From assembly GCF_017302275.1 (NCBI RefSeq), contig NZ_JAFLDR010000002.1:62001-126000 (forward strand): a stretch of DNA of 64,000 nt, read 5' to 3'. The position numbers were made by a program, and so were the translations under genes. The notes below the pieces were generated by a model. The model ran no database searches. It had not been told where the DNA came from and saw only the letters and a list, made by a program, of their open reading frames with translations. Shown here in pieces: positions 1 through 64,000 of this stretch (its first letter is position 1; the number at the start of each line of letters is the position of its first letter). The DNA is from Sulfuritalea sp. Its GTDB lineage: Bacteria; Pseudomonadota; Gammaproteobacteria; Burkholderiales; Rhodocyclaceae.

Positions 1-141
1 GATGGCCAGATTGGCACCGCCGTAGCGCGCAATCCAGTGTTCGGCTTCAAGATTAAGGGCGCCAAGGCCGGCGACAAGGTCGTGGTGAATTGGGTCGACA
101 ACAAAGGGGACAAGCGCACCGACGAAGCCACCGTCGCCTGA
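1..141 (+). CDS. soxZ: SoxZ, C-terminal fragment (cut by window edge)
   Basis: The first 46 codons read in frame from base 1 to a TGA at 139-141. The fragment contains the SoxZ C-terminal pattern RNPVFGFKIKG followed by GDKVVVNWVDNKGD. SoxZ partners SoxY, which carries thiosulfate-derived sulfur on a C-terminal cysteine in the periplasm. The start and soxY lie outside the window. It is directly followed, after 66 bases, by soxA, which supports the assignment. Confidence 0.9.
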   Translation, partial: DGQIGTAVARNPVFGFKIKGAKAGDKVVVNWVDNKGDKRTDEATVA

Positions 142-207
142 CGCTGCGGCAAACAATTCGCCCTAGCCGGCATCAAGACCGGCGGCAAATACCCTGGAGG
201 AGAGAAG

Positions 208-1023
208 ATGAAAAAGCGTATCGTGCTTTTGGCGGCCGTCGCCGTCGCGTGGACCGGTTCGGCATCCGCCCAGACCAAGGATGCCAACGCGGAGTTCGAG
301 AAGTTCCGCGCCGAGATGGAGGAAAGCAATCCCGCCGAGTTGTTCGAAGTCAAGGGCGAGGAATTGTGGAAGGCCAAACGCGGGCCGAAGAAGGTTTCCC
401 TGGCGGATAGCTGCGACCTCGGGCAGGGCGTGGGCAAGATCGAAGGCGCCTACGTCAAGGCGCCGCGTTACTTCGCCGACGCCGACGCGGTGATGGACAT
501 CGAGCGCCGCATCGTCTGGTGCATGACCGAAAAGCAGGGCTTCAAGTTCGAGGACATCGCCAAGAAGCCTTTTCAGGGCGCGAACGACAATAACGCACCG
601 GACATCACCAATCTCGTGACCTACGTCGCCAGCGGTTCGCGCAACATGGAGTTCGACATGCCCATGCACGACGCCAAGGTGCGTGATGCCTTCGAGACCG
701 GCAAGGCGATGGCGGCCTACCGCGCTGGCCCCTACGACTTCTCCTGCAATACCTGCCACGGCGCGGACGGCAAACGCATCCGCATGCAGAACCTGCCCAA
801 CCTGTCCTCGCCCGAAGGTGCCTTGCGCGGCGTGCTGGGCTGGCCCGGCTACCGCATGACCGGCGGTGTGATGCTGACCTCGCAATGGCGCATGAACGAT
901 TGCTTCCGCCAGCAGCGCTTCCCAGAACCGAAATATGCCTCGCAGGCGGTCACCAACCTGATCGCCTACATGACCGGCAATGCCAACGGCCAGATGTACA
1001 AAGGCCCCGGCATCAAGCGCTAA
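208..1023 (+). CDS. soxA: SoxA, monoheme c-type cytochrome subunit of SoxAX
   Basis: SoxAX oxidatively couples thiosulfate to the SoxY cysteine in the periplasm. The 271-residue protein has a cleavable signal peptide (basic start, hydrophobic core, ASAQ at about 19-22). It has a single heme-binding CNTCH motif at residues 180-184 and, near the end, Cys232 in the context MNDCFRQQRF, the position of the SoxA active-site thiolate. The N-terminal half keeps two cysteines (SLADSC and IVWCM) but no CxxCH, so it belongs to the one-heme SoxA type in which a disulfide replaces the first heme. A strong ribosome site (GGAGGAGA) precedes the ATG. It is followed ten bases later by soxX. Confidence 0.95.
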   Translation: MKKRIVLLAAVAVAWTGSASAQTKDANAEFEKFRAEMEESNPAELFEVKGEELWKAKRGPKKVSLADSCDLGQGVGKIEGAYVKAPRYFADADAVMDIERRIVWCMTEKQGFKFEDIAKKPFQGANDNNAPDITNLVTYVASGSRNMEFDMPMHDAKVRDAFETGKAMAAYRAGPYDFSCNTCHGADGKRIRMQNLPNLSSPEGALRGVLGWPGYRMTGGVMLTSQWRMNDCFRQQRFPEPKYASQAVTNLIAYMTGNANGQMYKGPGIKR

Positions 1024-1033
1024 GGAGACATCG

Positions 1034-1660
1034 ATGAAGACACTAGCCATGATTTCCGGCGTCACCGCCACCGTCGCCCTCCTCGCCGGCTGCGCCGGTG
1101 GTCCCAGCCGCAGCGAAGCCGAATACCGCCAACTGGCCATGGAAACCATCAAGCGTGATTTCCAGACCAAGGGCCAGGCGAAATACGAACGACTCACCGC
1201 CGACGAATTGCAGCAAGCCTGCAATGCCCACGGCAACAACCCGCCCGAGGGCATTGCCAAGAAGCTTTCGGAGGCCCAGTACGCGACCATCAAGCGGCCC
1301 GCCGACGGCAAGTACATGGGCGACTGGAAGCAAGGCGAGAAGATTGCGCAGAGCGGGCGCGGCTTCACCTGGTCGGACAAGGCCACGGATCCGGCCGGCG
1401 GTAACTGCTACAACTGCCACCAGATCGGGCCCAACGAAAGCTCGTACGGCACCGTCGGGCCCAGCCTGCTCGGCTACGGCAAGACACGCGGCGACTCGGC
1501 CGGGATGCAGGAATACGTGTACTCCAAAATCTACAACGCCAAGGCCTTCAATGTCTGCTCGGAAATGCCGCGCTTCGGCCATGCCGGCGCCTTGAACGAA
1601 CAGCAGATCAAGCATCTGGTCGCGCTGCTGCTCGACCCGGCGTCGCCGGTCAACAAGTAA
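1034..1660 (+). CDS. soxX: SoxX, c-type cytochrome subunit of SoxAX, predicted lipoprotein
   Basis: SoxX forms the SoxAX heterodimer and accepts electrons from thiosulfate coupling. The ATG at 1034 is chosen because AGGAG lies six bases upstream and the N-terminus is a good lipoprotein signal: a hydrophobic stretch ending in LLAGC, with Cys20 as the lipidation site. The heme motif CYNCH is at residues 125-129 and the likely distal methionine is in SEMPRFG near residue 180. At 208 residues it is longer than minimal SoxX proteins; residues 25-110 are an N-terminal extension without heme. Lipidation would tether SoxAX to a membrane, which is an inference from the lipobox only. Confidence 0.93.
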   Translation: MKTLAMISGVTATVALLAGCAGGPSRSEAEYRQLAMETIKRDFQTKGQAKYERLTADELQQACNAHGNNPPEGIAKKLSEAQYATIKRPADGKYMGDWKQGEKIAQSGRGFTWSDKATDPAGGNCYNCHQIGPNESSYGTVGPSLLGYGKTRGDSAGMQEYVYSKIYNAKAFNVCSEMPRFGHAGALNEQQIKHLVALLLDPASPVNK

Positions 1661-1675
1661 GTCCCGCCAAGCAAG

Positions 1676-1704
1676 GGGCCTGGCCGATCCGCCAGGCCCG
1701 TTTT
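1676..1704 (+). terminator. Intrinsic terminator between soxX and soxB
   Basis: A perfect 9-bp stem, GGGCCTGGC pairing with GCCAGGCCC around a six-base loop, is followed by G and TTTT. It sits 15 bases after the soxX stop and 78 bases before the soxB start, so it probably ends or attenuates soxYZAX transcription. Confidence 0.75.
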
Positions 1705-1781
1705 GGCTTCGGCCGCCGCGCTCGATGCCGATAGCGCAGGCGCTTGCCGGAAACGCACCTGCATTCTCCCTGGAGCCTCCC

Positions 1782-3500
1782 ATGTCTTCGATGAACCGCC
1801 GCGAATTCCTGCAGATTCTCGCCGCCGCCTCGGCCGCCGGCTTCGCCCTCGACTCGCGCCTGGCCTGGGCTGGCGGCAAGGGCGACGCGTTCTACGACTT
1901 GCCGCGCTTCGGCAATGTGCACCTGATGCACTTCACCGACTGCCACGCCCAGTTGCTGCCGCTGTACTTCCGCGAGCCGAGCGTGAACCTCGGCATCGGC
2001 GGCGCGGCGGGCCGGGCACCGCATCTGGTTGGCGAGCATCTGCTCAAGGCCTTTGGCATCAAACCGGGCGGCATCGAAGCCCACGCCTTCACCTACCTGA
2101 ACTTCGAGAAGGCGGCCAAGACCTATGGCAAGGTCGGCGGCTTCGCGCATCTGGCGACCCTGGTCAAGCGACTGCGCGCCGGGCGCCCCAACGCCCTGCT
2201 GCTCGACGGCGGCGACACCTGGCAAGGCTCGGCCACGGCCCTGTGGAGCAAGGGCCAGGACATGGTCGATGCCTGCAAGCTGCTGGGCGTGGACATGATG
2301 TCGGCACACTGGGAATTCACTCTCGGCGACAAGCGCGTGCTCGAAATCGTCGAGAAAGACCTGAAAGGCCGCACCGAATTCCTCGCCCAGAACGTGAAAA
2401 CCGCGGACTTCGGCGACAAGGTGTTCGAGCCCTATGCGATGCGCGAAATGAACGGCGTCAAGGTGGCGGTGGTCGGCCAGGCCTTCCCCTATACGCCGAT
2501 CGCCAACCCGCGCTGGATGATCCCGGAATGGACCTTCGGCATCCAGGACGACAACATGCAGAAGACGGTCGACGAGGCACGCGCCAAGGGCGCCCAGGTC
2601 GTTGTCCTGCTCTCGCACAACGGCATGGACGTCGACCTCAAGATGGCATCGCGCGTCACCGGCATCGACGCCATCCTCGGCGGCCACACGCACGACGGCG
2701 TGCCGCGGCCGGTCGTCGTGTCCAACGCCAGGGGTAAGACCCTGGTGACCAATGCCGGTTCCAACGGCAAATTCCTCGGCGTGCTCGACTTCGACGTCAA
2801 GGGCGGCAGGATCAGCGACTTCCGCTACAAGCTGCTGCCGATTTTCTCCGGGCTGCTGCCGGCGGATGCGGAGATGAATGCACTGATCGACAAGGTCCGC
2901 GCGCCGCACAAGGCGAAGCTGGAGGAGAAGCTTGCCGTCTCCGAAGGCCTGCTCTATCGTCGCGGCAACTTCAACGGCTCCTGGGACCAGTTGATCCTCG
3001 ATGCCATCATGGAAGTCCAGGGCGCCGACATCGGTTTCTCGCCCGGCTTCCGCTGGGGCACCACCATCCTGCCCGGCCAGGCCATCACCTTCGAGCACCT
3101 GATGGACCAGACCGCGATCAGCTACCCGCAGGCGACGCTGACCGAGATGAAGGGCGAGCAGATCAAGACCATCCTCGAAGACGTCGGCGACAACCTGTTC
3201 AATCCCGATCCGTATTACCAGCAGGGCGGCGACATGGTGCGCGTCGGCGGCCTCGAATACACCTGCGACCCGAACGAAAAGATCGGCAAGCGCATCCAGG
3301 ACATGCGCCTCGGCGGTAAGCCGTTGGATGCCGACAAGACCTACAAGGTTGCCGGCTGGGCGCCGGTCGCGGAAGGCGCCAGGGGAGAGCCGGTATGGGA
3401 CGTGGTGGCGCGCTACCTGCGCGACAAGAAGACCATTGCCCCGCGCAAGCTGAACCAGCCGAAACTGGTGGCAATGAAAGGCAACGCGGGCATCGGGTAA
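1782..3500 (+). CDS. soxB: SoxB, thiosulfohydrolase (sulfate thiol esterase)
   Basis: SoxB is a periplasmic dimanganese enzyme that hydrolyses sulfate from SoxY-bound S-thiosulfonate. The 572-residue protein starts with a twin-arginine signal (NRREFLQ followed by an Ala-rich stretch ending in AWA), as expected for a cofactor-loaded exported protein. Metallophosphoesterase motifs are visible: HFTDCHAQL near the N-terminus, DGGDTW, the LSHNGMD segment and GGHTHD. The C-terminal 5'-nucleotidase-type domain follows, with a GGLEYTCDP segment. The ATG at 1782 is chosen over an upstream in-frame ATG at 1725 because GGAG precedes it and the Tat motif then lies at the N-terminus. It is the last sox gene of the operon. 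Confidence 0.95.
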   Translation: MSSMNRREFLQILAAASAAGFALDSRLAWAGGKGDAFYDLPRFGNVHLMHFTDCHAQLLPLYFREPSVNLGIGGAAGRAPHLVGEHLLKAFGIKPGGIEAHAFTYLNFEKAAKTYGKVGGFAHLATLVKRLRAGRPNALLLDGGDTWQGSATALWSKGQDMVDACKLLGVDMMSAHWEFTLGDKRVLEIVEKDLKGRTEFLAQNVKTADFGDKVFEPYAMREMNGVKVAVVGQAFPYTPIANPRWMIPEWTFGIQDDNMQKTVDEARAKGAQVVVLLSHNGMDVDLKMASRVTGIDAILGGHTHDGVPRPVVVSNARGKTLVTNAGSNGKFLGVLDFDVKGGRISDFRYKLLPIFSGLLPADAEMNALIDKVRAPHKAKLEEKLAVSEGLLYRRGNFNGSWDQLILDAIMEVQGADIGFSPGFRWGTTILPGQAITFEHLMDQTAISYPQATLTEMKGEQIKTILEDVGDNLFNPDPYYQQGGDMVRVGGLEYTCDPNEKIGKRIQDMRLGGKPLDADKTYKVAGWAPVAEGARGEPVWDVVARYLRDKKTIAPRKLNQPKLVAMKGNAGIG

Positions 3501-3546
3501 CACCCGGTTACAAGCCGGGCGGCGCGAATCGTCTAGAATCGCCGGC

Positions 3547-5082
3547 ATGAAAACATCCTCGCGCCTCGGGCTCTACGCGCTGATTCTTGCCGCCGTCGCC
3601 GCAGGTGGCTTGTGGGCGTGGCGGTCCGGCAGCAACGGCGCCGATACCGCAAAATACAAGCTGGCCAAGGTTGAAACCGGACCACTTGCAGCGGTGGTCT
3701 CCGCCACCGGCACCTTGAACCCCGTCGTCTCGGTCCAGGTCGGGTCGCAGGTTTCCGGGCAAATCAAGGAAATCTTGGTGGACTTCAACTCGCCGGTCAA
3801 GTCCGGCCAGCTGATCGCACGCCTCGATCCGGAAACCTATCAGCATCGGGTGCGCCAGGCCGAAGCCGACGTCGATGCCGCGCGTGCCGCGCAGGGCGTG
3901 CAACAAGCCGAAGTGGCACGTGCCCGCGCCAACCTGTCGAACGCCCAGCGCGATTACGAACGCAAGAAGACCCTGGTGGAGAAGAACTTCATCTCACCGG
4001 CCGAACGCGATACGGCGCAGAACACGCTTGATGCCGCGCGCGCCTCGCTCGCATCGGCCGAGGCGCAGGTAAGGAATGGCGAAGCCATCGTGCGGCAGCG
4101 CGAAGCCCAACTGGCGGCGGCGCACGTGGACCTGACGCGCACCTCGATCACGGCCCCGGTCGACGGCGTCGTCGTGAAACGCAGCATCGAGCCCGGTCAG
4201 ACAGTGGCGGCAAGCCTGCAGGCGCCGGAACTGTTCGTCATCGCCAAGAGCCTGACCGACATGCAGGTGGAAACCTCGATCGACGAAGCCGACGTCGGCC
4301 GCGTCCGCCTCGGGCAGAAGGCCACGTTCACCGTGGACGCCTTCGCCGGTCGCCATTTCGAAGGCGAAGTGCGCCAGGTGCGCAAGGCGGCCACCGTGGT
4401 CTCCAACGTCGTCACCTATACCGTGGTCATCTCCGCGGCGAATCCCGACCTCACGCTGCTGCCGGGCATGACGGCCAACGTGCGCATCATCACGGCACGG
4501 AAGGACAAGGTGCTCAAGGTTCCCAATGCGGCGTTGCGTTACCGCCCCGCAGGCTCCACCGATGAAAAGAAGCCCTCGACAGCGACGCCGGCTGCCGTAG
4601 TACCAGCGCCGACTTCCGGCGGCGGCGGGACCGCACAGATCAGGGAGCGCCTGGTCGCGGAACTCAGACTCGATGCCGAGCAGCAGGGCAAGCTCGATGC
4701 GATCTTCGCCGGCATGCGCGACAAGTTCATGGCCGCGCGCGACCTGCCCGAGGCAGAGAAATCCAAGGCCCAGGAACGCAACCGCGCCGAGATCCGTGAA
4801 AAGGTGGCGGCCATGCTGACCCCGGAACAAAAACTGCGCTATGACGAGCTCGGCACGCAGGCCGCCGCCGCCCGGTCCGGAGCAGGCGGCGGCTCCGGTC
4901 GCCTGTGGATCGTGGGCGGGGATGGCAAACCGCAGGCGGTCGAACTGCGCCTCGGCCTCACCGACGGCAGCATGACCGAGATAGTTTCCGGCGACCTCAA
5001 GGAAGCGCAGGAAGTCATCACCGGCCAGCAAGCTGCCGCGGCGCCGAAGGCTGCCGGCATGCCTGCTCCGCGACTGTTTTAG
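3547..5082 (+). CDS. MacA-like periplasmic adaptor with Spy/CpxP-like insertion
   Basis: This is a membrane-fusion (HlyD/MacA) subunit of a MacAB-type tripartite exporter. An N-terminal membrane anchor (residues 7-24) is followed by a biotinyl-lipoyl segment (VGSQVSGQIKEILVDFNSPV), an alpha-helical hairpin (about 95-190) and beta-barrel segments. At 511 residues it is well above the roughly 370-400 of MacA. The excess is mostly a helix-rich stretch at about 355-435 with LTPEQ at 424-428, resembling the LTxxQ motif of Spy/CpxP chaperones, placed between the barrel and the final membrane-proximal segment (GRLWIVGGDGKP). It is followed by its ATPase after ten bases. The substrate cannot be told from sequence. 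Confidence 0.85.
   Translation: MKTSSRLGLYALILAAVAAGGLWAWRSGSNGADTAKYKLAKVETGPLAAVVSATGTLNPVVSVQVGSQVSGQIKEILVDFNSPVKSGQLIARLDPETYQHRVRQAEADVDAARAAQGVQQAEVARARANLSNAQRDYERKKTLVEKNFISPAERDTAQNTLDAARASLASAEAQVRNGEAIVRQREAQLAAAHVDLTRTSITAPVDGVVVKRSIEPGQTVAASLQAPELFVIAKSLTDMQVETSIDEADVGRVRLGQKATFTVDAFAGRHFEGEVRQVRKAATVVSNVVTYTVVISAANPDLTLLPGMTANVRIITARKDKVLKVPNAALRYRPAGSTDEKKPSTATPAAVVPAPTSGGGGTAQIRERLVAELRLDAEQQGKLDAIFAGMRDKFMAARDLPEAEKSKAQERNRAEIREKVAAMLTPEQKLRYDELGTQAAAARSGAGGGSGRLWIVGGDGKPQAVELRLGLTDGSMTEIVSGDLKEAQEVITGQQAAAAPKAAGMPAPRLF
4593..4616 (-). repeat. 24-bp dispersed repeat, copy in the macA-like gene
   Basis: Reverse-orientation, somewhat diverged copy (GAAGTCGGCGCTGG then ACTACGGCA on the minus strand). 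It falls in the linker before the Spy-like insertion and is read as VPAPTS. Confidence 0.6.
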
Positions 5083-5092
5083 AGTCATCGCG

Positions 5093-5806
5093 GTGAGCGA
5101 GCCACTGATCCGGGTCGTCGATCTGGCCAAGGATTACGTCATGGGCAGCAACGTGGTGCCTGCGCTACGCGGTGTCACGCTCGACATCGCGGCCGGCGAG
5201 TTCGTCGCCGTGATGGGGCCGTCGGGCTCCGGCAAATCGACCTTCATGAACCTGCTCGGCTGCCTCGACCATCCCAGCGCCGGCCGCTACTCGCTCGACG
5301 GCCAGGAAGTTTCGGCGCTTTCCGGCGACGAACTCGCCGCGGTCCGAAATCGAAAGCTGGGCTTCGTCTTCCAGCACTTCAACCTGCTCGCGCGCACCAC
5401 CGCACTGGACAACGTCGCGCTGCCGCTGCTTTACGGCAAACTGCCGCCCGCCGAACGCGACCAACGAGCAACGCGCCGCCTCACCCAGATCGGCCTCGCC
5501 GATCGCATGGACCATCATCCCGCCCAGCTTTCCGGCGGCCAGCAACAGCGCGTCGCGATCGCCCGCGCACTGGTGAACGATCCGCAACTGGTACTCGCCG
5601 ACGAGCCGACCGGCGCGCTCGATTCGCGCACCAGCGAGGAGATCATGGCCCTGCTGCAGGAGCTGAACCACGACGGAATCACCATCGTGCTGGTCACCCA
5701 TGAGCACGACATTGCGGATTTCGCCGGACGCATCATTTCCTTCCGCGACGGCAAGGTGATCGAGGACCGGGCCAACGCGGCCAAGGTCGCGGCGGCCGCG
5801 CCATGA
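5093..5806 (+). CDS. MacB-type ABC transporter ATPase
   Basis: Cytoplasmic ATPase of the LolD/MacB family, 237 residues, that powers the exporter with the adjacent adaptor and permease. Walker A GPSGSGKST, the Q-loop FQHFNLL, the signature LSGGQQQR and Walker B LVLADEPTGALD are all present, with the switch histidine in LVTHE. The start is GTG at 5093, ten bases after the adaptor stop. The stop overlaps the permease start by ATGA. In E. coli MacB ATPase and permease are one chain; here they are separate. Confidence 0.93.
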   Translation: MSEPLIRVVDLAKDYVMGSNVVPALRGVTLDIAAGEFVAVMGPSGSGKSTFMNLLGCLDHPSAGRYSLDGQEVSALSGDELAAVRNRKLGFVFQHFNLLARTTALDNVALPLLYGKLPPAERDQRATRRLTQIGLADRMDHHPAQLSGGQQQRVAIARALVNDPQLVLADEPTGALDSRTSEEIMALLQELNHDGITIVLVTHEHDIADFAGRIISFRDGKVIEDRANAAKVAAAAP

Positions 5807-7038
5807 ACTTCACCGCCACCCTGCGCATCGCCCTGCTCGCCCTGCGCATCAACAAGCTGCGCTCGGCGCTCACCATGCTCGGCATCATCATCGGCGTCGC
5901 CGCCGTCATCATAATGATCGCAGTCGGCAACGGCGCCCAGGCCCGCGTCGAAGACCAGATCAGGAGCCTCGGCTCGAACATCATCATGGTGCTGTCCGGC
6001 TCGACCACCTCGGGTGGCGCACGTGGCGGCACCGGCTCACTGCCGACCATCACCGAGGACGACGCCTACGCGCTGAACCGCGAAATCGATGAAATCCACG
6101 CCGCCGCGCCGACCCTGCGCGGCTCCGGGCAGGCCGTGGCCGGCAATGCCAATTGGTCGACCACTTTCTACGGCACCACGGCCGAATACCTGGAAGTGCG
6201 CGAATGGGCGGTGATCGAGGGGCGCGGCTTTGAGGTCGCGGAAGTGAGCGGCGCCGGCAAGGTCGTCCTGATCGGCCAGACCGTTGCCAAGAACCTCTTC
6301 GGCGACACCAGCCCGATCGACCAGGTGATCCGCGTGCGCAAGGTGCCGCTGACCATCGTCGGCGTGCTCGACCGCAAGGGACAGAACATGATGGGCCAGG
6401 ATCAGGATGACATCATCCTGATGCCGATCAGCACGGCCAGAAAGCGCGTGCTCGGCTCGACCCAGCAGGCCAAGAGCCGCAACGTCGGATCGATCATGGT
6501 CAAGATCAAGGACGGCGCCGACATGGCGGCTGCCGACGCCCGCATGCGCGAACTGTTGCGCCAGCGCCATCGCCTGCAGAGCGGCCAGGACGATGACTTC
6601 TTCGTGCGCAACCTGTCCGAGATCCTGCAGGCCCAGGAGGCTTCTTCGAAAGTCATGTCGCTGCTGCTGGCGGCCGTTGCCTCGGTTTCGCTGCTGGTGG
6701 GCGGCATCGGCATCATGAACATCATGCTGGTCTCGGTCACCGAACGCACGCGCGAAATCGGCCTGCGCATGGCCGTCGGCGCCCGTGGCCGCGACATCCT
6801 GACCCAGTTCCTGGTCGAAGCGGTCACGCTGTCCCTGATCGGCGGCGCCATCGGCATCATGCTCGGCATTGGCGGCGCGACGGCGATCGCCGAATTCGCC
6901 GGCTGGCGCACCGAACTCTCCGGCGACTCGATCGTGCTCGCCGCTGGCTTCGCCGGCGCGATCGGCATATTCTTCGGCTTCTATCCGGCGCGCAAGGCCG
7001 CGCATCTTCTGCCCATCGAGGCGCTGCGCTACGAATAG
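5803..7038 (+). CDS. MacB-type ABC transporter permease
   Basis: 411-residue inner-membrane permease with MacB topology: one N-terminal transmembrane helix ending in the LGIIIGVAAVIIM segment, a large periplasmic core domain (about 45-270), then three FtsX-type helices at the C-terminus, with the conserved ERTREIGLRMAVGAR coupling segment. Translation is coupled to the ATPase through an ATGA overlap. With the two preceding genes it forms a three-gene export operon; an outer-membrane partner is not in the window. Confidence 0.92.
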   Translation: MNFTATLRIALLALRINKLRSALTMLGIIIGVAAVIIMIAVGNGAQARVEDQIRSLGSNIIMVLSGSTTSGGARGGTGSLPTITEDDAYALNREIDEIHAAAPTLRGSGQAVAGNANWSTTFYGTTAEYLEVREWAVIEGRGFEVAEVSGAGKVVLIGQTVAKNLFGDTSPIDQVIRVRKVPLTIVGVLDRKGQNMMGQDQDDIILMPISTARKRVLGSTQQAKSRNVGSIMVKIKDGADMAAADARMRELLRQRHRLQSGQDDDFFVRNLSEILQAQEASSKVMSLLLAAVASVSLLVGGIGIMNIMLVSVTERTREIGLRMAVGARGRDILTQFLVEAVTLSLIGGAIGIMLGIGGATAIAEFAGWRTELSGDSIVLAAGFAGAIGIFFGFYPARKAAHLLPIEALRYE

Positions 7039-7058
7039 TCGGCGCCGGCGTCACGGCG
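7035..7058 (+). repeat. 24-bp dispersed repeat overlapping the permease stop
   Basis: Forward copy (AGTCGGCGCCGGCG, two bases, ACGGCG). It includes the TAG stop of the permease gene and otherwise lies in the intergenic gap. Confidence 0.65.
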
Positions 7059-7103
7059 CTGGATTTACAATGCCGTTGTCGTCACCGCTAACCTTGAACC
7101 CCC

Positions 7104-8618
7104 ATGGCTGAAGAAGTCGAACTCAAGCTGGCGCTAGCCGACGACCAGCAGGCGCGCTTCCTGCGCCAGCCCCTGCTGAAGCAGGCGCTGGAACACCGCG
7201 TCGCGACGCTCGACAACATCTATTACGACACGCCGGACCTGGCCCTGCGCCGTCGCGGCATGGCCCTGCGCCTGCGCCGCATCGGGCGCGACTGGTTGCA
7301 GACGGTCAAGCTGGCGGGTGCTTCGGCGGCGGGCCTGTCCAGCCGTCCGGAATGGGAAACGCCCTACGCGGGCCATTTCGATTTCTCGGCCATCGACCAG
7401 CCCGCGGTGCGCGATTGGCTGCGGCGGCCGAAGCTGCTGGCGCGCATCGTGCCCATCTGCGAGACGCGCTTTCGCCGCGTCACTTGGCGGTTCGGCGCCG
7501 AGCCCGGCGCCGTGTTGCTCACCCTCGACCGAGGCTGGATCGTCGCCAACGGGCGTCGCGAGGCGATTTCCGAGCTGGAACTGGAGCTGGATGGCGCAAC
7601 CGTCGCCGCCATCTTCGAGATCGCCGGCCAGTTCGCGCAACGCGTGGCGGTGACCCCCGCGGTACTCTCCAAGGCCGAGCGCGGCTATCGGCTCTACAGC
7701 GGCGCGGCACCGACCCCGTTCCGCGCCGCCGCCGTGCCGCTGTCAGCCACCATGGCCCCGCTCGCGGCCTGTCGCCGCATCGCGCTGTCCTGCCTCGAAC
7801 ACCTGCAACAGAACCACCACGGTGCCCTGAACAGCGACGATCCGGAATACATCCACCAGATGCGGGTCGCCACGCGCCGCCTGCGCGCCGCGCTGCGCCT
7901 GTTCGCGCCGATGCTGACGGAATCGCTGGCCGCATCCCTGCGCCTGCCGCTGGCGGCCCTGATGGCGCACCTTGGCCGCGCGCGCGACCTCGACGTGCTG
8001 CTGGTCGAAATCGCCGATCCGGTATTGACGGCCCTGCCCGACGAGCCGCGCCTGCCGGCACTGGCCAGCGATATCACGAATCGCCGCTATGCCGCCCGCG
8101 AGCAGGCCCTGGCCCTGCTCGCCTCACCCGGCTATGGCGTGACGCTGCTATCCGTACTCGAGGCGCTTCAGCCCGGGGACTCCGGCGGGGAAGGGAATAT
8201 GTCCCTGCGCGATTTTGCTCAGCGACGACTCCGGCGCCTGAACCGCAAGTTGCGACGACTGGCGACCGCCGCCGACCCGGAGCAACCCGCATCGCTGCAC
8301 GCGCTGCGCATCGCGGTCAAGCGCCTGCGCTATGCACTGGAATTTTTCGCCCCCCTGGCACGGGCGAACGCCTTCGACCGCGCGTTGCGGCGACTGGCCG
8401 GCGCGCAGGACACGCTGGGGCAGCTCAACGACCTGGCCAATGCCGGCACGCTCCTCATGGAGTGCGCCGGTGACGATCCCCGTCTGCGCGAAGCCGTGAC
8501 GCTGATCGGCGGCTGGCACGGCCCGCGCCATGCCGCACTGCAGGCGGGTCTGGTGCGCCAGCGGCGCGGACTGACCCGCCTGCGGCTGCCCAAACTTGCC
8601 CCGGCGGCCACGCCATGA
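7104..8618 (+). CDS. CYTH-CHAD protein, probable inorganic triphosphatase
   Basis: 504 residues. The N-terminal CYTH domain starts with the signature EVELKL (residues 4-9) and has the charged tunnel residues of the family (LRRRGMALRLRRIG, then ELELEL). The C-terminal half (about 220-495) is a CHAD domain with histidine- and arginine-rich helices such as IHQMRVATRRLRAALR and LHALRIAVKRLRYALEFF. CYTH enzymes of this architecture (E. coli YgiF) hydrolyse tripolyphosphate, and CHAD domains bind polyphosphate. The substrate is inferred from the family. It is followed 43 bases later by a SixA-like phosphatase. Confidence 0.9.
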   Translation: MAEEVELKLALADDQQARFLRQPLLKQALEHRVATLDNIYYDTPDLALRRRGMALRLRRIGRDWLQTVKLAGASAAGLSSRPEWETPYAGHFDFSAIDQPAVRDWLRRPKLLARIVPICETRFRRVTWRFGAEPGAVLLTLDRGWIVANGRREAISELELELDGATVAAIFEIAGQFAQRVAVTPAVLSKAERGYRLYSGAAPTPFRAAAVPLSATMAPLAACRRIALSCLEHLQQNHHGALNSDDPEYIHQMRVATRRLRAALRLFAPMLTESLAASLRLPLAALMAHLGRARDLDVLLVEIADPVLTALPDEPRLPALASDITNRRYAAREQALALLASPGYGVTLLSVLEALQPGDSGGEGNMSLRDFAQRRLRRLNRKLRRLATAADPEQPASLHALRIAVKRLRYALEFFAPLARANAFDRALRRLAGAQDTLGQLNDLANAGTLLMECAGDDPRLREAVTLIGGWHGPRHAALQAGLVRQRRGLTRLRLPKLAPAATP

Positions 8619-8661
8619 TATTTGCGCACCGGGGCCGACCATTCCCTCTTAAGGACATGCG

Positions 8662-9123
8662 ATGGACTTGATACTCTGGCGTCACGCCGAGGCGGAGGAT
8701 GGCGGCAGCATCCTCGCCGATCACCAACGGCGCCTGACGCAACGCGGCGAAAAGCAGGCAAGGCAGCTCGCGCGCTGGTTGCAACCCCATTTGCCGCGCA
8801 AGCTGACTATCCTCGCCAGCCCCACCGAACGCACGCGGCAAACCGCGCACGCGCTGGGACTGACCTACGAAATCGAACCAAAAGTCGGCGCTGGCGCGAC
8901 GGCGACGGCGGTGCTGGCAGCGGCCGGCTGGCCCGCCCGGGACGGCGCCGTGCTGGTGGTCGGCCATCAGCCTACCCTGGGTCGCGTTGCCGCCCTGCTG
9001 CTGTCCGGCCAGGAAGACGACTGGGCGGTCAAGAAGGGAGGCGTCTGGTGGTTTGCCGGGCGGGACCGGGGTGGGCGCGTGGAGACCGTGCTGCGGGCCG
9101 TGCGCAATCCGGATTTCGCCTGA
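8662..9123 (+). CDS. sixA: SixA-type phosphohistidine phosphatase
   Basis: 153-residue histidine phosphatase superfamily protein. The catalytic RHAEA motif is at residues 7-11 and the second histidine is in VVGHQPTLG. The short length and LILWRHAEA start fit SixA, which dephosphorylates phosphohistidine on HPt domains or PTS proteins. The ATG is preceded by AAGGA. Its place directly behind a CHAD protein suggests a functional link through phosphohistidine or polyphosphate, which is inference. Confidence 0.85.
   Translation: MDLILWRHAEAEDGGSILADHQRRLTQRGEKQARQLARWLQPHLPRKLTILASPTERTRQTAHALGLTYEIEPKVGAGATATAVLAAAGWPARDGAVLVVGHQPTLGRVAALLLSGQEDDWAVKKGGVWWFAGRDRGGRVETVLRAVRNPDFA
8881..8904 (+). 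repeat. 24-bp dispersed repeat, copy inside sixA
   Basis: Matches the consensus exactly (AAAGTCGGCGCTGGCG, CG, ACGGCG). It is read in frame as KVGAGATA in the middle of SixA. Confidence 0.75.
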
Positions 9124-9180
9124 ATCGTCCCCCGCGCACCCGGCCTGCGATGATGGCGGTTGCGGAAACGGGCATCTTTT

Positions 9181-9203
9181 GATATTTTAGGCATGGATAT
9201 ATC
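9181..9203. promoter_or_regulatory. Possible operator/promoter of the marR gene
   Basis: An A/T-rich island in GC-rich DNA contains GATAT at 9181-9185 and the perfect 8-bp palindrome GATATATC at 9196-9203, 34 bases before the marR start. MarR proteins commonly bind such palindromes and autoregulate; binding here is inferred. Confidence 0.35.
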
Positions 9204-9236
9204 ATTTGCGCTGCGCCTGCGGCCGCCCCACATCAC

Positions 9237-9740
9237 ATGTCGAAAAAATCCGCTTCCGCAGGTGCCGATACCGAAACCCGCGCCACGTCCGAGCACGCCC
9301 CGGACCTTCGGCTCTGGCTGCGCACGCTGGCCTGCACCAACCTGATCGAAAACCACATCCGCGCGCGCCTGCGCGCCGAGTTCGGCATCACCCTGCCGCG
9401 CTTCGACCTGATGGCGCAGCTTGAACGCTCGCCGCAGGGCCTCAAGATGGGAGAACTGTCGAAACGCATGATGGTGACCGGCGGCAACGTGACCGGCATC
9501 ACCGACCAATTGGTCGCCGAAGGCCTCGTGGTGCGCGAAGACAGTCCCAAGGACCGCCGCGCCTACATCGTCAAACTGACGCCCGAGGGCCGCCGCAGCT
9601 TCCGCAAGATGGCCGAGGCCCATGAAAGCTGGATCGTCGAGCTGTATGCCGGAATGGATGAAAAGCAGCGCAACCAGCTCTATGAGCTGCTTGCCGCCGT
9701 CAAGACGAGTGCTTCCACCGCGGCCGCGAAGAAGAAGTAA
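9237..9740 (+). CDS. MarR-family transcriptional regulator
   Basis: 167 residues. A winged-helix core spans about 45-130: the MAQLERSPQGLKMGELSKRM helix, then VTGGNVTGITDQLVAEGLV (recognition helix) and the wing VREDSPKDRRAYIVKLTPEGR. The wing sequence DxRxxxVxLT is typical of MarR. The N-terminus and the AAKKK tail are disordered. The ligand is unknown. An A/T-rich palindrome lies just upstream. It may control itself or the downstream hydrolase. Confidence 0.88.
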   Translation: MSKKSASAGADTETRATSEHAPDLRLWLRTLACTNLIENHIRARLRAEFGITLPRFDLMAQLERSPQGLKMGELSKRMMVTGGNVTGITDQLVAEGLVVREDSPKDRRAYIVKLTPEGRRSFRKMAEAHESWIVELYAGMDEKQRNQLYELLAAVKTSASTAAAKKK

Positions 9741-9804
9741 TCGCGTCGCGGTTTTCAACATGCCGGATAGCTGACCGCTTTCAGGACCTTGCCAAGGCCG
9801 CGGC

Positions 9805-10653
9805 ATGTTGACGCCAGAGCAACTCGAAAGCGAGTACAACGCCCGCGCCGCCATTGCGGATCATCCGCAAATCTTTGAGCGATGGCGCGAGGAATCCGGC
9901 GCCGCCCGCGCCCGCCTGCAAGTCGACGCTGACCGCCGGTTCGGCCCCGCGCCCGCGGAAACCCTCGACTTCTACCCGACCGCCGGGCGCAACGCTGCGT
10001 TGCTGGTGTTCATCCACGGCGGTTATTGGCGTTCGCTGGACAAGCAGGACTTTTCCTTTCTCGCGCCGACCTTCGTCGATGCCGGCGTCGCCGTCGCAAT
10101 GCCGAACTACGGGCTGGCGCCGGCGACGCCGATCGCCGAGATGGTGCGGCAGATGCTGCGCGCACTGGCCGCGCTTTACCGCGACGCATCGCAACTCGGC
10201 ATCGATCGCGGGCGCATCGTGGTCGCCGGCCACTCGGCGGGGGCCCACCTCGCGGCGATGATGCTGGCCGCCGACTGGCCGCGCTGGTCGCCCGACCTGC
10301 CGGCCGACCTGCTGCATGGCGCCGTCTGCATTTCCGGGATTTACGACCTGCGGCCGCTGGTCCATGCGGCCTTCCTGCAAGACGACCTGCGACTCGACAC
10401 GCGCAGCGCGAAGTTCGTCAGTCCTGTCAACTATCGGCCCGGGCTGGCGATGCCCCTGATCACCGCCGTGGGCGCCGACGAAAGCGCCGAATTCCGCCGC
10501 CAGAACCGCCTGATCCGCAGTGCCTGGCCACACTGCTTCCGCGACGACCTGCCCCTGCCCGGCCGCCATCACCTAGCGAGCGTCGAAGCGCTGGGCGCGG
10601 CGAGCCATCCACTTTTTGGCGCCACCATGCGCCTGCTGCTGGGCAGATCATGA
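9805..10653 (+). CDS. Alpha/beta hydrolase, kynurenine formamidase-like
   Basis: 282 residues. The oxyanion-hole motif HGGYW is at 71-75 and the nucleophile elbow GHSAG at 142-146 (Ser144), with Asp225 (GADE) and His255 or His256 as the likely remaining triad residues. The HGGYW context and length match the arylformamidase/esterase branch. A role in tryptophan degradation is not supported by the neighbours, so the substrate is open. The stop overlaps the next gene by ATGA. Confidence 0.75.
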   Translation: MLTPEQLESEYNARAAIADHPQIFERWREESGAARARLQVDADRRFGPAPAETLDFYPTAGRNAALLVFIHGGYWRSLDKQDFSFLAPTFVDAGVAVAMPNYGLAPATPIAEMVRQMLRALAALYRDASQLGIDRGRIVVAGHSAGAHLAAMMLAADWPRWSPDLPADLLHGAVCISGIYDLRPLVHAAFLQDDLRLDTRSAKFVSPVNYRPGLAMPLITAVGADESAEFRRQNRLIRSAWPHCFRDDLPLPGRHHLASVEALGAASHPLFGATMRLLLGRS

Positions 10654-11357
10654 AAAAGCTGATCGTCGTCCTGCTGGTCCTGGCCGCGGTGGTCGGATCG
10701 ATCGCTTACTGGCTGTCCGGCAACATCGACGGCCTGGTAAGGGATGCCATTGGCGACTATGGCAGCGCCATGACCAAGGCCAAGGTCGACGTCGGCGAGG
10801 TGCGCATCTCGCCCTCCAACGGCAAAGGCAGCATCCATCGGCTGTCGATCGGGAATCCGGCGGGATTCAAGACCTCGCACGCGCTGAAGGTGGACCGCAT
10901 CGATGTCGACATCGAGATCGCCTCCGTCACCAGGGATGTCATTGTCGTCCGCATGATCGCCATCGACGGACCGGACGTGATCTACGAGAAAGGCGAGGCC
11001 GCGACGAATTTCGACGCGATCCAGAAGAACATTGCGGCCTACCTCGGACCCGCCGACAAGGACAAACAGCGATCCGGCCCGAAACTGATCGTCGAGGAAC
11101 TGACCATCAGCAACGCCAGGGCGCGCGCCAGTGCGGCCTTCATGGGCGGCAAAACCCTAACCATCCCGTTGCCGGATATCACGCTGCGCAATATCGGCAA
11201 GGCGCGCGGCGGCATCACGCCGGGCGAACTGGGGCAGGAAATCACGGCCGCACTGAAATCGAAGTTGGCCGTATCGGTAAATTTCGACCGTCTGCTGAAG
11301 TCGACCGGGCAAACGCTGGACAAGGCCGGCGAATCGATCAAGGGCCTGTTCAAGTAG
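10650..11357 (+). CDS. AsmA-like single-span periplasmic-facing protein
   Basis: 235 residues with one N-terminal membrane helix (about residues 4-23) and a beta-rich, AsmA/DUF748-like body (GSIHRLSIGNPAGFKTSHALKV, then VDVDIEIASV). A C-terminal amphipathic helix (about 195-235) ends the chain. Proteins of this kind help in outer-membrane lipid or envelope maintenance, but this one is far shorter than AsmA. Translation is coupled to the hydrolase gene. Function is not established. Confidence 0.5.
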   Translation: MKKLIVVLLVLAAVVGSIAYWLSGNIDGLVRDAIGDYGSAMTKAKVDVGEVRISPSNGKGSIHRLSIGNPAGFKTSHALKVDRIDVDIEIASVTRDVIVVRMIAIDGPDVIYEKGEAATNFDAIQKNIAAYLGPADKDKQRSGPKLIVEELTISNARARASAAFMGGKTLTIPLPDITLRNIGKARGGITPGELGQEITAALKSKLAVSVNFDRLLKSTGQTLDKAGESIKGLFK

Positions 11358-11521
11358 GCCGCCGCGCCCAAGCCCGGCCGCGCGGCGGGGTGGCCTGTAA
11401 TACAATACGCGTGGCGCGCCCTGCCGGTTGGCGCCCGATCCGGCAATTCGCCGCATTTCCCTCAAGCGCTTCGCCGCCTGAACCGGTTCCCCGAGAGGGG
11501 CAGGCCGATTCAGGAGTTCCA

Positions 11522-13066
11522 TTGAACGACAACGACAGCAGCATCACGCCCGCCATTCCCGTCGACACCGCCGTATCGCCGGCGCCGACCTCCGAACCTC
11601 CCCGAGTCAGCTTCGACGATCTCGGCCTGCTGCCGGAATTGCTGCGCGCCGTGAAGGACGCGGGCTACACGCACCCGACGCCGATCCAGGCCCAGGCCAT
11701 CCCCATCATCATGTCCGGCAAGGACGTCATGGGCGGCGCCCAGACCGGCACCGGCAAGACCGCCGGATTCACCCTGCCGCTGCTCCAGCGCCTGGCAAGG
11801 TACGCTACTTCTTCTCCTTCGCCGGCGCGCCATCCGGTGCGCGCCCTGATTCTGGCGCCGACGCGCGAACTGGCGATGCAGGTGCATGAAAGCGTCGTCA
11901 CCTACAGCAAGCATGTACCGCTGCGCTCGGTCTGCATCTACGGCGGCGTGGATATCAAACCGCAGATCGCGCAATTGCGCGAAGGGCGCGAGATCGTCGT
12001 CGCCACCCCGGGCCGCCTGCTCGACCACGTCGAACAGAAAAGCGTCTCCTTCGCTTCGGTCGAGGTGCTCGTGCTCGACGAGGCCGACCGCATGCTGGAC
12101 ATGGGCTTCATCCCCGACATCAAGCGCATCCTCGCCATGCTGCCCAAGGAACGCCAGAGCCTGCTGTTCTCGGCCACCTTCTCCAACGAGATCAAGAACC
12201 TTGCCGACAGCATGCTGAAGGCGCCGCAACTGATCGAGGTTGCGCGCCGCAATGCCGTTTCCGAGACCATCACCCATCGCGTCTACCCGGTCGCCTCCGA
12301 CTTGAAGCGCAGCCTGCTGGTGCACCTCCTGACCCATGACGAAGAGAAGGCCAAACAGGTGCTGGTCTTCGTCGGCACCAAGTTCGGTGCCAGCCGGCTG
12401 GCGGTCTATCTCGAACGCCAGGGCATCGCCGCCGACGCCATCCACGGCGACAAGAGCCAGCAGCAACGGACCGAAGCGCTGGAAGGTTTCAAGTCCGGCA
12501 GGATCCGCGTGCTGGTCGCCACCGACGTCGCCGCGCGCGGCCTTGACATCGACGACCTGCCCCACGTCATCAACTACGAACTGCCGCACACCGCCGAGGA
12601 CTACGTGCACCGCATCGGCCGCACCGGCCGCGCCGGCAAGCATGGCGACGCCACCTCGCTGTTCTCTCCGGAGGAAAAGCAGCGGCTGGCCGACATCGAA
12701 AAGCTGATCAAGCGCCAGATCGAGCGCGTCGAGATCAGCGGCTTCGCCGAGCTGGCCTCCTCGCCGCCCGAGCGTGCGCCGAGCAATCGCGGCCACAAAC
12801 GCGAACACCTCGAGCGCGCCCGCGAGAAGGCCCGCGAGCGCGACCGCGCGCTGACGCTGGACGGCGTCAAGCCGGCCGGACGCGAGCTGCCCAGCCCCGC
12901 CGCCCACGTGCCGCGGCTCGACCCGCGCCTGCCCAAGCTCGACTTCGATCCGACCAAGCCCTACGTCAGCAAATCCGCCGCCGGTGCAGTGGCCGCGGAA
13001 AAGCCGATTCCCACCCGCCCGCAGCGCCCCGTGGCGGCCCTGCTCGGCGGCTTTGGCAGGAAATAG
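11522..13066 (+). CDS. rhlE: DEAD-box RNA helicase, RhlE type
   Basis: 514 residues from a TTG start at 11522, chosen because CAGGAG lies six bases upstream and the Q-motif domain begins soon after. Visible motifs: Q-motif (YTHPTPIQ at 49-56), motif I AQTGTGKT (73-80), motif Ia PTRELA, motif II DEAD (186-189), motif III SAT, motif V ATDVAARGLDI and motif VI HRIGRTGRAG. The C-terminal tail is basic and low in complexity, as in RhlE. Such enzymes act in ribosome assembly and RNA decay. An insertion, RYATSSPSPARHP, lies between motifs I and Ia. Confidence 0.92.
   Translation: MNDNDSSITPAIPVDTAVSPAPTSEPPRVSFDDLGLLPELLRAVKDAGYTHPTPIQAQAIPIIMSGKDVMGGAQTGTGKTAGFTLPLLQRLARYATSSPSPARHPVRALILAPTRELAMQVHESVVTYSKHVPLRSVCIYGGVDIKPQIAQLREGREIVVATPGRLLDHVEQKSVSFASVEVLVLDEADRMLDMGFIPDIKRILAMLPKERQSLLFSATFSNEIKNLADSMLKAPQLIEVARRNAVSETITHRVYPVASDLKRSLLVHLLTHDEEKAKQVLVFVGTKFGASRLAVYLERQGIAADAIHGDKSQQQRTEALEGFKSGRIRVLVATDVAARGLDIDDLPHVINYELPHTAEDYVHRIGRTGRAGKHGDATSLFSPEEKQRLADIEKLIKRQIERVEISGFAELASSPPERAPSNRGHKREHLERAREKARERDRALTLDGVKPAGRELPSPAAHVPRLDPRLPKLDFDPTKPYVSKSAAGAVAAEKPIPTRPQRPVAALLGGFGRK
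11569..11592 (-). repeat. 24-bp dispersed repeat, copy in the rhlE 5' end
   Basis: Reverse-orientation copy (GAGGTCGGCGCCGGCG, AT, ACGGCG on the minus strand), read on the plus strand as TAVSPAPTS in the disordered N-terminus of the helicase. Confidence 0.65.
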
Positions 13067-13079
13067 CGCCGGGACGACC

Positions 13080-14222
13080 ATGGGGGGTGCGGCTGCGTGG
13101 CGGTTGGCCCTGCGCCCGGGTGAGGCCGATAGCCGCGGCATCCTGTTCGTCGGCCTTGGCGGGCGTTGGCGCATTGACCAGGGGCTGCCGGAAGCGGAAG
13201 TCCTGCGAGACAAGCTCGACGCTTCCGTGCGCCAGGTAAGCTTCGATGCCGGCGAACTCACCGAGTGGGATTCGGGACTGCTCAGCTTCGTCGCCGGAAT
13301 TTACAAGGCCTGTGCGGAACGCGGCATTGCCGTCGATGGCGGCGGATTGCCGCCGGGTGCGCAGCGCCTGCTGGCGATGGCACGGGCGATACCCGAGCAG
13401 AAGGTGTCCGGGCGCAGTACCGGCACGCCGGGGCTCTTCGCCCAGGCGGGAATCGCCACCCTGGAGTTCGTTCGCGGCGTGCCGCAAATGCTGGGCTTCC
13501 TCGGCGAAGTCACCCTGTCGCTGCTGCGACTGGTCTCCGGCCGTGCCCGCTTCCGTGCCCGCGACCTGTGGCTGGAAATCGAAGAGGTCGGGCCGCGCGC
13601 GCTGCCCATCGTTTCGGTGATCAGCTTCCTGGTCGGGCTGATCCTCGCCTACCTGGGCGCCGACCAGCTGAAACTGGTCGGGGCGCAGATCTTCATCGCC
13701 GACCTGGTGGCCATCGGCATGGTGCGCGAGGTCGGCGCCCTGATGACCGGCATCATCATCGCCGGCCGCACCGGCGCCGCCTTCGCCGCCCAGCTCGGCA
13801 CCATGCAGGTCAACGAAGAGATCGACGCCTACAAGGCGCTGGGCATCTCCACCATCGATTTCCTGGTGCTGCCGCGCATGCTGGCACTGATGCTGATGGT
13901 GCCGCTGCTGACTCTCTACTCGGGATTCATCGGAATGCTGGCGGGACTGCTGGTGTCGGTCACGATCTTCGACATCGGCGTCTTCGAGTACTACACGGAG
14001 ACCCTGCGCGCACTGGAATTCAAGCAGTTCGCCGTCGGCCTGTCGAAGGGCACGGTGTATGGCGCGATGATTGCCTTCGCCGGCTGCCTGCGCGGCATGC
14101 AATGCGGGCGCAGCGCCGAGGCGGTCGGCCACGCGGCGACCTCCGCCGTGGTCACCGCGATCCTGCTGATCACGATCGCCGCCTCGATCATGACAATCGT
14201 CTATTACCAGCTCGGCATATGA
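13080..14222 (+). CDS. mlaE: MlaE-type lipid ABC permease with N-terminal STAS-like domain
   Basis: 380 residues. The first ~115 residues are soluble and resemble a STAS/MlaB-type domain (ILFVGLGGRWRIDQGL and FDAGELTEWDSGLLSFVAGIYK). The remaining ~260 residues are a polytopic MlaE permease with the family segments IGMVREVGALMTGIIIAGRTGAAFAAQLGTM and EEIDAYKALGI. The complex moves phospholipids between inner and outer membranes. The STAS fusion replaces a separate mlaB. The stop overlaps an ATG of the downstream frame, but I favour a later GTG start for mlaF. Confidence 0.9.
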   Translation: MGGAAAWRLALRPGEADSRGILFVGLGGRWRIDQGLPEAEVLRDKLDASVRQVSFDAGELTEWDSGLLSFVAGIYKACAERGIAVDGGGLPPGAQRLLAMARAIPEQKVSGRSTGTPGLFAQAGIATLEFVRGVPQMLGFLGEVTLSLLRLVSGRARFRARDLWLEIEEVGPRALPIVSVISFLVGLILAYLGADQLKLVGAQIFIADLVAIGMVREVGALMTGIIIAGRTGAAFAAQLGTMQVNEEIDAYKALGISTIDFLVLPRMLALMLMVPLLTLYSGFIGMLAGLLVSVTIFDIGVFEYYTETLRALEFKQFAVGLSKGTVYGAMIAFAGCLRGMQCGRSAEAVGHAATSAVVTAILLITIAASIMTIVYYQLGI

Positions 14223-14291
14223 GTGCCCCGCACGGCCGCCCGAAGGGGCACCAGCCACAACCCGGAGCCGCTCAGCGGCGCACCCCGCTCA

Positions 14292-14311
14292 CCCCCTTCC
14301 CCGGGGAGGGG
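14292..14311. repeat. GC-rich palindrome between mlaE and mlaF
   Basis: CCCCCTT then CCCC facing GGGGAGGGGG forms a strong hairpin. The surrounding 14223-14341 is low-complexity C/G-rich sequence with no conserved protein signal, although it stays open in the mlaF frame. A similar palindrome lies between qmoA and qmoB. Confidence 0.5.
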
Positions 14312-14341
14312 GCCGGGGGGGAGGGTAGCCCGGAGGACCCC

Positions 14342-15121
14342 GTGCCGCACATCGAAGTACGCGATCTCTCCATGGCCTATGGCGATTTCATCGTGCAAAG
14401 CGGCCTCGACTTCGTCGTCAACAAGGGCGACATCTTCATCGTCATGGGCGGCAACGGCTGCGGCAAGACGACGCTGATGCGTGCCCTGGTCGGACTGCAA
14501 CGGCCGGCGGCGGGATCGGTGCTTTACAGCGGCGAGGATTTCTGGAATGCGGCGGCGGAAGAACAACAAAGGCTCAAGCGCCGCCTTGGCATCTTGTTCC
14601 AGGGAGGCGCGCTATGGAGTTCGCTGACGCTGGCGGAAAACGTCGCGCTGCCGATCGCCGAATACTCCGGCCTGCCTCCGGCCCGGGTGGACGAACTGGT
14701 CGCTTTCAAATTGGCGCTGGTCGGACTGGCCGGCTGCGAAGACCTTTACCCGGCCGAGCTGAGCGGCGGCATGAGGAAACGCGCCGGGCTGGCGCGGGCG
14801 ATTGCGCTCGACCCCGACATCCTGGTCATCGACGAACCCTCCTCCGGCCTCGATCCGCTGACGGCGCGGCGCCTGGACGAGCTGATCGTCGAACTACGCG
14901 ACAGCCTGGGTACCACCATCGTCGTCGTCACGCACGAACTGGCCAGCATCCTCAGCATCGGTAACAATTCGATCTATCTCGATTCCGAAAGCCGCAGCAT
15001 GATCGCCACCGGCCATCCGCAGGACGCCTTGAAGAACGGTCACCCCAAGGTGCGCCACTTCCTCACGCGTGGCGGCGAGGCACCGCCGCCACGCCTCAAC
15101 GTTCCGGCGGAGACGCCATGA
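14342..15121 (+). CDS. mlaF: MlaF-type lipid ABC transporter ATPase
   Basis: 259 residues from GTG 14342, preceded by GGAGG at 14332-14336. An in-frame ATG at 14219 overlaps the mlaE stop but would add about 40 residues of low-complexity sequence, so I consider it less likely. Walker A is GGNGCGKTT, the signature LSGGMRKRAGLARA and Walker B ILVIDEPSSGLDP, the degenerate signature being typical of MlaF. Its stop overlaps mlaD by ATGA. It drives retrograde or anterograde phospholipid transport with MlaE and MlaD. Confidence 0.9.
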   Translation: MPHIEVRDLSMAYGDFIVQSGLDFVVNKGDIFIVMGGNGCGKTTLMRALVGLQRPAAGSVLYSGEDFWNAAAEEQQRLKRRLGILFQGGALWSSLTLAENVALPIAEYSGLPPARVDELVAFKLALVGLAGCEDLYPAELSGGMRKRAGLARAIALDPDILVIDEPSSGLDPLTARRLDELIVELRDSLGTTIVVVTHELASILSIGNNSIYLDSESRSMIATGHPQDALKNGHPKVRHFLTRGGEAPPPRLNVPAETP

Positions 15122-16125
15122 GCAGGAAAGCCAACCCCACCCTGATCGGCGCCTTCGTCCTCGGCGCCCTGGCGCTGGCCATCGTCGCCACGCTGCTGCT
15201 GGCTGGCGGCAGCTGGTTCGGCGAACGCCGCCAGCACGTGTTGTATTTCGAGGGCGCCGCGCAAGGCCTGCAGGTCGGCGCACCGGTGGTTTTCCTCGGC
15301 GTCAAAGTCGGCACCGTGCGCCAGATACAGCTCGGTCTCGACCAACAGAGTCGCCGCTTCCTGGTGCCGGTAACGATCGAAGTGGAGCCCCGGGTCGTGC
15401 ACTCCCACGGTGGCACCGACATCGACCTGCGCGACCGCGCCACGGTCCACCAACTGGTCGAGCGCGGCCTGCGCGCGAGGTTGCGCCTGCAAAGCCTGCT
15501 CACCGGCCAGCTCTACGTCGATCTGGATTTCCATCCGGACAAGCCGGCAGTGTTCGCCGCCATCGATTCTGAACAGAGCGAAATCCCGACCATCCGCACC
15601 ACCGTGCAGGAATTGACCACCAAGCTCGAAAGCTTTCCGATGGACCAGTTCCTCGCCGACGTCGCGGCGATCAGCAGTGCAGTGAACAAGCTGATGTCGG
15701 CGCAGGCCACGCAGGACCTGCCGCGCCACCTCGATGCGACGCTGCGCCACCTCGAATCGCTCGCCAGGCGTTTCGATGCGCAGGGCGGCCCGATGCTCAA
15801 GGATGTGCGCGACAACCTGGCCGAGATGAACAAGGCGCTGCTGGCGGCACAGGCCGCCATGGCCAAACTCGACACCGCGGCCGACCGCATCGCCGACCTG
15901 GCGCGCCCCGACTCGCGCGTGGTTGCCGGCATGACGCAGGCCAGCGAGGACCTGGCGCGAGCCGCCAGCGCCATGCGCAGCCTGACAGAACAGGACGCGC
16001 CCACGGTACAGAACGTCAATGCCGCCCTGAAGGAGATCGCCCGCGCTGCCGACGCCCTGCGCCTGCTGGCGGAAACCCTGGAGCAGCAACCGGACGCGAT
16101 CTGGCGCGGCAAGAGGCAGAAGTAG
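15118..16125 (+). CDS. mlaD: MlaD-like MCE-domain protein
   Basis: 335 residues: an N-terminal membrane helix (about 10-32), one MCE domain (about 38-125, YFEGAAQGLQVGAPVVFLGVKVGTV), and a long helical, coiled-coil-prone C-terminal half (about 160-325). One MCE domain plus a long helical tail is the PqiB/MlaD-type periplasmic subunit that shuttles lipid. It is longer than E. coli MlaD (183 residues). No mlaC or mlaA follows; the Mla operon ends at a dispersed repeat. Confidence 0.88.
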   Translation: MSRKANPTLIGAFVLGALALAIVATLLLAGGSWFGERRQHVLYFEGAAQGLQVGAPVVFLGVKVGTVRQIQLGLDQQSRRFLVPVTIEVEPRVVHSHGGTDIDLRDRATVHQLVERGLRARLRLQSLLTGQLYVDLDFHPDKPAVFAAIDSEQSEIPTIRTTVQELTTKLESFPMDQFLADVAAISSAVNKLMSAQATQDLPRHLDATLRHLESLARRFDAQGGPMLKDVRDNLAEMNKALLAAQAAMAKLDTAADRIADLARPDSRVVAGMTQASEDLARAASAMRSLTEQDAPTVQNVNAALKEIARAADALRLLAETLEQQPDAIWRGKRQK

Positions 16126-16204
16126 CGCCCCTGACGCTCGTGACTTCGATGAACCATTCCACATCGTGAGATTCCCCGCCGACGTAGGATTTTTAAGCTG
16201 GCCT

Positions 16205-16375
16205 ATTGGTCCGCCCCTCCCATCCGTCCACGGTGGGCTTTGCACAGCCCACCGGCAGCGGCAGCGCAAAGCGGCGCTTTGCGAAACCCCGCCTCCGCCC
16301 CCTGCAGGGAGGCTACTATTTGGGTCGCTACGCTCGAACTCGGCGAGTCGCGCTTGGCGATGTAGTTGACAAAGG
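16205..16375 (+). repeat. ~200-bp structured repeat, copy 1 (partial)
   Basis: Homologous to copies at 17247, 23414 and 35814 from CCTCCCATCCGTCC through GGGCTTTGCACAGCCC to GGGAGGCTACT and GCTACGCTCG. Both ends are diverged: it lacks the ATGAAACAC left end and the TGTTTCAC right end. It fills the gap between mlaD and the FAH-family gene. Confidence 0.7.
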
Positions 16376-16382
16376 AGACGCC

Positions 16383-17222
16383 ATGAAACTGATCCGCTAC
16401 GGCGCCAAGGGGCGCGAAAAGCCCGGGCTGATCGCCGCCGACGGCGGCCTGCGCGACCTTTCTGCCCATATCGCCGGCATCGGCTGGAACGAAATCTCCC
16501 CCGCCGGACAGAAGCGCCTCTGCACGCTGAATCCGGCGACGCTCCCCGTGGTAAGCGGTGCGCCGCGCCTGGGCGTGCCCTTCACCGGCATTTCCAAGAT
16601 CGTCGGCATCGGCCTCAACTACCGTGCCCATGCCAACGAAGCCGGCATGCCGGTCCCGACCGAGCCGGTGATGTTCATGAAGGCCACCACCTGCATCGGC
16701 GGCCCCAACGACCCGATCATCAAACCGGTCGGCAGCACCAAACTGGACTGGGAGGTCGAACTCGGCATCGTGATCGGACGCGAGGCACGTCGGGTCGCCG
16801 AGACCCGCGCGCTGGACCATGTCGCCGGCTATTGCACCTTCAACGACGTCTCCGAACGCAGCTTCCAGCTCGAGCGCGGCGGCCAGTGGGACAAGGGCAA
16901 GGGCTGCGACAGCTTCGGTCCGATCGGCCCCTGGCTGGTGTCGAAGGACGAAGTACCCGACCCGCAGGCGCTGCGCCTGTGGCTCGACCTCAATGGCGAA
17001 CGCATGCAGGATTCCTCCACCGCCGACATGGTGTTTTCCTGCGCCGAGATCGTCAGCTACGTCTCGCGCTTCATGACCCTGCTGCCCGGCGACGTGATCT
17101 GCACCGGCACGCCGCAAGGCGTCGGCATGGGCCGCGGCCGCTTCCTCGCCGTCGGCGACCGGCTCAGACTCGCGGTGGATGGCCTGGGCGAGCAGCGGCA
17201 GACCGTGGTCGCCGCCGCCTGA
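16383..17222 (+). CDS. Fumarylacetoacetate hydrolase (FAH) family protein
   Basis: 279 residues. The N-terminal ~65 residues precede a full FAH catalytic domain: GIGLNYRAHANEAG, the metal-binding LDWEVELGIVIGR with the conserved acidic residues, then YCTFNDVSER and LLPGDVICTGTPQGVGMG. The best matches in pattern are bacterial ureidoglycolate lyase-like or 2-hydroxyhepta-2,4-diene-dioate isomerase-like enzymes that cleave or isomerise 2-keto acids. AAAGGAG precedes the ATG. Neighbours do not reveal a pathway. Confidence 0.85.
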   Translation: MKLIRYGAKGREKPGLIAADGGLRDLSAHIAGIGWNEISPAGQKRLCTLNPATLPVVSGAPRLGVPFTGISKIVGIGLNYRAHANEAGMPVPTEPVMFMKATTCIGGPNDPIIKPVGSTKLDWEVELGIVIGREARRVAETRALDHVAGYCTFNDVSERSFQLERGGQWDKGKGCDSFGPIGPWLVSKDEVPDPQALRLWLDLNGERMQDSSTADMVFSCAEIVSYVSRFMTLLPGDVICTGTPQGVGMGRGRFLAVGDRLRLAVDGLGEQRQTVVAAA

Positions 17223-17246
17223 CGCCAGCGACCCCGAGCGCCACCC

Positions 17247-17445
17247 GCAGAAGATGAAACACGCGAAAACCATTACTCGCCCGTCCCCCTTCCGCTGTGC
17301 GGCCCACGGCTGGCTTTGCACAGCCAGCCGGCTGTGGCCGCGCGACGCATGCGTCGCGAATTCCCGCCTCGCCCCTCGCGGGGGGTTACTAGCCAGCTCG
17401 CTGCGCTCGATTTCAGCAGCGACCTATCCCGCTGTTTCACCTTAA
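17247..17445 (+). repeat. ~200-bp structured repeat, copy 2
   Basis: Complete copy. The left end is GCAGAAGATGAAACACGC, 25 bases after the FAH-gene stop; the right end is CCGCTGTTTCACCTTA. TGAAACA at the left and TGTTTCA at the right are inverted. An internal hairpin GGCTGGCTTTGCACAGCC and a C/G-rich hairpin (CGCCCCTCGCGGGGGG) are present. The short frame starting at its ATG is not considered a gene. Confidence 0.8.
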
Positions 17446-17449
17446 TCCA

Positions 17450-17473
17450 AGAGTCGGCGCTGGCGCCACGGCG
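17450..17473 (+). repeat. 24-bp dispersed repeat upstream of the FGGY kinase
   Basis: Forward copy (AGAGTCGGCGCTGGCG, CC, ACGGCG), five bases after the structured repeat and 33 bases before the kinase ATG. Confidence 0.75.
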
Positions 17474-17505
17474 ATCAGGCGGGCCTTCCCACACTCCATG
17501 CCGCG

Positions 17506-19071
17506 ATGAGCAACGACTACCTCCTCGCCATCGACTGTGGCACCCAAAGCGTGCGCGCGCTGATCTTCGACCTGCAAGGCCACCTGGTCGACAAGGCTCA
17601 GGTCGGGATCGACAGTTACCAGGCGCCGCAGCCGGGCTGGGTGGAGAACGATCCCGGGGAATTCTGGCGCGCACTGAGCCTGGCCTGCCAGCATCTGTGG
17701 GCCAACACCAGCGTGCCGAAGTCGGCGCTGCGCGGCCTGGTCGTCACCACGCAGCGTGCCACGGTGATCAACCTCGACGCCCGCGGCGAAGCGCTGCGAC
17801 CGGCCATCGTCTGGCTCGACCAGCGTCGCGCCGACGCCAACCCGAAGCTGGCATGGTGGTGGGAACTGGCGCTGCGCGCGGTGCGCATGCGCGACACCGT
17901 GCGCTACTTCGCGCGCGAGGCCGAGGCCAACTGGATCGCCCAGCATCAGCCGGCATTGTGGGCGCACACCGGGAAATACCTGCTGCTCTCGGGCTACCTG
18001 AACTGGCGCTTCACCGGACATTTCGTCGACTCCGCCGCGAGCCAGGTCGGCTACATCCCATTCGACTATCGGCGCGGGCGCTGGGCGCACTCCTGGAACT
18101 GGAAATGGCAGTGCCTCCCGATCCGGCGCGGAATGCTTCCGGAACTGCTCCCGGCGGGCGCGCGGCTGGGCACGGTAAGCGCCGCCGCGGCTCGCGACAC
18201 CGGAATTCCCGAGGGTCTGCCGGTGATCGCCGGCGCCGCCGACAAGGCCTGCGAGGTGATCGGCGCTGGTTGCCTGACGCCCGACATCGCCTGCCTCTCC
18301 TACGGCACCGCCGCCACGATCAACACCACCACGCCGCGCTACCTTGAGGCCACGCCCTTCATTCCCCCCTATCAGGCCGCGATCCCCGGCCACTACAACA
18401 CTGAGATCCAGATCACGCGCGGCTTCTGGATGGTCAACTGGTTCAAGGAACAGTTCGGCCTGCCCGAGACACTGGAGGCACGCCAGCGCGAAGTGACGCC
18501 GGAGAGCCTGTTCGACGACCTGGTCAACGCCGTGCCGCCCGGTTCCCTGGGCCTGATGCTGCAACCCTTCTGGAACCCCGGCATCAAGGTTCCCGGTCCG
18601 GAGGCCAAGGGTGCGGTGATCGGCTTCGGCGAAGTGCATACGCGCGCCCACCTCTATCGCGCCATCCTCGAAGGCCTGGCCTACGCCCTGCGCGATGGCA
18701 AGGAACGCATCGAGCGCCGCGGCGGCACGCGCATCACGCGCGTCCGCGTCTCCGGTGGCGGCTCGCAAAGCGATGCGGCGCTGCAGATCACCGCCAACGT
18801 CTTCAACCTGCCCACGGAACGGCCACACCTGTTCGAGACCAGCGGCCTTGGCGCCGCAATCGTCGCCGCTGTCGGCCTCGGCCTGCATCCCGATTTCGCC
18901 ACCGCGGTGCGCGAGATGACGCGCGTGGGCCGGGTGTTCGCACCGGAAACGCAGAACGTGCGCACCTATGACCAGCTCTACCGGAAAGTGTATTGCCGCA
19001 TGTACCGGCAACTGCAACCGCTCTACCGCGAGATCCGGGACATCACCGGTTATCCCGGACGCGAGTCCTGA
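17506..19071 (+). CDS. FGGY-family carbohydrate kinase
   Basis: 521 residues with the two actin-fold domains of FGGY kinases. The N-terminal phosphate-binding motif is LAIDCGTQSVRALIFD; WLDQRRAD and the substrate-contact region follow; the C-terminal ATP site includes CLSYGTAATINTTT and VRVSGGGSQSDAALQITANV. Length and pattern are nearest to xylulokinase/YgcE-like kinases of unassigned sugar specificity. The ribosome site is weak. Its end overlaps the remnant of a minus-strand pseudogene. Confidence 0.85.
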   Translation: MSNDYLLAIDCGTQSVRALIFDLQGHLVDKAQVGIDSYQAPQPGWVENDPGEFWRALSLACQHLWANTSVPKSALRGLVVTTQRATVINLDARGEALRPAIVWLDQRRADANPKLAWWWELALRAVRMRDTVRYFAREAEANWIAQHQPALWAHTGKYLLLSGYLNWRFTGHFVDSAASQVGYIPFDYRRGRWAHSWNWKWQCLPIRRGMLPELLPAGARLGTVSAAAARDTGIPEGLPVIAGAADKACEVIGAGCLTPDIACLSYGTAATINTTTPRYLEATPFIPPYQAAIPGHYNTEIQITRGFWMVNWFKEQFGLPETLEARQREVTPESLFDDLVNAVPPGSLGLMLQPFWNPGIKVPGPEAKGAVIGFGEVHTRAHLYRAILEGLAYALRDGKERIERRGGTRITRVRVSGGGSQSDAALQITANVFNLPTERPHLFETSGLGAAIVAAVGLGLHPDFATAVREMTRVGRVFAPETQNVRTYDQLYRKVYCRMYRQLQPLYREIRDITGYPGRES

Positions 19072-19947
19072 GCATGGGCGCCGAGCACAATGCTGCGATT
19101 GGCGGCGTAGAAGCCGGGCTTGACGTTGAGGTGCAGCGCCCGTCGGTCGAGCTCAGGTGGCAGCGTCAGACGCGAGCGCTCCGGTTCCAGATCGTCGAAT
19201 ACGTATTCGTTCGAGCTTTCCTCTATAAGGGGCAACGCGCCGAGCGCGACGCCTTCCATGTGATGACGCAGCAATTCGGCCGCGGCCCACTGGTGAACCG
19301 GGCGTCCAGCACTCCAGGCCGGAGATAGGCACTTTCCATGCCGAGGACGATGAAATCGCCGCTCTTGGCAATCGCGTCGAGTGCTTCCGGCAGGCTCAGG
19401 GTGCGTCCCGGGGCGTCGGCAAACGCCCCCAGCTTGGTGAGAAAGACGAAACGCGCGCGCTTTGTCCAGCTCGCCGACCAGGTCATCGAGCCGATTGCAG
19501 GATAAGAAAGTAGCCGGCATCCCCGGATGCAGGATCGACTCTGCACGCACCTCGTGTTCTATCGCCCGGTGGGTTTCGCCGGCATCGCCGATGACGACGA
19601 TCTCCGGCTGCTGCAAGCGCGAAGGACAGGGCGTTGTCGTCGGAAGCTTAGATGTCGGCGGGCCTGCAGCCGGCGTACTTGACGCGCAGGTGGGGCGGTC
19701 AGGCGCGCGTAGTCGGCGCCATAATCGACGCGCTTGGTCTCGAGATACTCGCCGCGCACGTCATAGGCCCACCCCGTGTACGCGTCGGGCGACGCCATGA
19801 ATCCAATGTGCTGCCCCCGCGCCAACGGATACTCCTGGCTGTAGGAATGCTGGACAAAAATCGGCACTGGGACTGGCCGGACTCGGCAAGCGCCTGGCCG
19901 ACGCCTGCCCCCAGGGCCGCGAACAGAAACAAGAGGCGCGATGCCAA
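19050..19947 (-). pseudogene. Broken periplasmic substrate-binding protein gene, multiple frameshifts
   Basis: On the minus strand one protein can be pieced together only by moving between frames. The order is: a signal peptide MASRLLFLFAALGAG (from 19947), a segment with SYSQEYPLARGQHIGFM and YLETKRVDYGADYARL, then QQPEIVVIGDAGETHRAI (from about 19616), FVFLTKLGAFADAPGRTLS, and finally EESSNEYVFDDLEPERS to a stop at 19050. The SY-x-EYPxxxGQ and YLETKR patterns resemble ABC-type periplasmic binding proteins of the PF04392 kind. At least four frame changes are needed. Real decay is more likely than sequencing error because neighbouring genes are intact, but reads should be checked. Confidence 0.65.
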
Positions 19948-20060
19948 CGGGCGGACCAGGCGGGCTTCCCCGGGAAGATTCAGATGCGATTCTCACACAC
20001 TACATCCACCGAATCCGCGGTTGCAGGGGTGGCGCCAGACTGGCGCGGGGCAACCCGACC

Positions 20061-21530
20061 CTAGGTCAGGTAATCCAGCTGCAAGCGCTGCTGCAGGGTC
20101 CGCGCCTGGCGCAGTGCCTCCTTGAGTATCTGCCGGTCGAGCTTGTGCAGGCGATCCGGATTGATGCGGTTGGCCGCGTCGGGGAACTCGCCTCCCACCT
20201 GGTTCCGCAAGCGCAGGCGCTGCATCTGGTAAAAGGCCGCCGCCATTGCCTCGACTTCCCCGGCAGGAAGCCGACTGCCCATGGTGTTGCGCAGACCGCG
20301 CAGTCGTTCGACGGTATTCGTGGACAGCACGCGATGATCCAGGGCGAGCACGCGCGCCGCATCGACGAACAGCCGAATGCCATGCGCCTTGAGGTCGAGC
20401 GTATGCGGATGCTCCTTGCCGCCGTCGAGGCGGAAATCCCGCCACCAGCCCAGTGGCGGCTCCTGTTCGAGGGCAACGGAAGCCATCGCCCGCAGGAACG
20501 CCGTGTTGCCACCGGTGCGACGCAGCAGCCACTCCTGCAAATCGGCGACCAGTTCCTCGTTGCCATAGAGCGGACGAAAATCGAAGAAGATCGTGGCATT
20601 GAGCAGCGCCTTAGGCTCCGGTACCGCGATCCAGTCGTCGAAGCACTGTTTCCATTCATCGAGGGAAAGGCACCAGGCAGGGTTTCCGGCCATGATGTCC
20701 CCGCTGCACAGCGGAAAGCCGCAAGCGTCGAGCGCGACGTTCACGGCCTTGGCAAAGGGCAGGAAGCGGAGCCGGAGTTCCGCGGCCTGCGCCGCCGAGT
20801 CCGCCGCGAAGACGATGCCATTGTCCTGGTCCGTGACCAGCGTCTGCTCCAGCCGTCCTTCAGACCCGAACACCATCCAGCACCACGGCACGTAAGGCAG
20901 CTCGAACTCGCCCTCGACCAGGTCGATCACCTGCATGGCGATCAGGTCGTTGAGCGCCGAAATCCACTCGCACAGCAGTTCCGGGCCGTCGCCAGCGGCG
21001 AGCCGGCGCGTGGCGAAGCGGCGCACCGCGGCGGACTGGGTGGCGAGCTCGGCGATGTTGCGAGTCGACAGGATGGCATTGATCAGGCTTGCGGAGTCGG
21101 CCGACTGCATGCCGTACAGATCGGCCTGCGAGACGACATTGAAAAGGCGCCCGTCGTTGTCTGTCAATACCAGATGGCGCATGCCGCGGCGAAACATCAG
21201 CAGCGTCGCCTGGTGTACCGTCGCGTCCGCCGACAGGCTGACCAGCCCGCCGGTCATCAGCCCGGCCACCGGACCCGCCAGGTCGCATTCGTCGGCGACG
21301 ATCGCGCGCAACGCATCGCGCAAGGTGACGATGCCCAGCGGCACGCCGCTGGCAAGATCGACGACGACAGCGGCCTCCGCATCGTCTGAATCGATTCTGC
21401 GCAGTACATCGCGCACCGACATCTCCGGCGCCACCATGATTGGCGGGACCAGCGCGAGTTTGCGCAGGCTGATGTTGAGGTGAACGGGTACGGCCTCGGC
21501 GCCGTCGCTATCGGTCACGGTGGCTTGCAT
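20061..21530 (-). CDS. CBS-domain / DUF294 nucleotidyltransferase-like signalling protein
   Basis: 489 residues from ATG 21530; a TTG at 21557 overlapping the preceding stop is a possible alternative start. The N-terminal ~140 residues form a CBS pair (VPPIMVAPEMSVRDVLRRI, PLGIVTLRDALRAIV, then RHLVLTDNDGRLFNVVSQADL). The rest carries the DUF294 GlnD-like nucleotidyltransferase fold (WCWMVFGSEGRLEQTLVTDQDNGIVF, with G-S-x(9)-D-x-D spacing) and its C-terminal helical partner. The family is thought to sense nucleotides or act as a nucleotidyltransferase; the target is unknown. It lies directly after a CheY-like regulator on the same strand. Confidence 0.85.
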   Translation of the reverse strand: MQATVTDSDGAEAVPVHLNISLRKLALVPPIMVAPEMSVRDVLRRIDSDDAEAAVVVDLASGVPLGIVTLRDALRAIVADECDLAGPVAGLMTGGLVSLSADATVHQATLLMFRRGMRHLVLTDNDGRLFNVVSQADLYGMQSADSASLINAILSTRNIAELATQSAAVRRFATRRLAAGDGPELLCEWISALNDLIAMQVIDLVEGEFELPYVPWCWMVFGSEGRLEQTLVTDQDNGIVFAADSAAQAAELRLRFLPFAKAVNVALDACGFPLCSGDIMAGNPAWCLSLDEWKQCFDDWIAVPEPKALLNATIFFDFRPLYGNEELVADLQEWLLRRTGGNTAFLRAMASVALEQEPPLGWWRDFRLDGGKEHPHTLDLKAHGIRLFVDAARVLALDHRVLSTNTVERLRGLRNTMGSRLPAGEVEAMAAAFYQMQRLRLRNQVGGEFPDAANRINPDRLHKLDRQILKEALRQARTLQQRLQLDYLT

Positions 21531-21553
21531 GGAAATGCTTCGCGTCGCGGGAA

Positions 21554-21925
21554 TCAACCGTCGGCCAGCAGGGCCTTGACCCGTGCCACCAATTCGCGGG
21601 TCGAGAACGGCTTCGTCATATAGTGGTCGGCGCCCAGCGCCAGCCCCTTGGCAACCTCGGTATCGCGCCCCTTGGCGGTCAGCATGATGATGCGCAGCCC
21701 CTGCATTTCCGGGTCGCCGCGCAGATCCTGGCAGACTTCAAAGCCGTTCCGTTGCGGCATCATCACGTCGAGAATCGCCAGGTCGGGTCGCTGCTCGCGA
21801 ACGGACTCCAATGCCGCGACACCGTTGGTCGCGACAACCACCTCATAGCCCTCGCGCCTGAGCAGGAACTCGAGCGAAATGACGATGTTCGGCTCATCGT
21901 CCGCGATCAGTATCCTCTTGGCCAT
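21554..21925 (-). CDS. CheY-like single-domain response regulator
   Basis: 123 residues, receiver domain only. The acidic pocket is Asp9-Asp10, the phosphorylation site Asp53 in AILDVMMP, and the conserved Thr83 and Lys105 (TKPF) are present. No DNA-binding domain follows. A good ribosome site (GGAGGGG) precedes the ATG. The downstream CBS/DUF294 gene is close enough to be co-transcribed. The partner kinase is not in the window. Confidence 0.92.
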   Translation of the reverse strand: MAKRILIADDEPNIVISLEFLLRREGYEVVVATNGVAALESVREQRPDLAILDVMMPQRNGFEVCQDLRGDPEMQGLRIIMLTAKGRDTEVAKGLALGADHYMTKPFSTRELVARVKALLADG

Positions 21926-22043
21926 GCCCCCTCCGGTATCGACGCTCGTCATAGTCCTGCCGCAACGACTATACCGCACCGGAACGCCGCACATGCGGAC
22001 CGACACACCGGACTTCATCCCGACAAGGGCCTGCCGGAAACGG

Positions 22044-22066
22044 AAAAAGCCCACCGGATGGCGGGC
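22044..22066 (-). terminator. Intrinsic terminator downstream of panD
   Basis: Read on the minus strand, GCCCGCC-ATCC-GGTGGGC (one G-U pair) is followed by TTTTT. It lies 26 bases past the panD stop and also separates panD from the response-regulator gene. Confidence 0.7.
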
Positions 22067-22091
22067 TTCGATCAGGATGGCAGCGAACCGG

Positions 22092-22475
22092 TCATGCTAC
22101 GGCTTGCGCCGGAATCCGCTTGCTGTGGTGGGTGATGCGGTTCCTGGCATCGACGTACACGAGATCGGGTTCGAAGTTCTGCAATTCGATCTCGTTCATC
22201 AGGGCATAGGTGACGATGATCAGCAGGTCACCGGTGGCGGCCTTGCGCGCGGCGGCGCCATTGACCGAGACGGTGCCGGTCCCGCGATCGGCGCGGATGG
22301 CGTAGGTGGTGAAGCGCTCGCCGTTGTTCACGTTGTAGATGTCGATCTGCTGGTATTCCTTGATGTCGGCGGCATCGAGCAGGTTTTCATCGATCGCGCA
22401 GGAACCTTCGTAGTGCAGTTCGGCGTGCGTCACCGTCACGCGGTGGAGTTTCGATTTGAGCATCGTGCGCTGCAT
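22092..22475 (-). CDS. panD: Aspartate 1-decarboxylase
   Basis: 127 residues, the usual length. PanD makes beta-alanine for pantothenate. It is made as a proenzyme that self-cleaves between Gly24 and Ser25 (YEGSC), Ser25 becoming the pyruvoyl cofactor. Tyr22 and the catalytic context ([29 protein letters not shown]) are conserved. It lies 110 bases downstream of panC in the same direction. An alternative start 31 codons upstream adds a non-conserved tail and was not used. Confidence 0.95.
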
Positions 22476-22585
22476 CGTCAGACCCTTCTCATGCAAAGGC
22501 GGCAGTTCGGAACCTCGCGAAAACCGACGCAAATTCCATCCGTTTCGCTTCTGGCGCACCACCGGCATGCGCGCATCGCGCTGGC

Positions 22586-23413
22586 CTAAACTTCCAGATT
22601 GTCGATGAGGCGCGTGCTACCCAAGCGCGCCGCCGCCAGCACCACCAATCCGGAATCGTGAGCGGACGGGCATTGTAGATCAAGCCTTTTACGCAACGCA
22701 ACATAATCCGGCGCCCACCCATTCACACTTAATGCATTCATGGCCCTGGCCTCCAGTTCCGGGTAGTTCCTGGCGCCATTGCGGACCTCGGCGGCCAGTT
22801 CCGCCAGCAGCCGATACAGCCTCGGAGCCTCGGCACGCTCGGTGGCGGAAAGGTAGCCATTGCGCGAGGACAACGCCAGCCCGTCATCAGCACGCACCGT
22901 CTCGCCACCGATGATCTCGATCGGGACGTTGAACTCGCGAACCATGTTGCGAATCACCATGAGTTGCTGGTAATCCTTCTTGCCGAACAGGGCCACGTCG
23001 GGCTGGGCGATCTGAAACAGCTTCATCACCACCGTGGCGACGCCGCGGAAATGTCCGGGTCGAAACTCGCCATCGAGCACGCCTGCCTGTTCTGCCGGCG
23101 GTTCGACATGGTAGGTCTGGGGCTGCGGATACATCTGCGCCTCGTCCGGCGCGAAGAGAAGGTCCACGCCTGCCGCCTCCAGCTTGGCGCAATCTTCGGC
23201 GAAGGTGCGCGGATATTTTTCGAAGTCCTCGCCGGGGCGAAATTGCAGGCGATTGACGAAAATCGTCGCGATCACCTGATCGGCGTGGTCTCGGGCCTGG
23301 GTCATCAGTGCGATGTGGCCGGCGTGCAGGTTGCCCATGGTCGGCACCAGCGCGACGCGCCCGGAGCGGCGGCGCGCCGCGCGCAAGCCGGCGATGGTTT
23401 CGTGGATGTACAT
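22586..23413 (-). CDS. panC: Pantothenate synthetase
   Basis: 275 residues. PanC joins pantoate and beta-alanine using ATP. The nucleotide-binding signature [11 protein letters not shown] lies at residues 24-34, with the pantoate and ATP loops FGKKDYQQL and LSSRNGYLS. One position in the usually conserved NPLQF segment reads NRLQF. It sits between panB and panD but is separated from panB by copy 3 of the structured repeat. Confidence 0.95.
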
Positions 23414-23621
23414 GGTTTAGCGTGAAATCGCTCGTTCGGCGCGACTGGTGATCGGCGAGCGAAGCGAGCGAACCAGAAGCCTCCCCGCGAGGGGGCGGAG
23501 GCGGGGTTTCGCAAAGCGCCGCCTTGCGCCGCCGCAGCCGGTGGGCTGTGCAAAGCCCGCCGTGGACGGATGGGAGGGGAGGGCCTTCAATGCGCTCTTG
23601 GTGTGTTTCATCATCTGCGGT
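23414..23621 (-). repeat. ~200-bp structured repeat, copy 3
   Basis: Complete copy on the minus strand. It begins with GCAGATGATGAAACACACC shortly after the panB stop and runs to GCGATTTCACGCT, abutting the panC start. The GGGCTTTGCACAGCCC hairpin and the CTCGCTTCGCTCG segment are conserved. Confidence 0.8.
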
Positions 23622-23643
23622 ACTCGCTACTGCAGCATGTACG

Positions 23644-24459
23644 TCAGTAGGTGTGTTCGGGTGCTGGAAAGCTGCCGTCCTTTACCGCCCGAACATAGTT
23701 GGTCACGGCAGCATCGACGCTGGTGGCCCCGGCCATGAAGTCCCTGACGAATCGCCCCTTCTTGCCGGGGTAGACGCCGAGCATGTCGTGGAGCACCAGC
23801 ACTTGGCCGTCGCATTCCTTGCCGGCGCCGATGCCGATGGTGGCGCACACCTTGAGCAGGGCGGTAATTTCGCCGGCAAGCTCGGCCGGCACCATTTCCA
23901 GCACCATCAGCGCCGCCCCGGCTTGTTCCAGTGCCAGCGCTTCGCGCTTCATGCGCGCCGCGGCCTCGTCGCCGCGCCCCTGCACGCGGTAGCCACCAAG
24001 GGCATGGACCGACTGCGGCGTGAGGCCGATATGGGCGCACACCGGCACGCCGCGTTCGACCATGAAATGCACGGTCTCGGCCATCACTTCGCCGCCTTCG
24101 AGCTTGACCATCTCGGCGCCGACGGCGAGCAGCTTGCCGGCATTGCGGATCGCCTGCTCCTTCGACTCGTGGTAGGCGCCGAAGGGCAGGTCGGCCACCA
24201 GCATCGGGCGGCTCGGCAGGGCGGCGACGCAGGCCGTGTGGTAGACCATGTGCTCCATGGTAACCGGCAGCGTCGAGGTCTTGCCCTGGATCACGTTTCC
24301 CAGCGAGTCGCCGACCAGCATCACGTCGACGCCGCAGCGGTCCTCCAGCGCGGCGAAACTCGCGTCGTAGCAGGTCAGCATGGCGATCTTCTCGCCCTCG
24401 CGTTTCATGCGCGCGAGCTCGGGCAGCGTGATCGGCTTGTTGCTGGCGAGGTAGGTCAT
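23644..24459 (-). CDS. panB: 3-methyl-2-oxobutanoate hydroxymethyltransferase
   Basis: 271 residues from an ATG with the ribosome site CGGAGG. PanB makes ketopantoate from alpha-ketoisovalerate and methylene-tetrahydrofolate. Typical segments: [26 protein letters not shown] (metal-binding Asp), [24 protein letters not shown] and [14 protein letters not shown]. Earlier in-frame starts add a tail with no family similarity. Confidence 0.95.
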
Positions 24460-24571
24460 GGTGCCTCCGCCGGGCCACCCCAAGGAGGCGCCAAGTGAGA
24501 AACATGGAAGCCGCGCAGCGGCTGAACGGTCGTAATCCCTGTCCATGGGACAAGGAATGAGGGATAGGTCG

Positions 24572-24934
24572 TCATGGACTTCGGAAAATAAAGTAAACGG
24601 CGCCAAGGATACACAAACCGGCCCACAGGTAATCGAGCTTCAGCGGTTGCTGCATGTAGAACACGACGAAAGGCACGAACACCGTCAGCGTGATCGCCTC
24701 CTGCATGATCTTCAATTGCGCCAGCGACAGTTCGGCGTGGCCGATGCGGTTGGCCGGCACCTGCAGCAGGTATTCAAACAGGGCGATGCCCCACGACGCC
24801 AGCGCGGCGATCCACCAGGGGCGATCGTTGAGGTTCTTCAGATGCGCGTACCAGGCGAAGGTCATGAAGACATTAGAGGCCGCCAGCAGCAGTGCAGTCT
24901 GCCAGACGACGGGGATCTGCAAGGCCGACGCCAT
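24572..24934 (-). CDS. DUF486 family small membrane protein
   Basis: 120 residues with four predicted transmembrane helices (about 8-28, 40-60, 75-95, 100-118). FAWYAHLKN and [24 protein letters not shown] are the characteristic segments of DUF486, a member of the drug/metabolite transporter group. Substrate and role are unknown. It follows folK after a single base, so it is probably co-transcribed. Confidence 0.8.
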
Positions 24935-24935
24935 G

Positions 24936-25430
24936 TCAGACCGTCTGCGGCACCAGCTTCTCGATCCGCTGGTCGGCGCAGCGCGCAAGCAGTTCGTGCA
25001 CCGTACCGCGCCCCGGAATGACGAGCTCGGGCGCAATCTCGGCCAGCGGCGCGAGCACGAAAGCACGCTCATGGAGCCGTGGATGCGGCAGCGTCAGTCG
25101 CGGATCGTCCGATGCCTCGTCGCCGAACAGCAACAGGTCGAGATCCAGCGTGCGCGGCGCGTCCTTCACGCTGCGGCTGCGGCCGAAGCGCGCCTCGATG
25201 TCGAACAAGTCGTCCAGAAGAGTCGGCGCCGGCGACACGGCGTCAACCGCCACCACGGCGTTGATGAAGTCGGGCTGGTGCCTGAGGCCGACCGGCGCGG
25301 TGCGATACAGCGACGACGCGGCGACAAAACGCGCACCGGGCAACTGGCGCAGGACAATGATGGCGGCATTGACCGTCGCCACCGCGTCCCCGAGATTGGC
25401 GCCCAGCGCGATGAAGCAGGTCCGGCCCAC
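24936..25430 (-). CDS. folK: 2-amino-4-hydroxy-6-hydroxymethyldihydropteridine pyrophosphokinase
   Basis: 164 residues. FolK transfers pyrophosphate in folate synthesis. The motifs are FIALGANLGD at the start, the metal-binding DLDLLLFG (TLDLDLLLF) and LPHPRLHERAFVLAPLAEIAP. It is packed with pcnB upstream (one base between), the common pcnB-folK pairing. The 24-bp dispersed repeat lies inside it and is read as AVSPAPTL. Confidence 0.95.
   Translation of the reverse strand: MGRTCFIALGANLGDAVATVNAAIIVLRQLPGARFVAASSLYRTAPVGLRHQPDFINAVVAVDAVSPAPTLLDDLFDIEARFGRSRSVKDAPRTLDLDLLLFGDEASDDPRLTLPHPRLHERAFVLAPLAEIAPELVIPGRGTVHELLARCADQRIEKLVPQTV
25219..25242 (+). repeat. 24-bp dispersed repeat, copy inside folK
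   Basis: Plus-strand copy (AGAGTCGGCGCCGGCG, AC, ACGGCG) within the minus-strand folK gene, in a loop region between the strands that flank FINAVVAVD and LLDDLFDIE. Confidence 0.7.
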
Positions 25431-25431
25431 C

Positions 25432-26787
25432 TCAGCCTTCGCTGGCGGCGGCCGCGGACGAGACGTCGCCCTCGCTCGCCGCCTTCTTGCCGCGTACGCG
25501 GCGACGGCGCTTCTTGGGTCCGCTGTCCGGGATCAAGAGGGCCTCGCGCCCATCGTGGTCGGCGTTCTGGAAGTCATGCCACCACTCGGCGATTTCCATC
25601 TCGATTTCGCCGCTTTGTGCCCGCAGCACGAGGAAATCGTAGCCGGCGCGAAAGCGCGGCAGTTCGATCAGGCGATACGGCGTCTTGCCGGCGCGCTTTT
25701 CGAAGCGCGGTTGCAGCGCCCAGATGTCCTTGATGTCGCCAGCGATGCGGCGCGTGATGGCAAGCTTCTCGCCCTGCACGTTGAGCACCTCGTCCATCGC
25801 GTCGTACAAGGCTGGAATCGGCACTTCGCCGCGCGCCTTGCGCGCTTCCCAGGCGGCCAGCACTTCATGCCAGAGCAGCGTGGCGAAGAGATAGCCCGGC
25901 GACAGCGACTTGCCGGCCTTGACCCGGGCGTCGGTGCCGGCCAGCGCCAGCATGACGAATTTTTCGCCCAGCGGCTGCTCCAGGATCACGTCGAGCAGCG
26001 GCAGCAGGCCGTGGTGCAGGCCGTCGTCGCGCAGGCGATGGACGGCTTCGACCGAATGGCCGGAAAACAGCAGCTTCAGCATCTCGTCGAACAGGCGCGC
26101 CGCCGGCACGTTTTCCATCAGTTCGGCCATCTCGCGGATCGGCGCCCGCAGCGCCGGATCGAGCGTCAATCCGAGCTTTGCCGAAAGGCGCACGGCACGC
26201 AGCATGCGCACCGGATCCTCGCGGTAGCGCAAGCGGGGCTCGCCGATCATGCGCAGCGTCTTCTGCTGCAGGTCGGCCACGCCGTGGTGGTAGTCGATCA
26301 CCGTCTCGGTCGAAGGATCGTAGTAAAGCGCGTTGACGGTAAAGTCGCGCCGCGCGGCATCCTCCGCGATCGAGCCGAAGACGTTGTCGCGCAGCACGCG
26401 GCCATGCTCGTCCTTTACCGTATCGGCATCGTGCGCGGCGCGGAAGGTGGAGACCTCCAGCGTCTCGCCGCCCTGCATGACATGCACGATCTGGAAGCGG
26501 CGGCCGATGATGCGGGCACGGCGGAACAGCGCACGGACCTGTTCCGGCGTGGCATCGGTGGCGATGTCGTAGTCCTTGGGATCGATGCCGGCGATCAGGT
26601 CGCGCACCGCGCCACCGACGATGTAGGCCTTGTGTCCCGCCTGCTGCAGCGTCTCGCAGGTGCGCCGCGCGCCGAGCGAGACGTGCTCGCGACGAATACC
26701 GTGGCGGGCCATGGGAATCATGGCCGGTGCGGAAAGAACGGAAGGGTCGCCGCGGCGGAACACGCGGCGCAACAGCTTGCGGATCAT
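25432..26787 (-). CDS. pcnB: Poly(A) polymerase I
   Basis: 451 residues from an ATG giving MIRKLLRRVFRR. The class II nucleotidyltransferase head has YIVGGAVRDL and the catalytic KDYDIATDATPEQV; RRDFTVNALYYD and EDPVRMLRAVRLSAKLGL follow. Length and the basic, Ala-rich C-terminal tail (PKKRRRRVRGKKA) separate it from CCA-adding enzymes. PcnB polyadenylates RNA and promotes decay. It is divergent from valS. Confidence 0.93.
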   Translation of the reverse strand: MIRKLLRRVFRRGDPSVLSAPAMIPMARHGIRREHVSLGARRTCETLQQAGHKAYIVGGAVRDLIAGIDPKDYDIATDATPEQVRALFRRARIIGRRFQIVHVMQGGETLEVSTFRAAHDADTVKDEHGRVLRDNVFGSIAEDAARRDFTVNALYYDPSTETVIDYHHGVADLQQKTLRMIGEPRLRYREDPVRMLRAVRLSAKLGLTLDPALRAPIREMAELMENVPAARLFDEMLKLLFSGHSVEAVHRLRDDGLHHGLLPLLDVILEQPLGEKFVMLALAGTDARVKAGKSLSPGYLFATLLWHEVLAAWEARKARGEVPIPALYDAMDEVLNVQGEKLAITRRIAGDIKDIWALQPRFEKRAGKTPYRLIELPRFRAGYDFLVLRAQSGEIEMEIAEWWHDFQNADHDGREALLIPDSGPKKRRRRVRGKKAASEGDVSSAAAASEG

Positions 26788-26936
26788 GGAGACTGGGAAC
26801 GGGCCAGGGAGAGCCAGCTTTGGAAGGCGGCAATGATAGCCCAAACCCCCGCTGGCCGCAGATTTAGCGCCCATTTCGGCCGGTCCGGGGACGGCCTTCC
26901 GCTAAAATTGCCGCTTTCGCACTTCCCCGCACTGCT

Positions 26937-29789
26937 ATGGAACTCGCCAAGAGCTTCGAACCCGCCGACATCGAGCGGCGCTGGTACCCGATCTGGGAGT
27001 CGCGCGGCTATTTCGCCGCCGGACTCGACACCGCCAGGAGCGACAATTTCTGCATCCTGCTGCCGCCGCCGAACGTCACCGGCACGCTGCACATGGGCCA
27101 CGGCTTCAACCAGGCGATCATGGATTCCCTTACCCGCTACCACCGCATGCGCGGCGACAACACGCTGTGGCAGCCGGGCACCGACCACGCCGGCATCGCG
27201 ACGCAGATCGTCGTCGAACGCCAGCTTGACGCCCAGGGCCAGTCGCGCCACGACCTCGGACGCGAGAAATTCCTCGAAAAAGTCTGGGAATGGAAGAAAT
27301 ACTCCGGCGACACCATCACGCGCCAGATGCGCCGACTGGGAACCTCACCCGACTGGTCGCGCGAACGATTCACGATGGACGCGGGCCTGTCGAAGATCGT
27401 CACCGAAACCTTCGTTCGCCTTTACAACGAAGGCCTGATTTACCGCGGCAAGCGCCTGGTGAACTGGGACCCGAAGCTGCTCACCGCCGTGTCCGACCTC
27501 GAAGTGGTCAGCGAGGAGGAAGACGGCTCGATGTGGGAGATCCACTACCCGTTCGCCTGCGGCAAGGGTTCGCTGACGGTGGCGACGACCCGCCCGGAAA
27601 CCATGCTCGGCGACGTCGCGGTGGCCATCAATCCCGACGACGACCGCTACAAACACCTGATCGGCAAGCAGGTTCAGTTGCCGCTGTGTGACCGCACGAT
27701 CCCGGTCATCGCCGACAGCTACGTGGACCCGGAATTCGGCACCGGCTGCGTCAAGATCACGCCGGCGCACGACTTCAACGACTGGCAGGTCGGCCATCGC
27801 CACGGCCTCGCGCCGATCAGCGTGCTGACCCTGGACGCACGCATCAACCAACACGGCCCTGAAAAGTATCGCGGCATGGACCGCTACGAAGCGCGCCGTG
27901 CGATCGTCGCCGACCTTGAAGCGGCCGGCCTGCTGGCCAGCGTGAAACCGCACAAGCTGATGGTGCCGCGCGGCGACCGTACCGGCGCGGTGATCGAGCC
28001 GATGCTCACCGACCAGTGGTTCGTCGCCATGAGCAAGCCTGGCGCCGATGGCAGCAGCATCGCCGGCAAGGCGCTGGAATGCGTGGCCTCAGGCGAAATC
28101 CGCTTCGTGCCGGAGAACTGGGTCAACACCTACAACCAGTGGCTCAACAACATCCAGGACTGGTGCATCTCGCGCCAGCTCTGGTGGGGCCACCAGATCC
28201 CGGCCTGGTATTCGGACGACGGGCGCTTCTACGTCGCCCACGACGAAGCCGAGGCCTACGCCCAGGCCAGGCGCGATGGTTACACGGGTGGCCTCGAACG
28301 CGATCCGGACGTGCTCGACACCTGGTATTCGTCGGCGCTATGGCCCTTCTCGACACTGGACTGGACGCCCGAGTGGCCCGCCAAGTCGAATACCGCGCTG
28401 GACCTCTACCTGCCCTCGACGGTGCTGGTCACCGGTTTCGACATCATCTTCTTCTGGGTGGCGCGCATGGTGATGATGACGAAGCACATCACCGGCAAGA
28501 TCCCGTTCAAGGATGTCTACGTGCACGGCCTGATCCGCGACGCGGAAGGCCAGAAGATGAGCAAATCCAAGGGCAACGTGCTCGATCCGATCGACCTGAT
28601 CGACGGCATCACGCTCGACGAACTGGTCAAGAAGCGCACCACGGGCCTGATGAATCCGAAGGATGCGGCCAAGATCGAAAAGCGGACACGCCGCGAGTAT
28701 CCGGATGGCATTCCCGGCTTCGGCACCGACGCGCTGCGCTTCACCTTCCTTTCGCTGGCCTCGCCGGGGCGCGACATCAAGTTCGACATGCAGCGCTGCG
28801 AGGGCTATCGCAATTTCTGCAACAAGCTGTGGAATGCCTCGCGCTTCGTTCTGATGAATTGCGAGGGTCAGGACTGCGGCCTCGCCGAACATGGCTCCGA
28901 CGCCTGCACCGGCAGCTACCTCGACTTTTCACCGGCCGACCGCTGGATCGTCAGCCGCCTGCAGAAGGTCGAGCAGGAAGTCGCGCAGCACTTCGCCGAC
29001 TACCGCTTCGACCTGCTGGCGCGCGCCATCTACGAATTCGTCTGGGACGAGTATTGCGACTGGTACCTGGAACTGGCCAAGGTGCAGATCCAGACCGGTG
29101 GCGAAGCCCGCCAGCGCGCCACGCGCCGCACGCTGGTGCGCGTGCTGGAGACCTTGCTGCGCCTGGCGCATCCGCTGATCCCCTTCATCACCGAGGAACT
29201 CTGGCAGACGGTAGCCCCGCTGGCCGGTCGCGCCGACGCTGCCGACGAGTCGCGTTCGCTGATGCGGCAGCCCTACCCGAAGGCCGACCTGTCGCGCTGC
29301 GATACCGCGGCCGAAGCCTGGGTGGCGCGACTCAAGGACATGATCAACGCCTGCCGCAGCCTGCGCGGCGAGATGAACATTTCCCCAGCGCAGAAGGTGC
29401 CGTTGATCGGCGCCTGCGACGCCCCGAAGGAAGCCCCCTTGGGGGGTACGGCGATCCTGAACGCGTATGCGCCCTACCTCGCCGCACTGGCCAGGCTGTC
29501 CGCCGTGACGGCAGCGGAATCGCTGCCGGATTCCGACGCACCGGTGCAGATCGTCGGCGAGTTCCGCCTGATGCTGAAGATCGAGGTCGACGTGGCGGCG
29601 GAGCGGGAGCGGATGGGCAAGGAAATCCTGCGCATCGAAGGCGAAATCGGCAAGGCCGAAAAGAAACTGGCCACCGAAAGTTTCGTCGCCCGCGCTCCGG
29701 CCGCCGTGGTGGCGCAGGAGCGGGAACGCCTCGCCGGCTTCCGGGCTACTCTGGCTAAACTCGTGGCGCAGAGGCAGCGCCTGGGCTGA
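26937..29789 (+). CDS. valS: Valyl-tRNA synthetase
   Basis: 950 residues, full length. The class Ia signatures are HMGHG at 52-56 (HIGH) and KMSKS at 540-544. The editing domain ([15 protein letters not shown]) and anticodon-binding domain precede a C-terminal coiled coil ([22 protein letters not shown]) typical of ValRS. A TAAAAT hexamer about 30 bases upstream could be a -10 element. A short insert ([13 protein letters not shown]) near residue 830 looks like low-complexity sequence. Confidence 0.97.
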
Positions 29790-29798
29790 GGCAGGCGG

Positions 29799-30929
29799 CT
29801 AGCGGTAGCGCCGCAGGTACAGGGACTCGAACAGGTCCTTGGCGCCGTGCATCAGCCTCATGCGCGGCAGGGCCCAGGCCGAGGTTTCGGTGCGGCGCAC
29901 CAGCATGCCGGCATCGAGGCTGTCGACGATGCACATGAGTTCGACCGCGAAGGTCTGGTCCGGCGCGCGCCCGTCGAGTTCGGCGAGCAGGTTCGCCGCC
30001 GCCGTGGCGGCCTGCAGGTCGGCCATGTGCGCCTGCTTAGGCATCCAGTCGGGGCCGGGGAAACTGCCCGCGTCGCCCACCACATAGACGTTCTCGCGAC
30101 CGCCGACGCGGCAGTGCGCGTCGGCCTGGATCAGGCCGCCGCTCGATCGCGGCAAGTCGGTATTGTCGAACCAGGCATTGCCGGTCATGCCGGGCATGAA
30201 GACGATGATGTCGGCGGCGAACTCGCCGCCCTCGGTCTTGACCTTGCCAGGCTCGAATCCGACCATCTTGTGCCCGAGGTGGGTGGCGATCTCGCGGCGC
30301 TTCATTTCGCCCATCAGGCGCTCCACGGCCTTTTCGCCGAGGCGGTTGCCCGGCTTGGGCATCGGATTGAAGAAGACCAGCTTGATCTCTTCGCGCCGTC
30401 CCTCGCGGCGCAACTGGGTATCCAGCCCGAACAGGAATTCGAAGATAGGTCCGCCGCGCATCGCGGTCGGCTCGTTCGGATTGCCGGCGAAGCCCAGCGC
30501 GATGGTGCCCGACTCCAGCTCGGCGACCCGGGTGCGCAGGCGTTCCACCGGGGCGATGCCCTCACAGGGCAGGATGGCCAGATCGATGCCCGGCAGTTTC
30601 TTGATGAAGCGTCCGCCGCAGGCGATGATGAGGCCGTCGTTGCCGACCGCACCGGTGCCGGTCAGCACGCTGTGCCCGCCGTCGGCCAGGCCGTTGGCCT
30701 CCGCCGCGACGAACTGTATGTCGTTTTCGCGCAGGAACTTGTCGAGCGGCACCACCAGATCCTGCGCCTTGCGCTTGCCGGAAGGCAGCCAGATCAGGCT
30801 GGGCAGGTAGATGAATTCCGGCCGCGGCGCGATCATGGTGATGCGCGCGCTAGCGTCGAGCTTGCGCAGGCTGCGCGCCGCGGTCAGGGCGCCGAAACCG
30901 GCGCCGATGATGCTGATGTTCTTGCCCAT
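29799..30929 (-). CDS. SQR/FCSD-like FAD-dependent oxidoreductase
   Basis: 376 residues from an ATG with GGAGAAGG upstream. The N-terminal dinucleotide fold has GAGFGALTAARSL (9-21); the C-terminal FAD segment is NVYVVGDAGSFPGPDWMPKQAHMA. Overall pattern is that of sulfide:quinone oxidoreductases and flavocytochrome c sulfide dehydrogenases. Cysteines are at 104, 122, 273 and 333. The SQR segment that normally carries a redox cysteine before GPPYE reads GFAGNPNEP...GGPIFEF here, with no Cys, so polysulfide-forming activity is uncertain. It has no signal peptide. It closes the minus-strand sulfur cluster. Confidence 0.7.
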   Translation of the reverse strand: MGKNISIIGAGFGALTAARSLRKLDASARITMIAPRPEFIYLPSLIWLPSGKRKAQDLVVPLDKFLRENDIQFVAAEANGLADGGHSVLTGTGAVGNDGLIIACGGRFIKKLPGIDLAILPCEGIAPVERLRTRVAELESGTIALGFAGNPNEPTAMRGGPIFEFLFGLDTQLRREGRREEIKLVFFNPMPKPGNRLGEKAVERLMGEMKRREIATHLGHKMVGFEPGKVKTEGGEFAADIIVFMPGMTGNAWFDNTDLPRSSGGLIQADAHCRVGGRENVYVVGDAGSFPGPDWMPKQAHMADLQAATAAANLLAELDGRAPDQTFAVELMCIVDSLDAGMLVRRTETSAWALPRMRLMHGAKDLFESLYLRRYR

Positions 30930-31062
30930 TGCCTTCTCCCTTGCGCCGCGCGGCAGACGCCACATTGCGCCTGCCCGCATTTTACCGCCCACGCCAGCGC
31001 CCGCCGCGATCATTGATCCTCCAAGCGCCATCGGAACTGCCTTGTCCGGCGACCGGCCCCGG

Positions 31063-31086
31063 AAAGTCGGCGCCGGCGGGACGGCG
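31063..31086 (+). repeat. 24-bp dispersed repeat, intergenic
   Basis: Copy AAAGTCGGCGCCGGCG, GG, ACGGCG in the 183-base gap between the periplasmic-protein gene and the SQR-like gene. Nothing else is recognisable in that gap apart from C/G-rich sequence. Confidence 0.75.
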
Positions 31087-31112
31087 GCGGAGAGCCTGAA
31101 GCCATCAGCGCC

Positions 31113-32024
31113 TCAGCGCGCGTCCTTCTTGCCGCCGACGGTGAGTGACAATGCTTCGCGGATCGCTTCGGGCGACTTCATGATGTTCATGAAACTGTTG
31201 GCACCCATCATCGACAGGTCGGGAAAGCTGATCGCGATGCGAAAGCGCGCATACTGGGCAAAGACGGTCTTGTCCGACACCAGGATGTCATAGGGAAGGT
31301 GAGCCGCCGACTTCACGTCCTTGAAGTCGATCTCGCTCATCAGGTATGCATCGTCCATCATCTTGCTGTCGCCCACGCTCTTCATCGCCACGCCGAAAAG
31401 AACCTCATTCTTGCCGGCGACATCGACCCGATAGACTTTGGTCACGCCATGCTTGCCGGCCGCGAGCCCGGCTTCGACGGCCTTGACCGCCTCTTCGTGG
31501 CTGCCGTACTTGACGAACTCGTTCGGCTCATTGAAGTACTCCATGCCGAAGGCATAGTGGTACTTGCGCAAAGCCTCCGCCGTCAATCCCTTCGCGCCGA
31601 ACTCTTCGACCTTGCCCAACGCCGCCTGAAGCTTGCCGGCCGTATCCTTCAACTCTCCGCTCATGCGATAAGCATTGGCCCAATAGGGAGGGTTGGTATA
31701 GGAAACCTGCACCTCGTCCTTGACCTTGACCACCGCCACGCGCATCGCGGCACCGAAGCCGCCGTGCTCCGACTTGGCGGCCGTGCCGCGCAATTCGTCG
31801 TTGGTCACGCCGATGACCGTCGTGTTCGCGTACGGCGAATAGCTGCCGGCCACGGTAAAACCGGCCTTGCTCAGCGCTGCCTTGGTCGCCTCGACCTTCT
31901 GCGCGACGTCGCCCGCTCCTTTCGAGGCAAGGACGAACGGCTTCAGCACGACTTCCTGCGCAAATGCCGCCGCGGCGGACAAGGTCATGATCAATACAGC
32001 AACGCTATTCAGAATTCTGGACAT
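31113..32024 (-). CDS. Periplasmic protein of unknown function, DUF302-like
   Basis: 303 residues with a clear signal peptide (MSRILNSVAVLIMTLSAAAAFAQ, cleavage after AFA). Residues 35-115 (QKVEATKAALSKAGFTV, then HGGFGAAMRVAVVKV and VSYTNPPYWANAYRM) are weakly like DUF302. The rest is not recognised. It has no cysteine and no heme motif. It lies between a FadL-type porin gene and an SQR-like gene, all in the same direction, so a periplasmic role in handling a sulfur compound or hydrophobic substrate is possible but only inferred from position. Confidence 0.75.
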   Translation of the reverse strand: MSRILNSVAVLIMTLSAAAAFAQEVVLKPFVLASKGAGDVAQKVEATKAALSKAGFTVAGSYSPYANTTVIGVTNDELRGTAAKSEHGGFGAAMRVAVVKVKDEVQVSYTNPPYWANAYRMSGELKDTAGKLQAALGKVEEFGAKGLTAEALRKYHYAFGMEYFNEPNEFVKYGSHEEAVKAVEAGLAAGKHGVTKVYRVDVAGKNEVLFGVAMKSVGDSKMMDDAYLMSEIDFKDVKSAAHLPYDILVSDKTVFAQYARFRIAISFPDLSMMGANSFMNIMKSPEAIREALSLTVGGKKDAR

Positions 32025-32126
32025 ATCTCCCTCCTGGGAATGTTATGCAAACGAAACTTTCGGGACGACGCGGGTCGACCCGGACGGTCGGGAGCGACCT
32101 CCGGCGCGAACCGCCAGTTGGATGAA

Positions 32127-32162
32127 GCACGGGCCGAAAGCGTCTCCGCTTTCAGCCCGTGC
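32127..32162. other. Strong stem-loop between fadL-type gene and the periplasmic-protein gene
   Basis: GCACGGGC pairs with GCCCGTGC, and inside it GAAAGCG pairs with CGCTTTC around TCTC. It lies 38 bases past the porin stop on the minus strand. No T-run follows on either strand, so it may be an mRNA-stabilising hairpin or a Rho-assisted terminator. Confidence 0.6.
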
Positions 32163-32199
32163 CGGTCAGACTTGTTGCACTCCGAACGGAATCAACCGA

Positions 32200-33534
32200 T
32201 CAGAACTTCAGACCGTAGGCGATGCCGAGAGAATCCTGCGACATCTCGATCTTGTCGGTTCCAGCGGCGTTTCCGGTGAAGAAGTTGAACAGGCTCGGAC
32301 CGCTGACCGAGTTCTTGGCCGCATGCATGTACGACATGGTCACTTCGGAATCCTTGCTCACGCTGTAGGTGAAGCCCAGGGTGTAGTGATTCTGCACGAC
32401 GCCGGGAGCCAGCATGTTGAAGGTCACATCACGCGACGAAATGGGATTCTCGGCGTGGTTGTAACCAAAGCGCACGGTCAGGTCCTTGTTGAACTGGTAC
32501 TCGGCACCGAGCTTGATGACATCGATGTTGGACCAGCCGAAACCGCGGCAGGTCGAGCAGCCGAGCGATCCGGGAATGCCGGCGCCCAGGCCAGCCGGAT
32601 CCAGCGGCATGACACTCGAATTGCCGACGGACTTCACATCGCCGTAATTGATGCGCTGGAAATCGGCCGCCAGCTTCCACTGGTCGTTGGGCTTGAAGGC
32701 AATGCCGATGCTCCAGTTTTCCGGAACGTCGAAGCCTCCCTCTTCCGCGAACAGGCCTTTGTAAAGATCAAGCTTGCCCATTTTCATCTTCGACGAATAG
32801 GCCGCGCCCATCGTGACCTGATCGGTAAGCTGGCCCATCCAGCCGAATCGCAGGCCGACGCCGTTCGACTTGTCGCGACCGAGGTTGCTCAGATTCGCCG
32901 GAGTGGCGGAGAAGCCGGCAAAGGACTGGATGCCGCTGGCCTTGAACTGCTGGTGAGCCAGGAGCAGGGAAACACCCAGCGAATGCTGCTTGTTGACCTT
33001 CATCGCAAATGTCGGAGCCACGATCAACTGCATCATGTCGATGCCGAGGCGACCGTTGCCGCAGAGCAGGTTGGCCCGTGCCCAAGTGGCGCCGAAGCCG
33101 GCACAGGCACCCGCTGCGCCGGGGTTCTGGTCACCGGGATAGTCGGTATTCATGCCGCCGTTGCCGTACACCGTTACACCCAACGACATGTCCCAGCCCA
33201 ACATTTTGTTGTAGCCAAATTCCGGAACGTAGTGGAGGTTGCTGCCGCTATCCGCTGTCCCATTCAGTGTGCCGCCACCTACTGTGCCACCGCTGCGCGA
33301 AATGCTCCGCTTCGGCGAGAAGAAGTCGACACCGACATCCAGCCTGTCACCGGCCCAGACCATGCTGGCCGGGTTGTTGGCGCCGCCCATGGCGTCGGAT
33401 GCCATCGCGGTTGCGGCGCCGCCCATACCCTTGGCTTTCATGCCGTAGCCATGCGCAAAATAGCCATCCGTCGCGAAGGCCGACCCGGACGCGGCGGCAA
33501 CGGCCAGCAGTGCTGCAATTTTTTTCAGTTTCAT
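32200..33534 (-). CDS. FadL/OmpP1-type outer-membrane porin
   Basis: 444 residues. A signal peptide (cleavage near AFA-TDGYF) is followed by the FadL hatch pattern AHGYGMKAKGMGGAATAMASDAMGGANNPASM and a beta-rich barrel ending in an aromatic/hydrophobic strand (SLGIAYGLKF). FadL proteins pass hydrophobic molecules across the outer membrane. In sulfur oxidisers, FadL-type genes have been proposed to take up hydrophobic sulfur species; here the position between dsrE2 and an SQR-like gene fits that idea but does not prove it. Confidence 0.88.
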   Translation of the reverse strand: MKLKKIAALLAVAAASGSAFATDGYFAHGYGMKAKGMGGAATAMASDAMGGANNPASMVWAGDRLDVGVDFFSPKRSISRSGGTVGGGTLNGTADSGSNLHYVPEFGYNKMLGWDMSLGVTVYGNGGMNTDYPGDQNPGAAGACAGFGATWARANLLCGNGRLGIDMMQLIVAPTFAMKVNKQHSLGVSLLLAHQQFKASGIQSFAGFSATPANLSNLGRDKSNGVGLRFGWMGQLTDQVTMGAAYSSKMKMGKLDLYKGLFAEEGGFDVPENWSIGIAFKPNDQWKLAADFQRINYGDVKSVGNSSVMPLDPAGLGAGIPGSLGCSTCRGFGWSNIDVIKLGAEYQFNKDLTVRFGYNHAENPISSRDVTFNMLAPGVVQNHYTLGFTYSVSKDSEVTMSYMHAAKNSVSGPSLFNFFTGNAAGTDKIEMSQDSLGIAYGLKF

Positions 33535-33602
33535 TCAGATTTCTCCCCGATGGTGTTGGATAAATTTCAACAAGTTATAGGTGTAAACCGAAGCAACTAA
33601 TG

Positions 33603-33635
33603 AAGTCCAGACGAACCGTGGGGACGGCTGGACTT
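33603..33635. other. Stem-loop between dsrE2 and the FadL-type gene
   Basis: AAGTCCAG at 33603-33610 pairs with CTGGACTT at 33628-33635, with a smaller CCGT/ACGG stem inside. It is 15 bases past the dsrE2 stop on the minus strand. No clear T-run. Confidence 0.5.
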
Positions 33636-33649
33636 GTGTTGCTTTCCTG

Positions 33650-34264
33650 CTACATGAAAAGGCTGACGTCGGCCTTTTGCGCCACCGGAAGGAAGGTCGC
33701 CGCGCCGGCGAAGTCCAGGCCGGGAACGAAGTCATCGTGGTGGAAACCGAACAGGTCCACCGTCATCTGGCAGGCGATGAACTTGACGTCGGCCTCCTGC
33801 GCCAGGCCGCGCAGTTCTTCGATCGTGGCGACGCCGTTGTTCTTGATGGTCTGCTGCATCAGCAGGGTGGCGACGGTTTCGAAGCCGGGAACGCCGGCCT
33901 GGATGATGTTGGGAATGTTCCAGTTGATGCCCTTGAACCATTCCGGGCCGAACGGCATCTTCATTGGCATGCCGGGGTTGCCGAGCGGACTGACCTTCAG
34001 GTCGGAGACATCCTTCTTCAGCAGGTTGAGGCCGTAGAAGGTAAAGAAGATCGACACGTCCCAGCCCAGCGCAGCGGCGGTCGAGCCAAGTATGAAAGGC
34101 GGATAGGCCCAATCCAGCGTGCCACGGGTCGCGATGATCGCCATCGAGGGTGTCTTCGACTCTTCACGCTCGCGCAAGGCCTGCTCGATCTTCTGCGGCA
34201 GAAGCTCTTCCAGGCGGCGATTGACCAACTCGTCGATGCTAGTGATTTCGGGGATGGCACCCAT
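33650..34264 (-). CDS. dsrE2: DsrE2-type sulfur-carrier protein (DsrE/F-like)
   Basis: 204 residues. DsrE2 proteins take part in cytoplasmic sulfane-sulfur relay with TusA and rhodanese. After an N-terminal helix (DELVNRRLEELLPQKIEQALRE), the DsrE fold begins at MAIIATRGTLDWAYPPFILGSTAAALGWDVSIFFTFYGLNLL. A candidate sulfur-carrying Cys165 sits in KFIACQMTVDLFGF. A long insertion rich in Met, Pro and Gly (about 90-125) is typical of DsrE2. A rhodanese partner gene is not adjacent. A conserved A/T-rich motif lies 70-110 bases upstream. Confidence 0.88.
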   Translation of the reverse strand: MGAIPEITSIDELVNRRLEELLPQKIEQALREREESKTPSMAIIATRGTLDWAYPPFILGSTAAALGWDVSIFFTFYGLNLLKKDVSDLKVSPLGNPGMPMKMPFGPEWFKGINWNIPNIIQAGVPGFETVATLLMQQTIKNNGVATIEELRGLAQEADVKFIACQMTVDLFGFHHDDFVPGLDFAGAATFLPVAQKADVSLFM

Positions 34265-34333
34265 GTCTTGGCTCCCTGCCTATATGATCAATTCCGAATA
34301 GTCTGATAAAGTGCGGCGCAGCATCCAGAAAAA

Positions 34334-34372
34334 TTTTTCTATCGCCGGATAGCCAACAATAATCGCATGGCT
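34334..34372 (-). promoter_or_regulatory. Candidate regulator site upstream of dsrE2
   Basis: The plus strand reads TTTTTCTATC, GCCGGATAG, CCAACAATAATCGC. It resembles the sites before soeA (39769) and sat (54637), especially TTTCTAT...GATA followed by AACAAT-AT-GC, which it shares with the soeA site. It lies 70-108 bases upstream of the dsrE2 start. Confidence 0.45.
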
Positions 34373-34425
34373 ATCCTGCTTTGGGAGACGGGCTCCTGAC
34401 CGGAATACCCGAGGGACGAGCGTCG

Positions 34426-34449
34426 AAAGTCGGCGCTGGCAATACGGCG
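34426..34449 (+). repeat. 24-bp dispersed repeat between tusA and dsrE2
   Basis: Copy AAAGTCGGCGCTGGCA, AT, ACGGCG in the 243-base gap downstream of tusA. Nothing coding is seen in this gap; its other element is the A/T-rich motif. Confidence 0.75.
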
Positions 34450-34507
34450 CAAGGATGTGCAAAACACGGCCCGCCCGCAGGCAGGCCGCCGGAAAAGACG
34501 ATGCCGC

Positions 34508-34735
34508 TTACTTGCGCTTCATGAAGAATTCGAATTCCTTGTCCTTTTCCGCGCTGGCCAGCAGCTCGTTGCCGGTCTGCTTGGCGAAGGCGGCGAAATC
34601 CTTGACCGAACCCGGATCGGTGGCAATGATGCGCAACACCTGACCGGACTGAAGCTCGGCCAGCGACTTCTTGGCGCGAAGGATGGGAAGCGGGCAGTTA
34701 AGGCCGCGGGCGTCGAGTTCCTTGTCGAAGTTCAT
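34508..34735 (-). CDS. tusA: TusA sulfur-carrier protein
   Basis: 75 residues, the full family length. The signature is DARGLNCPLPILRAKK with the sulfur-carrying Cys14. TusA moves persulfide sulfur in the cytoplasm; in sulfur oxidisers it hands sulfur from rhodanese/DsrE2 towards the oxidising enzymes. It lies between soeC and dsrE2 on the same strand, consistent with that role. Confidence 0.95.
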   Translation of the reverse strand: MNFDKELDARGLNCPLPILRAKKSLAELQSGQVLRIIATDPGSVKDFAAFAKQTGNELLASAEKDKEFEFFMKRK

Positions 34736-34829
34736 GTGCTTGTCCTCTATCTTGGTTTGGCTGTTGTGAAACTGGATTCGTACTTAAGCTTTCAATAATA
34801 TACCCAAAGTCCATAGGCGGGAAAAGGGC

Positions 34830-35807
34830 TCAGGCGATGGCCCGGTAATACAGGTTCTGCGGATGATTGGCTTGGGCGAAGAAGAACCAGCGTTCCGCCA
34901 GCATTCCCGCATATTGCACCAAAAAAGCCGCCACCAGCGATGCGGCCGCGCCTTGCATGCCGGAAGCTAGAAGCACCAATGGCAGGGGAAATACCGCGAT
35001 CAGGAAGAACCACTTGATTGCGCGCAGCGCACCCACGGAACTGCCGTGGAAAAATTCCCGCGTATTGAAACTGCCACCCATGAAACCCTGGGTTTTTTGC
35101 GTGATCGTCGGATGCTTGATGCCGATGGCAGTCTGCAGCGTCGACTTGGGCTTAAGCCGGGAATTGCGGTAGAGCGACGCCGCGCGGCCCAGGAATCCGA
35201 GCAGGGTGATGATGGCCGCCCATCCGGCGAGGAAGCCGACCAGTTCCGGCGCCGTGAAGGCGGCGAACGCTGCCGCCAGGGAAAAGCCCGAAGCCCCCCC
35301 GAGCAGGATGTAGTTGACCACCGTCAGCGGCGAATGCCATTCGGCAAGGAACTTCAGACTGGCGTAAATCATCGCCGTGCAGACGAACAAGGCAAAGGCC
35401 AGCAGTGTGCCCGCGACACCCAGTATCGCGCTCGGATCCACCGGCAGCCCGCCGGGCAGGGTCATCAGTACCGGATGCCAGCCCAGCCAGTGGGCGAGGC
35501 CGTAGAGGCACACCACGCCCATGAAGGCGGGCAGGACGATCACTTCGCGCGACAGCCACGAGGTGCGCCATTTCGTCGCTGCACGCCAGGCACGCTCCGG
35601 GTGCCCCAGATGGAAGAACGATGCGCCCAGGCCAGCCACCAGGAGCACCAGTGCCAGCAGGCTGCCCTGGCCGTAGAAGGCATGGGCATCCGGTTGCGGC
35701 AGCAGCTTGAAGGCCGCGTAGGACTGGGCCGTGAACAGTGCCAGGAACAGACCCTGGGCGGCGCCAATAAGGGTGGTCAGAAAGATGACGGAGAACGCGG
35801 GATGCAT
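34830..35807 (-). CDS. soeC: SoeC, membrane anchor of sulfite dehydrogenase (DmsC/NrfD-like)
   Basis: 325 residues with about eight transmembrane helices and the DmsC-type motif ASFFHLGHPERAWRA. It should anchor SoeAB to the cytoplasmic side of the membrane and pass electrons to quinone. The ATG at 35807 places the first helix at the N-terminus. It is separated from soeB by copy 4 of the structured repeat. Confidence 0.9.
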   Translation of the reverse strand: MHPAFSVIFLTTLIGAAQGLFLALFTAQSYAAFKLLPQPDAHAFYGQGSLLALVLLVAGLGASFFHLGHPERAWRAATKWRTSWLSREVIVLPAFMGVVCLYGLAHWLGWHPVLMTLPGGLPVDPSAILGVAGTLLAFALFVCTAMIYASLKFLAEWHSPLTVVNYILLGGASGFSLAAAFAAFTAPELVGFLAGWAAIITLLGFLGRAASLYRNSRLKPKSTLQTAIGIKHPTITQKTQGFMGGSFNTREFFHGSSVGALRAIKWFFLIAVFPLPLVLLASGMQGAAASLVAAFLVQYAGMLAERWFFFAQANHPQNLYYRAIA

Positions 35808-35813
35808 GTTGGC

Positions 35814-36022
35814 TAACGTGAAACAGCGGGTTCGGCGTGGCAGGTGACAGCCGAGCGAAGCGAGCAAATTAGAAGCCTCCCCGAGAGGGGGCGAGGCGGT
35901 GTTTCGCACCGCATGCGGTGCGCCGCCGCAGCCGGCTGGCTGTGCAAAGCCAGCCGTTGGCCGCGCAGCGGATGGGAGGGGCGGGCCTTCAATCTGCTTT
36001 TCGCGTGTTTCATCTTCTGTGG
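35814..36022 (-). repeat. ~200-bp structured repeat, copy 4
   Basis: Complete minus-strand copy. It begins with ACAGAAGATGAAACACGCG shortly after the soeB stop and ends with CCGCTGTTTCACGTTA next to soeC. The inverted TGAAACA and TGTTTCA ends, the GGCTGGCTTTGCACAGCC hairpin and the CTCGCTTCGCTCG segment are all present. Confidence 0.8.
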
Positions 36023-36056
36023 GTGATGCTCGGTGTCATAAGCGTTAGGAGCCCGC

Positions 36057-36788
36057 CTACCAGGTGGTGACGTCGTCGAGCGTCGGTTCGTCCATGGCCG
36101 GCCTGGGCAACTGGCGATCGACCTTGAGCGGATTGTCGGCGCGTTCGAGTTCGTCCTCGTGGATCTTGATGCGCGTCTTGCGCCGCGGCAGGTAATGGTT
36201 CGCCGGGTGCGTGCCCCACTCCGGCATCAGCGCATAGCCGCCCGCCTCGCGAATCGCCACGGACACCGCGGACTCGGGGTCATGGACGTCGCCGAACAGG
36301 CGCGCAGAGGTCGGGCAGGCCTTGACGCAGGATGGCTTGCGGTCTTCCGGCGCCATGGTCATGTCGTAGATGCGGTCGACGCACAGGGTGCACTTCTTCA
36401 TCACCTGCTGCTGCTCGTCGAGCTCGCGCGCGCCGTAGGGACAGGCCCAGGAGCAGTATTTGCAGCCGATGCACTTGTCGTAATCGACGAGGACGATGCC
36501 GTCTTCCTTGCGCTTGTACGACGCTCCGGTCGGGCACACCGGCACACAGGGCGGGTCTTCGCAATGCAGGCAGGACTTTGGGAAATGCACGGTCTCGGTA
36601 TTGGGGAACTCGCCCACCTCGAAGGTCTGCACGCGATTGAAGAAGGTGCCTGTCGGGTCGGCGCCATAGGGATTCTGGTCGCCCATCGGCCCCGCGCTAC
36701 CGGACGTGTTCCACTCCTTGCAGGAGGTCACGCAGGCCTGACAGCCGACGCAGACGTTGAGGTCGATTACCAACGCAAGCTGGGTCAT
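36057..36788 (-). CDS. soeB: SoeB, iron-sulfur subunit of sulfite dehydrogenase
   Basis: 243 residues with four [4Fe-4S] motifs of the DmsB/PsrB type: CVGCQACVTSC at the start, CLHCEDPPCVPVCPTGA, CIGCKYCSWACPYGA and CTLCVDRI...CVKACPTSA. No signal peptide, so it is cytoplasmic. It relays electrons from SoeA to SoeC. It starts 28 bases after the soeA stop. Confidence 0.93.
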   Translation of the reverse strand: MTQLALVIDLNVCVGCQACVTSCKEWNTSGSAGPMGDQNPYGADPTGTFFNRVQTFEVGEFPNTETVHFPKSCLHCEDPPCVPVCPTGASYKRKEDGIVLVDYDKCIGCKYCSWACPYGARELDEQQQVMKKCTLCVDRIYDMTMAPEDRKPSCVKACPTSARLFGDVHDPESAVSVAIREAGGYALMPEWGTHPANHYLPRRKTRIKIHEDELERADNPLKVDRQLPRPAMDEPTLDDVTTW

Positions 36789-36816
36789 CGCGAGCACTCC
36801 TGGCTGGCAAGCGGAG

Positions 36817-39690
36817 TCATTTCACCTTGATCCCGAGGTAAGCCAGGATGCTGCTGCGCGTCTTCATGCCCGGATAGGGCTTCATGGGCTCGAACTGGGG
36901 CGATGTCACCGCCGTCTCGCCAGCGCCGACTTTATGAATTTTCACCCGCACGTCGTACCACGCGGCTTGCCCGGTGATCGGATCGGAATTGGAAACGCGC
37001 CCCGCGCCGTCTGGCAGTTCTTCCGAAATCAGGTGGTTGAGCAGGAAGCCCTTCTGCGACTCGTTGGCGTCCGACGTCAGGTTCCATGCCCCGGCCGCCT
37101 TGCCGATGGCATTCCAGGTCCACACCGTTCCCGGTTCCACCGCCTCGGAATGGCGCGCCATGCACTTGACCTTGCCCCATTGCGATTCGACCCAGATCCA
37201 GTCGCCGTCTTCGATGCCCTGCTTGCGCGCGGTCCGGGCATTGACGTAAAGGTAGTTGTGGGTGTGGATCTGGCGCAGCCAGGCGTTCTGCGAATCCCAG
37301 GAGTGGTACATCGCCATTGGCCGCTGCGTCACCGCGGCCAGCGGATACTGGTGCTTGTCGGTGACCTGCGCCTCGAGCGGATCGTAGTAGAAGGGCAGCG
37401 GATCAAAGTAGGTCTCGACGCGCTTCCTTAGGTGCTCCGGCGGCTTGCGCGAGAAGCCCTTGCCCTGGGCTGCGGCACGGAAGCGCTGCAGCACCTCGGA
37501 ATACAGGTGGATCAGGATCGGCTCGCCATAGCGCGTGATGCGGTTGCGCTGCGACCACTCGAGGTAGCCCTTGTTCCAGTTGCGCATGTACTGGTAGGAC
37601 TTGGGCAGCTCGTAGTGGAAGACACAATTGTTCTTCTTGTACATCTCCCACTGGTTCGGATTCGGCTCGCCGCGCAGCGATTTCTCGCCGCCCTTGCCGC
37701 GCCAGCCGGCGAGGAAACCGATGCCCGAACCCGGCTCGCTTTCCCAGTTGACGATGAAGTCGGGGTAATCGCGGAACTTGCGTTCGCCCTCTTTCGTCAC
37801 GAAGGCCGGCAGCTTGAGGCGCGTACCGAGTTCAATCAGCACTTCCTGGAAGGGCTTGCAGTCACCCGAGACAGGGACCACCGGAACGCGCACCGAATCC
37901 ACCGGGCCGTCGAACTCGGAGATCGGCCGGTCGAGCATGGACATCACGTCGTGGCGTTCGAGATAGGTGGTATCCGGCAGGATCAGATCGGCGAAGGCCG
38001 TCATCTCCGAATGGAAGGCATCGCAGACGACAAGGAAGGGAATCTTGTACTCGCCGTCCTCGGTCTTGTCGTTCAGCATCTTCCTTACCTCGACCGCGTT
38101 CATGGTCGAGTTCCAGGCCATGTTGGCCATGAAGATCAGCAAGGTATCGATACAATAGGGGTCGCCACGCCAGGCGTTGGTGATGGCGTTGTGCATCAGG
38201 CCATGCACCGACAGCGGATACTCCCAGGAGAAGGCCTTGTCGATGCGCACCGGGCTGCCGTCCGGGTTGACGAACAGGTCGTCGGGGTCCGAAGGCCAGC
38301 CCAGCGCCATGCCGTCGAGCGGACGGTTGGGCTGCACCGCGCGGGGGTCGTTGGGCGTGCGCGCGCAGGGCGGGATCGGCCGCGGAAAGGGCGCCTTGTG
38401 GCGGAAGCCGCCCGGACGGTCGATGGTGCCCAGCAGCGACATCAGGATCGCCATCGCGCGTATGGTCTGGAAACCGTTGCTGTGCGCAGCGAGGCCGCGC
38501 ATGGCGTGGAAGGCCACCGGATTGCCGGTCACGGTGTCGTGTTCATTGCCCCAGGAGTCGGTCCAGGCGATCGGCAGTTCGATCTTCTGGTCGCGTGCCG
38601 TGACGCCCATCTCGTGGGCCAGGCGACGAATCACCTCGGCCGGGATGCCGGTGATCTGGCTCGCCCAATCGGGCGTGTAGTCCTTGACGCGCTCGTGCAG
38701 CAACTGGAAGGCGGGCTTCACCGGCGTGCCATCGGGCAGCTTGAACTCGCCGAGCAGGTAGGGGTCGGCGCCGGGCTTGTGCGTCACCACCGCACGGTTG
38801 GTCGTGCGGTCCCACCACAGCTTGTCCTGCGGCTCGTAGCAGGCCTCTTCGGTCGGCACCTCGGTACGGACGAAGAAGCCGAACTCGTCGTTGGCCTCGT
38901 CGACGTTGATCAGTTGCCCGGCGTTGCTGTACTGGACCAGGAACTCGCGGTCGTACAGGCCGGTGGCGATGATCTCGTGGATGATCGCGAGCAGCAGCGC
39001 GCCGTCGGTGCCGGGACGGATCGGCACCCATTCGTCGGCGATCGCCGAATAGCCGGTACGCACCGGGTTGATCGAAATGAAGCGGCCGCCGTCGCGCTTG
39101 AACTTCGACAGCGCGATCTTGAGCGGATTCGAATGATGATCCTCGGCGGTGCCGATCATCACGAACAGCTTGGCGCGATCGAGGTCCGGCCCGCCGAATT
39201 CCCAGAACGAGCCGCCGATGGTGTAGATCATGCCGGCGGCCATGTTGACCGAGCAGAAGCCGCCGTGAGCGGCGTAGTTGGGGGTACCGAACTGGCGCGC
39301 GAACATGCCGGTCAGGGCCTGCATCTGGTCGCGCCCGGTGAATAGTGCAAACTTCTTCGGGTCGGTGGCGCGGATCTTCCCCAGGCGCTCGGCCAGCGTA
39401 CTGAGCGCCTCCTCCCACTCGATCTCCTCGAACTCGCCGGTGCCTCTCTCTGCGCCGACTCTGCGTTTTAGCGGCTTCAGCAGCCGCGCCGGCGAATACT
39501 GCTTCATGATGCCCGACGAGCCCTTGGCGCAGATCACGCCCTTGTTCAGCGGGTGGTCGGGATTGCCGTCGATGTAGCGCACCATGCCGTCACGCAGATG
39601 CACGCGTATGCCGCAGCGGCAGGCGCACATGTAGCACGTGGTGGTCTTGACTTCCTGAACCGGCGACGAGGAAATTTGGGCTGTAGGCAT
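36817..39690 (-). CDS. soeA: SoeA, molybdenum catalytic subunit of cytoplasmic sulfite dehydrogenase
   Basis: 957 residues, molybdopterin oxidoreductase (DMSO reductase family). The N-terminal [4Fe-4S] site is formed by Cys19, Cys22, Cys26 and Cys54 (TTTCYMCACRCG and GVICAKG). Cys146 in GGFCSVNMAAG is at the usual molybdenum-ligand position. No Tat signal is present, which fits the cytoplasmic SoeABC type rather than periplasmic polysulfide or thiosulfate reductases. SoeABC oxidises sulfite to sulfate directly. The gene order soeA-soeB-soeC and the presence of sat-aprBA and qmo genes nearby support the assignment over PsrA/PhsA. Confidence 0.9.
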   Translation of the reverse strand: MPTAQISSSPVQEVKTTTCYMCACRCGIRVHLRDGMVRYIDGNPDHPLNKGVICAKGSSGIMKQYSPARLLKPLKRRVGAERGTGEFEEIEWEEALSTLAERLGKIRATDPKKFALFTGRDQMQALTGMFARQFGTPNYAAHGGFCSVNMAAGMIYTIGGSFWEFGGPDLDRAKLFVMIGTAEDHHSNPLKIALSKFKRDGGRFISINPVRTGYSAIADEWVPIRPGTDGALLLAIIHEIIATGLYDREFLVQYSNAGQLINVDEANDEFGFFVRTEVPTEEACYEPQDKLWWDRTTNRAVVTHKPGADPYLLGEFKLPDGTPVKPAFQLLHERVKDYTPDWASQITGIPAEVIRRLAHEMGVTARDQKIELPIAWTDSWGNEHDTVTGNPVAFHAMRGLAAHSNGFQTIRAMAILMSLLGTIDRPGGFRHKAPFPRPIPPCARTPNDPRAVQPNRPLDGMALGWPSDPDDLFVNPDGSPVRIDKAFSWEYPLSVHGLMHNAITNAWRGDPYCIDTLLIFMANMAWNSTMNAVEVRKMLNDKTEDGEYKIPFLVVCDAFHSEMTAFADLILPDTTYLERHDVMSMLDRPISEFDGPVDSVRVPVVPVSGDCKPFQEVLIELGTRLKLPAFVTKEGERKFRDYPDFIVNWESEPGSGIGFLAGWRGKGGEKSLRGEPNPNQWEMYKKNNCVFHYELPKSYQYMRNWNKGYLEWSQRNRITRYGEPILIHLYSEVLQRFRAAAQGKGFSRKPPEHLRKRVETYFDPLPFYYDPLEAQVTDKHQYPLAAVTQRPMAMYHSWDSQNAWLRQIHTHNYLYVNARTARKQGIEDGDWIWVESQWGKVKCMARHSEAVEPGTVWTWNAIGKAAGAWNLTSDANESQKGFLLNHLISEELPDGAGRVSNSDPITGQAAWYDVRVKIHKVGAGETAVTSPQFEPMKPYPGMKTRSSILAYLGIKVK
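36910..36933 (-). repeat. 24-bp dispersed repeat, copy inside soeA
   Basis: Matches the consensus exactly on the coding strand (AAAGTCGGCGCTGGCG, AG, ACGGCG). Read as KVGAGETA about 30 residues before the SoeA C-terminus. Confidence 0.75.
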
Positions 39691-39768
39691 CGGGGGTCCG
39701 ACATGCTACGCCGGAACATTAGAGATTTACTATATTGTGACGACAAGGACCGCTGCGCCACAAGGGAG

Positions 39769-39788
39769 TTATTTCTATTTTTCGATAA
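39769..39788. promoter_or_regulatory. Candidate regulator site upstream of soeA
   Basis: TTATTTCTATTT, two bases, CGATAA lies 79-98 bases upstream of soeA and also 96-115 bases before the divergent unknown gene. It is identical at all 18 fixed positions to the site before sat. TTAT and ATAA at its ends are inverted, as in LysR-type sites. The rest of the 193-base intergenic gap (39691-39883) shows no other feature. Confidence 0.55.
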
Positions 39789-39883
39789 GCAACAATGATT
39801 GCCTGCGCAACAAACCGCGCTGTAGAGTAAGCGGCCCCAAGCCGATATTGCGCTCCGCGCAGCGCACAGGAGAGCCGAACACA

Positions 39884-40297
39884 ATGAGCCTTCCCGATTT
39901 CACCGACAACGAATATCAACTGGTCAACCAGATCCTGCTCGAGCGCTACAACCGCATCGTACCGCTGCAGGCCGTCGAGGTTGAACTGCTGCTCAAACCG
40001 GAAGACAAGATGCCCACACCTTGCCCGGCGCTTTACTGGAGCGAGCTTGGCGCCGAATTCGTCGTCGCCAAGATGGGCGACCAGCGCTTCCGCTGCCAGT
40101 TCTTCTATTCCCCGAGCGAAATCTTCGGCACCGGGCGCGACGTCTACGACAATCTCGGCGACTGTGTTACCACCCTGCTCAAGCTCCAGGCAGACCACCA
40201 CGGCACGCGTGCCGCCGCCCTGCCCGAAGGACTGACCAAGGAAAGCCCGGCCGGCGGCGAGGACGACGGGAACTACCTGCCGCCGATCGTGATATGA
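39884..40297 (+). CDS. Unknown soluble protein beside soe and qmo genes
   Basis: 137 residues, no signal peptide or membrane segment. I do not recognise the family. The N-terminus is helical (DFTDNEYQLVNQILLERY). Three cysteines (47, 71, 94) are spread through the central part, and the C-terminal ~25 residues are acidic and probably disordered. It is translationally coupled (ATGA) to a 62-residue protein and faces away from soeA. A role in assembling or regulating the neighbouring sulfite-oxidising enzymes is conceivable from position alone. Confidence 0.7.
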   Translation: MSLPDFTDNEYQLVNQILLERYNRIVPLQAVEVELLLKPEDKMPTPCPALYWSELGAEFVVAKMGDQRFRCQFFYSPSEIFGTGRDVYDNLGDCVTTLLKLQADHHGTRAAALPEGLTKESPAGGEDDGNYLPPIVI

Positions 40298-40482
40298 CAC
40301 TGGAAAGAGCCCGCCAATTGCTTGCCACCCAGGTCAGCTTCGGCGGCGGCTACAACCGCAATGGCGCGCGCCTGATTCTCGCCGACGTGATCCGCGAGCA
40401 CGGCCAGGCCGCCGCCGACCAGTTGATCCGCGAGATGCGCCTCGACGAACTCTTCGGCTTCGCCATCGGGCAAGCTCCGTGA
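40294..40482 (+). CDS. Unknown small protein, 62 residues
   Basis: Starts inside the stop of the preceding gene (ATGA) and ends overlapping the GTG start of the next. The sequence has a Gly-rich turn (FGGGYNRNGAR) followed by two amphipathic helices (ILADVIREHGQAAADQLIREMRLDELFGF). No family recognised. The overlaps at both ends and the plausible composition argue that it is translated. Confidence 0.6.
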   Translation: MTLERARQLLATQVSFGGGYNRNGARLILADVIREHGQAAADQLIREMRLDELFGFAIGQAP

Positions 40483-41006
40483 GGATCTGCATCCTTTCCG
40501 ACAGCCACGACCGCGGCCCGATGATGGCGGCGGCCATCACCGTCGCGATCGCCGAGGGCGCTGAAGCGGTGATCCACTGCGGCGACATCATTGGCGGCAA
40601 TACCTTGCGCGCCTCGCTCAAACTCGGAATTCCGATTCATGCCATTCATGGCAACAATCTCGGCGACCCGGTATCCATCGCCCGCATTGCGCACAATTCG
40701 GACGAGCAACTGCATTACCACGGACAGGATGCCATGCTCAAGCTGGGCGGCAGACGTGTCTTCATCACCCACTATCCGCACATCGGCCACGGCATGGCCT
40801 GCACTGGCGACTACGATCTGGTCTGTTGCGGCCACAGCCACGAAACCGAGATTCGCCAACAGCCCAACATCAAGGGCAGCGCGACCTGGCTGGTCAATCC
40901 GGGCACCGTCGCGGGACTTGGCGCCCCCACCGCGACCTGGGTGCTCGGCGACCTCGATACACTGAGCTTCGAGATTCGCGAACTGCCTCGCGCAAGCGCC
41001 ACCTGA
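40479..41006 (+). CDS. YfcE-like metallophosphoesterase
   Basis: 175 residues from a GTG start overlapping the previous gene. Calcineurin-like motifs in order: SDSHD (7-11), CGDI (34-37), GNN (58-60), THYPHIGHG (97-105) and GHSHE (118-122), which together bind two metals. The MJ0936/YfcE group hydrolyses phosphodiesters; the natural substrate here is unknown. It is the last gene of the three-gene set before qmoA. Confidence 0.88.
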   Translation: MRICILSDSHDRGPMMAAAITVAIAEGAEAVIHCGDIIGGNTLRASLKLGIPIHAIHGNNLGDPVSIARIAHNSDEQLHYHGQDAMLKLGGRRVFITHYPHIGHGMACTGDYDLVCCGHSHETEIRQQPNIKGSATWLVNPGTVAGLGAPTATWVLGDLDTLSFEIRELPRASAT

Positions 41007-41144
41007 GGGCAATCTATCGGGTCGGGCCAGCACGATTGCTGCGGTGCATTCAGCTTTTCTATTGGAACATTGGAAACTTGCACGGGGCCCGCTGACCGCA
41101 AACGCTAGAATTCCCGGCGCACAAAAACAACTTGGGAGCTCGAT

Positions 41145-42431
41145 GTGACGGCTTCAATTGCAACCAACCAGGCAATCCTGGTCGTAGGCGGCGGCATCAG
41201 CGGCATGACAGCGGCGCTCGAAGCCGCGGAGTGCGGCAAGCAGGTGATCCTGGTCGAAAAGACACCTGTCCTCGGCGGCCGCACGGCTCGGCTCTACCGC
41301 TACTTTCCGAAGATGTGCCATCCCACCTGCGGGCTGGAAATCAACCTGCGGCGCATCAAGCAGAACCGCAACATCCGGCTGATGACCATGACCGAAGTGA
41401 CTGCTGTCGCCGGCAGCCGCGGCAACTACAGCGTGACGCTGAAAGTTTCGCCGCGCTTCGTCAATGAAAACTGCACCGCCTGCGGCAAGTGCGGCGAGGC
41501 CGTCACCACCGAGGTGTCCAATCCCTGGAACTACGGCCTGGACAAGATGAAGGCGGCCTACCTGCCGCACAACATGGCCCATCCGCAGCGCTTCGTGATC
41601 GATCCATCCATCGTCGGCACGCCCGAGGGCGAAAAGGCCAAGGCGGCCTGCCCGGTCGGCGCCGTCGATCTCGACATGAAGGAAGAGTCGGTGACGCTGC
41701 AGGTCGGCGCCGTGATCTACGCCACCGGCTGGCGTCCCTATGACGCGGCGAAGATCCAGCCCTATGGCTACGGCCGCTACAGGAACGTGATCACCAGCCT
41801 CGAATTCGAGCGCCTGGCCGACCCGCAGGGCCCGACGGGCGGCAAGATCCTGCGTCCGGGCGACGGCAAGGAGGCGAAGAACGTCGCCTTCATCCAGTGC
41901 GCCGGCTCGCGCGACGAGAACCACCTGCGCCACTGCTCTCGCATCTGCTGCATGGCCTCGCTCAAGCAGACGCAGTACGTGCGCGAAGCCTTTGGCGACG
42001 CCGGCAAGTCCACCGTGTATTACATCGACATCCGCGCCATCGATCGCTTCGAGGATTTCTACCAGATGGTGCAGAAGGATGCGACCGTCAGCTTCGTCAA
42101 GAGCAAGGTGGCGAAGATCGTCGAGAACGCCGAGAACGGTAATCCGGTGCTGCACGGCGTCGATACCGAGGGCTACCACCGTTATGCCGTCGAGCACGAC
42201 CTCGTCGTGCTGGCGGTCGGCATGGAACCGGAGATCACCGGCGTCAAGTTGCCCGACGACGTGATCCTCGATTCCTCGAACTTCATAGAGGGCAGCAAGG
42301 ACGGCGGCATGTTCGGCGCCGGCGCGGCTTCCAGCCCGCTCGACGTCAATCGCGCGGTGCAGAGCGCCACGGCCGCCAGCCTGCACGCAATCCAGGTCAT
42401 TCGTAAAACCGCTTCGACGGAGGCTGCGTGA
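41145..42431 (+). CDS. qmoA: QmoA, HdrA-like flavoprotein of the quinone-interacting complex
   Basis: 428 residues from GTG 41145; the ATG two bases earlier is followed directly by TGA in its own frame. FAD binding is shown by VVGGGISGMTAALEAAE (14-30). A split iron-sulfur motif is visible: Cys110-x2-Cys113-x2-Cys116 and, some 50 residues on, Cys169-Pro. Two further cysteine groups (KMCHPTCG; QCAGSRDENHLRHCSRICC) are those of the HdrA/QmoA family. In sulfur oxidisers the complex takes electrons released when AprAB oxidises sulfite to APS. qmoB follows after a palindromic spacer. Confidence 0.92.
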   Translation: MTASIATNQAILVVGGGISGMTAALEAAECGKQVILVEKTPVLGGRTARLYRYFPKMCHPTCGLEINLRRIKQNRNIRLMTMTEVTAVAGSRGNYSVTLKVSPRFVNENCTACGKCGEAVTTEVSNPWNYGLDKMKAAYLPHNMAHPQRFVIDPSIVGTPEGEKAKAACPVGAVDLDMKEESVTLQVGAVIYATGWRPYDAAKIQPYGYGRYRNVITSLEFERLADPQGPTGGKILRPGDGKEAKNVAFIQCAGSRDENHLRHCSRICCMASLKQTQYVREAFGDAGKSTVYYIDIRAIDRFEDFYQMVQKDATVSFVKSKVAKIVENAENGNPVLHGVDTEGYHRYAVEHDLVVLAVGMEPEITGVKLPDDVILDSSNFIEGSKDGGMFGAGAASSPLDVNRAVQSATAASLHAIQVIRKTASTEAA

Positions 42432-42449
42432 TGACAGCCTTCCCCCTGC

Positions 42450-42470
42450 CCCCCTTCCCGCGGAAGGGGG
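42450..42470. repeat. GC-rich palindrome between qmoA and qmoB
   Basis: CCCCCTTCC pairs perfectly with GGAAGGGGG around CGC, 18 bases after the qmoA stop. It resembles the palindrome between mlaE and mlaF. It might reduce read-through or stabilise the upstream mRNA; no T-run follows. Confidence 0.6.
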
Positions 42471-42546
42471 TAACCACGGTTCGCGGGCTGCGCCCGCTCC
42501 ATTTCATTGACTCGCTGCCTCCTTGGGGCGGCCCGGCGGAGGCAGC

Positions 42547-44808
42547 ATGAACGCACCCACCACACCCGTGACACCCAAGTACGCCGCCTATATCTGCTCC
42601 GGCTGCGGCATCGGCGATGCCATGAAGGTCGGGCAGCTCGAGAACATCGCCAAGAAGGAAGGCAAGATGGCGCTGGTCAAGAGCCATCCCTTCCTGTGCA
42701 ATGCCGAAGGCGTGCAGACTATCCGCGACGACATCGCCAACGAACAGGTGACCCACGTCTGCATCGCGGCCTGTTCGCGCCGCGCCAAGACCGAGGCCTT
42801 CCAGTTCGACGGTGTCGCCATGTCCCGCGCCAACCTGCGCGAAGGCGTGCTGTGGGTCGTCGCCGCCGGCAAGGAGCACGACGAGGTGCGCCAGGAAATG
42901 GCGGCCGACTACGTGCGCATGGGCTGCGCCGAAATCAAGAAGATGAAGCAGCCGGCCGGCAATGCCAAGGAAAGCTCCTCGAAGCGCATCCTCGTCGTCG
43001 GTGGCGGCATGAGCGGCATGACTGCGGCGCTGGAAATCGCCGAAGCCGGCTACGAGGCCGTGATCGTCGAAAAGACCGGCGCTCTGGGCGGCATGGCCGC
43101 CAAACTGTGGAAGCGCCAGCCGTTCAAGATGCCCTACTCGGCCGCGCAGGAAGTCGGCGTTGGCGAGACGGCGGCGAAGATTGCCGGAAACCCGCTGATC
43201 AAGGTCCATCTGAATTCGACGATTGCCGAGACCTCCGGCGCACCGGGCCGCTTCACGATCAAGGTCGCGCAAGAGTCAGGCGCTGTCACCGAAGAAACCG
43301 CTGGTGCCATCGTCCAGGCCACCGGCTTCACCACCTACGACATGGCCAAGCTGCCGGAACTCGGCGGCGGCCAGCCCAACGTGGTGGACCAGGGCGGACT
43401 CGAAGCCCTGGCGCAGGCTGCCAACGGCGGCGCGATCAAGCGCGCCGACGGCAAGGACATCAAGTCGGTGGTCTTCGTCCAGTGCGCCGGCCAGCGCGAC
43501 ACGACCGGCCAGCACCTGTCCTATTGCTCCGGTCACTGCTGCGGCACCAGCATCAAGCAGGCGACCTATTTCAAGGACCAGAACCCCGACATCGACACCG
43601 TGGTCATGTACCAGGACTTGCGCGTGCCGGGCATGGGCGAAGATTTCTACCGCGGCGCACAGGAGCGCGGCGTGATCTTTACCAAGGGCAAGGCGAGCAA
43701 GGTCACCGGCGGCGACAGTTGCGCCGTGACCTTCAAGGACCTGATCCTCGACGAAGAGAACACCATCGCCGCCGATCTGGTGGTGCTGGCCACCGGCCAG
43801 GTGCCGAACGCCGGCGTCGATCTCGAAGCCTGGAACCCGGTAGTCACCGCCGCCGAGGGCGGCGACGAAGCGGCCAAGGCCCAACGCATCGTGATGCATG
43901 ACAGTTCGGTGCTCAAGCTGAACTACCGCCAGGGTCCGGACGTGCCGCAGTTCAAGCACGGCTTCGCCGACTCGCATTTCATCTGCTTCCCCTACGAGAC
44001 GCGCCGCACCGGCATCTATGCCGCCGGCCCGGTGCGCCGACCGATGGACATGCTGCAGGCCACCGACGACGCCACCGGCGCCGCGATGAAGGCCATCCAG
44101 GCGGTCGAGAATGCCGCCATAGGCCGCGCCGCGCATCCGCGCTCGGGTGACCTGTCCTTCCCCACCGCGCGCCTCGAAGGCTGCACCCAGTGCAAGCGCT
44201 GCACGGTCGAATGCCCCTTCGGCGCCATCGACGAGGACGAGAAGCGCTTCCCCAAGTTCAACGAGGAACGCTGCCGCCGCTGCGGCACCTGCATGGGCGC
44301 CTGCCCGGTGCGCGTGATCTCCTTCGAGAACTACTCGGTCGACACCGTCGGCAGCCAGGTCAAGGCGGTCGAGATCCCCGAGGAGGACGAGGAGAAGCCG
44401 CGCATCCTGGTGCTGGCCTGCGAGAACGACGCCTACCCGGCGCTCGACATGGCGGGCATGGCGCGCATGAACTACTCGGCCTGGGTGCGCGTCATCCCGG
44501 TGCGCTGCCTCGGCTCGGTGAACACCATCTGGATCACCGACGCGCTGAACTCCGGCTACGACGGCGTGATGATGATGGGCTGCAAGAAGGGCGACGAATA
44601 CCAGTGCCACTTCGTCAAGGGATCCGAACTCGCCCACTACCGCATGAGCAAGATCGGCGACACGCTGAAGCAGATGGGCCTTGAGCCCGAGCGCGTGGCC
44701 ACCCAGGAAGTGGCGATCACCGATAACGCCCGCGTGGTCAAGCTGATCAACGACTACGTCGCCGAACTCGACAAGCTCGGCCCCTCGCCCATGAAGGGCT
44801 TCGGCTGA
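42547..44808 (+). CDS. qmoB: QmoB, HdrA-like flavoprotein with ferredoxin and MvhD domains
   Basis: 753 residues from an ATG with GGAGG upstream. Domain order: an N-terminal HdrA-type segment (YICSGCGIGDAMKVGQLE), FAD-binding core (ILVVGGGMSGMTAALEIAEAG), a two-cluster ferredoxin (CTQCKRCTVECPFGA and CRRCGTCMGACPVRV), then a C-terminal MvhD/FlpD-like domain (ILVLACENDAYPALDMAG to MMMGCKKGDEYQCHFVKG). This is the QmoB architecture. It pairs with QmoA in electron transfer between AprAB and downstream carriers. Confidence 0.93.
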   Translation: MNAPTTPVTPKYAAYICSGCGIGDAMKVGQLENIAKKEGKMALVKSHPFLCNAEGVQTIRDDIANEQVTHVCIAACSRRAKTEAFQFDGVAMSRANLREGVLWVVAAGKEHDEVRQEMAADYVRMGCAEIKKMKQPAGNAKESSSKRILVVGGGMSGMTAALEIAEAGYEAVIVEKTGALGGMAAKLWKRQPFKMPYSAAQEVGVGETAAKIAGNPLIKVHLNSTIAETSGAPGRFTIKVAQESGAVTEETAGAIVQATGFTTYDMAKLPELGGGQPNVVDQGGLEALAQAANGGAIKRADGKDIKSVVFVQCAGQRDTTGQHLSYCSGHCCGTSIKQATYFKDQNPDIDTVVMYQDLRVPGMGEDFYRGAQERGVIFTKGKASKVTGGDSCAVTFKDLILDEENTIAADLVVLATGQVPNAGVDLEAWNPVVTAAEGGDEAAKAQRIVMHDSSVLKLNYRQGPDVPQFKHGFADSHFICFPYETRRTGIYAAGPVRRPMDMLQATDDATGAAMKAIQAVENAAIGRAAHPRSGDLSFPTARLEGCTQCKRCTVECPFGAIDEDEKRFPKFNEERCRRCGTCMGACPVRVISFENYSVDTVGSQVKAVEIPEEDEEKPRILVLACENDAYPALDMAGMARMNYSAWVRVIPVRCLGSVNTIWITDALNSGYDGVMMMGCKKGDEYQCHFVKGSELAHYRMSKIGDTLKQMGLEPERVATQEVAITDNARVVKLINDYVAELDKLGPSPMKGFG
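43150..43173 (+). repeat. 24-bp dispersed repeat, copy inside qmoB
   Basis: Forward copy with one central change (GAAGTCGGCGTTGGCG, AG, ACGGCG), read as EVGVGETA in the FAD domain. It may be a diverged copy or chance similarity in a conserved protein segment. Confidence 0.5.
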
Positions 44809-44830
44809 GCCGAAACTGGAGACGCGATCC

Positions 44831-45454
44831 ATGACTACCGCAAACACGAACGCGATCGAACGCTACCGCAACAACTTCCTCAAGGAAGTCGAAGCCAACG
44901 TCGAAGAAGGCCACATGGTCAAGATGTGCATGCAGTGCGGCGTCTGCGCCGGCTCCTGCCCGCTCGGTCCGGCCTGGCAGCACTCGCCGCAGAAGATCTT
45001 CATGATGATCCGCGCCGGCAAGCGCGACGAGGTGCTGGGCTCGGACTCGATGTTCATGTGCACCTCCTGCTACAACTGCATGGTGCGCTGCCCGCGCCAG
45101 CTGCCGATCACCCACATCATGCACGGCCTGGCCAATTACGCGCACCGCCTCGGCCTCGCGCCCAAGGGCCAGCCGACGCGCGATTTCGCGACACTGTTCT
45201 GGAACAACGCCATCAAGAAGGGGCGTGTCAATGAACTGATGCTGACCCTGCGCCACTACTTCCGCGGCGGTCTGGTCTCCGGCATCAAGGAAGCGCTGGG
45301 CATGCAGAGCGTCGGCCTCGGGCTGTTCATGGCCAAACGCCTCAATCCGATGGAAATCTTCGGCGGCCATGGCGTCAAGGACTTGAAAGGCTTCCACGCC
45401 ATCATCGCCAAGGCGAAGGAAATCGAGGATCGCAAGAAGGGCTTCACGGCCTGA
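44831..45454 (+). CDS. hdrC: HdrC-like iron-sulfur subunit
   Basis: 207 residues with two [4Fe-4S] motifs, CMQCGVCAGSCPLG and CTSCYNCMVRCPRQ, in the first 90 residues, then a helical region without membrane segments. In classic QmoC this HdrC part is fused to a membrane cytochrome b; here the protein is soluble and is followed by a separate HdrB. It starts 22 bases after qmoB and is clearly in the same operon. Confidence 0.92.
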   Translation: MTTANTNAIERYRNNFLKEVEANVEEGHMVKMCMQCGVCAGSCPLGPAWQHSPQKIFMMIRAGKRDEVLGSDSMFMCTSCYNCMVRCPRQLPITHIMHGLANYAHRLGLAPKGQPTRDFATLFWNNAIKKGRVNELMLTLRHYFRGGLVSGIKEALGMQSVGLGLFMAKRLNPMEIFGGHGVKDLKGFHAIIAKAKEIEDRKKGFTA

Positions 45455-45471
45455 GCCCACGGAGAAGACAC

Positions 45472-46371
45472 ATGGCAAAGAAAGAATACGCGTTCTACCC
45501 CGGCTGTTCATCCCAGCTCAAGGCCTCGGCCTCGAACTACCTGGTGTCGACCAATTCGATATGCAAGTCCCTCGACATCAAGCTGACCGAAATCCCGGAC
45601 TGGAACTGCTGCGGCGCTTCGGTCGGCTATTGCGAGGGCGGCGAACTGCCGCGCATCGCCATCAACGCGCGCAACTTCGCCCAGGCCGAAACCCACCTGC
45701 CGGGCCAGGACATCGTCGCCACCTGCGCCGCCTGCTGGCTAAGTGCCCGCGAGTCGAAGGAGCGGCTCGACGGCTCGGCGCAGTTGCTGAAGGAAACCAA
45801 TGAAGCCCTGGCCGCCGCCGGACTGCATTACAACGGCGGCGCCAACGTGCGGCACATGGTCGAGGTGCTGATCGAGGACTTCGGCTACGACGGCCTCAAG
45901 GCACCGATGAAGAAGTCGCTGGAAGGCCTCAAGATCGCCGGCTACGTCGGCTGCCAGACCAACCGTCCCTTCGGCATCGACGGCGAATCCTTCGAAAACC
46001 CGATGTACCTCGACAAGATGGTCGAGACCCTGGGTGGCGAAGCACTGACCAAGTACGAACAGAAGGTCACCTGCTGCGGCGGCGCCTTGGCGTTTTCCGA
46101 GCCGGAAAAGAGCCAGAAGCAGATCCGCGACATCGTCGAATCGGCCTATGACCACGGCGCCGAAATGATCGTCACACCCTGCCCGCTGTGCCAGGCCAAC
46201 GTCGAGGTCTACCAGTCCGAGATCAACAAGAAGCAGGGCACCAAGTTCAACATGCCCGTCGTCTATTACTCGCAGCTGATGACCGTCGCCTACGGCGGCT
46301 CGGCCAAGGACGCGGCGCTGGATGGCCAGTTGATCAAAGCCGAAAAGCTGGAAAAGATCGCAGGGAAGTAA
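45472..46371 (+). CDS. hdrB: HdrB-like subunit with two CCG domains
   Basis: 299 residues with two cysteine-rich CCG motifs: FYPGCSSQ...WNCCGAS...CAACW in the first half and GYVGCQTNRP...VTCCGGALAFSE...CPLCQ in the second. In methanogen HdrB these bind unusual non-cubane [4Fe-4S] clusters that reduce disulfides. Here HdrCB stands where qmoC would be, so it is likely part of the QmoAB complex. No membrane helix is present. Confidence 0.92.
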   Translation: MAKKEYAFYPGCSSQLKASASNYLVSTNSICKSLDIKLTEIPDWNCCGASVGYCEGGELPRIAINARNFAQAETHLPGQDIVATCAACWLSARESKERLDGSAQLLKETNEALAAAGLHYNGGANVRHMVEVLIEDFGYDGLKAPMKKSLEGLKIAGYVGCQTNRPFGIDGESFENPMYLDKMVETLGGEALTKYEQKVTCCGGALAFSEPEKSQKQIRDIVESAYDHGAEMIVTPCPLCQANVEVYQSEINKKQGTKFNMPVVYYSQLMTVAYGGSAKDAALDGQLIKAEKLEKIAGK

Positions 46372-46382
46372 GAAAGGCTCAA

Positions 46383-46406
46383 AGAGTCGGCGCTGACGCT
46401 ACGGCG
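46383..46406 (+). repeat. 24-bp dispersed repeat downstream of hdrB
   Basis: Copy AGAGTCGGCGCTGACG, CT, ACGGCG, 12 bases after the hdrB stop. Confidence 0.7.
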
Positions 46407-46499
46407 GTTCCCTGCCAGAGTGTCTTCGTCGACGTATGCTTTGAAGCGGGGTCCCGTCATTGTTGCAAGACGTCACCCGCGCGCTTAGACTTCCCCAGC

Positions 46500-47249
46500 A
46501 TGTACCTTACCGCCGCTGAAAGCCGCTCGCTTTCCCGCCTCTTCAGCCTGCTCGCCGAAGACATGGCGGAACGCGAAGTGCGTGAGCGTGTGGGTTGCAG
46601 CCTGCTCGACATGTTGCGCGCCGACTACTTCGCATCCTACGTTTGGGATGATTCGACGAGGCGATTCGGCAACCGCGTGTCGATCAACATGAGCCACGAC
46701 ACGCTCGGCACCTACGAGGCGTACTACCAGTTCCGCGACCCGATCACATACCGGCTGCAGGCGCGCCGGGTGCCGACACTGGTCACCCAGATCATGCCGC
46801 AGCGGGAATTGATGCGCACCGAGTTCTTCAACGATTTCCTCGCCCGCGACGGCCTGCATTGGGGCGTCAATGCCTACAGCTACGCGGATGGACTCAACAT
46901 CGGCGATCTGCGCATCTGGCGCGGGCGGACCCGCGAAAACTTCGACGGACACGCACTCGAACTCCTGCGGCTGATCCAGCCAGCGTTTACCGGCGCGTTG
47001 CAGCGCGTGAGGCTGCGCACCCGAGCCGCATGCAATCCGGTGGGCATGCCGTCGGATGCCCTGTCGCCGCGGGAACTTGAGGTCGCGCGCATGATCAGTC
47101 GGGGGCTGACTGACAAGGAGATTGCGCGCTATCTATCGGTCGAATTGTCCACCGTGCGCACCTATCTGAAACGGACGTTCGTCAAACTCGGCGTGCGCCG
47201 CCGCGGAGAACTCGCGGCGGCGATCGGCCGCTTGCAGCGGATCGATTGA
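46500..47249 (+). CDS. LuxR-family transcriptional regulator
   Basis: 249 residues. The N-terminal ~180 residues form a GAF-like sensory region (MLRADYFASYVWDDSTRRF, YYQFRDPITYRL). The C-terminal LuxR helix-turn-helix is SPRELEVARMISRGLTDKEIARYLSVELSTVRTYLKRTFVKLGV. No receiver domain, so it probably senses a ligand directly. It lies 128 bases after hdrB and could control the sulfur genes or itself. The amidase gene converges on it with a two-base gap. Confidence 0.85.
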   Translation: MYLTAAESRSLSRLFSLLAEDMAEREVRERVGCSLLDMLRADYFASYVWDDSTRRFGNRVSINMSHDTLGTYEAYYQFRDPITYRLQARRVPTLVTQIMPQRELMRTEFFNDFLARDGLHWGVNAYSYADGLNIGDLRIWRGRTRENFDGHALELLRLIQPAFTGALQRVRLRTRAACNPVGMPSDALSPRELEVARMISRGLTDKEIARYLSVELSTVRTYLKRTFVKLGVRRRGELAAAIGRLQRID

Positions 47250-47251
47250 CC

Positions 47252-48787
47252 TCAGTTTTTCGGCGGCGCCGGCAGGCGCCCGAAAACCTGCTCCAGCGCC
47301 AGCCCGATGGCAATCAGCCGCCGGTCGCTGCCGGCCGGACCATCGAGCTCAAGCCCGACCGGAAGTCGGCTGCTGGCGCCCAAGGTCACGGGAATCTGAA
47401 GCCCCGGAATCCCCGCGTTGCTGCCCGGATCGGTGTTCTGGATATACAGGCCAAAGTTCGCCAGGCTGCTTGATTCCGGGTTGGATGCGATCGCCACCTT
47501 CGGCACGGTGGGAAACACGATCGCATCGAGCTTGTGGTCGGCAAAGGTTTTCCGGTACAGGCTTTGCAGTGCCGGCCGGCTCTGTTTCATCGCCGCATCG
47601 TAGGCGGGCCTGGCGTCGACCAGCGTGTTGTTCGGGCCGGGCAGCTTGCGCGGAATCACCAGTCCGTCATAAGTGCCCTTCACGTCCGGACTGGAAATGC
47701 CCTTCGCCAGATCGGCGATCGTGACACCGGAACCGCTCTTCTTCAGGTAGGCGACCATGTCGTCATGCGCCTCGTAGAGCGCCAACGGAAAACCCACCGC
47801 CCCGTTGAGTTCGCCCAGCTTCGGCATCTCGACATCGACTACCGTGACGCCGGCGGCCTTCATTTTCGCGACCGCCATCTCCATCGCCGCCTTGGTATCG
47901 GCATCCAGATTGGCCTGATTCGCCGCCACCACGCCGACGCGAATTTTCTTCAAGTCCGCGGCCGGAATGGCCTTGGACGCCTTGCCGCCGGCGATCACGC
48001 GATCCAGCAGTTCGACGTCGGCCATTGACGAGGCCATCGGCCCCGGCGTGTCGCGTGTATGCGATATCGGCGCGATGCCGCCCTGCGGATAGCGGCCACC
48101 GGTGGGCCGCAACGACGCGCAGCCGTTGAGGGCGCACGGAATCCGCACCGAGCCGCCGGTGTCGGTGCCGAGTCCGGCGGCGACGATGCGCGCACCGATC
48201 GCGGCGCCGCTACCGGACGAGGATCCGCCGGCAATCCGGGAACGGTCCCAGGCATTGCGCACGCCGAACTCGGCACCGGTCTTGAATGCTGTGTTGTAAC
48301 CCGATACACCGAACGCAAGCTCGTGCATGTTGGTCTTGCCGATGATGATCGCCCCGGCCCGGCGCAACTTCGCGGTGACCGGCGCGTCGGCCTTCGGCAC
48401 GAAATCCTTAAGCGCGGGCGTGCCCGCGGTGCTGGGCAGCCCGGCCACCTCGATGTTGTCCTTGACCACCACCGGCACCCCGCCGAGCGGCTTGCAGGCC
48501 GCGCCGCCCTTGCGCGCCTTGTCCGCCGCCCGTGCCGCCTTCAGCGCGCCTGCCTCGTCGAGGGTGATGAAGGCGTTCAGGTGTGCGTGCGCTTTTGCCC
48601 GCTCGAGCGCAGCCGAGACCAGGGCCTCGCTGGTGTATTTGCCCGCGCACAGATCGGTAGCGGCCTGGCCCGCGGTCAGCGTGTTCATGTCAGGAACCCC
48701 TTGCGCGCCAGCAGACGCAGAAAGGGCAATGCACGCCGTGGCCGCCAGAATGTTTGCCGCCAGCGGCGACTTGCAGAATCGGTACAT
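47252..48787 (-). CDS. Exported amidase (amidase signature family)
   Basis: 511 residues. A signal peptide (LAANILAATACIALSASAGAQG) precedes the amidase-signature domain. The Ser-cisSer-Lys triad is visible: Lys in VVVKDNIEVAG and the Ser-rich loop RIAGGSSSGSGAAIGA with GLGTDTGGSVRIPC. The enzyme hydrolyses an amide bond; substrate unknown. Export to the periplasm is less common in this family. The ribosome site is CAGGAGG. It is not evidently linked to the sulfur genes. Confidence 0.88.
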   Translation of the reverse strand: MYRFCKSPLAANILAATACIALSASAGAQGVPDMNTLTAGQAATDLCAGKYTSEALVSAALERAKAHAHLNAFITLDEAGALKAARAADKARKGGAACKPLGGVPVVVKDNIEVAGLPSTAGTPALKDFVPKADAPVTAKLRRAGAIIIGKTNMHELAFGVSGYNTAFKTGAEFGVRNAWDRSRIAGGSSSGSGAAIGARIVAAGLGTDTGGSVRIPCALNGCASLRPTGGRYPQGGIAPISHTRDTPGPMASSMADVELLDRVIAGGKASKAIPAADLKKIRVGVVAANQANLDADTKAAMEMAVAKMKAAGVTVVDVEMPKLGELNGAVGFPLALYEAHDDMVAYLKKSGSGVTIADLAKGISSPDVKGTYDGLVIPRKLPGPNNTLVDARPAYDAAMKQSRPALQSLYRKTFADHKLDAIVFPTVPKVAIASNPESSSLANFGLYIQNTDPGSNAGIPGLQIPVTLGASSRLPVGLELDGPAGSDRRLIAIGLALEQVFGRLPAPPKN

Positions 48788-48943
48788 GTTTACGTCCTCC
48801 TGTGGTTGAAATGCGAATCCGGTATTGGCTCCGGATACCCACAGGATTCTGGGCCGCTCACGGACATCTGTCTGTCCCCATTTTCGGGGACGGCATGCGG
48901 CCGAGGACATCCGACTGATCTGGGCCGAAACGCCGGAAGACGT

Positions 48944-48967
48944 CGCCGTGTCGCGGGCGCCGACGGT
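48944..48967 (-). repeat. 24-bp dispersed repeat, diverged copy
   Basis: Minus strand reads GTCGGCGCCCGCG, AC, ACGGCG. It lies in the 277-base gap between the amidase start and the toxin-antitoxin genes. Confidence 0.45.
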
Positions 48968-49027
48968 TGCGGTACGCGTGCGAACGCATAACTCGCGGAT
49001 CCCCGTCGCGGGTACTCGCGGCGATGA

Positions 49028-49047
49028 TTACAATGCATGCATTGCAA
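49028..49047. promoter_or_regulatory. Palindromic operator of the fitAB-like operon
   Basis: CAATGCATGCATTG at 49031-49044 is a perfect 14-bp palindrome, imperfectly extended to 20 bp, 18 bases before the antitoxin start. FitA/VapB-type antitoxins bind such inverted repeats to repress their own operon. Confidence 0.65.
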
Positions 49048-49064
49048 CCACCCAAGAGAACGCC

Positions 49065-49310
49065 ATGGCCAGCCTGACCATCCGCAATTTCGACGACGAA
49101 CTCAAGGCGCGCTTGCGCCTGCAGGCGGCGCAACACGGCTGGTCGATGGAGCAGGAAGCACGCGAAATTCTGCGTCGGGCGGTTCTGGTCCCCTCGTCAG
49201 GCCCCGGTTTCGCCCAGACGATTCACCGGCGTTTCGCCGCCCTGGACGTACAGGAGCTGCCCATCACGCAGCGCCGCGCCGCACGCTTGCCCGCGACACC
49301 CAAGGACTGA
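49065..49310 (+). CDS. FitA/VapB-like ribbon-helix-helix antitoxin
   Basis: 81 residues. The N-terminus MASLTIRNFDDELKARLRLQAAQHGWSMEQEAREILRRAV is a classic FitA-type ribbon-helix-helix DNA-binding domain; the C-terminal half would wrap around the toxin. The toxin gene starts two bases after the stop codon. It should neutralise the PIN toxin and autoregulate at the palindrome just upstream. Confidence 0.92.
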   Translation: MASLTIRNFDDELKARLRLQAAQHGWSMEQEAREILRRAVLVPSSGPGFAQTIHRRFAALDVQELPITQRRAARLPATPKD

Positions 49311-49312
49311 GC

Positions 49313-49738
49313 ATGGCGGGCATCCGGCTCGATACCAACGTCCTTTCCGAACTGATGCGGGCACAACCCGCCCCGCAAATGCTGGACTGGTTTGCTCGAC
49401 AGCAGGGTGCATCGTTCTTCGTTTGTGCCATCACCCGCGCCGAAATACTGCTCGGGATTGCGCTGCTTCCCGCCGGCAAGCGCCGCGACAGGCTCGCGGC
49501 GGCCGCAGAGCAGATGTTTGCCGAGGACTTCGCCGGACGCTGCCTGCCATTCGACGATGCCTGCGCAACGGAATACGCCGTCTGCGTGGCTGCCCGAACT
49601 CATCAAGGGCGGGCGATTTCGACCGAGGATGCCCAGATCGCTTCAGTGGCAGTCGTTCATGGCCTGTCGCTGGCAACCCGGAACGATAAGGACTTCAAGG
49701 GAATCCACGGGCTGACCGTACTCAACCCCTGGGCGTGA
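49313..49738 (+). CDS. FitB/VapC-like PIN-domain toxin
   Basis: 141 residues. PIN-domain ribonuclease: RLDTNVLSELMR (first catalytic Asp), ITRAEILLGI (Glu), then ISTEDAQIASVAVVHGLSLATRNDKDF (remaining acidic residues). The order and length match FitB. With the antitoxin it forms a type II toxin-antitoxin pair placed between the hdr and apr sulfur blocks. Confidence 0.93.
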   Translation: MAGIRLDTNVLSELMRAQPAPQMLDWFARQQGASFFVCAITRAEILLGIALLPAGKRRDRLAAAAEQMFAEDFAGRCLPFDDACATEYAVCVAARTHQGRAISTEDAQIASVAVVHGLSLATRNDKDFKGIHGLTVLNPWA

Positions 49739-49743
49739 TTTCT

Positions 49744-49767
49744 CGCCGTGGCGCCTGCGCCGACTTT
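49744..49767 (-). repeat. 24-bp dispersed repeat after the toxin gene
   Basis: Minus-strand copy AAAGTCGGCGCAGGCG, CC, ACGGCG, starting six bases past the toxin stop and abutting the end of the converging YkgJ-type gene. Confidence 0.75.
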
Positions 49768-49769
49768 CT

Positions 49770-50666
49770 TCAGTCGAAGCCTTCGTCTGCCCCTTCGGCT
49801 TCCGATTCCATAGCGCGCTTCTTGGCCGCCTCACGCTCCTCGATCAGGCGCTTCTCCTGCACCTTGGCCAGGCGCTCCTGCGCCGCTTCGGCATTCAGCG
49901 CGATGCTCTCTTCGCCGAACATGACCTGGCGCAGGAAGCGGAAGGCAAATTGCAGCAGCGCGGCATCATCGGTGGCGAACGACTCGCGCTCCTCCGGCTT
50001 CAATTCGAACAGCTTGGCGAAGGAGTCGGCGAAGACGAATTCGCGGAAGCGGTCGATGTCGTAACAGGCCATGAAAAAGATCTGGCGGCTGCGCAACGAC
50101 GGCTTGCCGATGGTGGGGCCCGAGGACTTCTTCTTCAGCACCAGCTGGCGCCAGCCGCGCGCCAGATCGTCGTACTCGACGAGGCCCTGCTCCTTGCGAT
50201 AGTCGGCGATGGTGATACGGCGATTGACCTCGTGGCCCTTGCAGTGGTCTTCCTTGACGATGGCGTAGGATTCGCGATCGACGTATTCGTCCTGCTTGCG
50301 CATCGACAGCAGCGCCACCGGATAGTAGCGGCAGGCCGTCGGCCGGTCGGTATAGATGTCGCAACCTTCGGGCTTCATGAAGCGGCAGGCGCTGCCCCCT
50401 TCGACCGGACGGAACTTGATTCCGGCGATGCCGTCCTTTTCCATCTCGTAGGGCACCGTGTAGTCCTTGAGGAACTCGGTGGACGTGATGCCCAGGCGCG
50501 TCTTCATGCGGAGCACGTCGTAGGGCGTGAGCGAGATGTCGATGTTGGAGCAGCAGGCGTTCCAACAGCCTATGCCCTTGTGGCAGGAAAACTCTATGGT
50601 GTGCGTCTCGGACACCATGGTCGGCACGACCGGGCTATTGGGAAACGGAATATCGGGCTGGGACAT
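49770..50666 (-). CDS. YkgJ-family cysteine-cluster protein
   Basis: 298 residues. The YkgJ zinc/iron-chelating pattern has cysteines at 28, 34, 38, 39, 94, 102 and 112 (SCHKGIGCWNACC, ACRFMKPEGCDIYTDRPTACRYYP). The C-terminal ~45 residues are a charged coiled coil (AAQERLAKVQEKRLIEEREAAKKRAMES). The family's function is unknown. It lies 92 bases downstream of aprA on the same strand, beyond a terminator, so any link to APS reductase is inference. Confidence 0.82.
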   Translation of the reverse strand: MSQPDIPFPNSPVVPTMVSETHTIEFSCHKGIGCWNACCSNIDISLTPYDVLRMKTRLGITSTEFLKDYTVPYEMEKDGIAGIKFRPVEGGSACRFMKPEGCDIYTDRPTACRYYPVALLSMRKQDEYVDRESYAIVKEDHCKGHEVNRRITIADYRKEQGLVEYDDLARGWRQLVLKKKSSGPTIGKPSLRSRQIFFMACYDIDRFREFVFADSFAKLFELKPEERESFATDDAALLQFAFRFLRQVMFGEESIALNAEAAQERLAKVQEKRLIEEREAAKKRAMESEAEGADEGFD

Positions 50667-50667
50667 G

Positions 50668-50702
50668 TCAGGGATCAGAGGTCAGGAATCAGGGATCAGA
50701 AA
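50668..50702. repeat. Short tandem repeat, TCAGGGA-type units
   Basis: About 35 bases made of repeated TCAGG(G/A)ATCAG units between the YkgJ-type gene and aprA. No function apparent. Confidence 0.6.
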
Positions 50703-50736
50703 AGAAACAGGCCGGGAGCCTTGCGGCTTCCGGCCT
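50697..50736 (-). terminator. Intrinsic terminator downstream of aprA
   Basis: On the minus strand AGGCCGGAAGCC pairs with GGCTCCCGGCCT (one G-U or mismatch) around a four-base loop and is followed by the T-rich tail GTTTCTTTTCTG. It lies 23 bases past the aprA stop and ends the sat-aprB-aprA unit. Confidence 0.75.
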
Positions 50737-50758
50737 GTATGTTACAGCCTGGCCGCGC

Positions 50759-52786
50759 TTAGTGCGGCGCGGCGGCCTTGAACAGCTTCGACTTGTCCAC
50801 CAGATCGACGTGCTTGCGCTTGAAGCAGGTCCACTTCTTGGTGTTCTTGTCGTAGATCGAATTCACGAAGCAGTGCCAGTTCTTCTCGTCGACGAAGTTC
50901 TTGTCGGTGCGATAGTAGAAACCGGGGTAACGGCTCTCTTCGCGGAACTGGATGTGCTTCATGTGGGCTTCGGCCGTCAGGATGCGGTGGTAGTTTTCCC
51001 AGGCGCGCAGCAGTTCGTGCAGGTCCTTTGCACGCAGCTTCTGCGAGTCTTCCTTCAGCATCTCCAGTTTCTCTTCCGCAACGGCGAGCATCTTGTCGTT
51101 GGTGTTGTAGTAGGTGGCGACACCGGCAACGTACTCGTCCATGATCTTCTGCAAGCGCATCTGCAGCATCTTGGGCGTGATGTAGTTGGGGTTGACGTCG
51201 ATCGCGGTGCTGTAGTCCTTGAACTCGAGGAAGGTGCGCACCGGCTGGTAGATCTGGGCCACGAGTTCCTCGGGGGAGGTATCGAGCTCGACCTTCCAGT
51301 CGGCGTTGTCCAGCGCGTACTTGACCATGGCCTTGGCGGCCAGGCGGCCTTCGGTGTGCGAACCGGAAGAGAACTTGTGGCCCGAGGCGCCCACGCCGTC
51401 GCCGGCGGTGAACAGGCCCTTGACCGTGGTCATCGAACGGTAGCCCCAGTTCCAGCCCTTCGGCAGGTGCGCGGGAACGCCGTCATACTCTTCCGTGGTC
51501 GGCGCGCCGACGTCGGTCGGGCCGGAGACCCAGATGCCGCAGCAGCCGGAGTGCGAACCCAGCAGGTAGGGCTCGGTCGGCATCAGCTCGGAGTTCTTCT
51601 CGCGCGGGTCGATGTTCTCGCCGACCCAGATGCCGCACTGGCCGATACACATGTCGAGGAAGTCTTCCCAGGCTTCGGCTTCGAGGTGCTTGACTTCCTT
51701 CGGCGTCAGGGTCTCGGCCAGCTTGGCCAGGGCGGTGACGGTGTCCATGTAGATCGGGCCGCGACCTTCCTTCATTTCCTTCAGCATCAGGTGGTTGCGC
51801 AGGCAGGAAGCGGGAACGGCGGCCTGCCCGTAGGGCGGGTAGTCGTTCAGCATTTCCTTGTTCTTGACCATGTAGTCTTCGCCGTAGGCGTTGGTGGCCT
51901 TGGCCTTGAACAGCAGGAACCAGGCACCGACCGGGCCGTAACCGTCCTTGAAGCGGGCCGGCACGAAGCGGTTTTCCATCATGGTCATCTCGGCGCCGGC
52001 TTCGGCAGCCATGGCGTAGGTCGAACCGGCATTCCACACCGGGTACCAGGCACGGCCCGAACCTTCGCCCACCGAACGCGGACGGAACAGGTTCACGCAG
52101 CCGCCAGCGGCGAGCATGATGGCCTTGGCCTTGTAAACGTAGAGCTTGTTTTCGCGAACCGAGAAGCCGACGGCGCCGGCAACACGCGACGGATCGTTCT
52201 TGTCATTGACCAGCTTGACGATGAACACCCGCTCCTGGATGCGGTCCAGGCCCAGCGCCTTCTTCGCGGCTTCGGCGACGATCCACTTGTAGGATTCGCC
52301 GTTGATCATGATCTGCCACTTGCCCGAACGCACCGGCTGGCCGCCGTCCTTCAGGGCCGGCAGGCCTTCCTTCAGCGCTTCGGCGCCATCGTGACGGACA
52401 CCTTCGGCGTCGGTCTTCCAGATCGGCAGGCCCCACTCCTCGAACAGGTGCACGGAGTCATCGACGTTGCGGCCCAGGTCATAGGCCAGGTCGTCGCGGG
52501 TGATGCCCATCAGGTCGTTGCTGACCATGCGCGCGTAATCGGCCGGGTCCTGCTTGTCGCCGATGTAGGTGTTGATCGCGGAGAGGCCCTGGGCCACGGC
52601 GCCGGAGCGGTCCATGGCGGCCTTGTCCACCAGCTTGATCTTGAGCTCCTTGCCGGTTTCGGCCTTGACGGCCTCGGCCCAGCGCATCATTTCGTATGCC
52701 GTGCCGCAGCAGGCCATGCCGCCGCCGATCAGCAGAATGTCCAGTTCTTCCTGGACGACTTCGGGTGCTTCGAATGTTCCAGCCAT
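50759..52786 (-). CDS. aprA: Adenylylsulfate (APS) reductase, alpha subunit
   Basis: 675 residues. AprA is the FAD subunit that, in sulfur oxidisers, converts sulfite and AMP to APS. The N-terminal FAD fold has ILLIGGGMACCGTAYEMMRWAE; further typical segments are DRSGAVAQGLSAINTYIG, NRFVPARFKDGYGPVGAWF and LFTAGDGVGASGHKFSSGSHTEGR. It follows aprB by 22 bases. Cytoplasmic. Its electron partner is probably the QmoAB-HdrCB complex encoded at 41145-46371. Confidence 0.97.
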   Translation of the reverse strand: MAGTFEAPEVVQEELDILLIGGGMACCGTAYEMMRWAEAVKAETGKELKIKLVDKAAMDRSGAVAQGLSAINTYIGDKQDPADYARMVSNDLMGITRDDLAYDLGRNVDDSVHLFEEWGLPIWKTDAEGVRHDGAEALKEGLPALKDGGQPVRSGKWQIMINGESYKWIVAEAAKKALGLDRIQERVFIVKLVNDKNDPSRVAGAVGFSVRENKLYVYKAKAIMLAAGGCVNLFRPRSVGEGSGRAWYPVWNAGSTYAMAAEAGAEMTMMENRFVPARFKDGYGPVGAWFLLFKAKATNAYGEDYMVKNKEMLNDYPPYGQAAVPASCLRNHLMLKEMKEGRGPIYMDTVTALAKLAETLTPKEVKHLEAEAWEDFLDMCIGQCGIWVGENIDPREKNSELMPTEPYLLGSHSGCCGIWVSGPTDVGAPTTEEYDGVPAHLPKGWNWGYRSMTTVKGLFTAGDGVGASGHKFSSGSHTEGRLAAKAMVKYALDNADWKVELDTSPEELVAQIYQPVRTFLEFKDYSTAIDVNPNYITPKMLQMRLQKIMDEYVAGVATYYNTNDKMLAVAEEKLEMLKEDSQKLRAKDLHELLRAWENYHRILTAEAHMKHIQFREESRYPGFYYRTDKNFVDEKNWHCFVNSIYDKNTKKWTCFKRKHVDLVDKSKLFKAAAPH

Positions 52787-52808
52787 TTTCTTGTCCTCGA
52801 ATTTACGA

Positions 52809-53282
52809 TTACTTGCGGATCAGCTCGGCGGGGTTGCCGGCACGGAAACCGCCCATGACGCCACGCGTGAACACGCCATCGGCGGTGATCTCGGACATCT
52901 TGGGCATCGGCTTGCCGCCGTAGGGATCGATCGAACCTTCGGCCGTCGTGCGGATCGGGAACTTGAAGCGCTTCAGCGTGCCATTGCGGAACTTGATGGT
53001 CCACATGATGGAGTCCGATCCGCGCATCGGCTGCACCGAGCCGCCCAGCGGCACGATGTCGGCGTAGTGGCGGGCTTCGATGGCGCCCTGCGGGCAGATC
53101 TTGACGCAGGAGTAGCACTCCCAGCACTGCTCGGGCTCCTGGTTGAATGCCTTCATGGCGTGGCCGGTTTCGGAACCGTCCTTGTCCAGCTTCATCAGGT
53201 TGTGCGGGCAGATGTACATGCAGGCGGTCTTGTCCTGCCCCTTGCAGCCGTCGCACTTCTCGGTACGAACAAAGGTTGGCAT
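52809..53282 (-). CDS. aprB: Adenylylsulfate (APS) reductase, beta subunit
   Basis: 157 residues with two [4Fe-4S] clusters: Cys10, Cys13, Cys21, Cys25-Pro, and Cys53, Cys56, Cys59, Cys63-Pro (EKCDGCKGQDKTACMYICP and QCWECYSCVKICPQGA). The C-terminal half wraps around AprA. The start MPTFVRTEKCDGC is the standard AprB N-terminus. It lies 67 bases after sat on the same strand. Confidence 0.97.
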   Translation of the reverse strand: MPTFVRTEKCDGCKGQDKTACMYICPHNLMKLDKDGSETGHAMKAFNQEPEQCWECYSCVKICPQGAIEARHYADIVPLGGSVQPMRGSDSIMWTIKFRNGTLKRFKFPIRTTAEGSIDPYGGKPMPKMSEITADGVFTRGVMGGFRAGNPAELIRK

Positions 53283-53349
53283 TTGTTTTCTACTCCTTGG
53301 TTGCGGTGTGGTTCGTAAAAAAACTCGGTACGGCGAAACTTGGTAAAAA

Positions 53350-54564
53350 TTAGCGGGCGGAATGCCCGGACAGCTTGACTTCAACTTTTTCGTGTTCGGC
53401 AAGGCTGCCGTAATACTTGCGCAGCACTTCCAGCACTTCGGGACGCGAAAACTCGGCGGGCACCTCGCCGCCTTCGGACAGCATCTTGCGCAGCTTGGTG
53501 CCGGAGAGCAGCAGGCGCTTGTCCTCGGCGTGCGGGCAGGTGCGTGCCGAGGCCATGCCGCCGCACTGGTAGCACCAGAAGGTCCAGTCGATCTTGAGCG
53601 CCTGGGTCTCCAGCGAGCCCCTGGGCAGTTCGTCGAAGATGTGGTGGGCATCGAAGGGACCGTAATAGCTGCCGACGCCGGCGTGGTCGCGGCCGACGAT
53701 CAGGTGCGAGCAGCCGTAGTTCTGGCGGAACAGCGCATGCAGCAGCGCCTCGCGCGGGCCGGCATAGCGCATGTCGAGCGGGTAGCCGGCCTGGATCACG
53801 GTCTTCTTGACGAAGTAGTTTTCGATCAGGGTGCCGATGGCTTCGGAGCGCACGTCGGCGGGAATGTCGCCCGGCTTCAGGTTGCCGAGCAGGGAATGGA
53901 TCAGCACGCCGTCGCAGGTCTCGATCGCCACCTTGGCCAGGTATTCATGCGAGCGGTGCATCGGGTTGCGCGTCTGGAAGGCCGCGACCTTGCTCCAGCC
54001 GTAGGATTCAAACAGCGCCCGGGTTTGCTTGGGCGACATCAGCAGTTCGCCGTAGGTCTCGGGGAAGCCGCCCAGCGACAGCACCTTGATCGGACCGGCG
54101 AGATTGATCTCGCCCTGCTCCATGACCATCTTGACGCCCGGATGCTCCAGGTCGGTGGTCTTGAACACCGTGGCGCATTCGTGCGCCTTGTCGATCGCGT
54201 ACTTTTCAGTCACCTTCATGGTGGCCAGGATCGAACCGTCGTCGGGATCGATCAGCGCGACATCGCCGGCAACCTTGATGCCCTCGGCCGCGGCCTTGTC
54301 GGTGGACAGCGTGATCGGGATCGGCCAGAACAGGCCGGAGGCGGTCTTCATGCCGTCGCAGACGCCCTGCCAATCGGTGTGGGTCATGAAGCCGTCGAGC
54401 GGGGTGAAGCCGCCCTGGCCCATCATGACGATGTCGCCCTTCTCGCGGGAACTCACCTTGACCTTGGGCAGCGATGCGGCGCGCGCGAGTTCGGCGATCA
54501 ATGCCTCGCCCTCGAGCAACAGGGGTCGCAGACTGCCGCCACCGTGCGGATTCACCAACGCCAT
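53350..54564 (-). CDS. sat: Sulfate adenylyltransferase (ATP sulfurylase), dissimilatory type
   Basis: 404 residues, homo-oligomeric Sat. In this setting it runs in the ATP-forming direction, turning APS and pyrophosphate into ATP and sulfate. The active-site motif [11 protein letters not shown] starts at residue 197; [12 protein letters not shown] and the ATP-site region follow. A Cys-x2-Cys...Cys-x2-His group ([20 protein letters not shown]) is the zinc-binding insertion seen in some Sat proteins. Sat is the first gene of the sat-aprB-aprA unit. Confidence 0.97.
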
Positions 54565-54878
54565 GCCGAGCCTCCTCAGAATATGGTTTTTCGCGAAGGT
54601 CGAAGGTTAACAAATCCCCCATGGCTACCGATGCGATTATTTCTATTTGGCGATAAGGCGATTGTTTTTCGACTCGATAATGAGGGCAAATCAACGTTCT
54701 GGTACCATTTGCCGGACTGATTTGGCCAAAGGCTCCGCGTCTTCTCCATGTCCCGAACGCCGTATTGTGGTTGCCGACCCAAACGCGGTCGGGGCGCACC
54801 GTCAGGTGCCGAAATCCCGGAAAAATGGTGAAGCGGCGGGATCGCCGATTCGGTGATCGGCATTTGCGGGGAGTTTGA
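54565..54878. other. Divergent intergenic region of sat and the glycan locus
   Basis: No gene seen in these 314 bases. The sat-proximal half holds the A/T-rich motif at 54637-54656 and should contain the sat promoter. The other half precedes the first glycosyltransferase and shows no clear promoter to me. Confidence 0.6.
54637..54656. promoter_or_regulatory. Candidate regulator site upstream of sat
   Basis: TTATTTCTATTT, GG, CGATAA, 73-92 bases upstream of the sat start. All 18 fixed bases match the soeA site. It stands out as A/T-rich in GC-rich surroundings and has inverted TTAT/ATAA ends. Confidence 0.55.
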
Positions 54879-55922
54879 ATGGCGTCTTTACCGGTTCTTC
54901 TTTCGGTTGTGTTTGTCGTGCGCAACCAGGCAACCCACCTCGGGGCAATGCTGTCCGACGCAAGCACCTGTGTTGCGGCGCTGGCCAGCGACTATGAACT
55001 CATAGTTGTCGACAACGCCTCGGACGACGACAGCGTCGACGTACTAAGAGCGCTGACAGGTGAAAGCGGGCTCCCCAATCTGCAGATCTTTGCCCTGACC
55101 AGCGAGGTCGACATAGATACGGCGTCCTGGGTCGGATTGGACAACGCCCTGGGCGACTTTGTCGCCTTCGTCGATCCTTTTGCGGACGATATTGGCTTCC
55201 TGCCAAAAATGCTCGACGTCGCCGTCCGTGGCAGCGACGTGGTATTTGCCAGCAACCAGCAAAAAGCCGCCCAAAGTCTGGTTTATGTCGCTTGCGCCAC
55301 CATATTCAATGCCCTTTACGAGCGAGTCTACGGCGTGCACCTTGCGAAAGAAGCACCCCAATATCGGATTTTGAGCAAGCGGGTTGTCAACTTCATACTT
55401 CAACACCCCCAACCGGCCCTGACCTATCGGCATCTACCGGCTTTGGGCGGATTTGCACGGGCGAACCTCAGCTACAGTGCAGAACCAAAGCTCCCCCGGA
55501 CCAAACGACTGGGTGAAAGCATCGATCGGGGAATGCGACTACTGGTGTCAACCACCCGCTTGCCGATGCGACTGGTTACTTCCCTTTCGCTGTTCGGCGC
55601 CGTTGCAAACCTGGTCTACTCCGTCTATGTGGTTGCCGTCGGAATCCTTAAGGCCGACGTGGCGCCCGGCTGGATCAGCCTTTCCCTCCAGCAATCGGGC
55701 ATGTTTTTTTTGCTCTCACTGGTACTGCTGGTTCTTGGCGAATACATCCTGCACATGGTTAGCCTCTCGAATGAGGGGCCCCTCTATCACGTTGGACAGG
55801 AGTTCACCAGTGCCCGCATGAGTCGCCGCGAAAAACTGAATGTCGAGGAAGCGGCATCGAGAGCACCGTGCGCGCCGGAAATCAGTTCCGGGCAACTCGC
55901 GGCATGCCAAGTCCAAACGTAG
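54879..55922 (+). CDS. Family 2 glycosyltransferase with C-terminal membrane helices
   Basis: 347 residues. The GT2 fold begins LLSVVFVVRNQATHLGAML, with YELIVVDNASDDDSVDVL and FVAFVDPFADD in the place of the donor-binding DxD. Two transmembrane helices (about 235-257 and 272-294) near the C-terminus suggest a polyprenyl-phosphate sugar transferase or membrane-bound GT2. The next gene starts within its 3' end. It is the first gene of the glycan locus. Confidence 0.8.
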   Translation: MASLPVLLSVVFVVRNQATHLGAMLSDASTCVAALASDYELIVVDNASDDDSVDVLRALTGESGLPNLQIFALTSEVDIDTASWVGLDNALGDFVAFVDPFADDIGFLPKMLDVAVRGSDVVFASNQQKAAQSLVYVACATIFNALYERVYGVHLAKEAPQYRILSKRVVNFILQHPQPALTYRHLPALGGFARANLSYSAEPKLPRTKRLGESIDRGMRLLVSTTRLPMRLVTSLSLFGAVANLVYSVYVVAVGILKADVAPGWISLSLQQSGMFFLLSLVLLVLGEYILHMVSLSNEGPLYHVGQEFTSARMSRREKLNVEEAASRAPCAPEISSGQLAACQVQT

Positions 55923-57061
55923 ACCAGGATGCAGTCATTGTCGGCGGCGGGTTTTACGGCGCTGCGATCGCCATCTATCTGGCCAAACGGCGCGGCATCA
56001 AACGCATCGTACTGGCAGAACGCGAGGCGGCACTTCTTACCCGTGCCTCGTATAACAATCAGGCACGAGTGCATAACGGCTATCACTATCCACGCAGTTT
56101 TACGACCGCACACCGTAGCCGCGTCAATCTACCCAAGTTCGTCAGCGATTGGCCGGAGGCGGTCGCGCGGGACTTTACCAAACTGTATGCAATCGCCCGC
56201 CGTAACTCCAAGGTCACCGCCAAGCAGTTTGAACGCTTCTGCAGAGAGATTGGTGCCAGGATCCAACCGGCCGAACCGGCGCTCCGGGCCCTATTTGAAC
56301 CACGCCTGGTCGAGAATGTCTTTCGGGTCGAGGAGTATGCCTTCGACGCCACGAAGCTGGCACGCTGGGCCGAACGGGAACTGCATGAACACCACGTCCT
56401 GGTCCGCCTCGATACCCACGTCACTGGCATCTCGCGGGGACCCAATGGAACATTGAGCGTAGCCATGCAATCTCGAGCAGGCGACAACGAAAGGACATCC
56501 TGCCGTTATGCATTCAATTGCACCTATAGCGGGCTGAACCAGCTCAAAGGCGATTTTCCGGGTACCCAGACAGCACTCAAGCAGGAAATCACCGAAATCG
56601 CATTGATGAAAGTCCCGCGCTCACTCGAGAACCTTGGCATCACGGTGATGGATGGCCCGTTCTTTTCCATGATGCCGTTTCCTGCCCGCGGACTGCATAC
56701 GCTTTCCCACGTCCGCTATACCCCGCATCTGCACTGGAATGACCAGAGCGGCAGCGACCCCTACGACAAGCTCGGCCGGTACCCGCGGACGACGCGCGTC
56801 GATCGCATGGTACGGGATGCCGGACGCTATGTTCCCGCACTGCTTGATGCCGAGCATCTTGACTCGCTGTTTGAAGTCAAGACTGTCCTGGTCAAAAACG
56901 AAGGTGACGACGGCAGGCCGATACTTTTCGAGAAACACCCCGGTTTGCCAGGCTGTTACTCGATACTTGGCGGCAAGATCGACAATATCTATGACATTTT
57001 CGAAAAGCTGGATGCGGAGCAGTTCGAGGTTTCGACGAGCTCCCCTGGCCGGGAGCAGTAA
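55904..57061 (+). CDS. FAD-dependent oxidoreductase in glycan locus
   Basis: 385 residues from ATG 55904; a GTG at 55868 would add 12 residues. The N-terminal FAD motif is VDQDAVIVGGGFYGAAIAIYLAKRRG, followed by the DAO-type segment SYNNQARVHNGYHYPRS. A C-terminal GGKIDNIYD segment completes the fold. DAO-family enzymes oxidise amines or alcohols; here a sugar intermediate is a reasonable guess from the neighbours. The gene overlaps the preceding glycosyltransferase gene. Confidence 0.75.
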   Translation: MPSPNVDQDAVIVGGGFYGAAIAIYLAKRRGIKRIVLAEREAALLTRASYNNQARVHNGYHYPRSFTTAHRSRVNLPKFVSDWPEAVARDFTKLYAIARRNSKVTAKQFERFCREIGARIQPAEPALRALFEPRLVENVFRVEEYAFDATKLARWAERELHEHHVLVRLDTHVTGISRGPNGTLSVAMQSRAGDNERTSCRYAFNCTYSGLNQLKGDFPGTQTALKQEITEIALMKVPRSLENLGITVMDGPFFSMMPFPARGLHTLSHVRYTPHLHWNDQSGSDPYDKLGRYPRTTRVDRMVRDAGRYVPALLDAEHLDSLFEVKTVLVKNEGDDGRPILFEKHPGLPGCYSILGGKIDNIYDIFEKLDAEQFEVSTSSPGREQ

Positions 57062-57856
57062 ATGGCCAATGCACTGATTGGATATTCAGGCTTTGTCGGA
57101 GGTACGCTGCTCAGGCAGGCGACCTTCGATGAGCAGTTCCGGTCCACGAACATAGGCGACATCGACGGCCATTCGTTTGACGTTGTCGTATGCGCCGGGG
57201 CGCCCGCCCAGAAATGGATTGCCAACCAGGATCCCGGAACAGACCGTCGCCATATCGATTCCTTGATCGGGCACTTGAGGACCGTCGATTGCAATAACTT
57301 CGTGTTGATCAGCACGGTCGATGTGTTCAAGGACCCTGTCGGCGTCGATGAGGCGACACCGGTGGACGAGAGCGGACTTCACGCCTATGGCCTGCATCGA
57401 CGCATGCTCGAGCGGCTCGTTGAGGAGCAGTTCCCCAGGCACTTGATCGTGCGCCTGCCGGGACTGGTAGGTCCCGGACTTCGAAAGAACGTAATTTTTG
57501 ATCTCCTGAATGACAACAACCTGGATACCGTCGATAGTCGGGGCATCTTCCAGTTCTATCCCATGGTCAACCTTTGGTACGACATTGGTATTGCGCTCGA
57601 TGCCGGTCTGAAATTGGTGCACCTTGCAGCGGAGCCGATCAGCGTGGCGGATATCGCACGCGAATGCTTTGGCCGGCGCTTCGAGCAGGCGCCGGCCAAG
57701 TCGCCGGCGAGGTACGACATGAGGACCCGCCATGCTCGGAAATTCGGCGGTTCGGGCCATTACCAATACGGCTTGCGGGAAACCGTTCAAGCAATCAGGG
57801 CCTATGCCCAGTCCGAGCCGCTCACCGTCAAGCCCCGGCCGGAGGCCGGACCATGA
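57062..57856 (+). CDS. Short NAD(P)-dependent epimerase/dehydratase-like protein
   Basis: 264 residues, immediately after the FAD enzyme. The N-terminal Rossmann start is ALIGYSGFVGGTLLRQ (a GxxGxxG variant). The segment SVDVF-type VLISTVDVFKDP and then YGLHRRMLE occupy the positions of the extended-SDR Ser/Thr and Tyr-x3-Lys; the Lys is Arg here. At 264 residues it is shorter than typical sugar-nucleotide epimerases (~310-340). It probably acts on a sugar nucleotide, unproven. Its stop overlaps the next start. Confidence 0.75.
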   Translation: MANALIGYSGFVGGTLLRQATFDEQFRSTNIGDIDGHSFDVVVCAGAPAQKWIANQDPGTDRRHIDSLIGHLRTVDCNNFVLISTVDVFKDPVGVDEATPVDESGLHAYGLHRRMLERLVEEQFPRHLIVRLPGLVGPGLRKNVIFDLLNDNNLDTVDSRGIFQFYPMVNLWYDIGIALDAGLKLVHLAAEPISVADIARECFGRRFEQAPAKSPARYDMRTRHARKFGGSGHYQYGLRETVQAIRAYAQSEPLTVKPRPEAGP

Positions 57857-58686
57857 GGCTGGCCATTTCCAATATCGCCTGGGACGCCGCCGAGGACGAT
57901 GCAGTCGCGTCGTTACTTCATCGCCATGGCATCGATGCGATCGACATCGCACCCGGAAAATATTTTCCCGATCCGGCCAAGGCACTGGATGAGGACATCG
58001 CGCGGGTGCGGAACTGGTGGCGGGATCGCGGTATAGAGATCTTCGGGATGCAGGCGCTGCTCTTCGGTACGACCGGCCTCAACCTTTTCGGGCCACCCGG
58101 CGTGCGGGACGGGATGCTGCAGCATCTCTCCGCCGTATGCCGCATCGGCGCAGGTCTCGGCGCCAGAAAACTGGTATTCGGCTCGCCACGGAATCGGGAT
58201 CGCAGCGGTCTGACTGATCGGGAAGCCGCGGATGGGGCGGTTTCCTTCTTTCGACGGCTGGGAGACATAGCGAGGGCGTCGGGCGTAGCGATCTGCCTCG
58301 AGCCCAACCCGCCGTGCTATGGCGCGAATTTCATGACCACCTGGGCCGAAACCTTGCAGGTGGTGCAAGAGGTGGCCCATCCCGGCATCAGAATGCAACT
58401 GGACACGGGAGCGCTCACCATCAATGGCGAAGACGTTGCGGCGGCAGTACGACACTGCGCATCGTTCATCGGACACATTCACGCCAGCGAGCCGGATTTG
58501 AGGCCGCTGGGCGATGGGGGAACCGACCACGCCAAGGTCGCAGCCATCTTGGAGAAGCACTTGCCAGGCCACATGGTTTCCATCGAGATGGTGGCGACCA
58601 AGGATGAGCCGCACCCGGTGTCGATCGAGCGGGCGCTGAAAGTCGCGACCCGACATTACCGCAGTGGAACCGGGACCATCGCGTGA
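57853..58686 (+). CDS. TIM-barrel sugar phosphate isomerase/epimerase-like protein
   Basis: 277 residues, AP-endonuclease-2/xylose-isomerase-like TIM barrel. Candidate metal ligands lie in ICLEPNPPCYGANFM (Glu), MQLDTGALTING (Asp), IGHIHASEPDL (His) and SIEMVATKDE (Glu). The preceding start overlaps by ATGA. Enzymes of this family isomerise or epimerise sugars; a substrate cannot be read from the sequence. Confidence 0.8.
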   Translation: MRLAISNIAWDAAEDDAVASLLHRHGIDAIDIAPGKYFPDPAKALDEDIARVRNWWRDRGIEIFGMQALLFGTTGLNLFGPPGVRDGMLQHLSAVCRIGAGLGARKLVFGSPRNRDRSGLTDREAADGAVSFFRRLGDIARASGVAICLEPNPPCYGANFMTTWAETLQVVQEVAHPGIRMQLDTGALTINGEDVAAAVRHCASFIGHIHASEPDLRPLGDGGTDHAKVAAILEKHLPGHMVSIEMVATKDEPHPVSIERALKVATRHYRSGTGTIA

Positions 58687-58746
58687 AATACTCTTTTGTG
58701 CCGTTTCGCGACACAGATTGCTACCTGCGCAACCGATCCGATACCC

Positions 58747-59580
58747 ATGGAAATGGCCAGTACTCAGGGTATTGACCCCGCCGCTCGCGCAACCTGGGAG
58801 GTTCCAAGCTTCGAGACCCTTCTCTGGCTTGGCCGTCGACACCCGTGGTGCATCGTTATTCCGGTCATCAATGAAGGGGTCCGCATCAGGAACCTGCTGT
58901 CACGGATGGCCTCGCTCAATGTAGGCGAACTTGCGGACATCATCATCGTGGATGGCGGCAGCACCGATGGCTCGCTGGAAATCCCGGCGCTGCGGCAGCT
59001 GGGCGTGCACGGTCTGCTGGTCAAGACCGGCCCTGGAAAATTGAGCGCGCAGTTGCGTTGCGCCTATGCGTTCGCGCTCGATCAGGGATACGAAGGAATC
59101 ATCAGCATTGACGGTAACGACAAGGATGATCCGGAAGCCATACCGCGCTTCATCTCGGCATTGAGCCAAGGCGCGGATTTCGCCCAGGCTTCGCGTTTCA
59201 TCGCAGGAGGAGTGGCCGAAAACACCCCGCGATTGAGGGACCTGGCGATCCGGCTGGTTCATGCGCCGATGCTGAGCCTGTTTTCTGGCTTCAGATGGAC
59301 GGATACCACCCAGGGATTTCGCGCCTACAGCCGAAAGATGCTGCTCGACCCGAGGATCGCTCCGTTCCGCGAGGTATTCCAGACATACGAACTGCTTGCC
59401 TACTTGTCCTTTCGGGTGCCGAAACTCGGGTACCGATGCCTCGAAATCCCGACCATTCGAAGGTACCCGAAAGGGCAAGTGCCGACCAAGATCAGCGGCA
59501 TCGCGGGGAACCTGCGGGTGCTGCAGGTGCTTTTCCGCGCCTGCTTCGGCGCGTATGACCGCGACGACCATGCGCCGTAG
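58747..59580 (+). CDS. Family 2 glycosyltransferase, DPM1/GtrB-like
   Basis: 277 residues from ATG 58747. The GT2 core has WCIVIPVINEGVRIRNLL, ADIIIVDGGSTDGS and GIISIDGNDKDDPEAI (the DxD-type metal site), then DTTQGFRAYSRKML. It resembles polyprenyl-phosphate sugar synthases and lacks clear membrane helices. It ends the plus-strand block; the following 288 bases (59581-59868) hold no gene I can recognise. Confidence 0.8.
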   Translation: MEMASTQGIDPAARATWEVPSFETLLWLGRRHPWCIVIPVINEGVRIRNLLSRMASLNVGELADIIIVDGGSTDGSLEIPALRQLGVHGLLVKTGPGKLSAQLRCAYAFALDQGYEGIISIDGNDKDDPEAIPRFISALSQGADFAQASRFIAGGVAENTPRLRDLAIRLVHAPMLSLFSGFRWTDTTQGFRAYSRKMLLDPRIAPFREVFQTYELLAYLSFRVPKLGYRCLEIPTIRRYPKGQVPTKISGIAGNLRVLQVLFRACFGAYDRDDHAP

Positions 59581-59868
59581 CGTCCTGGCAGGTTTGCGGG
59601 ACTCCCGACCCTATCCGTTCACAAGTCGGTCCTTGGTCACCGTCGACATCAGTTCATCCCTGTTGGCGCACCTTAGGACAGGTTCCGAGTTCAACCAAGA
59701 ACCTCGAAGCAGGGGTCAGGACCATCAAGGCGCGCATTCGAAGCGGCTTGCTGCCACGGACGGCAGGAAATGCAAGCCGCCTCGCGCCAGTACGGTATCG
59801 TTCAATGCGTTTGCCAAGAGGCGGCCGGTCGGCAAGGCTTGAGGCACCCGTCTATGCCGATCCTCCGG

Positions 59869-61563
59869 CTATTGCGCGGAGATGCCTGCCGATCCGCCCT
59901 TCTCAGCATGATCGCGCGACCAATAGCTGCGACCGAAGCCGTTCTGCCTGACCACGTACCCGCCTGGCAGCGTGGCGCGGACAACCGCGTCCTCTGCATC
60001 TCGGGGCGGTCGCAGCAATGAAATTGTCGGGTCGCGCAACCATGGATCGTTCTGGATCAGATCCAGTCCGAAATAGCCGGCACCTTTGTAGACCAGGATC
60101 TGTCGTCCCTCGGATTGAATGGGTGGACGTTGTTCCAGATGCGTGGCAACAAAGTCGCCCACCTGGATCGTACGAAGTGCGCCGAGGAAGATCAGGCCCA
60201 TCAGCGTAACGACCAGAATGAGAGCTTCAATTCGGACCCCGCCTTCCAGTCGCTCCGTCAGACGCCGCACTCCCAATGCCGCCAGCACGGGCAGGACACC
60301 CCATGCACCATGAAAATACCGATAGCCCCAACCGTGACCCTGATCGAAGCGGATCGCGAAATAGGCAATCGCCGTCGACAATGCAGAGTAGCCAAATAGC
60401 CGAATGCCGGGGCGGTCGGACTGTCGGAATCCCAGATAAGCCAGTATGAGCATGAGCGGCGATGCCCAGAGCCACAGTTTTACAAAGCCCCCCGCTCGGA
60501 CAAGCAGGATGTCTCCGTCAGGAAATCGCAGAAATGTGGCGATGGCCTGGATCGACGTCAATGCGCGATCCGAGGCCGTGGTGCCTGGTCCGCTCGCGGA
60601 AACTATCCCGGCAAGTGGCGTGCCGGCATGACCGAGAACCCAGGCGACTCCCAGCAACAGGAATAGTGGCAGGTAGCCGCCCGCGATCACCATCAAGGCC
60701 CTGCCGCCGCGATGCCTTGCCAGCCACACCAGCCATGGAAGGGCGAAAGCCATGTGCGGCAATGGATTGTGAAGGCATAGTGCGAGTCCACCGACGAGGC
60801 CGGCGCAGCCGATGCGCAAGTTGGTCGGAACCAGCAAGAGCCAGGCGAATGCGAGATTCAGCAACAGATGGGCCGGCATGGAGTAATAGCTCAAGCCGTT
60901 GATCAGGAGTACCGGCGACGCCAGGGCAAACAACAAGGCCCAACCGGCGGCGTGCGGCACGTCGACAGTGTCGCGCGCGATGCGCGCAATCAGCAAAACG
61001 CTTAGCGCCACGATCGTCGGATTGCACGCCCACGGCGCCCCGAGCGCAACGAAAGGCGCCAGCAGCAATGAAAAACCCGGCCAGTATGCCGAATACACCT
61101 CGCCGGTAAGCTTGTCCGCGACCAGGAACTGGCCTTGAAACCCCGGCGGAATCAACACGTCGATCAGGTCGGGCGGGAATTGGCCGTGTATCGATCCCGC
61201 GGCAAAAATCTTCGCCTGAAACAACGCGGCATACTCATCCATTGCCAGGGGATGGTCCCTGTAGATCACCTTGGTTCCAATGGAAAGAGCGATCCACAGG
61301 ATCAGCGCAATCAAGTGTTTCTGACGCTCCAGCAGACCCAGGAACTCATCGACGGGAACCCGTTCCAGCCATTTGAATCGCGCCGCGATCAATGCAGAAA
61401 GCAAAATGCACATCATCAATCCGGCGGCGACCTGGTCGTGGATCTTCAGCAGATGCCAGAATATCCGCCCGTCCTCGTATCCATTCAGCTCTATGAATGC
61501 GAAGCAGAGTCCCGTGGCGCAAATTCCGCCCCATAGATAGGCCCGCACGCCACCGGTGATCAT
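59869..61563 (-). CDS. Polytopic membrane protein, GT-C glycosyltransferase-like
   Basis: 564 residues with about 11-12 predicted transmembrane helices and a C-terminal periplasmic tail of ~90 residues. A loop after the early helices contains YRDHPLAMDEYAALFQAKIF, similar in position to the acidic loop of GT-C/ArnT-like transferases that use polyprenyl-phosphate sugars. The ATG overlaps the stop of the upstream membrane-protein gene (ATGA). A role in adding a sugar in the periplasm is inference. Confidence 0.65.
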   Translation of the reverse strand: MITGGVRAYLWGGICATGLCFAFIELNGYEDGRIFWHLLKIHDQVAAGLMMCILLSALIAARFKWLERVPVDEFLGLLERQKHLIALILWIALSIGTKVIYRDHPLAMDEYAALFQAKIFAAGSIHGQFPPDLIDVLIPPGFQGQFLVADKLTGEVYSAYWPGFSLLLAPFVALGAPWACNPTIVALSVLLIARIARDTVDVPHAAGWALLFALASPVLLINGLSYYSMPAHLLLNLAFAWLLLVPTNLRIGCAGLVGGLALCLHNPLPHMAFALPWLVWLARHRGGRALMVIAGGYLPLFLLLGVAWVLGHAGTPLAGIVSASGPGTTASDRALTSIQAIATFLRFPDGDILLVRAGGFVKLWLWASPLMLILAYLGFRQSDRPGIRLFGYSALSTAIAYFAIRFDQGHGWGYRYFHGAWGVLPVLAALGVRRLTERLEGGVRIEALILVVTLMGLIFLGALRTIQVGDFVATHLEQRPPIQSEGRQILVYKGAGYFGLDLIQNDPWLRDPTISLLRPPRDAEDAVVRATLPGGYVVRQNGFGRSYWSRDHAEKGGSAGISAQ

Positions 61564-63959
61564 GGCGAGCGTCCATCGCAATCCCCGATCGCGTCGGGGT
61601 CCAGTTGTGGCTCTCCGCGTTCCCACGGCCAGAGCGTTTCCGGATCCGGTGGCCACCACTTGCGCAGGCATTCCGCCACAGCCCTGGGGACGCCTTCGAG
61701 CACGTCCGGAATCACGCGCTGAATCATTCCGGCCTGGCAGGATTCCACGCTGACCACGGCCGACGATTGCGCCGGTACCACGCGAAAATCCAGGACCTGC
61801 TGCCCCTTCTCCTTGAGATATGCCGGAAACACCAGCGAGGTTTTCGCGGGATCGACCGAAAAATAGCCTCGAATTCCGCCAACGATATTGATGTTGTTCC
61901 TCAGCATCACGAGTTTCCGCCGGGGTCCGCCGGCGACCCGATAGACCACCTCGACTTCGGCATAGCCCGATGTCATCGCGCTGACCACCATGCCCGCGCC
62001 GTCGTCAGCGACACGGCATTCCATGGGTTGAAAGACGTGCTTCGCACCACGTCGCCATATGACGGTGTTCGGTCCGAAGTCCACCGCGTCGAACTCGCGA
62101 AAAAGTCTCGAGTAGAGCCAGTAGTTCTGGCTGATCAACCACGGATGCCAGAGCTGCGTATACGTATTTCGAGTGGTCACGATGATATCGGCCTGACTGA
62201 AAACACTCGATGCAAGAAGTTCACGTTTCGACCCGAGGGCATGGATCACCGAGTCCACCGGCCAAAGCGGAGTCCGCTTCTGTATCGCGCTCAGCACCCC
62301 CCAGTACTCTTCGAACACCACCGAACCCGTGAGACTGCGCGCGGTTTCAACATAGGGTTTCCAGGATGACTTCAGGTATCCACCCAATTCGGGCACGAAA
62401 AATCGTTCGGTCGCGGCCGCGGCATTCTGCCTGGCGGCCAGCAGACCCACGACGGAGTTGGTGAGGATCGCCAGGGCTGCAAGCATCAGGATTCGTGGAA
62501 TCCAGGCAGCACGACTCGCCGCGTTTAACGGTAATTGCCGGCGATCCGAATACCGCCACGAGGTTTTCCAGAAAAGGCGAAGCGTGGCCACCACCGCCAC
62601 GGTATATGCCCAAAAATGCAGCCCGCCAAAGTAGCGGCCAAGTTGCCCGCCAATCGAGGCGACGGCTCCACCCGCCGCCAGCGCCGCCCCCACCAGAAGC
62701 AACAACGCACCGGCGAGTGAACGCTTCCGCATGGCATGTATCGCCACGACGGCAAGCACCAGCGCCGCCACTACATTGCGTGGCAAGATCAGCTTGACGA
62801 GATCCTCGTGGGAAAAAACCCGGTACCGTTCCACCCACGCCGGGAAATACCACCACTGATCCCGCGCGACATCGAGAAAGTTGTAGGCAAATATTCGATT
62901 CGGATAGCCGCCGCTGGCCACGAAGAACAGCACGCCTGCGGTCAGCAGCGCGGCCGTCAGAAACAGCGCAGAGTTGATCGCGCCAAGGGTTCGCGATCTG
63001 TATCCACAGAAGAGAAAGCACGCGGCGACCATCGCGGCTGTCGACCAGGCAAAATCGTTTGCCCAGAGCAGCAGGCTGCCGGTAAGCGCCCCCGCGGACA
63101 GGTAAGTGTTCGCGGGGCGTCGGCTTTTGCCCAGGATCACGAACAACCAGAACGCGGCAACATAGGGCAGCCATGCCCGCAGCGGCCGCAGCGAATTGCC
63201 CGGGATGAACGCCCAGCGCACGATATTGGTGTCGCGCGCCAGGTCGGCCAGACTTGCCAGCAGCACGGTGGTGATCGTCGCCGCGGCGAGTGTCCGCCAC
63301 ATCCATTGTGCCGGCCAGACGAACCTGAACCAGAGCACTCCCAAAAATAGCACCGCGAATGTTCCCGCCTGCGCGCTCGAAGCGGCGTAATAGGCGCAAC
63401 CGAGAAAAAAGATCGTCGCTGCCGCCACCAGGCTCTGGCGGACGGTGCGAAGCGGCCACACGACTCTGACCGCGACCAGGACGAAAACCATGGTGGTTGC
63501 ATAGACCAGCATGAATTCGTCCACGCTCAGCGACCGCTCGAGGATCTTTAGATCCACGATGTCAGGATAAAGCGCAATGGAGCCGAGGCCGAACGTCAGG
63601 AACGCGCCGCAGACCAGGGACACGAGGAATGACGAAGGACGCCATACCAGATGCCACACCAACGCCACAGCCAGGGCGCAAGCCAACGATACGGCAAGTT
63701 GCGCGGCAAATACGCTGGCAGCCAGATGAGCACCCGCCATTTCGAACAAGGGGTAGATCGCATAAAGAACCCCAACGCCGAGATACGGAAAGAAGTCCCT
63801 GCCGGGCAGGTGGCCCGCGTGCAAGCGAAACAGGCCGGATGCGGTCTGATAGGCGCCGTCGAGGTGCGCCACCGGGATATCGATGGCGACTTCCAGCGCC
63901 AGCCCCACGGCTGCCAGCAGCAACGTGGCGACGGTCGCGCCGAGCATGACGACCGTCAT
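61560..63959 (-). CDS. Large membrane protein with periplasmic C-terminal domain, GT-C-like
   Basis: 799 residues with about 12 transmembrane helices in the first ~480 residues and a soluble C-terminal domain of ~300 residues. An early periplasmic loop reads HLDGAYQTASGLFRLHAGHLPGRDFFPYLG, where D and H residues could be catalytic as in GT-C enzymes. It is translationally coupled to the next gene. The start at 63959 is close to the window edge; no earlier start is needed. Family not identified with certainty. Confidence 0.65.
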   Translation of the reverse strand: MTVVMLGATVATLLLAAVGLALEVAIDIPVAHLDGAYQTASGLFRLHAGHLPGRDFFPYLGVGVLYAIYPLFEMAGAHLAASVFAAQLAVSLACALAVALVWHLVWRPSSFLVSLVCGAFLTFGLGSIALYPDIVDLKILERSLSVDEFMLVYATTMVFVLVAVRVVWPLRTVRQSLVAAATIFFLGCAYYAASSAQAGTFAVLFLGVLWFRFVWPAQWMWRTLAAATITTVLLASLADLARDTNIVRWAFIPGNSLRPLRAWLPYVAAFWLFVILGKSRRPANTYLSAGALTGSLLLWANDFAWSTAAMVAACFLFCGYRSRTLGAINSALFLTAALLTAGVLFFVASGGYPNRIFAYNFLDVARDQWWYFPAWVERYRVFSHEDLVKLILPRNVVAALVLAVVAIHAMRKRSLAGALLLLVGAALAAGGAVASIGGQLGRYFGGLHFWAYTVAVVATLRLFWKTSWRYSDRRQLPLNAASRAAWIPRILMLAALAILTNSVVGLLAARQNAAAATERFFVPELGGYLKSSWKPYVETARSLTGSVVFEEYWGVLSAIQKRTPLWPVDSVIHALGSKRELLASSVFSQADIIVTTRNTYTQLWHPWLISQNYWLYSRLFREFDAVDFGPNTVIWRRGAKHVFQPMECRVADDGAGMVVSAMTSGYAEVEVVYRVAGGPRRKLVMLRNNINIVGGIRGYFSVDPAKTSLVFPAYLKEKGQQVLDFRVVPAQSSAVVSVESCQAGMIQRVIPDVLEGVPRAVAECLRKWWPPDPETLWPWERGEPQLDPDAIGDCDGRSP

Positions 63960-64000
63960 CCTCTGCTGGGCATGGCCGGCAGGCGGCGCGGCGCCGTCTT

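What the first reader, a model, noticed from the sequence alone, without database searches (positions are those of the whole stretch)
4593..49767. A 24-bp dispersed repeat occurs at least 13 times, in intergenic and in coding DNA
Consensus AAAGTCGGCGCTGGCG, two variable bases, ACGGCG. Copies I located: 4593(-), 7035, 8881, 11569(-), 17450, 25219, 31063, 34426, 36910(-), 43150, 46383, 48944(-), 49744(-). Those at 8881 and 36910 match fully although they lie in sixA and soeA. In genes it is read in two ways: KVGAGxTA (SixA, SoeA, weaker in QmoB) or AVSPAPTx (RhlE, FolK, MacA-like). Its core GGCGC-TG-GCGCC is palindromic. Such density of a long near-identical word is not explained by codon bias. 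It may be a recruited protein or DNA motif (chromosome organisation, uptake, or a mobile short repeat tolerated in frame).
Basis: seen in the sequence. Interest (0 to 1): 0.75.

Follow-up and report, generated by a model that had tools for sequence, protein, structure and literature searches.

The report
Possible DNA uptake word with dialects
A group of environmental bacteria related to Sulfuritalea carries the same roughly 27-letter DNA word hundreds of times per genome, inside and between genes and in lineage-specific spellings, much like the words by which two other bacterial families recognise their own DNA when they take it up; if that is its role, this would be a third such family.

Summary
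All 13 reported copies are there, plus one at 50199; 12 have up to 3 mismatches, where shuffles give none. The genome has 304 exact copies and 747 with up to 2 mismatches (reversed word 0 and 3). Codon-preserving shuffles average 0.05 exact copies in genes against 53 observed. Consensus: RARAGTCGGCGCYGGCGRYACGGCGAY, about 27 bp. It is abundant in Sulfuritalea, Rugosibacter and some other Rhodocyclales and nearly absent in the other genomes searched. Other lineages spell it differently (AAAAGTCGACGCTGG..., AAAGTCAGCCGTGGCG...). In FolK it is a substitution in place, not an insertion. It shows no significant replication polarity or ori-ter trend, is fivefold denser between genes, and sometimes forms co-varying terminator-like hairpins. 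These resemble the uptake sequences of Neisseriaceae and Pasteurellaceae, the only two families named for this in two papers (PMC5031613, PMC7811141; passages). I propose a third, longer, independent uptake-sequence system (about 0.6). Uptake is not shown, two candidate receptor families do not track the word, and synonymous conservation appears at FolK but not ValS. Main rival: the site of an unknown chromosome-binding protein.

The parts
4593..4616 (-). copy, 4 mismatches, in the HlyD/MacA-like gene 3547-5082(+)
   Evidence: PF16576/PF13437
7035..7058 (+). copy, 2 mismatches, overlapping the TAG stop of ORF 5803-7038
8881..8904 (+). exact copy in a sixA-like gene 8662-9123, read KVGAGATA
   Evidence: SixA model TIGR00249 matched below its cut-off (59.8 of 74.5 bits)
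11569..11592 (-). copy, 3 mismatches, read TAVSPAPT just upstream of the helicase domain of an RhlE-like ORF
   Evidence: RhlE models matched below their cut-offs
17450..17473 (+). intergenic copy, 1 mismatch, upstream of ORF 17506-19071
25219..25242 (+). copy, 2 mismatches, in folK (24936-25430 -), read AVSPAPT; the site carries the word (up to 3 mismatches) in 27 of the 32 closest named loci
   Evidence: TIGR01498 over its cut-off
29405..29453 (+). broken copy in valS: GATCGGCGCCTGCGA and TACGGCG separated by about 27 nt of inserted sequence; the word (up to 3 mismatches) is at this site in 23 of 26 relatives' loci that cover it
   Evidence: ValS models over their cut-offs
31063..31086 (+). 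intergenic copy, 1 mismatch
34426..34449 (+). intergenic copy, 1 mismatch
43150..43173 (+). copy, 2 mismatches, in the HdrA/QmoB-like gene 42523-44808, read EVGVGETA
   Evidence: HdrA models below cut-off
46383..46406 (+). intergenic copy, 2 mismatches; left member of an inverted pair that is a compact hairpin in five relatives and is split here by about 3.3 kb
48944..48967 (-). weak copy, 4 mismatches, within the 3.3-kb insert, upstream of the amidase gene
   Evidence: PF01425
49744..49767 (-). intergenic copy, 1 mismatch; right member of the split inverted pair

Best explanation
The word is most likely a DNA uptake sequence: a mark of 'self' DNA for natural transformation. Proposed mechanism: (1) a cell-surface DNA receptor of the type IV pilus uptake machine prefers DNA carrying the word; (2) such DNA is taken up and recombined into the chromosome; (3) alleles with the word are therefore over-transmitted, so the word accumulates and is repaired wherever it is tolerated, in intergenic DNA and in permissive codons, in either orientation; (4) when the receptor's preference drifts, the genome drifts to a new spelling (dialect); (5) inverted pairs are co-opted as terminator hairpins. 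Shown here: abundance, in-place occurrence (FolK), placement in and between genes, no significant polarity, dialects, maintained hairpins at one locus. Inferred: steps 1-3 (receptor, uptake, drive), the cause of the dialects, and termination.
For: Sharp class of near-identical copies: 87, 54, 18, 12 with 0-3 mismatches, then background 38 and 203 with 4 and 5 (864 kb). Codon-preserving shuffles (20): mean 0.05 against 53 exact, 8.2 against 100 with up to 2 mismatches. FolK: no indel against homologues, 2qx0 included; its word codons are the least synonymously variable of 156 eight-codon windows, variation sits at the free or degenerate bases, and all 27 Thr codons are ACT. Strand use about equal (75 of 146 leading; 31 of 76 in another subset, p 0.14) and no ori-ter trend (p 0.37) (ori and ter placed from GC skew). 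56 of 159 copies intergenic in about 10% of the DNA; convergent gaps 1.85 times expected. Inverted terminator-like pairs with both-sided changes in 6 of 24 stem pairs. Lineage dialects. A copy inside or within 150 bp for 11.6 of 100 genes in the lowest GC3 quartile against 23.5-27.7 in the others. Fewer further copies in word-bearing viral stretches, about 49 against 166 per Mb. DUS dialects and paired terminators, rarity of DUS in acquired genes, and evolution of USS by point mutation are described in PMC3630211, PMC2397512 and PMC7811141 (passages).
Against: No uptake or transformation experiment. No paper of the held library has both 'Rhodocyclaceae' and 'DNA uptake sequence', or 'Sulfuritalea' and 'uptake sequence'; the one with 'Rhodocyclales' and 'natural competence' is about Bacillus vectors (listing). 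At the valS site synonymous conservation is not unusual: 0.301 in the word against 0.329 elsewhere, rank 360 of 931 windows. The word is much longer than DUS (12 nt) or core USS (9 nt) (PMC5031613, passage), and its density (about 150-205 per Mb in matched dialects) is far below the 1014 per Mb given for H. influenzae (PMC7811141, passage). Only 2 close inverted pairs in the 40 G002 stretches. Copies per 20 kb are Poisson-like (mean 3.65, variance 3.98). Two minor-pilin families do not separate genomes with and without the word, ComEC is in 38 of 38, and the dialect genome G114 = G888 gave no match to either pilin family. The low-GC3 effect may partly reflect that a GC-rich word arises less easily in AT-rich genes, and by codon score copies inside genes show no trend.
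Confidence: 0.6

Rival explanations
1. The word is the binding site of an unknown intracellular DNA-binding protein that organises, repairs or segregates the chromosome, with protein and sites co-evolving (dialects).
For: Spread over the chromosome in both orientations, a long high-information site with blocks AGTCGGCG-CYGGCG-nn-ACGGCG, lineage dialects, no tested uptake-receptor family that tracks it.
Against: No significant polarity or ori-ter distribution as expected (recalled) of KOPS, Chi, matS or SlmA/Noc sites; hairpin pairs, fewer copies near low-GC3 genes and enrichment in convergent gaps fit an uptake word somewhat better. That a chromosomal reader would not need so many conserved bases is an inference.
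Confidence: 0.25
2. A short mobile or selfish repeat (REP/BIME, MITE-like, or Rickettsia-palindromic-element-like) that inserts into genes in frame.
For: Dispersed, occurs in coding DNA; some copies occur as inverted pairs, and one locus carries different cargo between or beside pair members in several species. In four loci of another clade (L039, L052, L056, L063) the FolK segment with the word is 3 residues longer.
Against: In FolK of the 27 closest word-bearing loci the word stands without a length change, also against 2qx0; PF01797 has no match in 9 of 24 word-rich genomes, two of them in 1-3 contigs at 100% completeness.
Confidence: 0.07
3. A by-product of composition, codon preference or a conserved peptide motif.
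For: Two reading frames dominate (70 of 100 coding copies) and the word is GC-rich like the genome.
Against: Reversed-word controls 0-6 per genome in 249 genomes; codon-preserving shuffle 0.05 against 53; 56 of 159 copies are wholly non-coding; FolK of word-free relatives lacks the peptide.
Confidence: 0.01

Closest known systems
DNA uptake sequences (DUS) of Neisseriaceae
   Same: Many copies in intergenic DNA and permissive coding sites, lineage dialects with a shared core, inverted pairs at terminators (PMC3630211, PMC2397512, passages read).
   Different: No obvious sequence similarity; about 27 bp instead of 10-12; hundreds of copies per genome, where passages of PMC3630211 give 2,245-5,918 for several species; few inverted pairs; another order (Rhodocyclales); receptor and uptake not shown.
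Uptake signal sequences (USS) of Pasteurellaceae
   Same: Motif with a core and a longer flank, evolution in place by point mutation, dialects (PMC7811141, PMC12616744, passages read). A start like AAAGT is shared, probably by chance.
   Different: Different core, GC-rich second half, lower density, unrelated host lineage; no uptake data.
REP elements with RAYT transposases
   Same: Dispersed short repeats, sometimes paired as inverted hairpins.
   Different: The single word is not palindromic, 100 of 159 copies lie wholly in coding DNA, and PF01797 has no match in 9 of 24 word-rich genomes. REP properties recalled.
KOPS, Chi, matS and other chromosome-choreography motifs
   Same: Spread over the chromosome; may vary between lineages.
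   Different: Much longer, and no significant replication polarity or ori-ter trend. Motif properties recalled, not looked up.

Membership tests
DNA uptake sequence (DUS/USS-type) | Very high copy number of a conserved word in the genome | tested here: met
   304 exact and 747 with up to 2 mismatches against 0 and 3 reversed; density lower than in the classical systems
DNA uptake sequence (DUS/USS-type) | In intergenic DNA and permissive coding sites, both orientations, evolving in place | tested here: met
   in-place evolution tested fully at FolK only; synonymous conservation at FolK but not ValS
DNA uptake sequence (DUS/USS-type) | Lineage dialects | tested here: met
DNA uptake sequence (DUS/USS-type) | Inverted pairs at terminators in high number | tested here: inconclusive
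   co-varying hairpin pairs at one locus, but only 2 close inverted pairs in the 40 G002 stretches; termination not tested
DNA uptake sequence (DUS/USS-type) | Rarer in recently acquired DNA | tested here: inconclusive
   scarcer near low-GC3 genes and in word-bearing viral stretches; acquisition dates unknown, composition confounds, and codon-score quartiles show no trend for copies inside genes
DNA uptake sequence (DUS/USS-type) | Cognate pilus receptor (ComP or analogue) | tested here: inconclusive
   PF16732 in 52 of 54 and PF12019 in 37 of 39 genomes, with and without the word; G114 = G888 without a match to either; other minor pilins not tested
DNA uptake sequence (DUS/USS-type) | Word increases DNA uptake or transformation | not testable with these tools
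   needs an uptake assay
REP/RAYT repeats | Cognate Y1 transposase in genomes with the repeat | tested here: not met
   no match in 9 of 24 word-rich genomes
KOPS/Chi/matS-type motifs | Replichore polarity or ori-ter localisation | tested here: not met
   75 of 146 on the leading strand (p 0.80); 31 of 76 in a second subset (p 0.14); KS p 0.37 for ori distance
In-frame inserted elements (RPE-like) | Copy is an insertion relative to orthologues | tested here: not met
   FolK aligned without a gap; other genes not tested in the same way

The most novel reading that the evidence does not exclude
A third, independently evolved family of DNA-uptake words, in environmental Rhodocyclales (Sulfuritalea, Rugosibacter and kin), with a recognition element of about 27 bp, at least four dialects and a receptor still to be found. 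Sequence-restricted bacterial sex would then not be confined to the two families, mainly of mucosal habitats, in which it is described.
Probability: 0.55. Interest if true: 0.9.

Novelty: new variant of a known kind. Interest (0 to 1): 0.82.

Why it matters
Two papers consulted place uptake sequences in two families only, Pasteurellaceae and Neisseriaceae (PMC5031613, PMC7811141; passages read), the latter with a discussion of mucosal habitats. A third origin in environmental bacteria would make the open question of why such words evolve testable by comparison. The dialects give a natural series for finding the receptor by co-evolution, and the word gives a genomic marker of who exchanges DNA with whom, including stray copies in other families. 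If it is not an uptake word, a conserved chromosome-wide code of about 27 bp with an unknown reader is equally unexplained.

Tried and rejected
Palindrome: only in copies whose variable bases are CC; not a property of the word. RNA family: no Rfam match in the window at gathering score. Codon or composition artefact: rejected. Mobile insertion: rejected for FolK. ValS: the first synonymous test used the window's interrupted copy (0.363 against 0.329); repeated with the intact L004 copy as reference it shows no unusual conservation (0.301 against 0.329, rank 360 of 931). SixA: a low-confidence alignment to 4hbz shows no extra residues at the word. REP/RAYT: rejected. Replication polarity and ori-ter localisation: not found. 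An apparent gap at 0.72-1.17 Mb of G002 in the 76-copy subset was not real: stretches sampled there hold copies. Receptor hunt by PF16732 and PF12019: not discriminating. Another over-represented word in word-poor genomes: none comparable in samples of G136 (140 kb) and G309 (78 kb), a REP-like word in G034 (140 kb), none comparable in G907 (140 kb), G900 (102 kb), G924 (82 kb). The tree counted L050 as word-free; it later proved to have a dialect, so its 4 changes may be an overcount. Dialect densities (187 and 205 per Mb) were counted with looser, lineage-fitted patterns and are not strictly comparable with 170 per Mb in G000. Gene calls are from a simple caller of my own, not a standard annotator.

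Full report
Observation. In the whole genome (G000, 4,409,354 bases, 88 contigs; the window is C12:62001-126000) there are 304 exact copies of AGTCGGCGNNGGCGNNACGGCG, 151 forward and 153 reverse, and none of the reversed word; with up to two mismatches 747 against 3.

Anatomy. From the window plus 40 stretches of 20 kb of G002, a relative with a single 3.80-Mb contig (864 kb in all), copies fall into a sharp class: 87, 54, 18, 12 with 0, 1, 2, 3 mismatches, then a background of 38 and 203 with 4 and 5. The 159 copies with up to two mismatches give RARAGTCGGCGCYGGCGRYACGGCGAY; information fades before -2 and after about +24, so the element is about 27 bp with two loosely constrained bases inside. 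100 copies are wholly coding, 56 intergenic, 3 partial, although 90% of the DNA is called coding, which makes intergenic DNA about fivefold denser; convergent gaps have 1.85 times the expected share. Two close inverted pairs (5 and 6 bp apart) occur in the G002 stretches.

Not codon bias. Permuting synonymous codons over 812 coding sequences (778 kb) 20 times gives on average 0.05, 1.2 and 8.2 copies with 0, up to 1 and up to 2 mismatches; observed are 53, 86 and 100.

In place. The folK site carries the word (up to 3 mismatches) in 27 of the 32 closest named loci with no length change in these 27, while FolK of the word-free genomes printed has other residues there, in most over the same length; the best PDB match, 2qx0, also aligns without a gap. 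In four loci of another word-bearing clade the segment is 3 residues longer, L023 has a longer form, and in L042 and L046 the site lacks the word although those genomes hold 523 and 448 copies. Among 156 eight-codon windows of folK the one over the word has the lowest synonymous variation (0.25; mean of other codons 0.42); the variation left lies mainly at the free or degenerate bases, and all 27 Thr codons at the site are ACT. A second site, in valS, holds the word in 23 of 26 loci that cover it, but its synonymous variation is ordinary (0.301 against 0.329, rank 360 of 931). So DNA-level constraint is seen at one of the two sites tested. In the window the valS copy is interrupted by about 27 nt.

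Distribution. All 31 genomes of the genus examined have exact copies, 8 to 395. In 249 genomes of the family, 31 have at least 30 copies with up to two mismatches (g1 9 of 9, g8 1 of 1, g19 7 of 8, g78 1 of 1, g86 4 of 4, g104 7 of 7, g85 1 of 1, g23 1 of 2); the other 218 have 24 or fewer; reversed control 0-6. Outside the family: at most 5 copies in 242 genomes of the order (19 of 242 with any; one mismatch allowed) and at most 2 in the 368 other genomes of the class sample (18 of 368 with any). Of 50 named genomes 27 have at least 30: Sulfuritalea and Rugosibacter labels, one Sulfurisoma-labelled MAG, UBA2250-like and other MAGs; those labelled Azonexus, Dechloromonas, Zoogloea, Thauera, Niveibacterium and Sterolibacterium have 0-6. 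In a PcnB tree of 51 rows (those 50 plus the window) the 28 carriers lie in one 33-row clade (99/94), with 4 label changes; one 'non-carrier', L050, later proved to have a dialect.

Dialects. Genus g19 ends in ...GGGACGGCA and g8 prefers GG at the free positions (30 and 22 copies). De novo word counting in samples of two genomes poor in the standard word found related words: AAAAGTCGACGCTGGnGnnACGG in G888 (34 copies in 182 kb with the fitted pattern; the 12-mer AGTCGACGCTGG 23 times against 0.10 expected) and AAAGTCAGcCGnGGCGnnACGCCG in G910 (39 in 191 kb; AAAGTCAGCCGT 10 times against 0.01). The same counting found no comparable word in samples of G136, G309, G900, G907 and G924, and a REP-like word in G034 (78-140 kb each).

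Hairpins and a variable locus. Between an HdrB-like gene (models matched below cut-off) and a CxxCxxCC-domain gene, five relatives (G001, G002, G005, G008, G011) have an inverted pair of the word with a short loop; G004 has two such hairpins around about 1.2 kb; G030 has one hairpin followed by other sequence; in the window the two members (46383+, 49744-) flank about 3.3 kb with LuxR-like, amidase and VapC-like genes; G007, G010, G013, G017 and G021 carry inserts of 0.7-1.3 kb without the word between the genes, and G018 has an unrelated terminator-like hairpin. Nine aligned hairpins from eight genomes show changes on both sides in 6 of 24 stem pairs (12 cells; shuffle means 2.7 and 4.4), and three folded examples have z-scores of -9.5 to -11.2. 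Both arms are copies of the word, so most pairing is inherent; the coupled changes at the free bases and at off-consensus bases are what suggests that the hairpin is kept. DUS pairs at terminators are described in PMC3630211 (passages). The swapping of cargo resembles what I recall as minimal mobile elements of Neisseria (recalled, not looked up).

Function. In G002, with ori and ter placed from GC skew, there is no significant replichore polarity (75 of 146 leading, p 0.80; 31 of 76 in the AC subset, p 0.14) and no ori-ter trend (KS p 0.37, 76 copies); counts per 20 kb are Poisson-like. Of 687 genes, 11.6 per 100 in the lowest GC3 quartile have a copy inside or within 150 bp, against 23.5-27.7 in the others (p 2e-4); by codon score the same measure rises from 17.4 to 27.9, but copies inside genes per kb show no trend. 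Composition may explain part of this, the word being GC-rich. Stray copies in other families and in word-free genera, fetched in 8 stretches, lie in several cases near what look like defence, efflux or integrated-element genes (named by eye). The pattern as a whole resembles published properties of DUS: dialects, paired terminators, permissive core locations, absence in recently acquired genes (PMC3630211, PMC2397512; passages), and evolution of USS by point mutation (PMC7811141, passage). A frame bias of uptake words is stated in the abstract of PMC2346458.

Limits. The uptake reading rests on analogy. ComEC is present in 38 of 38 genomes tested, with or without the word. The ComP-type pilin family is in 52 of 54 and GspH/FimT-type in 37 of 39, so neither tracks the word; the dialect genome G114, identical in places to G888, has no match to either. 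PMC12616744 (passages) proposes another minor pilin, PpdA/ComN, as the USS receptor; I did not test it. The word is longer and sparser than known uptake words. Library searches: no paper with 'Sulfuritalea' and 'uptake sequence', none with 'Rhodocyclaceae' and 'DNA uptake sequence', none with all three terms; broader searches were seen only as listings, some capped, with no evident report of this word; PMC13020248 (passages) reports uptake words in terminators of the two known families. The library holds open-licence papers only. I therefore give 0.6 to an uptake sequence and 0.25 to an unknown chromosomal reader.

Noticed in passing
window 46407-49743: A 3.3-kb segment (LuxR-like regulator, amidase, VapC-like toxin; the first and last matched NCBIfam models below cut-off) sits between the two inverted word copies; in five relatives the flanking genes are joined by the compact hairpin, and other species carry other inserts at this place.
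   Followed up: partly
window 29405-29453 (valS): A word copy intact in relatives is interrupted in frame by about 27 nt of CCCC/GGGG-rich inserted sequence; locus L022 shows a very similar insert.
   Followed up: partly
window 16208-16303, 17211-17375, 23404-23620, 35800-36056: A second dispersed repeat family, roughly 100-250 bp, in both orientations, with the hairpin-like GGTGGGCTTTGCACAGCCCACC and GAAGCCTCCCCGCGAGGGGGCG.
   Followed up: no
window 50668-50700: A word of about 32 bp built of GATCAG-like units upstream of ORF 49770-50666(-), with 89-100% matches elsewhere in G001, G008 and G011.
   Followed up: no
G309, G900, G907, G924 (samples L325-L330, L359-L378): Genomes in or next to word-bearing lineages without the word or a detectable substitute in the samples: useful as contrasts for a receptor hunt.
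   Followed up: partly
L331-L338 (G094, G831, G071, G717, G446, G540, G047): Isolated copies, mostly exact, in other families and in a word-free genus; four genomes have two within about 4-8 kb, several near accessory-looking genes: possible footprints of transfer from word-bearing bacteria.
   Followed up: partly
L311-L317 (G034): A different over-represented word, TGTGGGAGCGGC..., which looks like a REP element.
   Followed up: no
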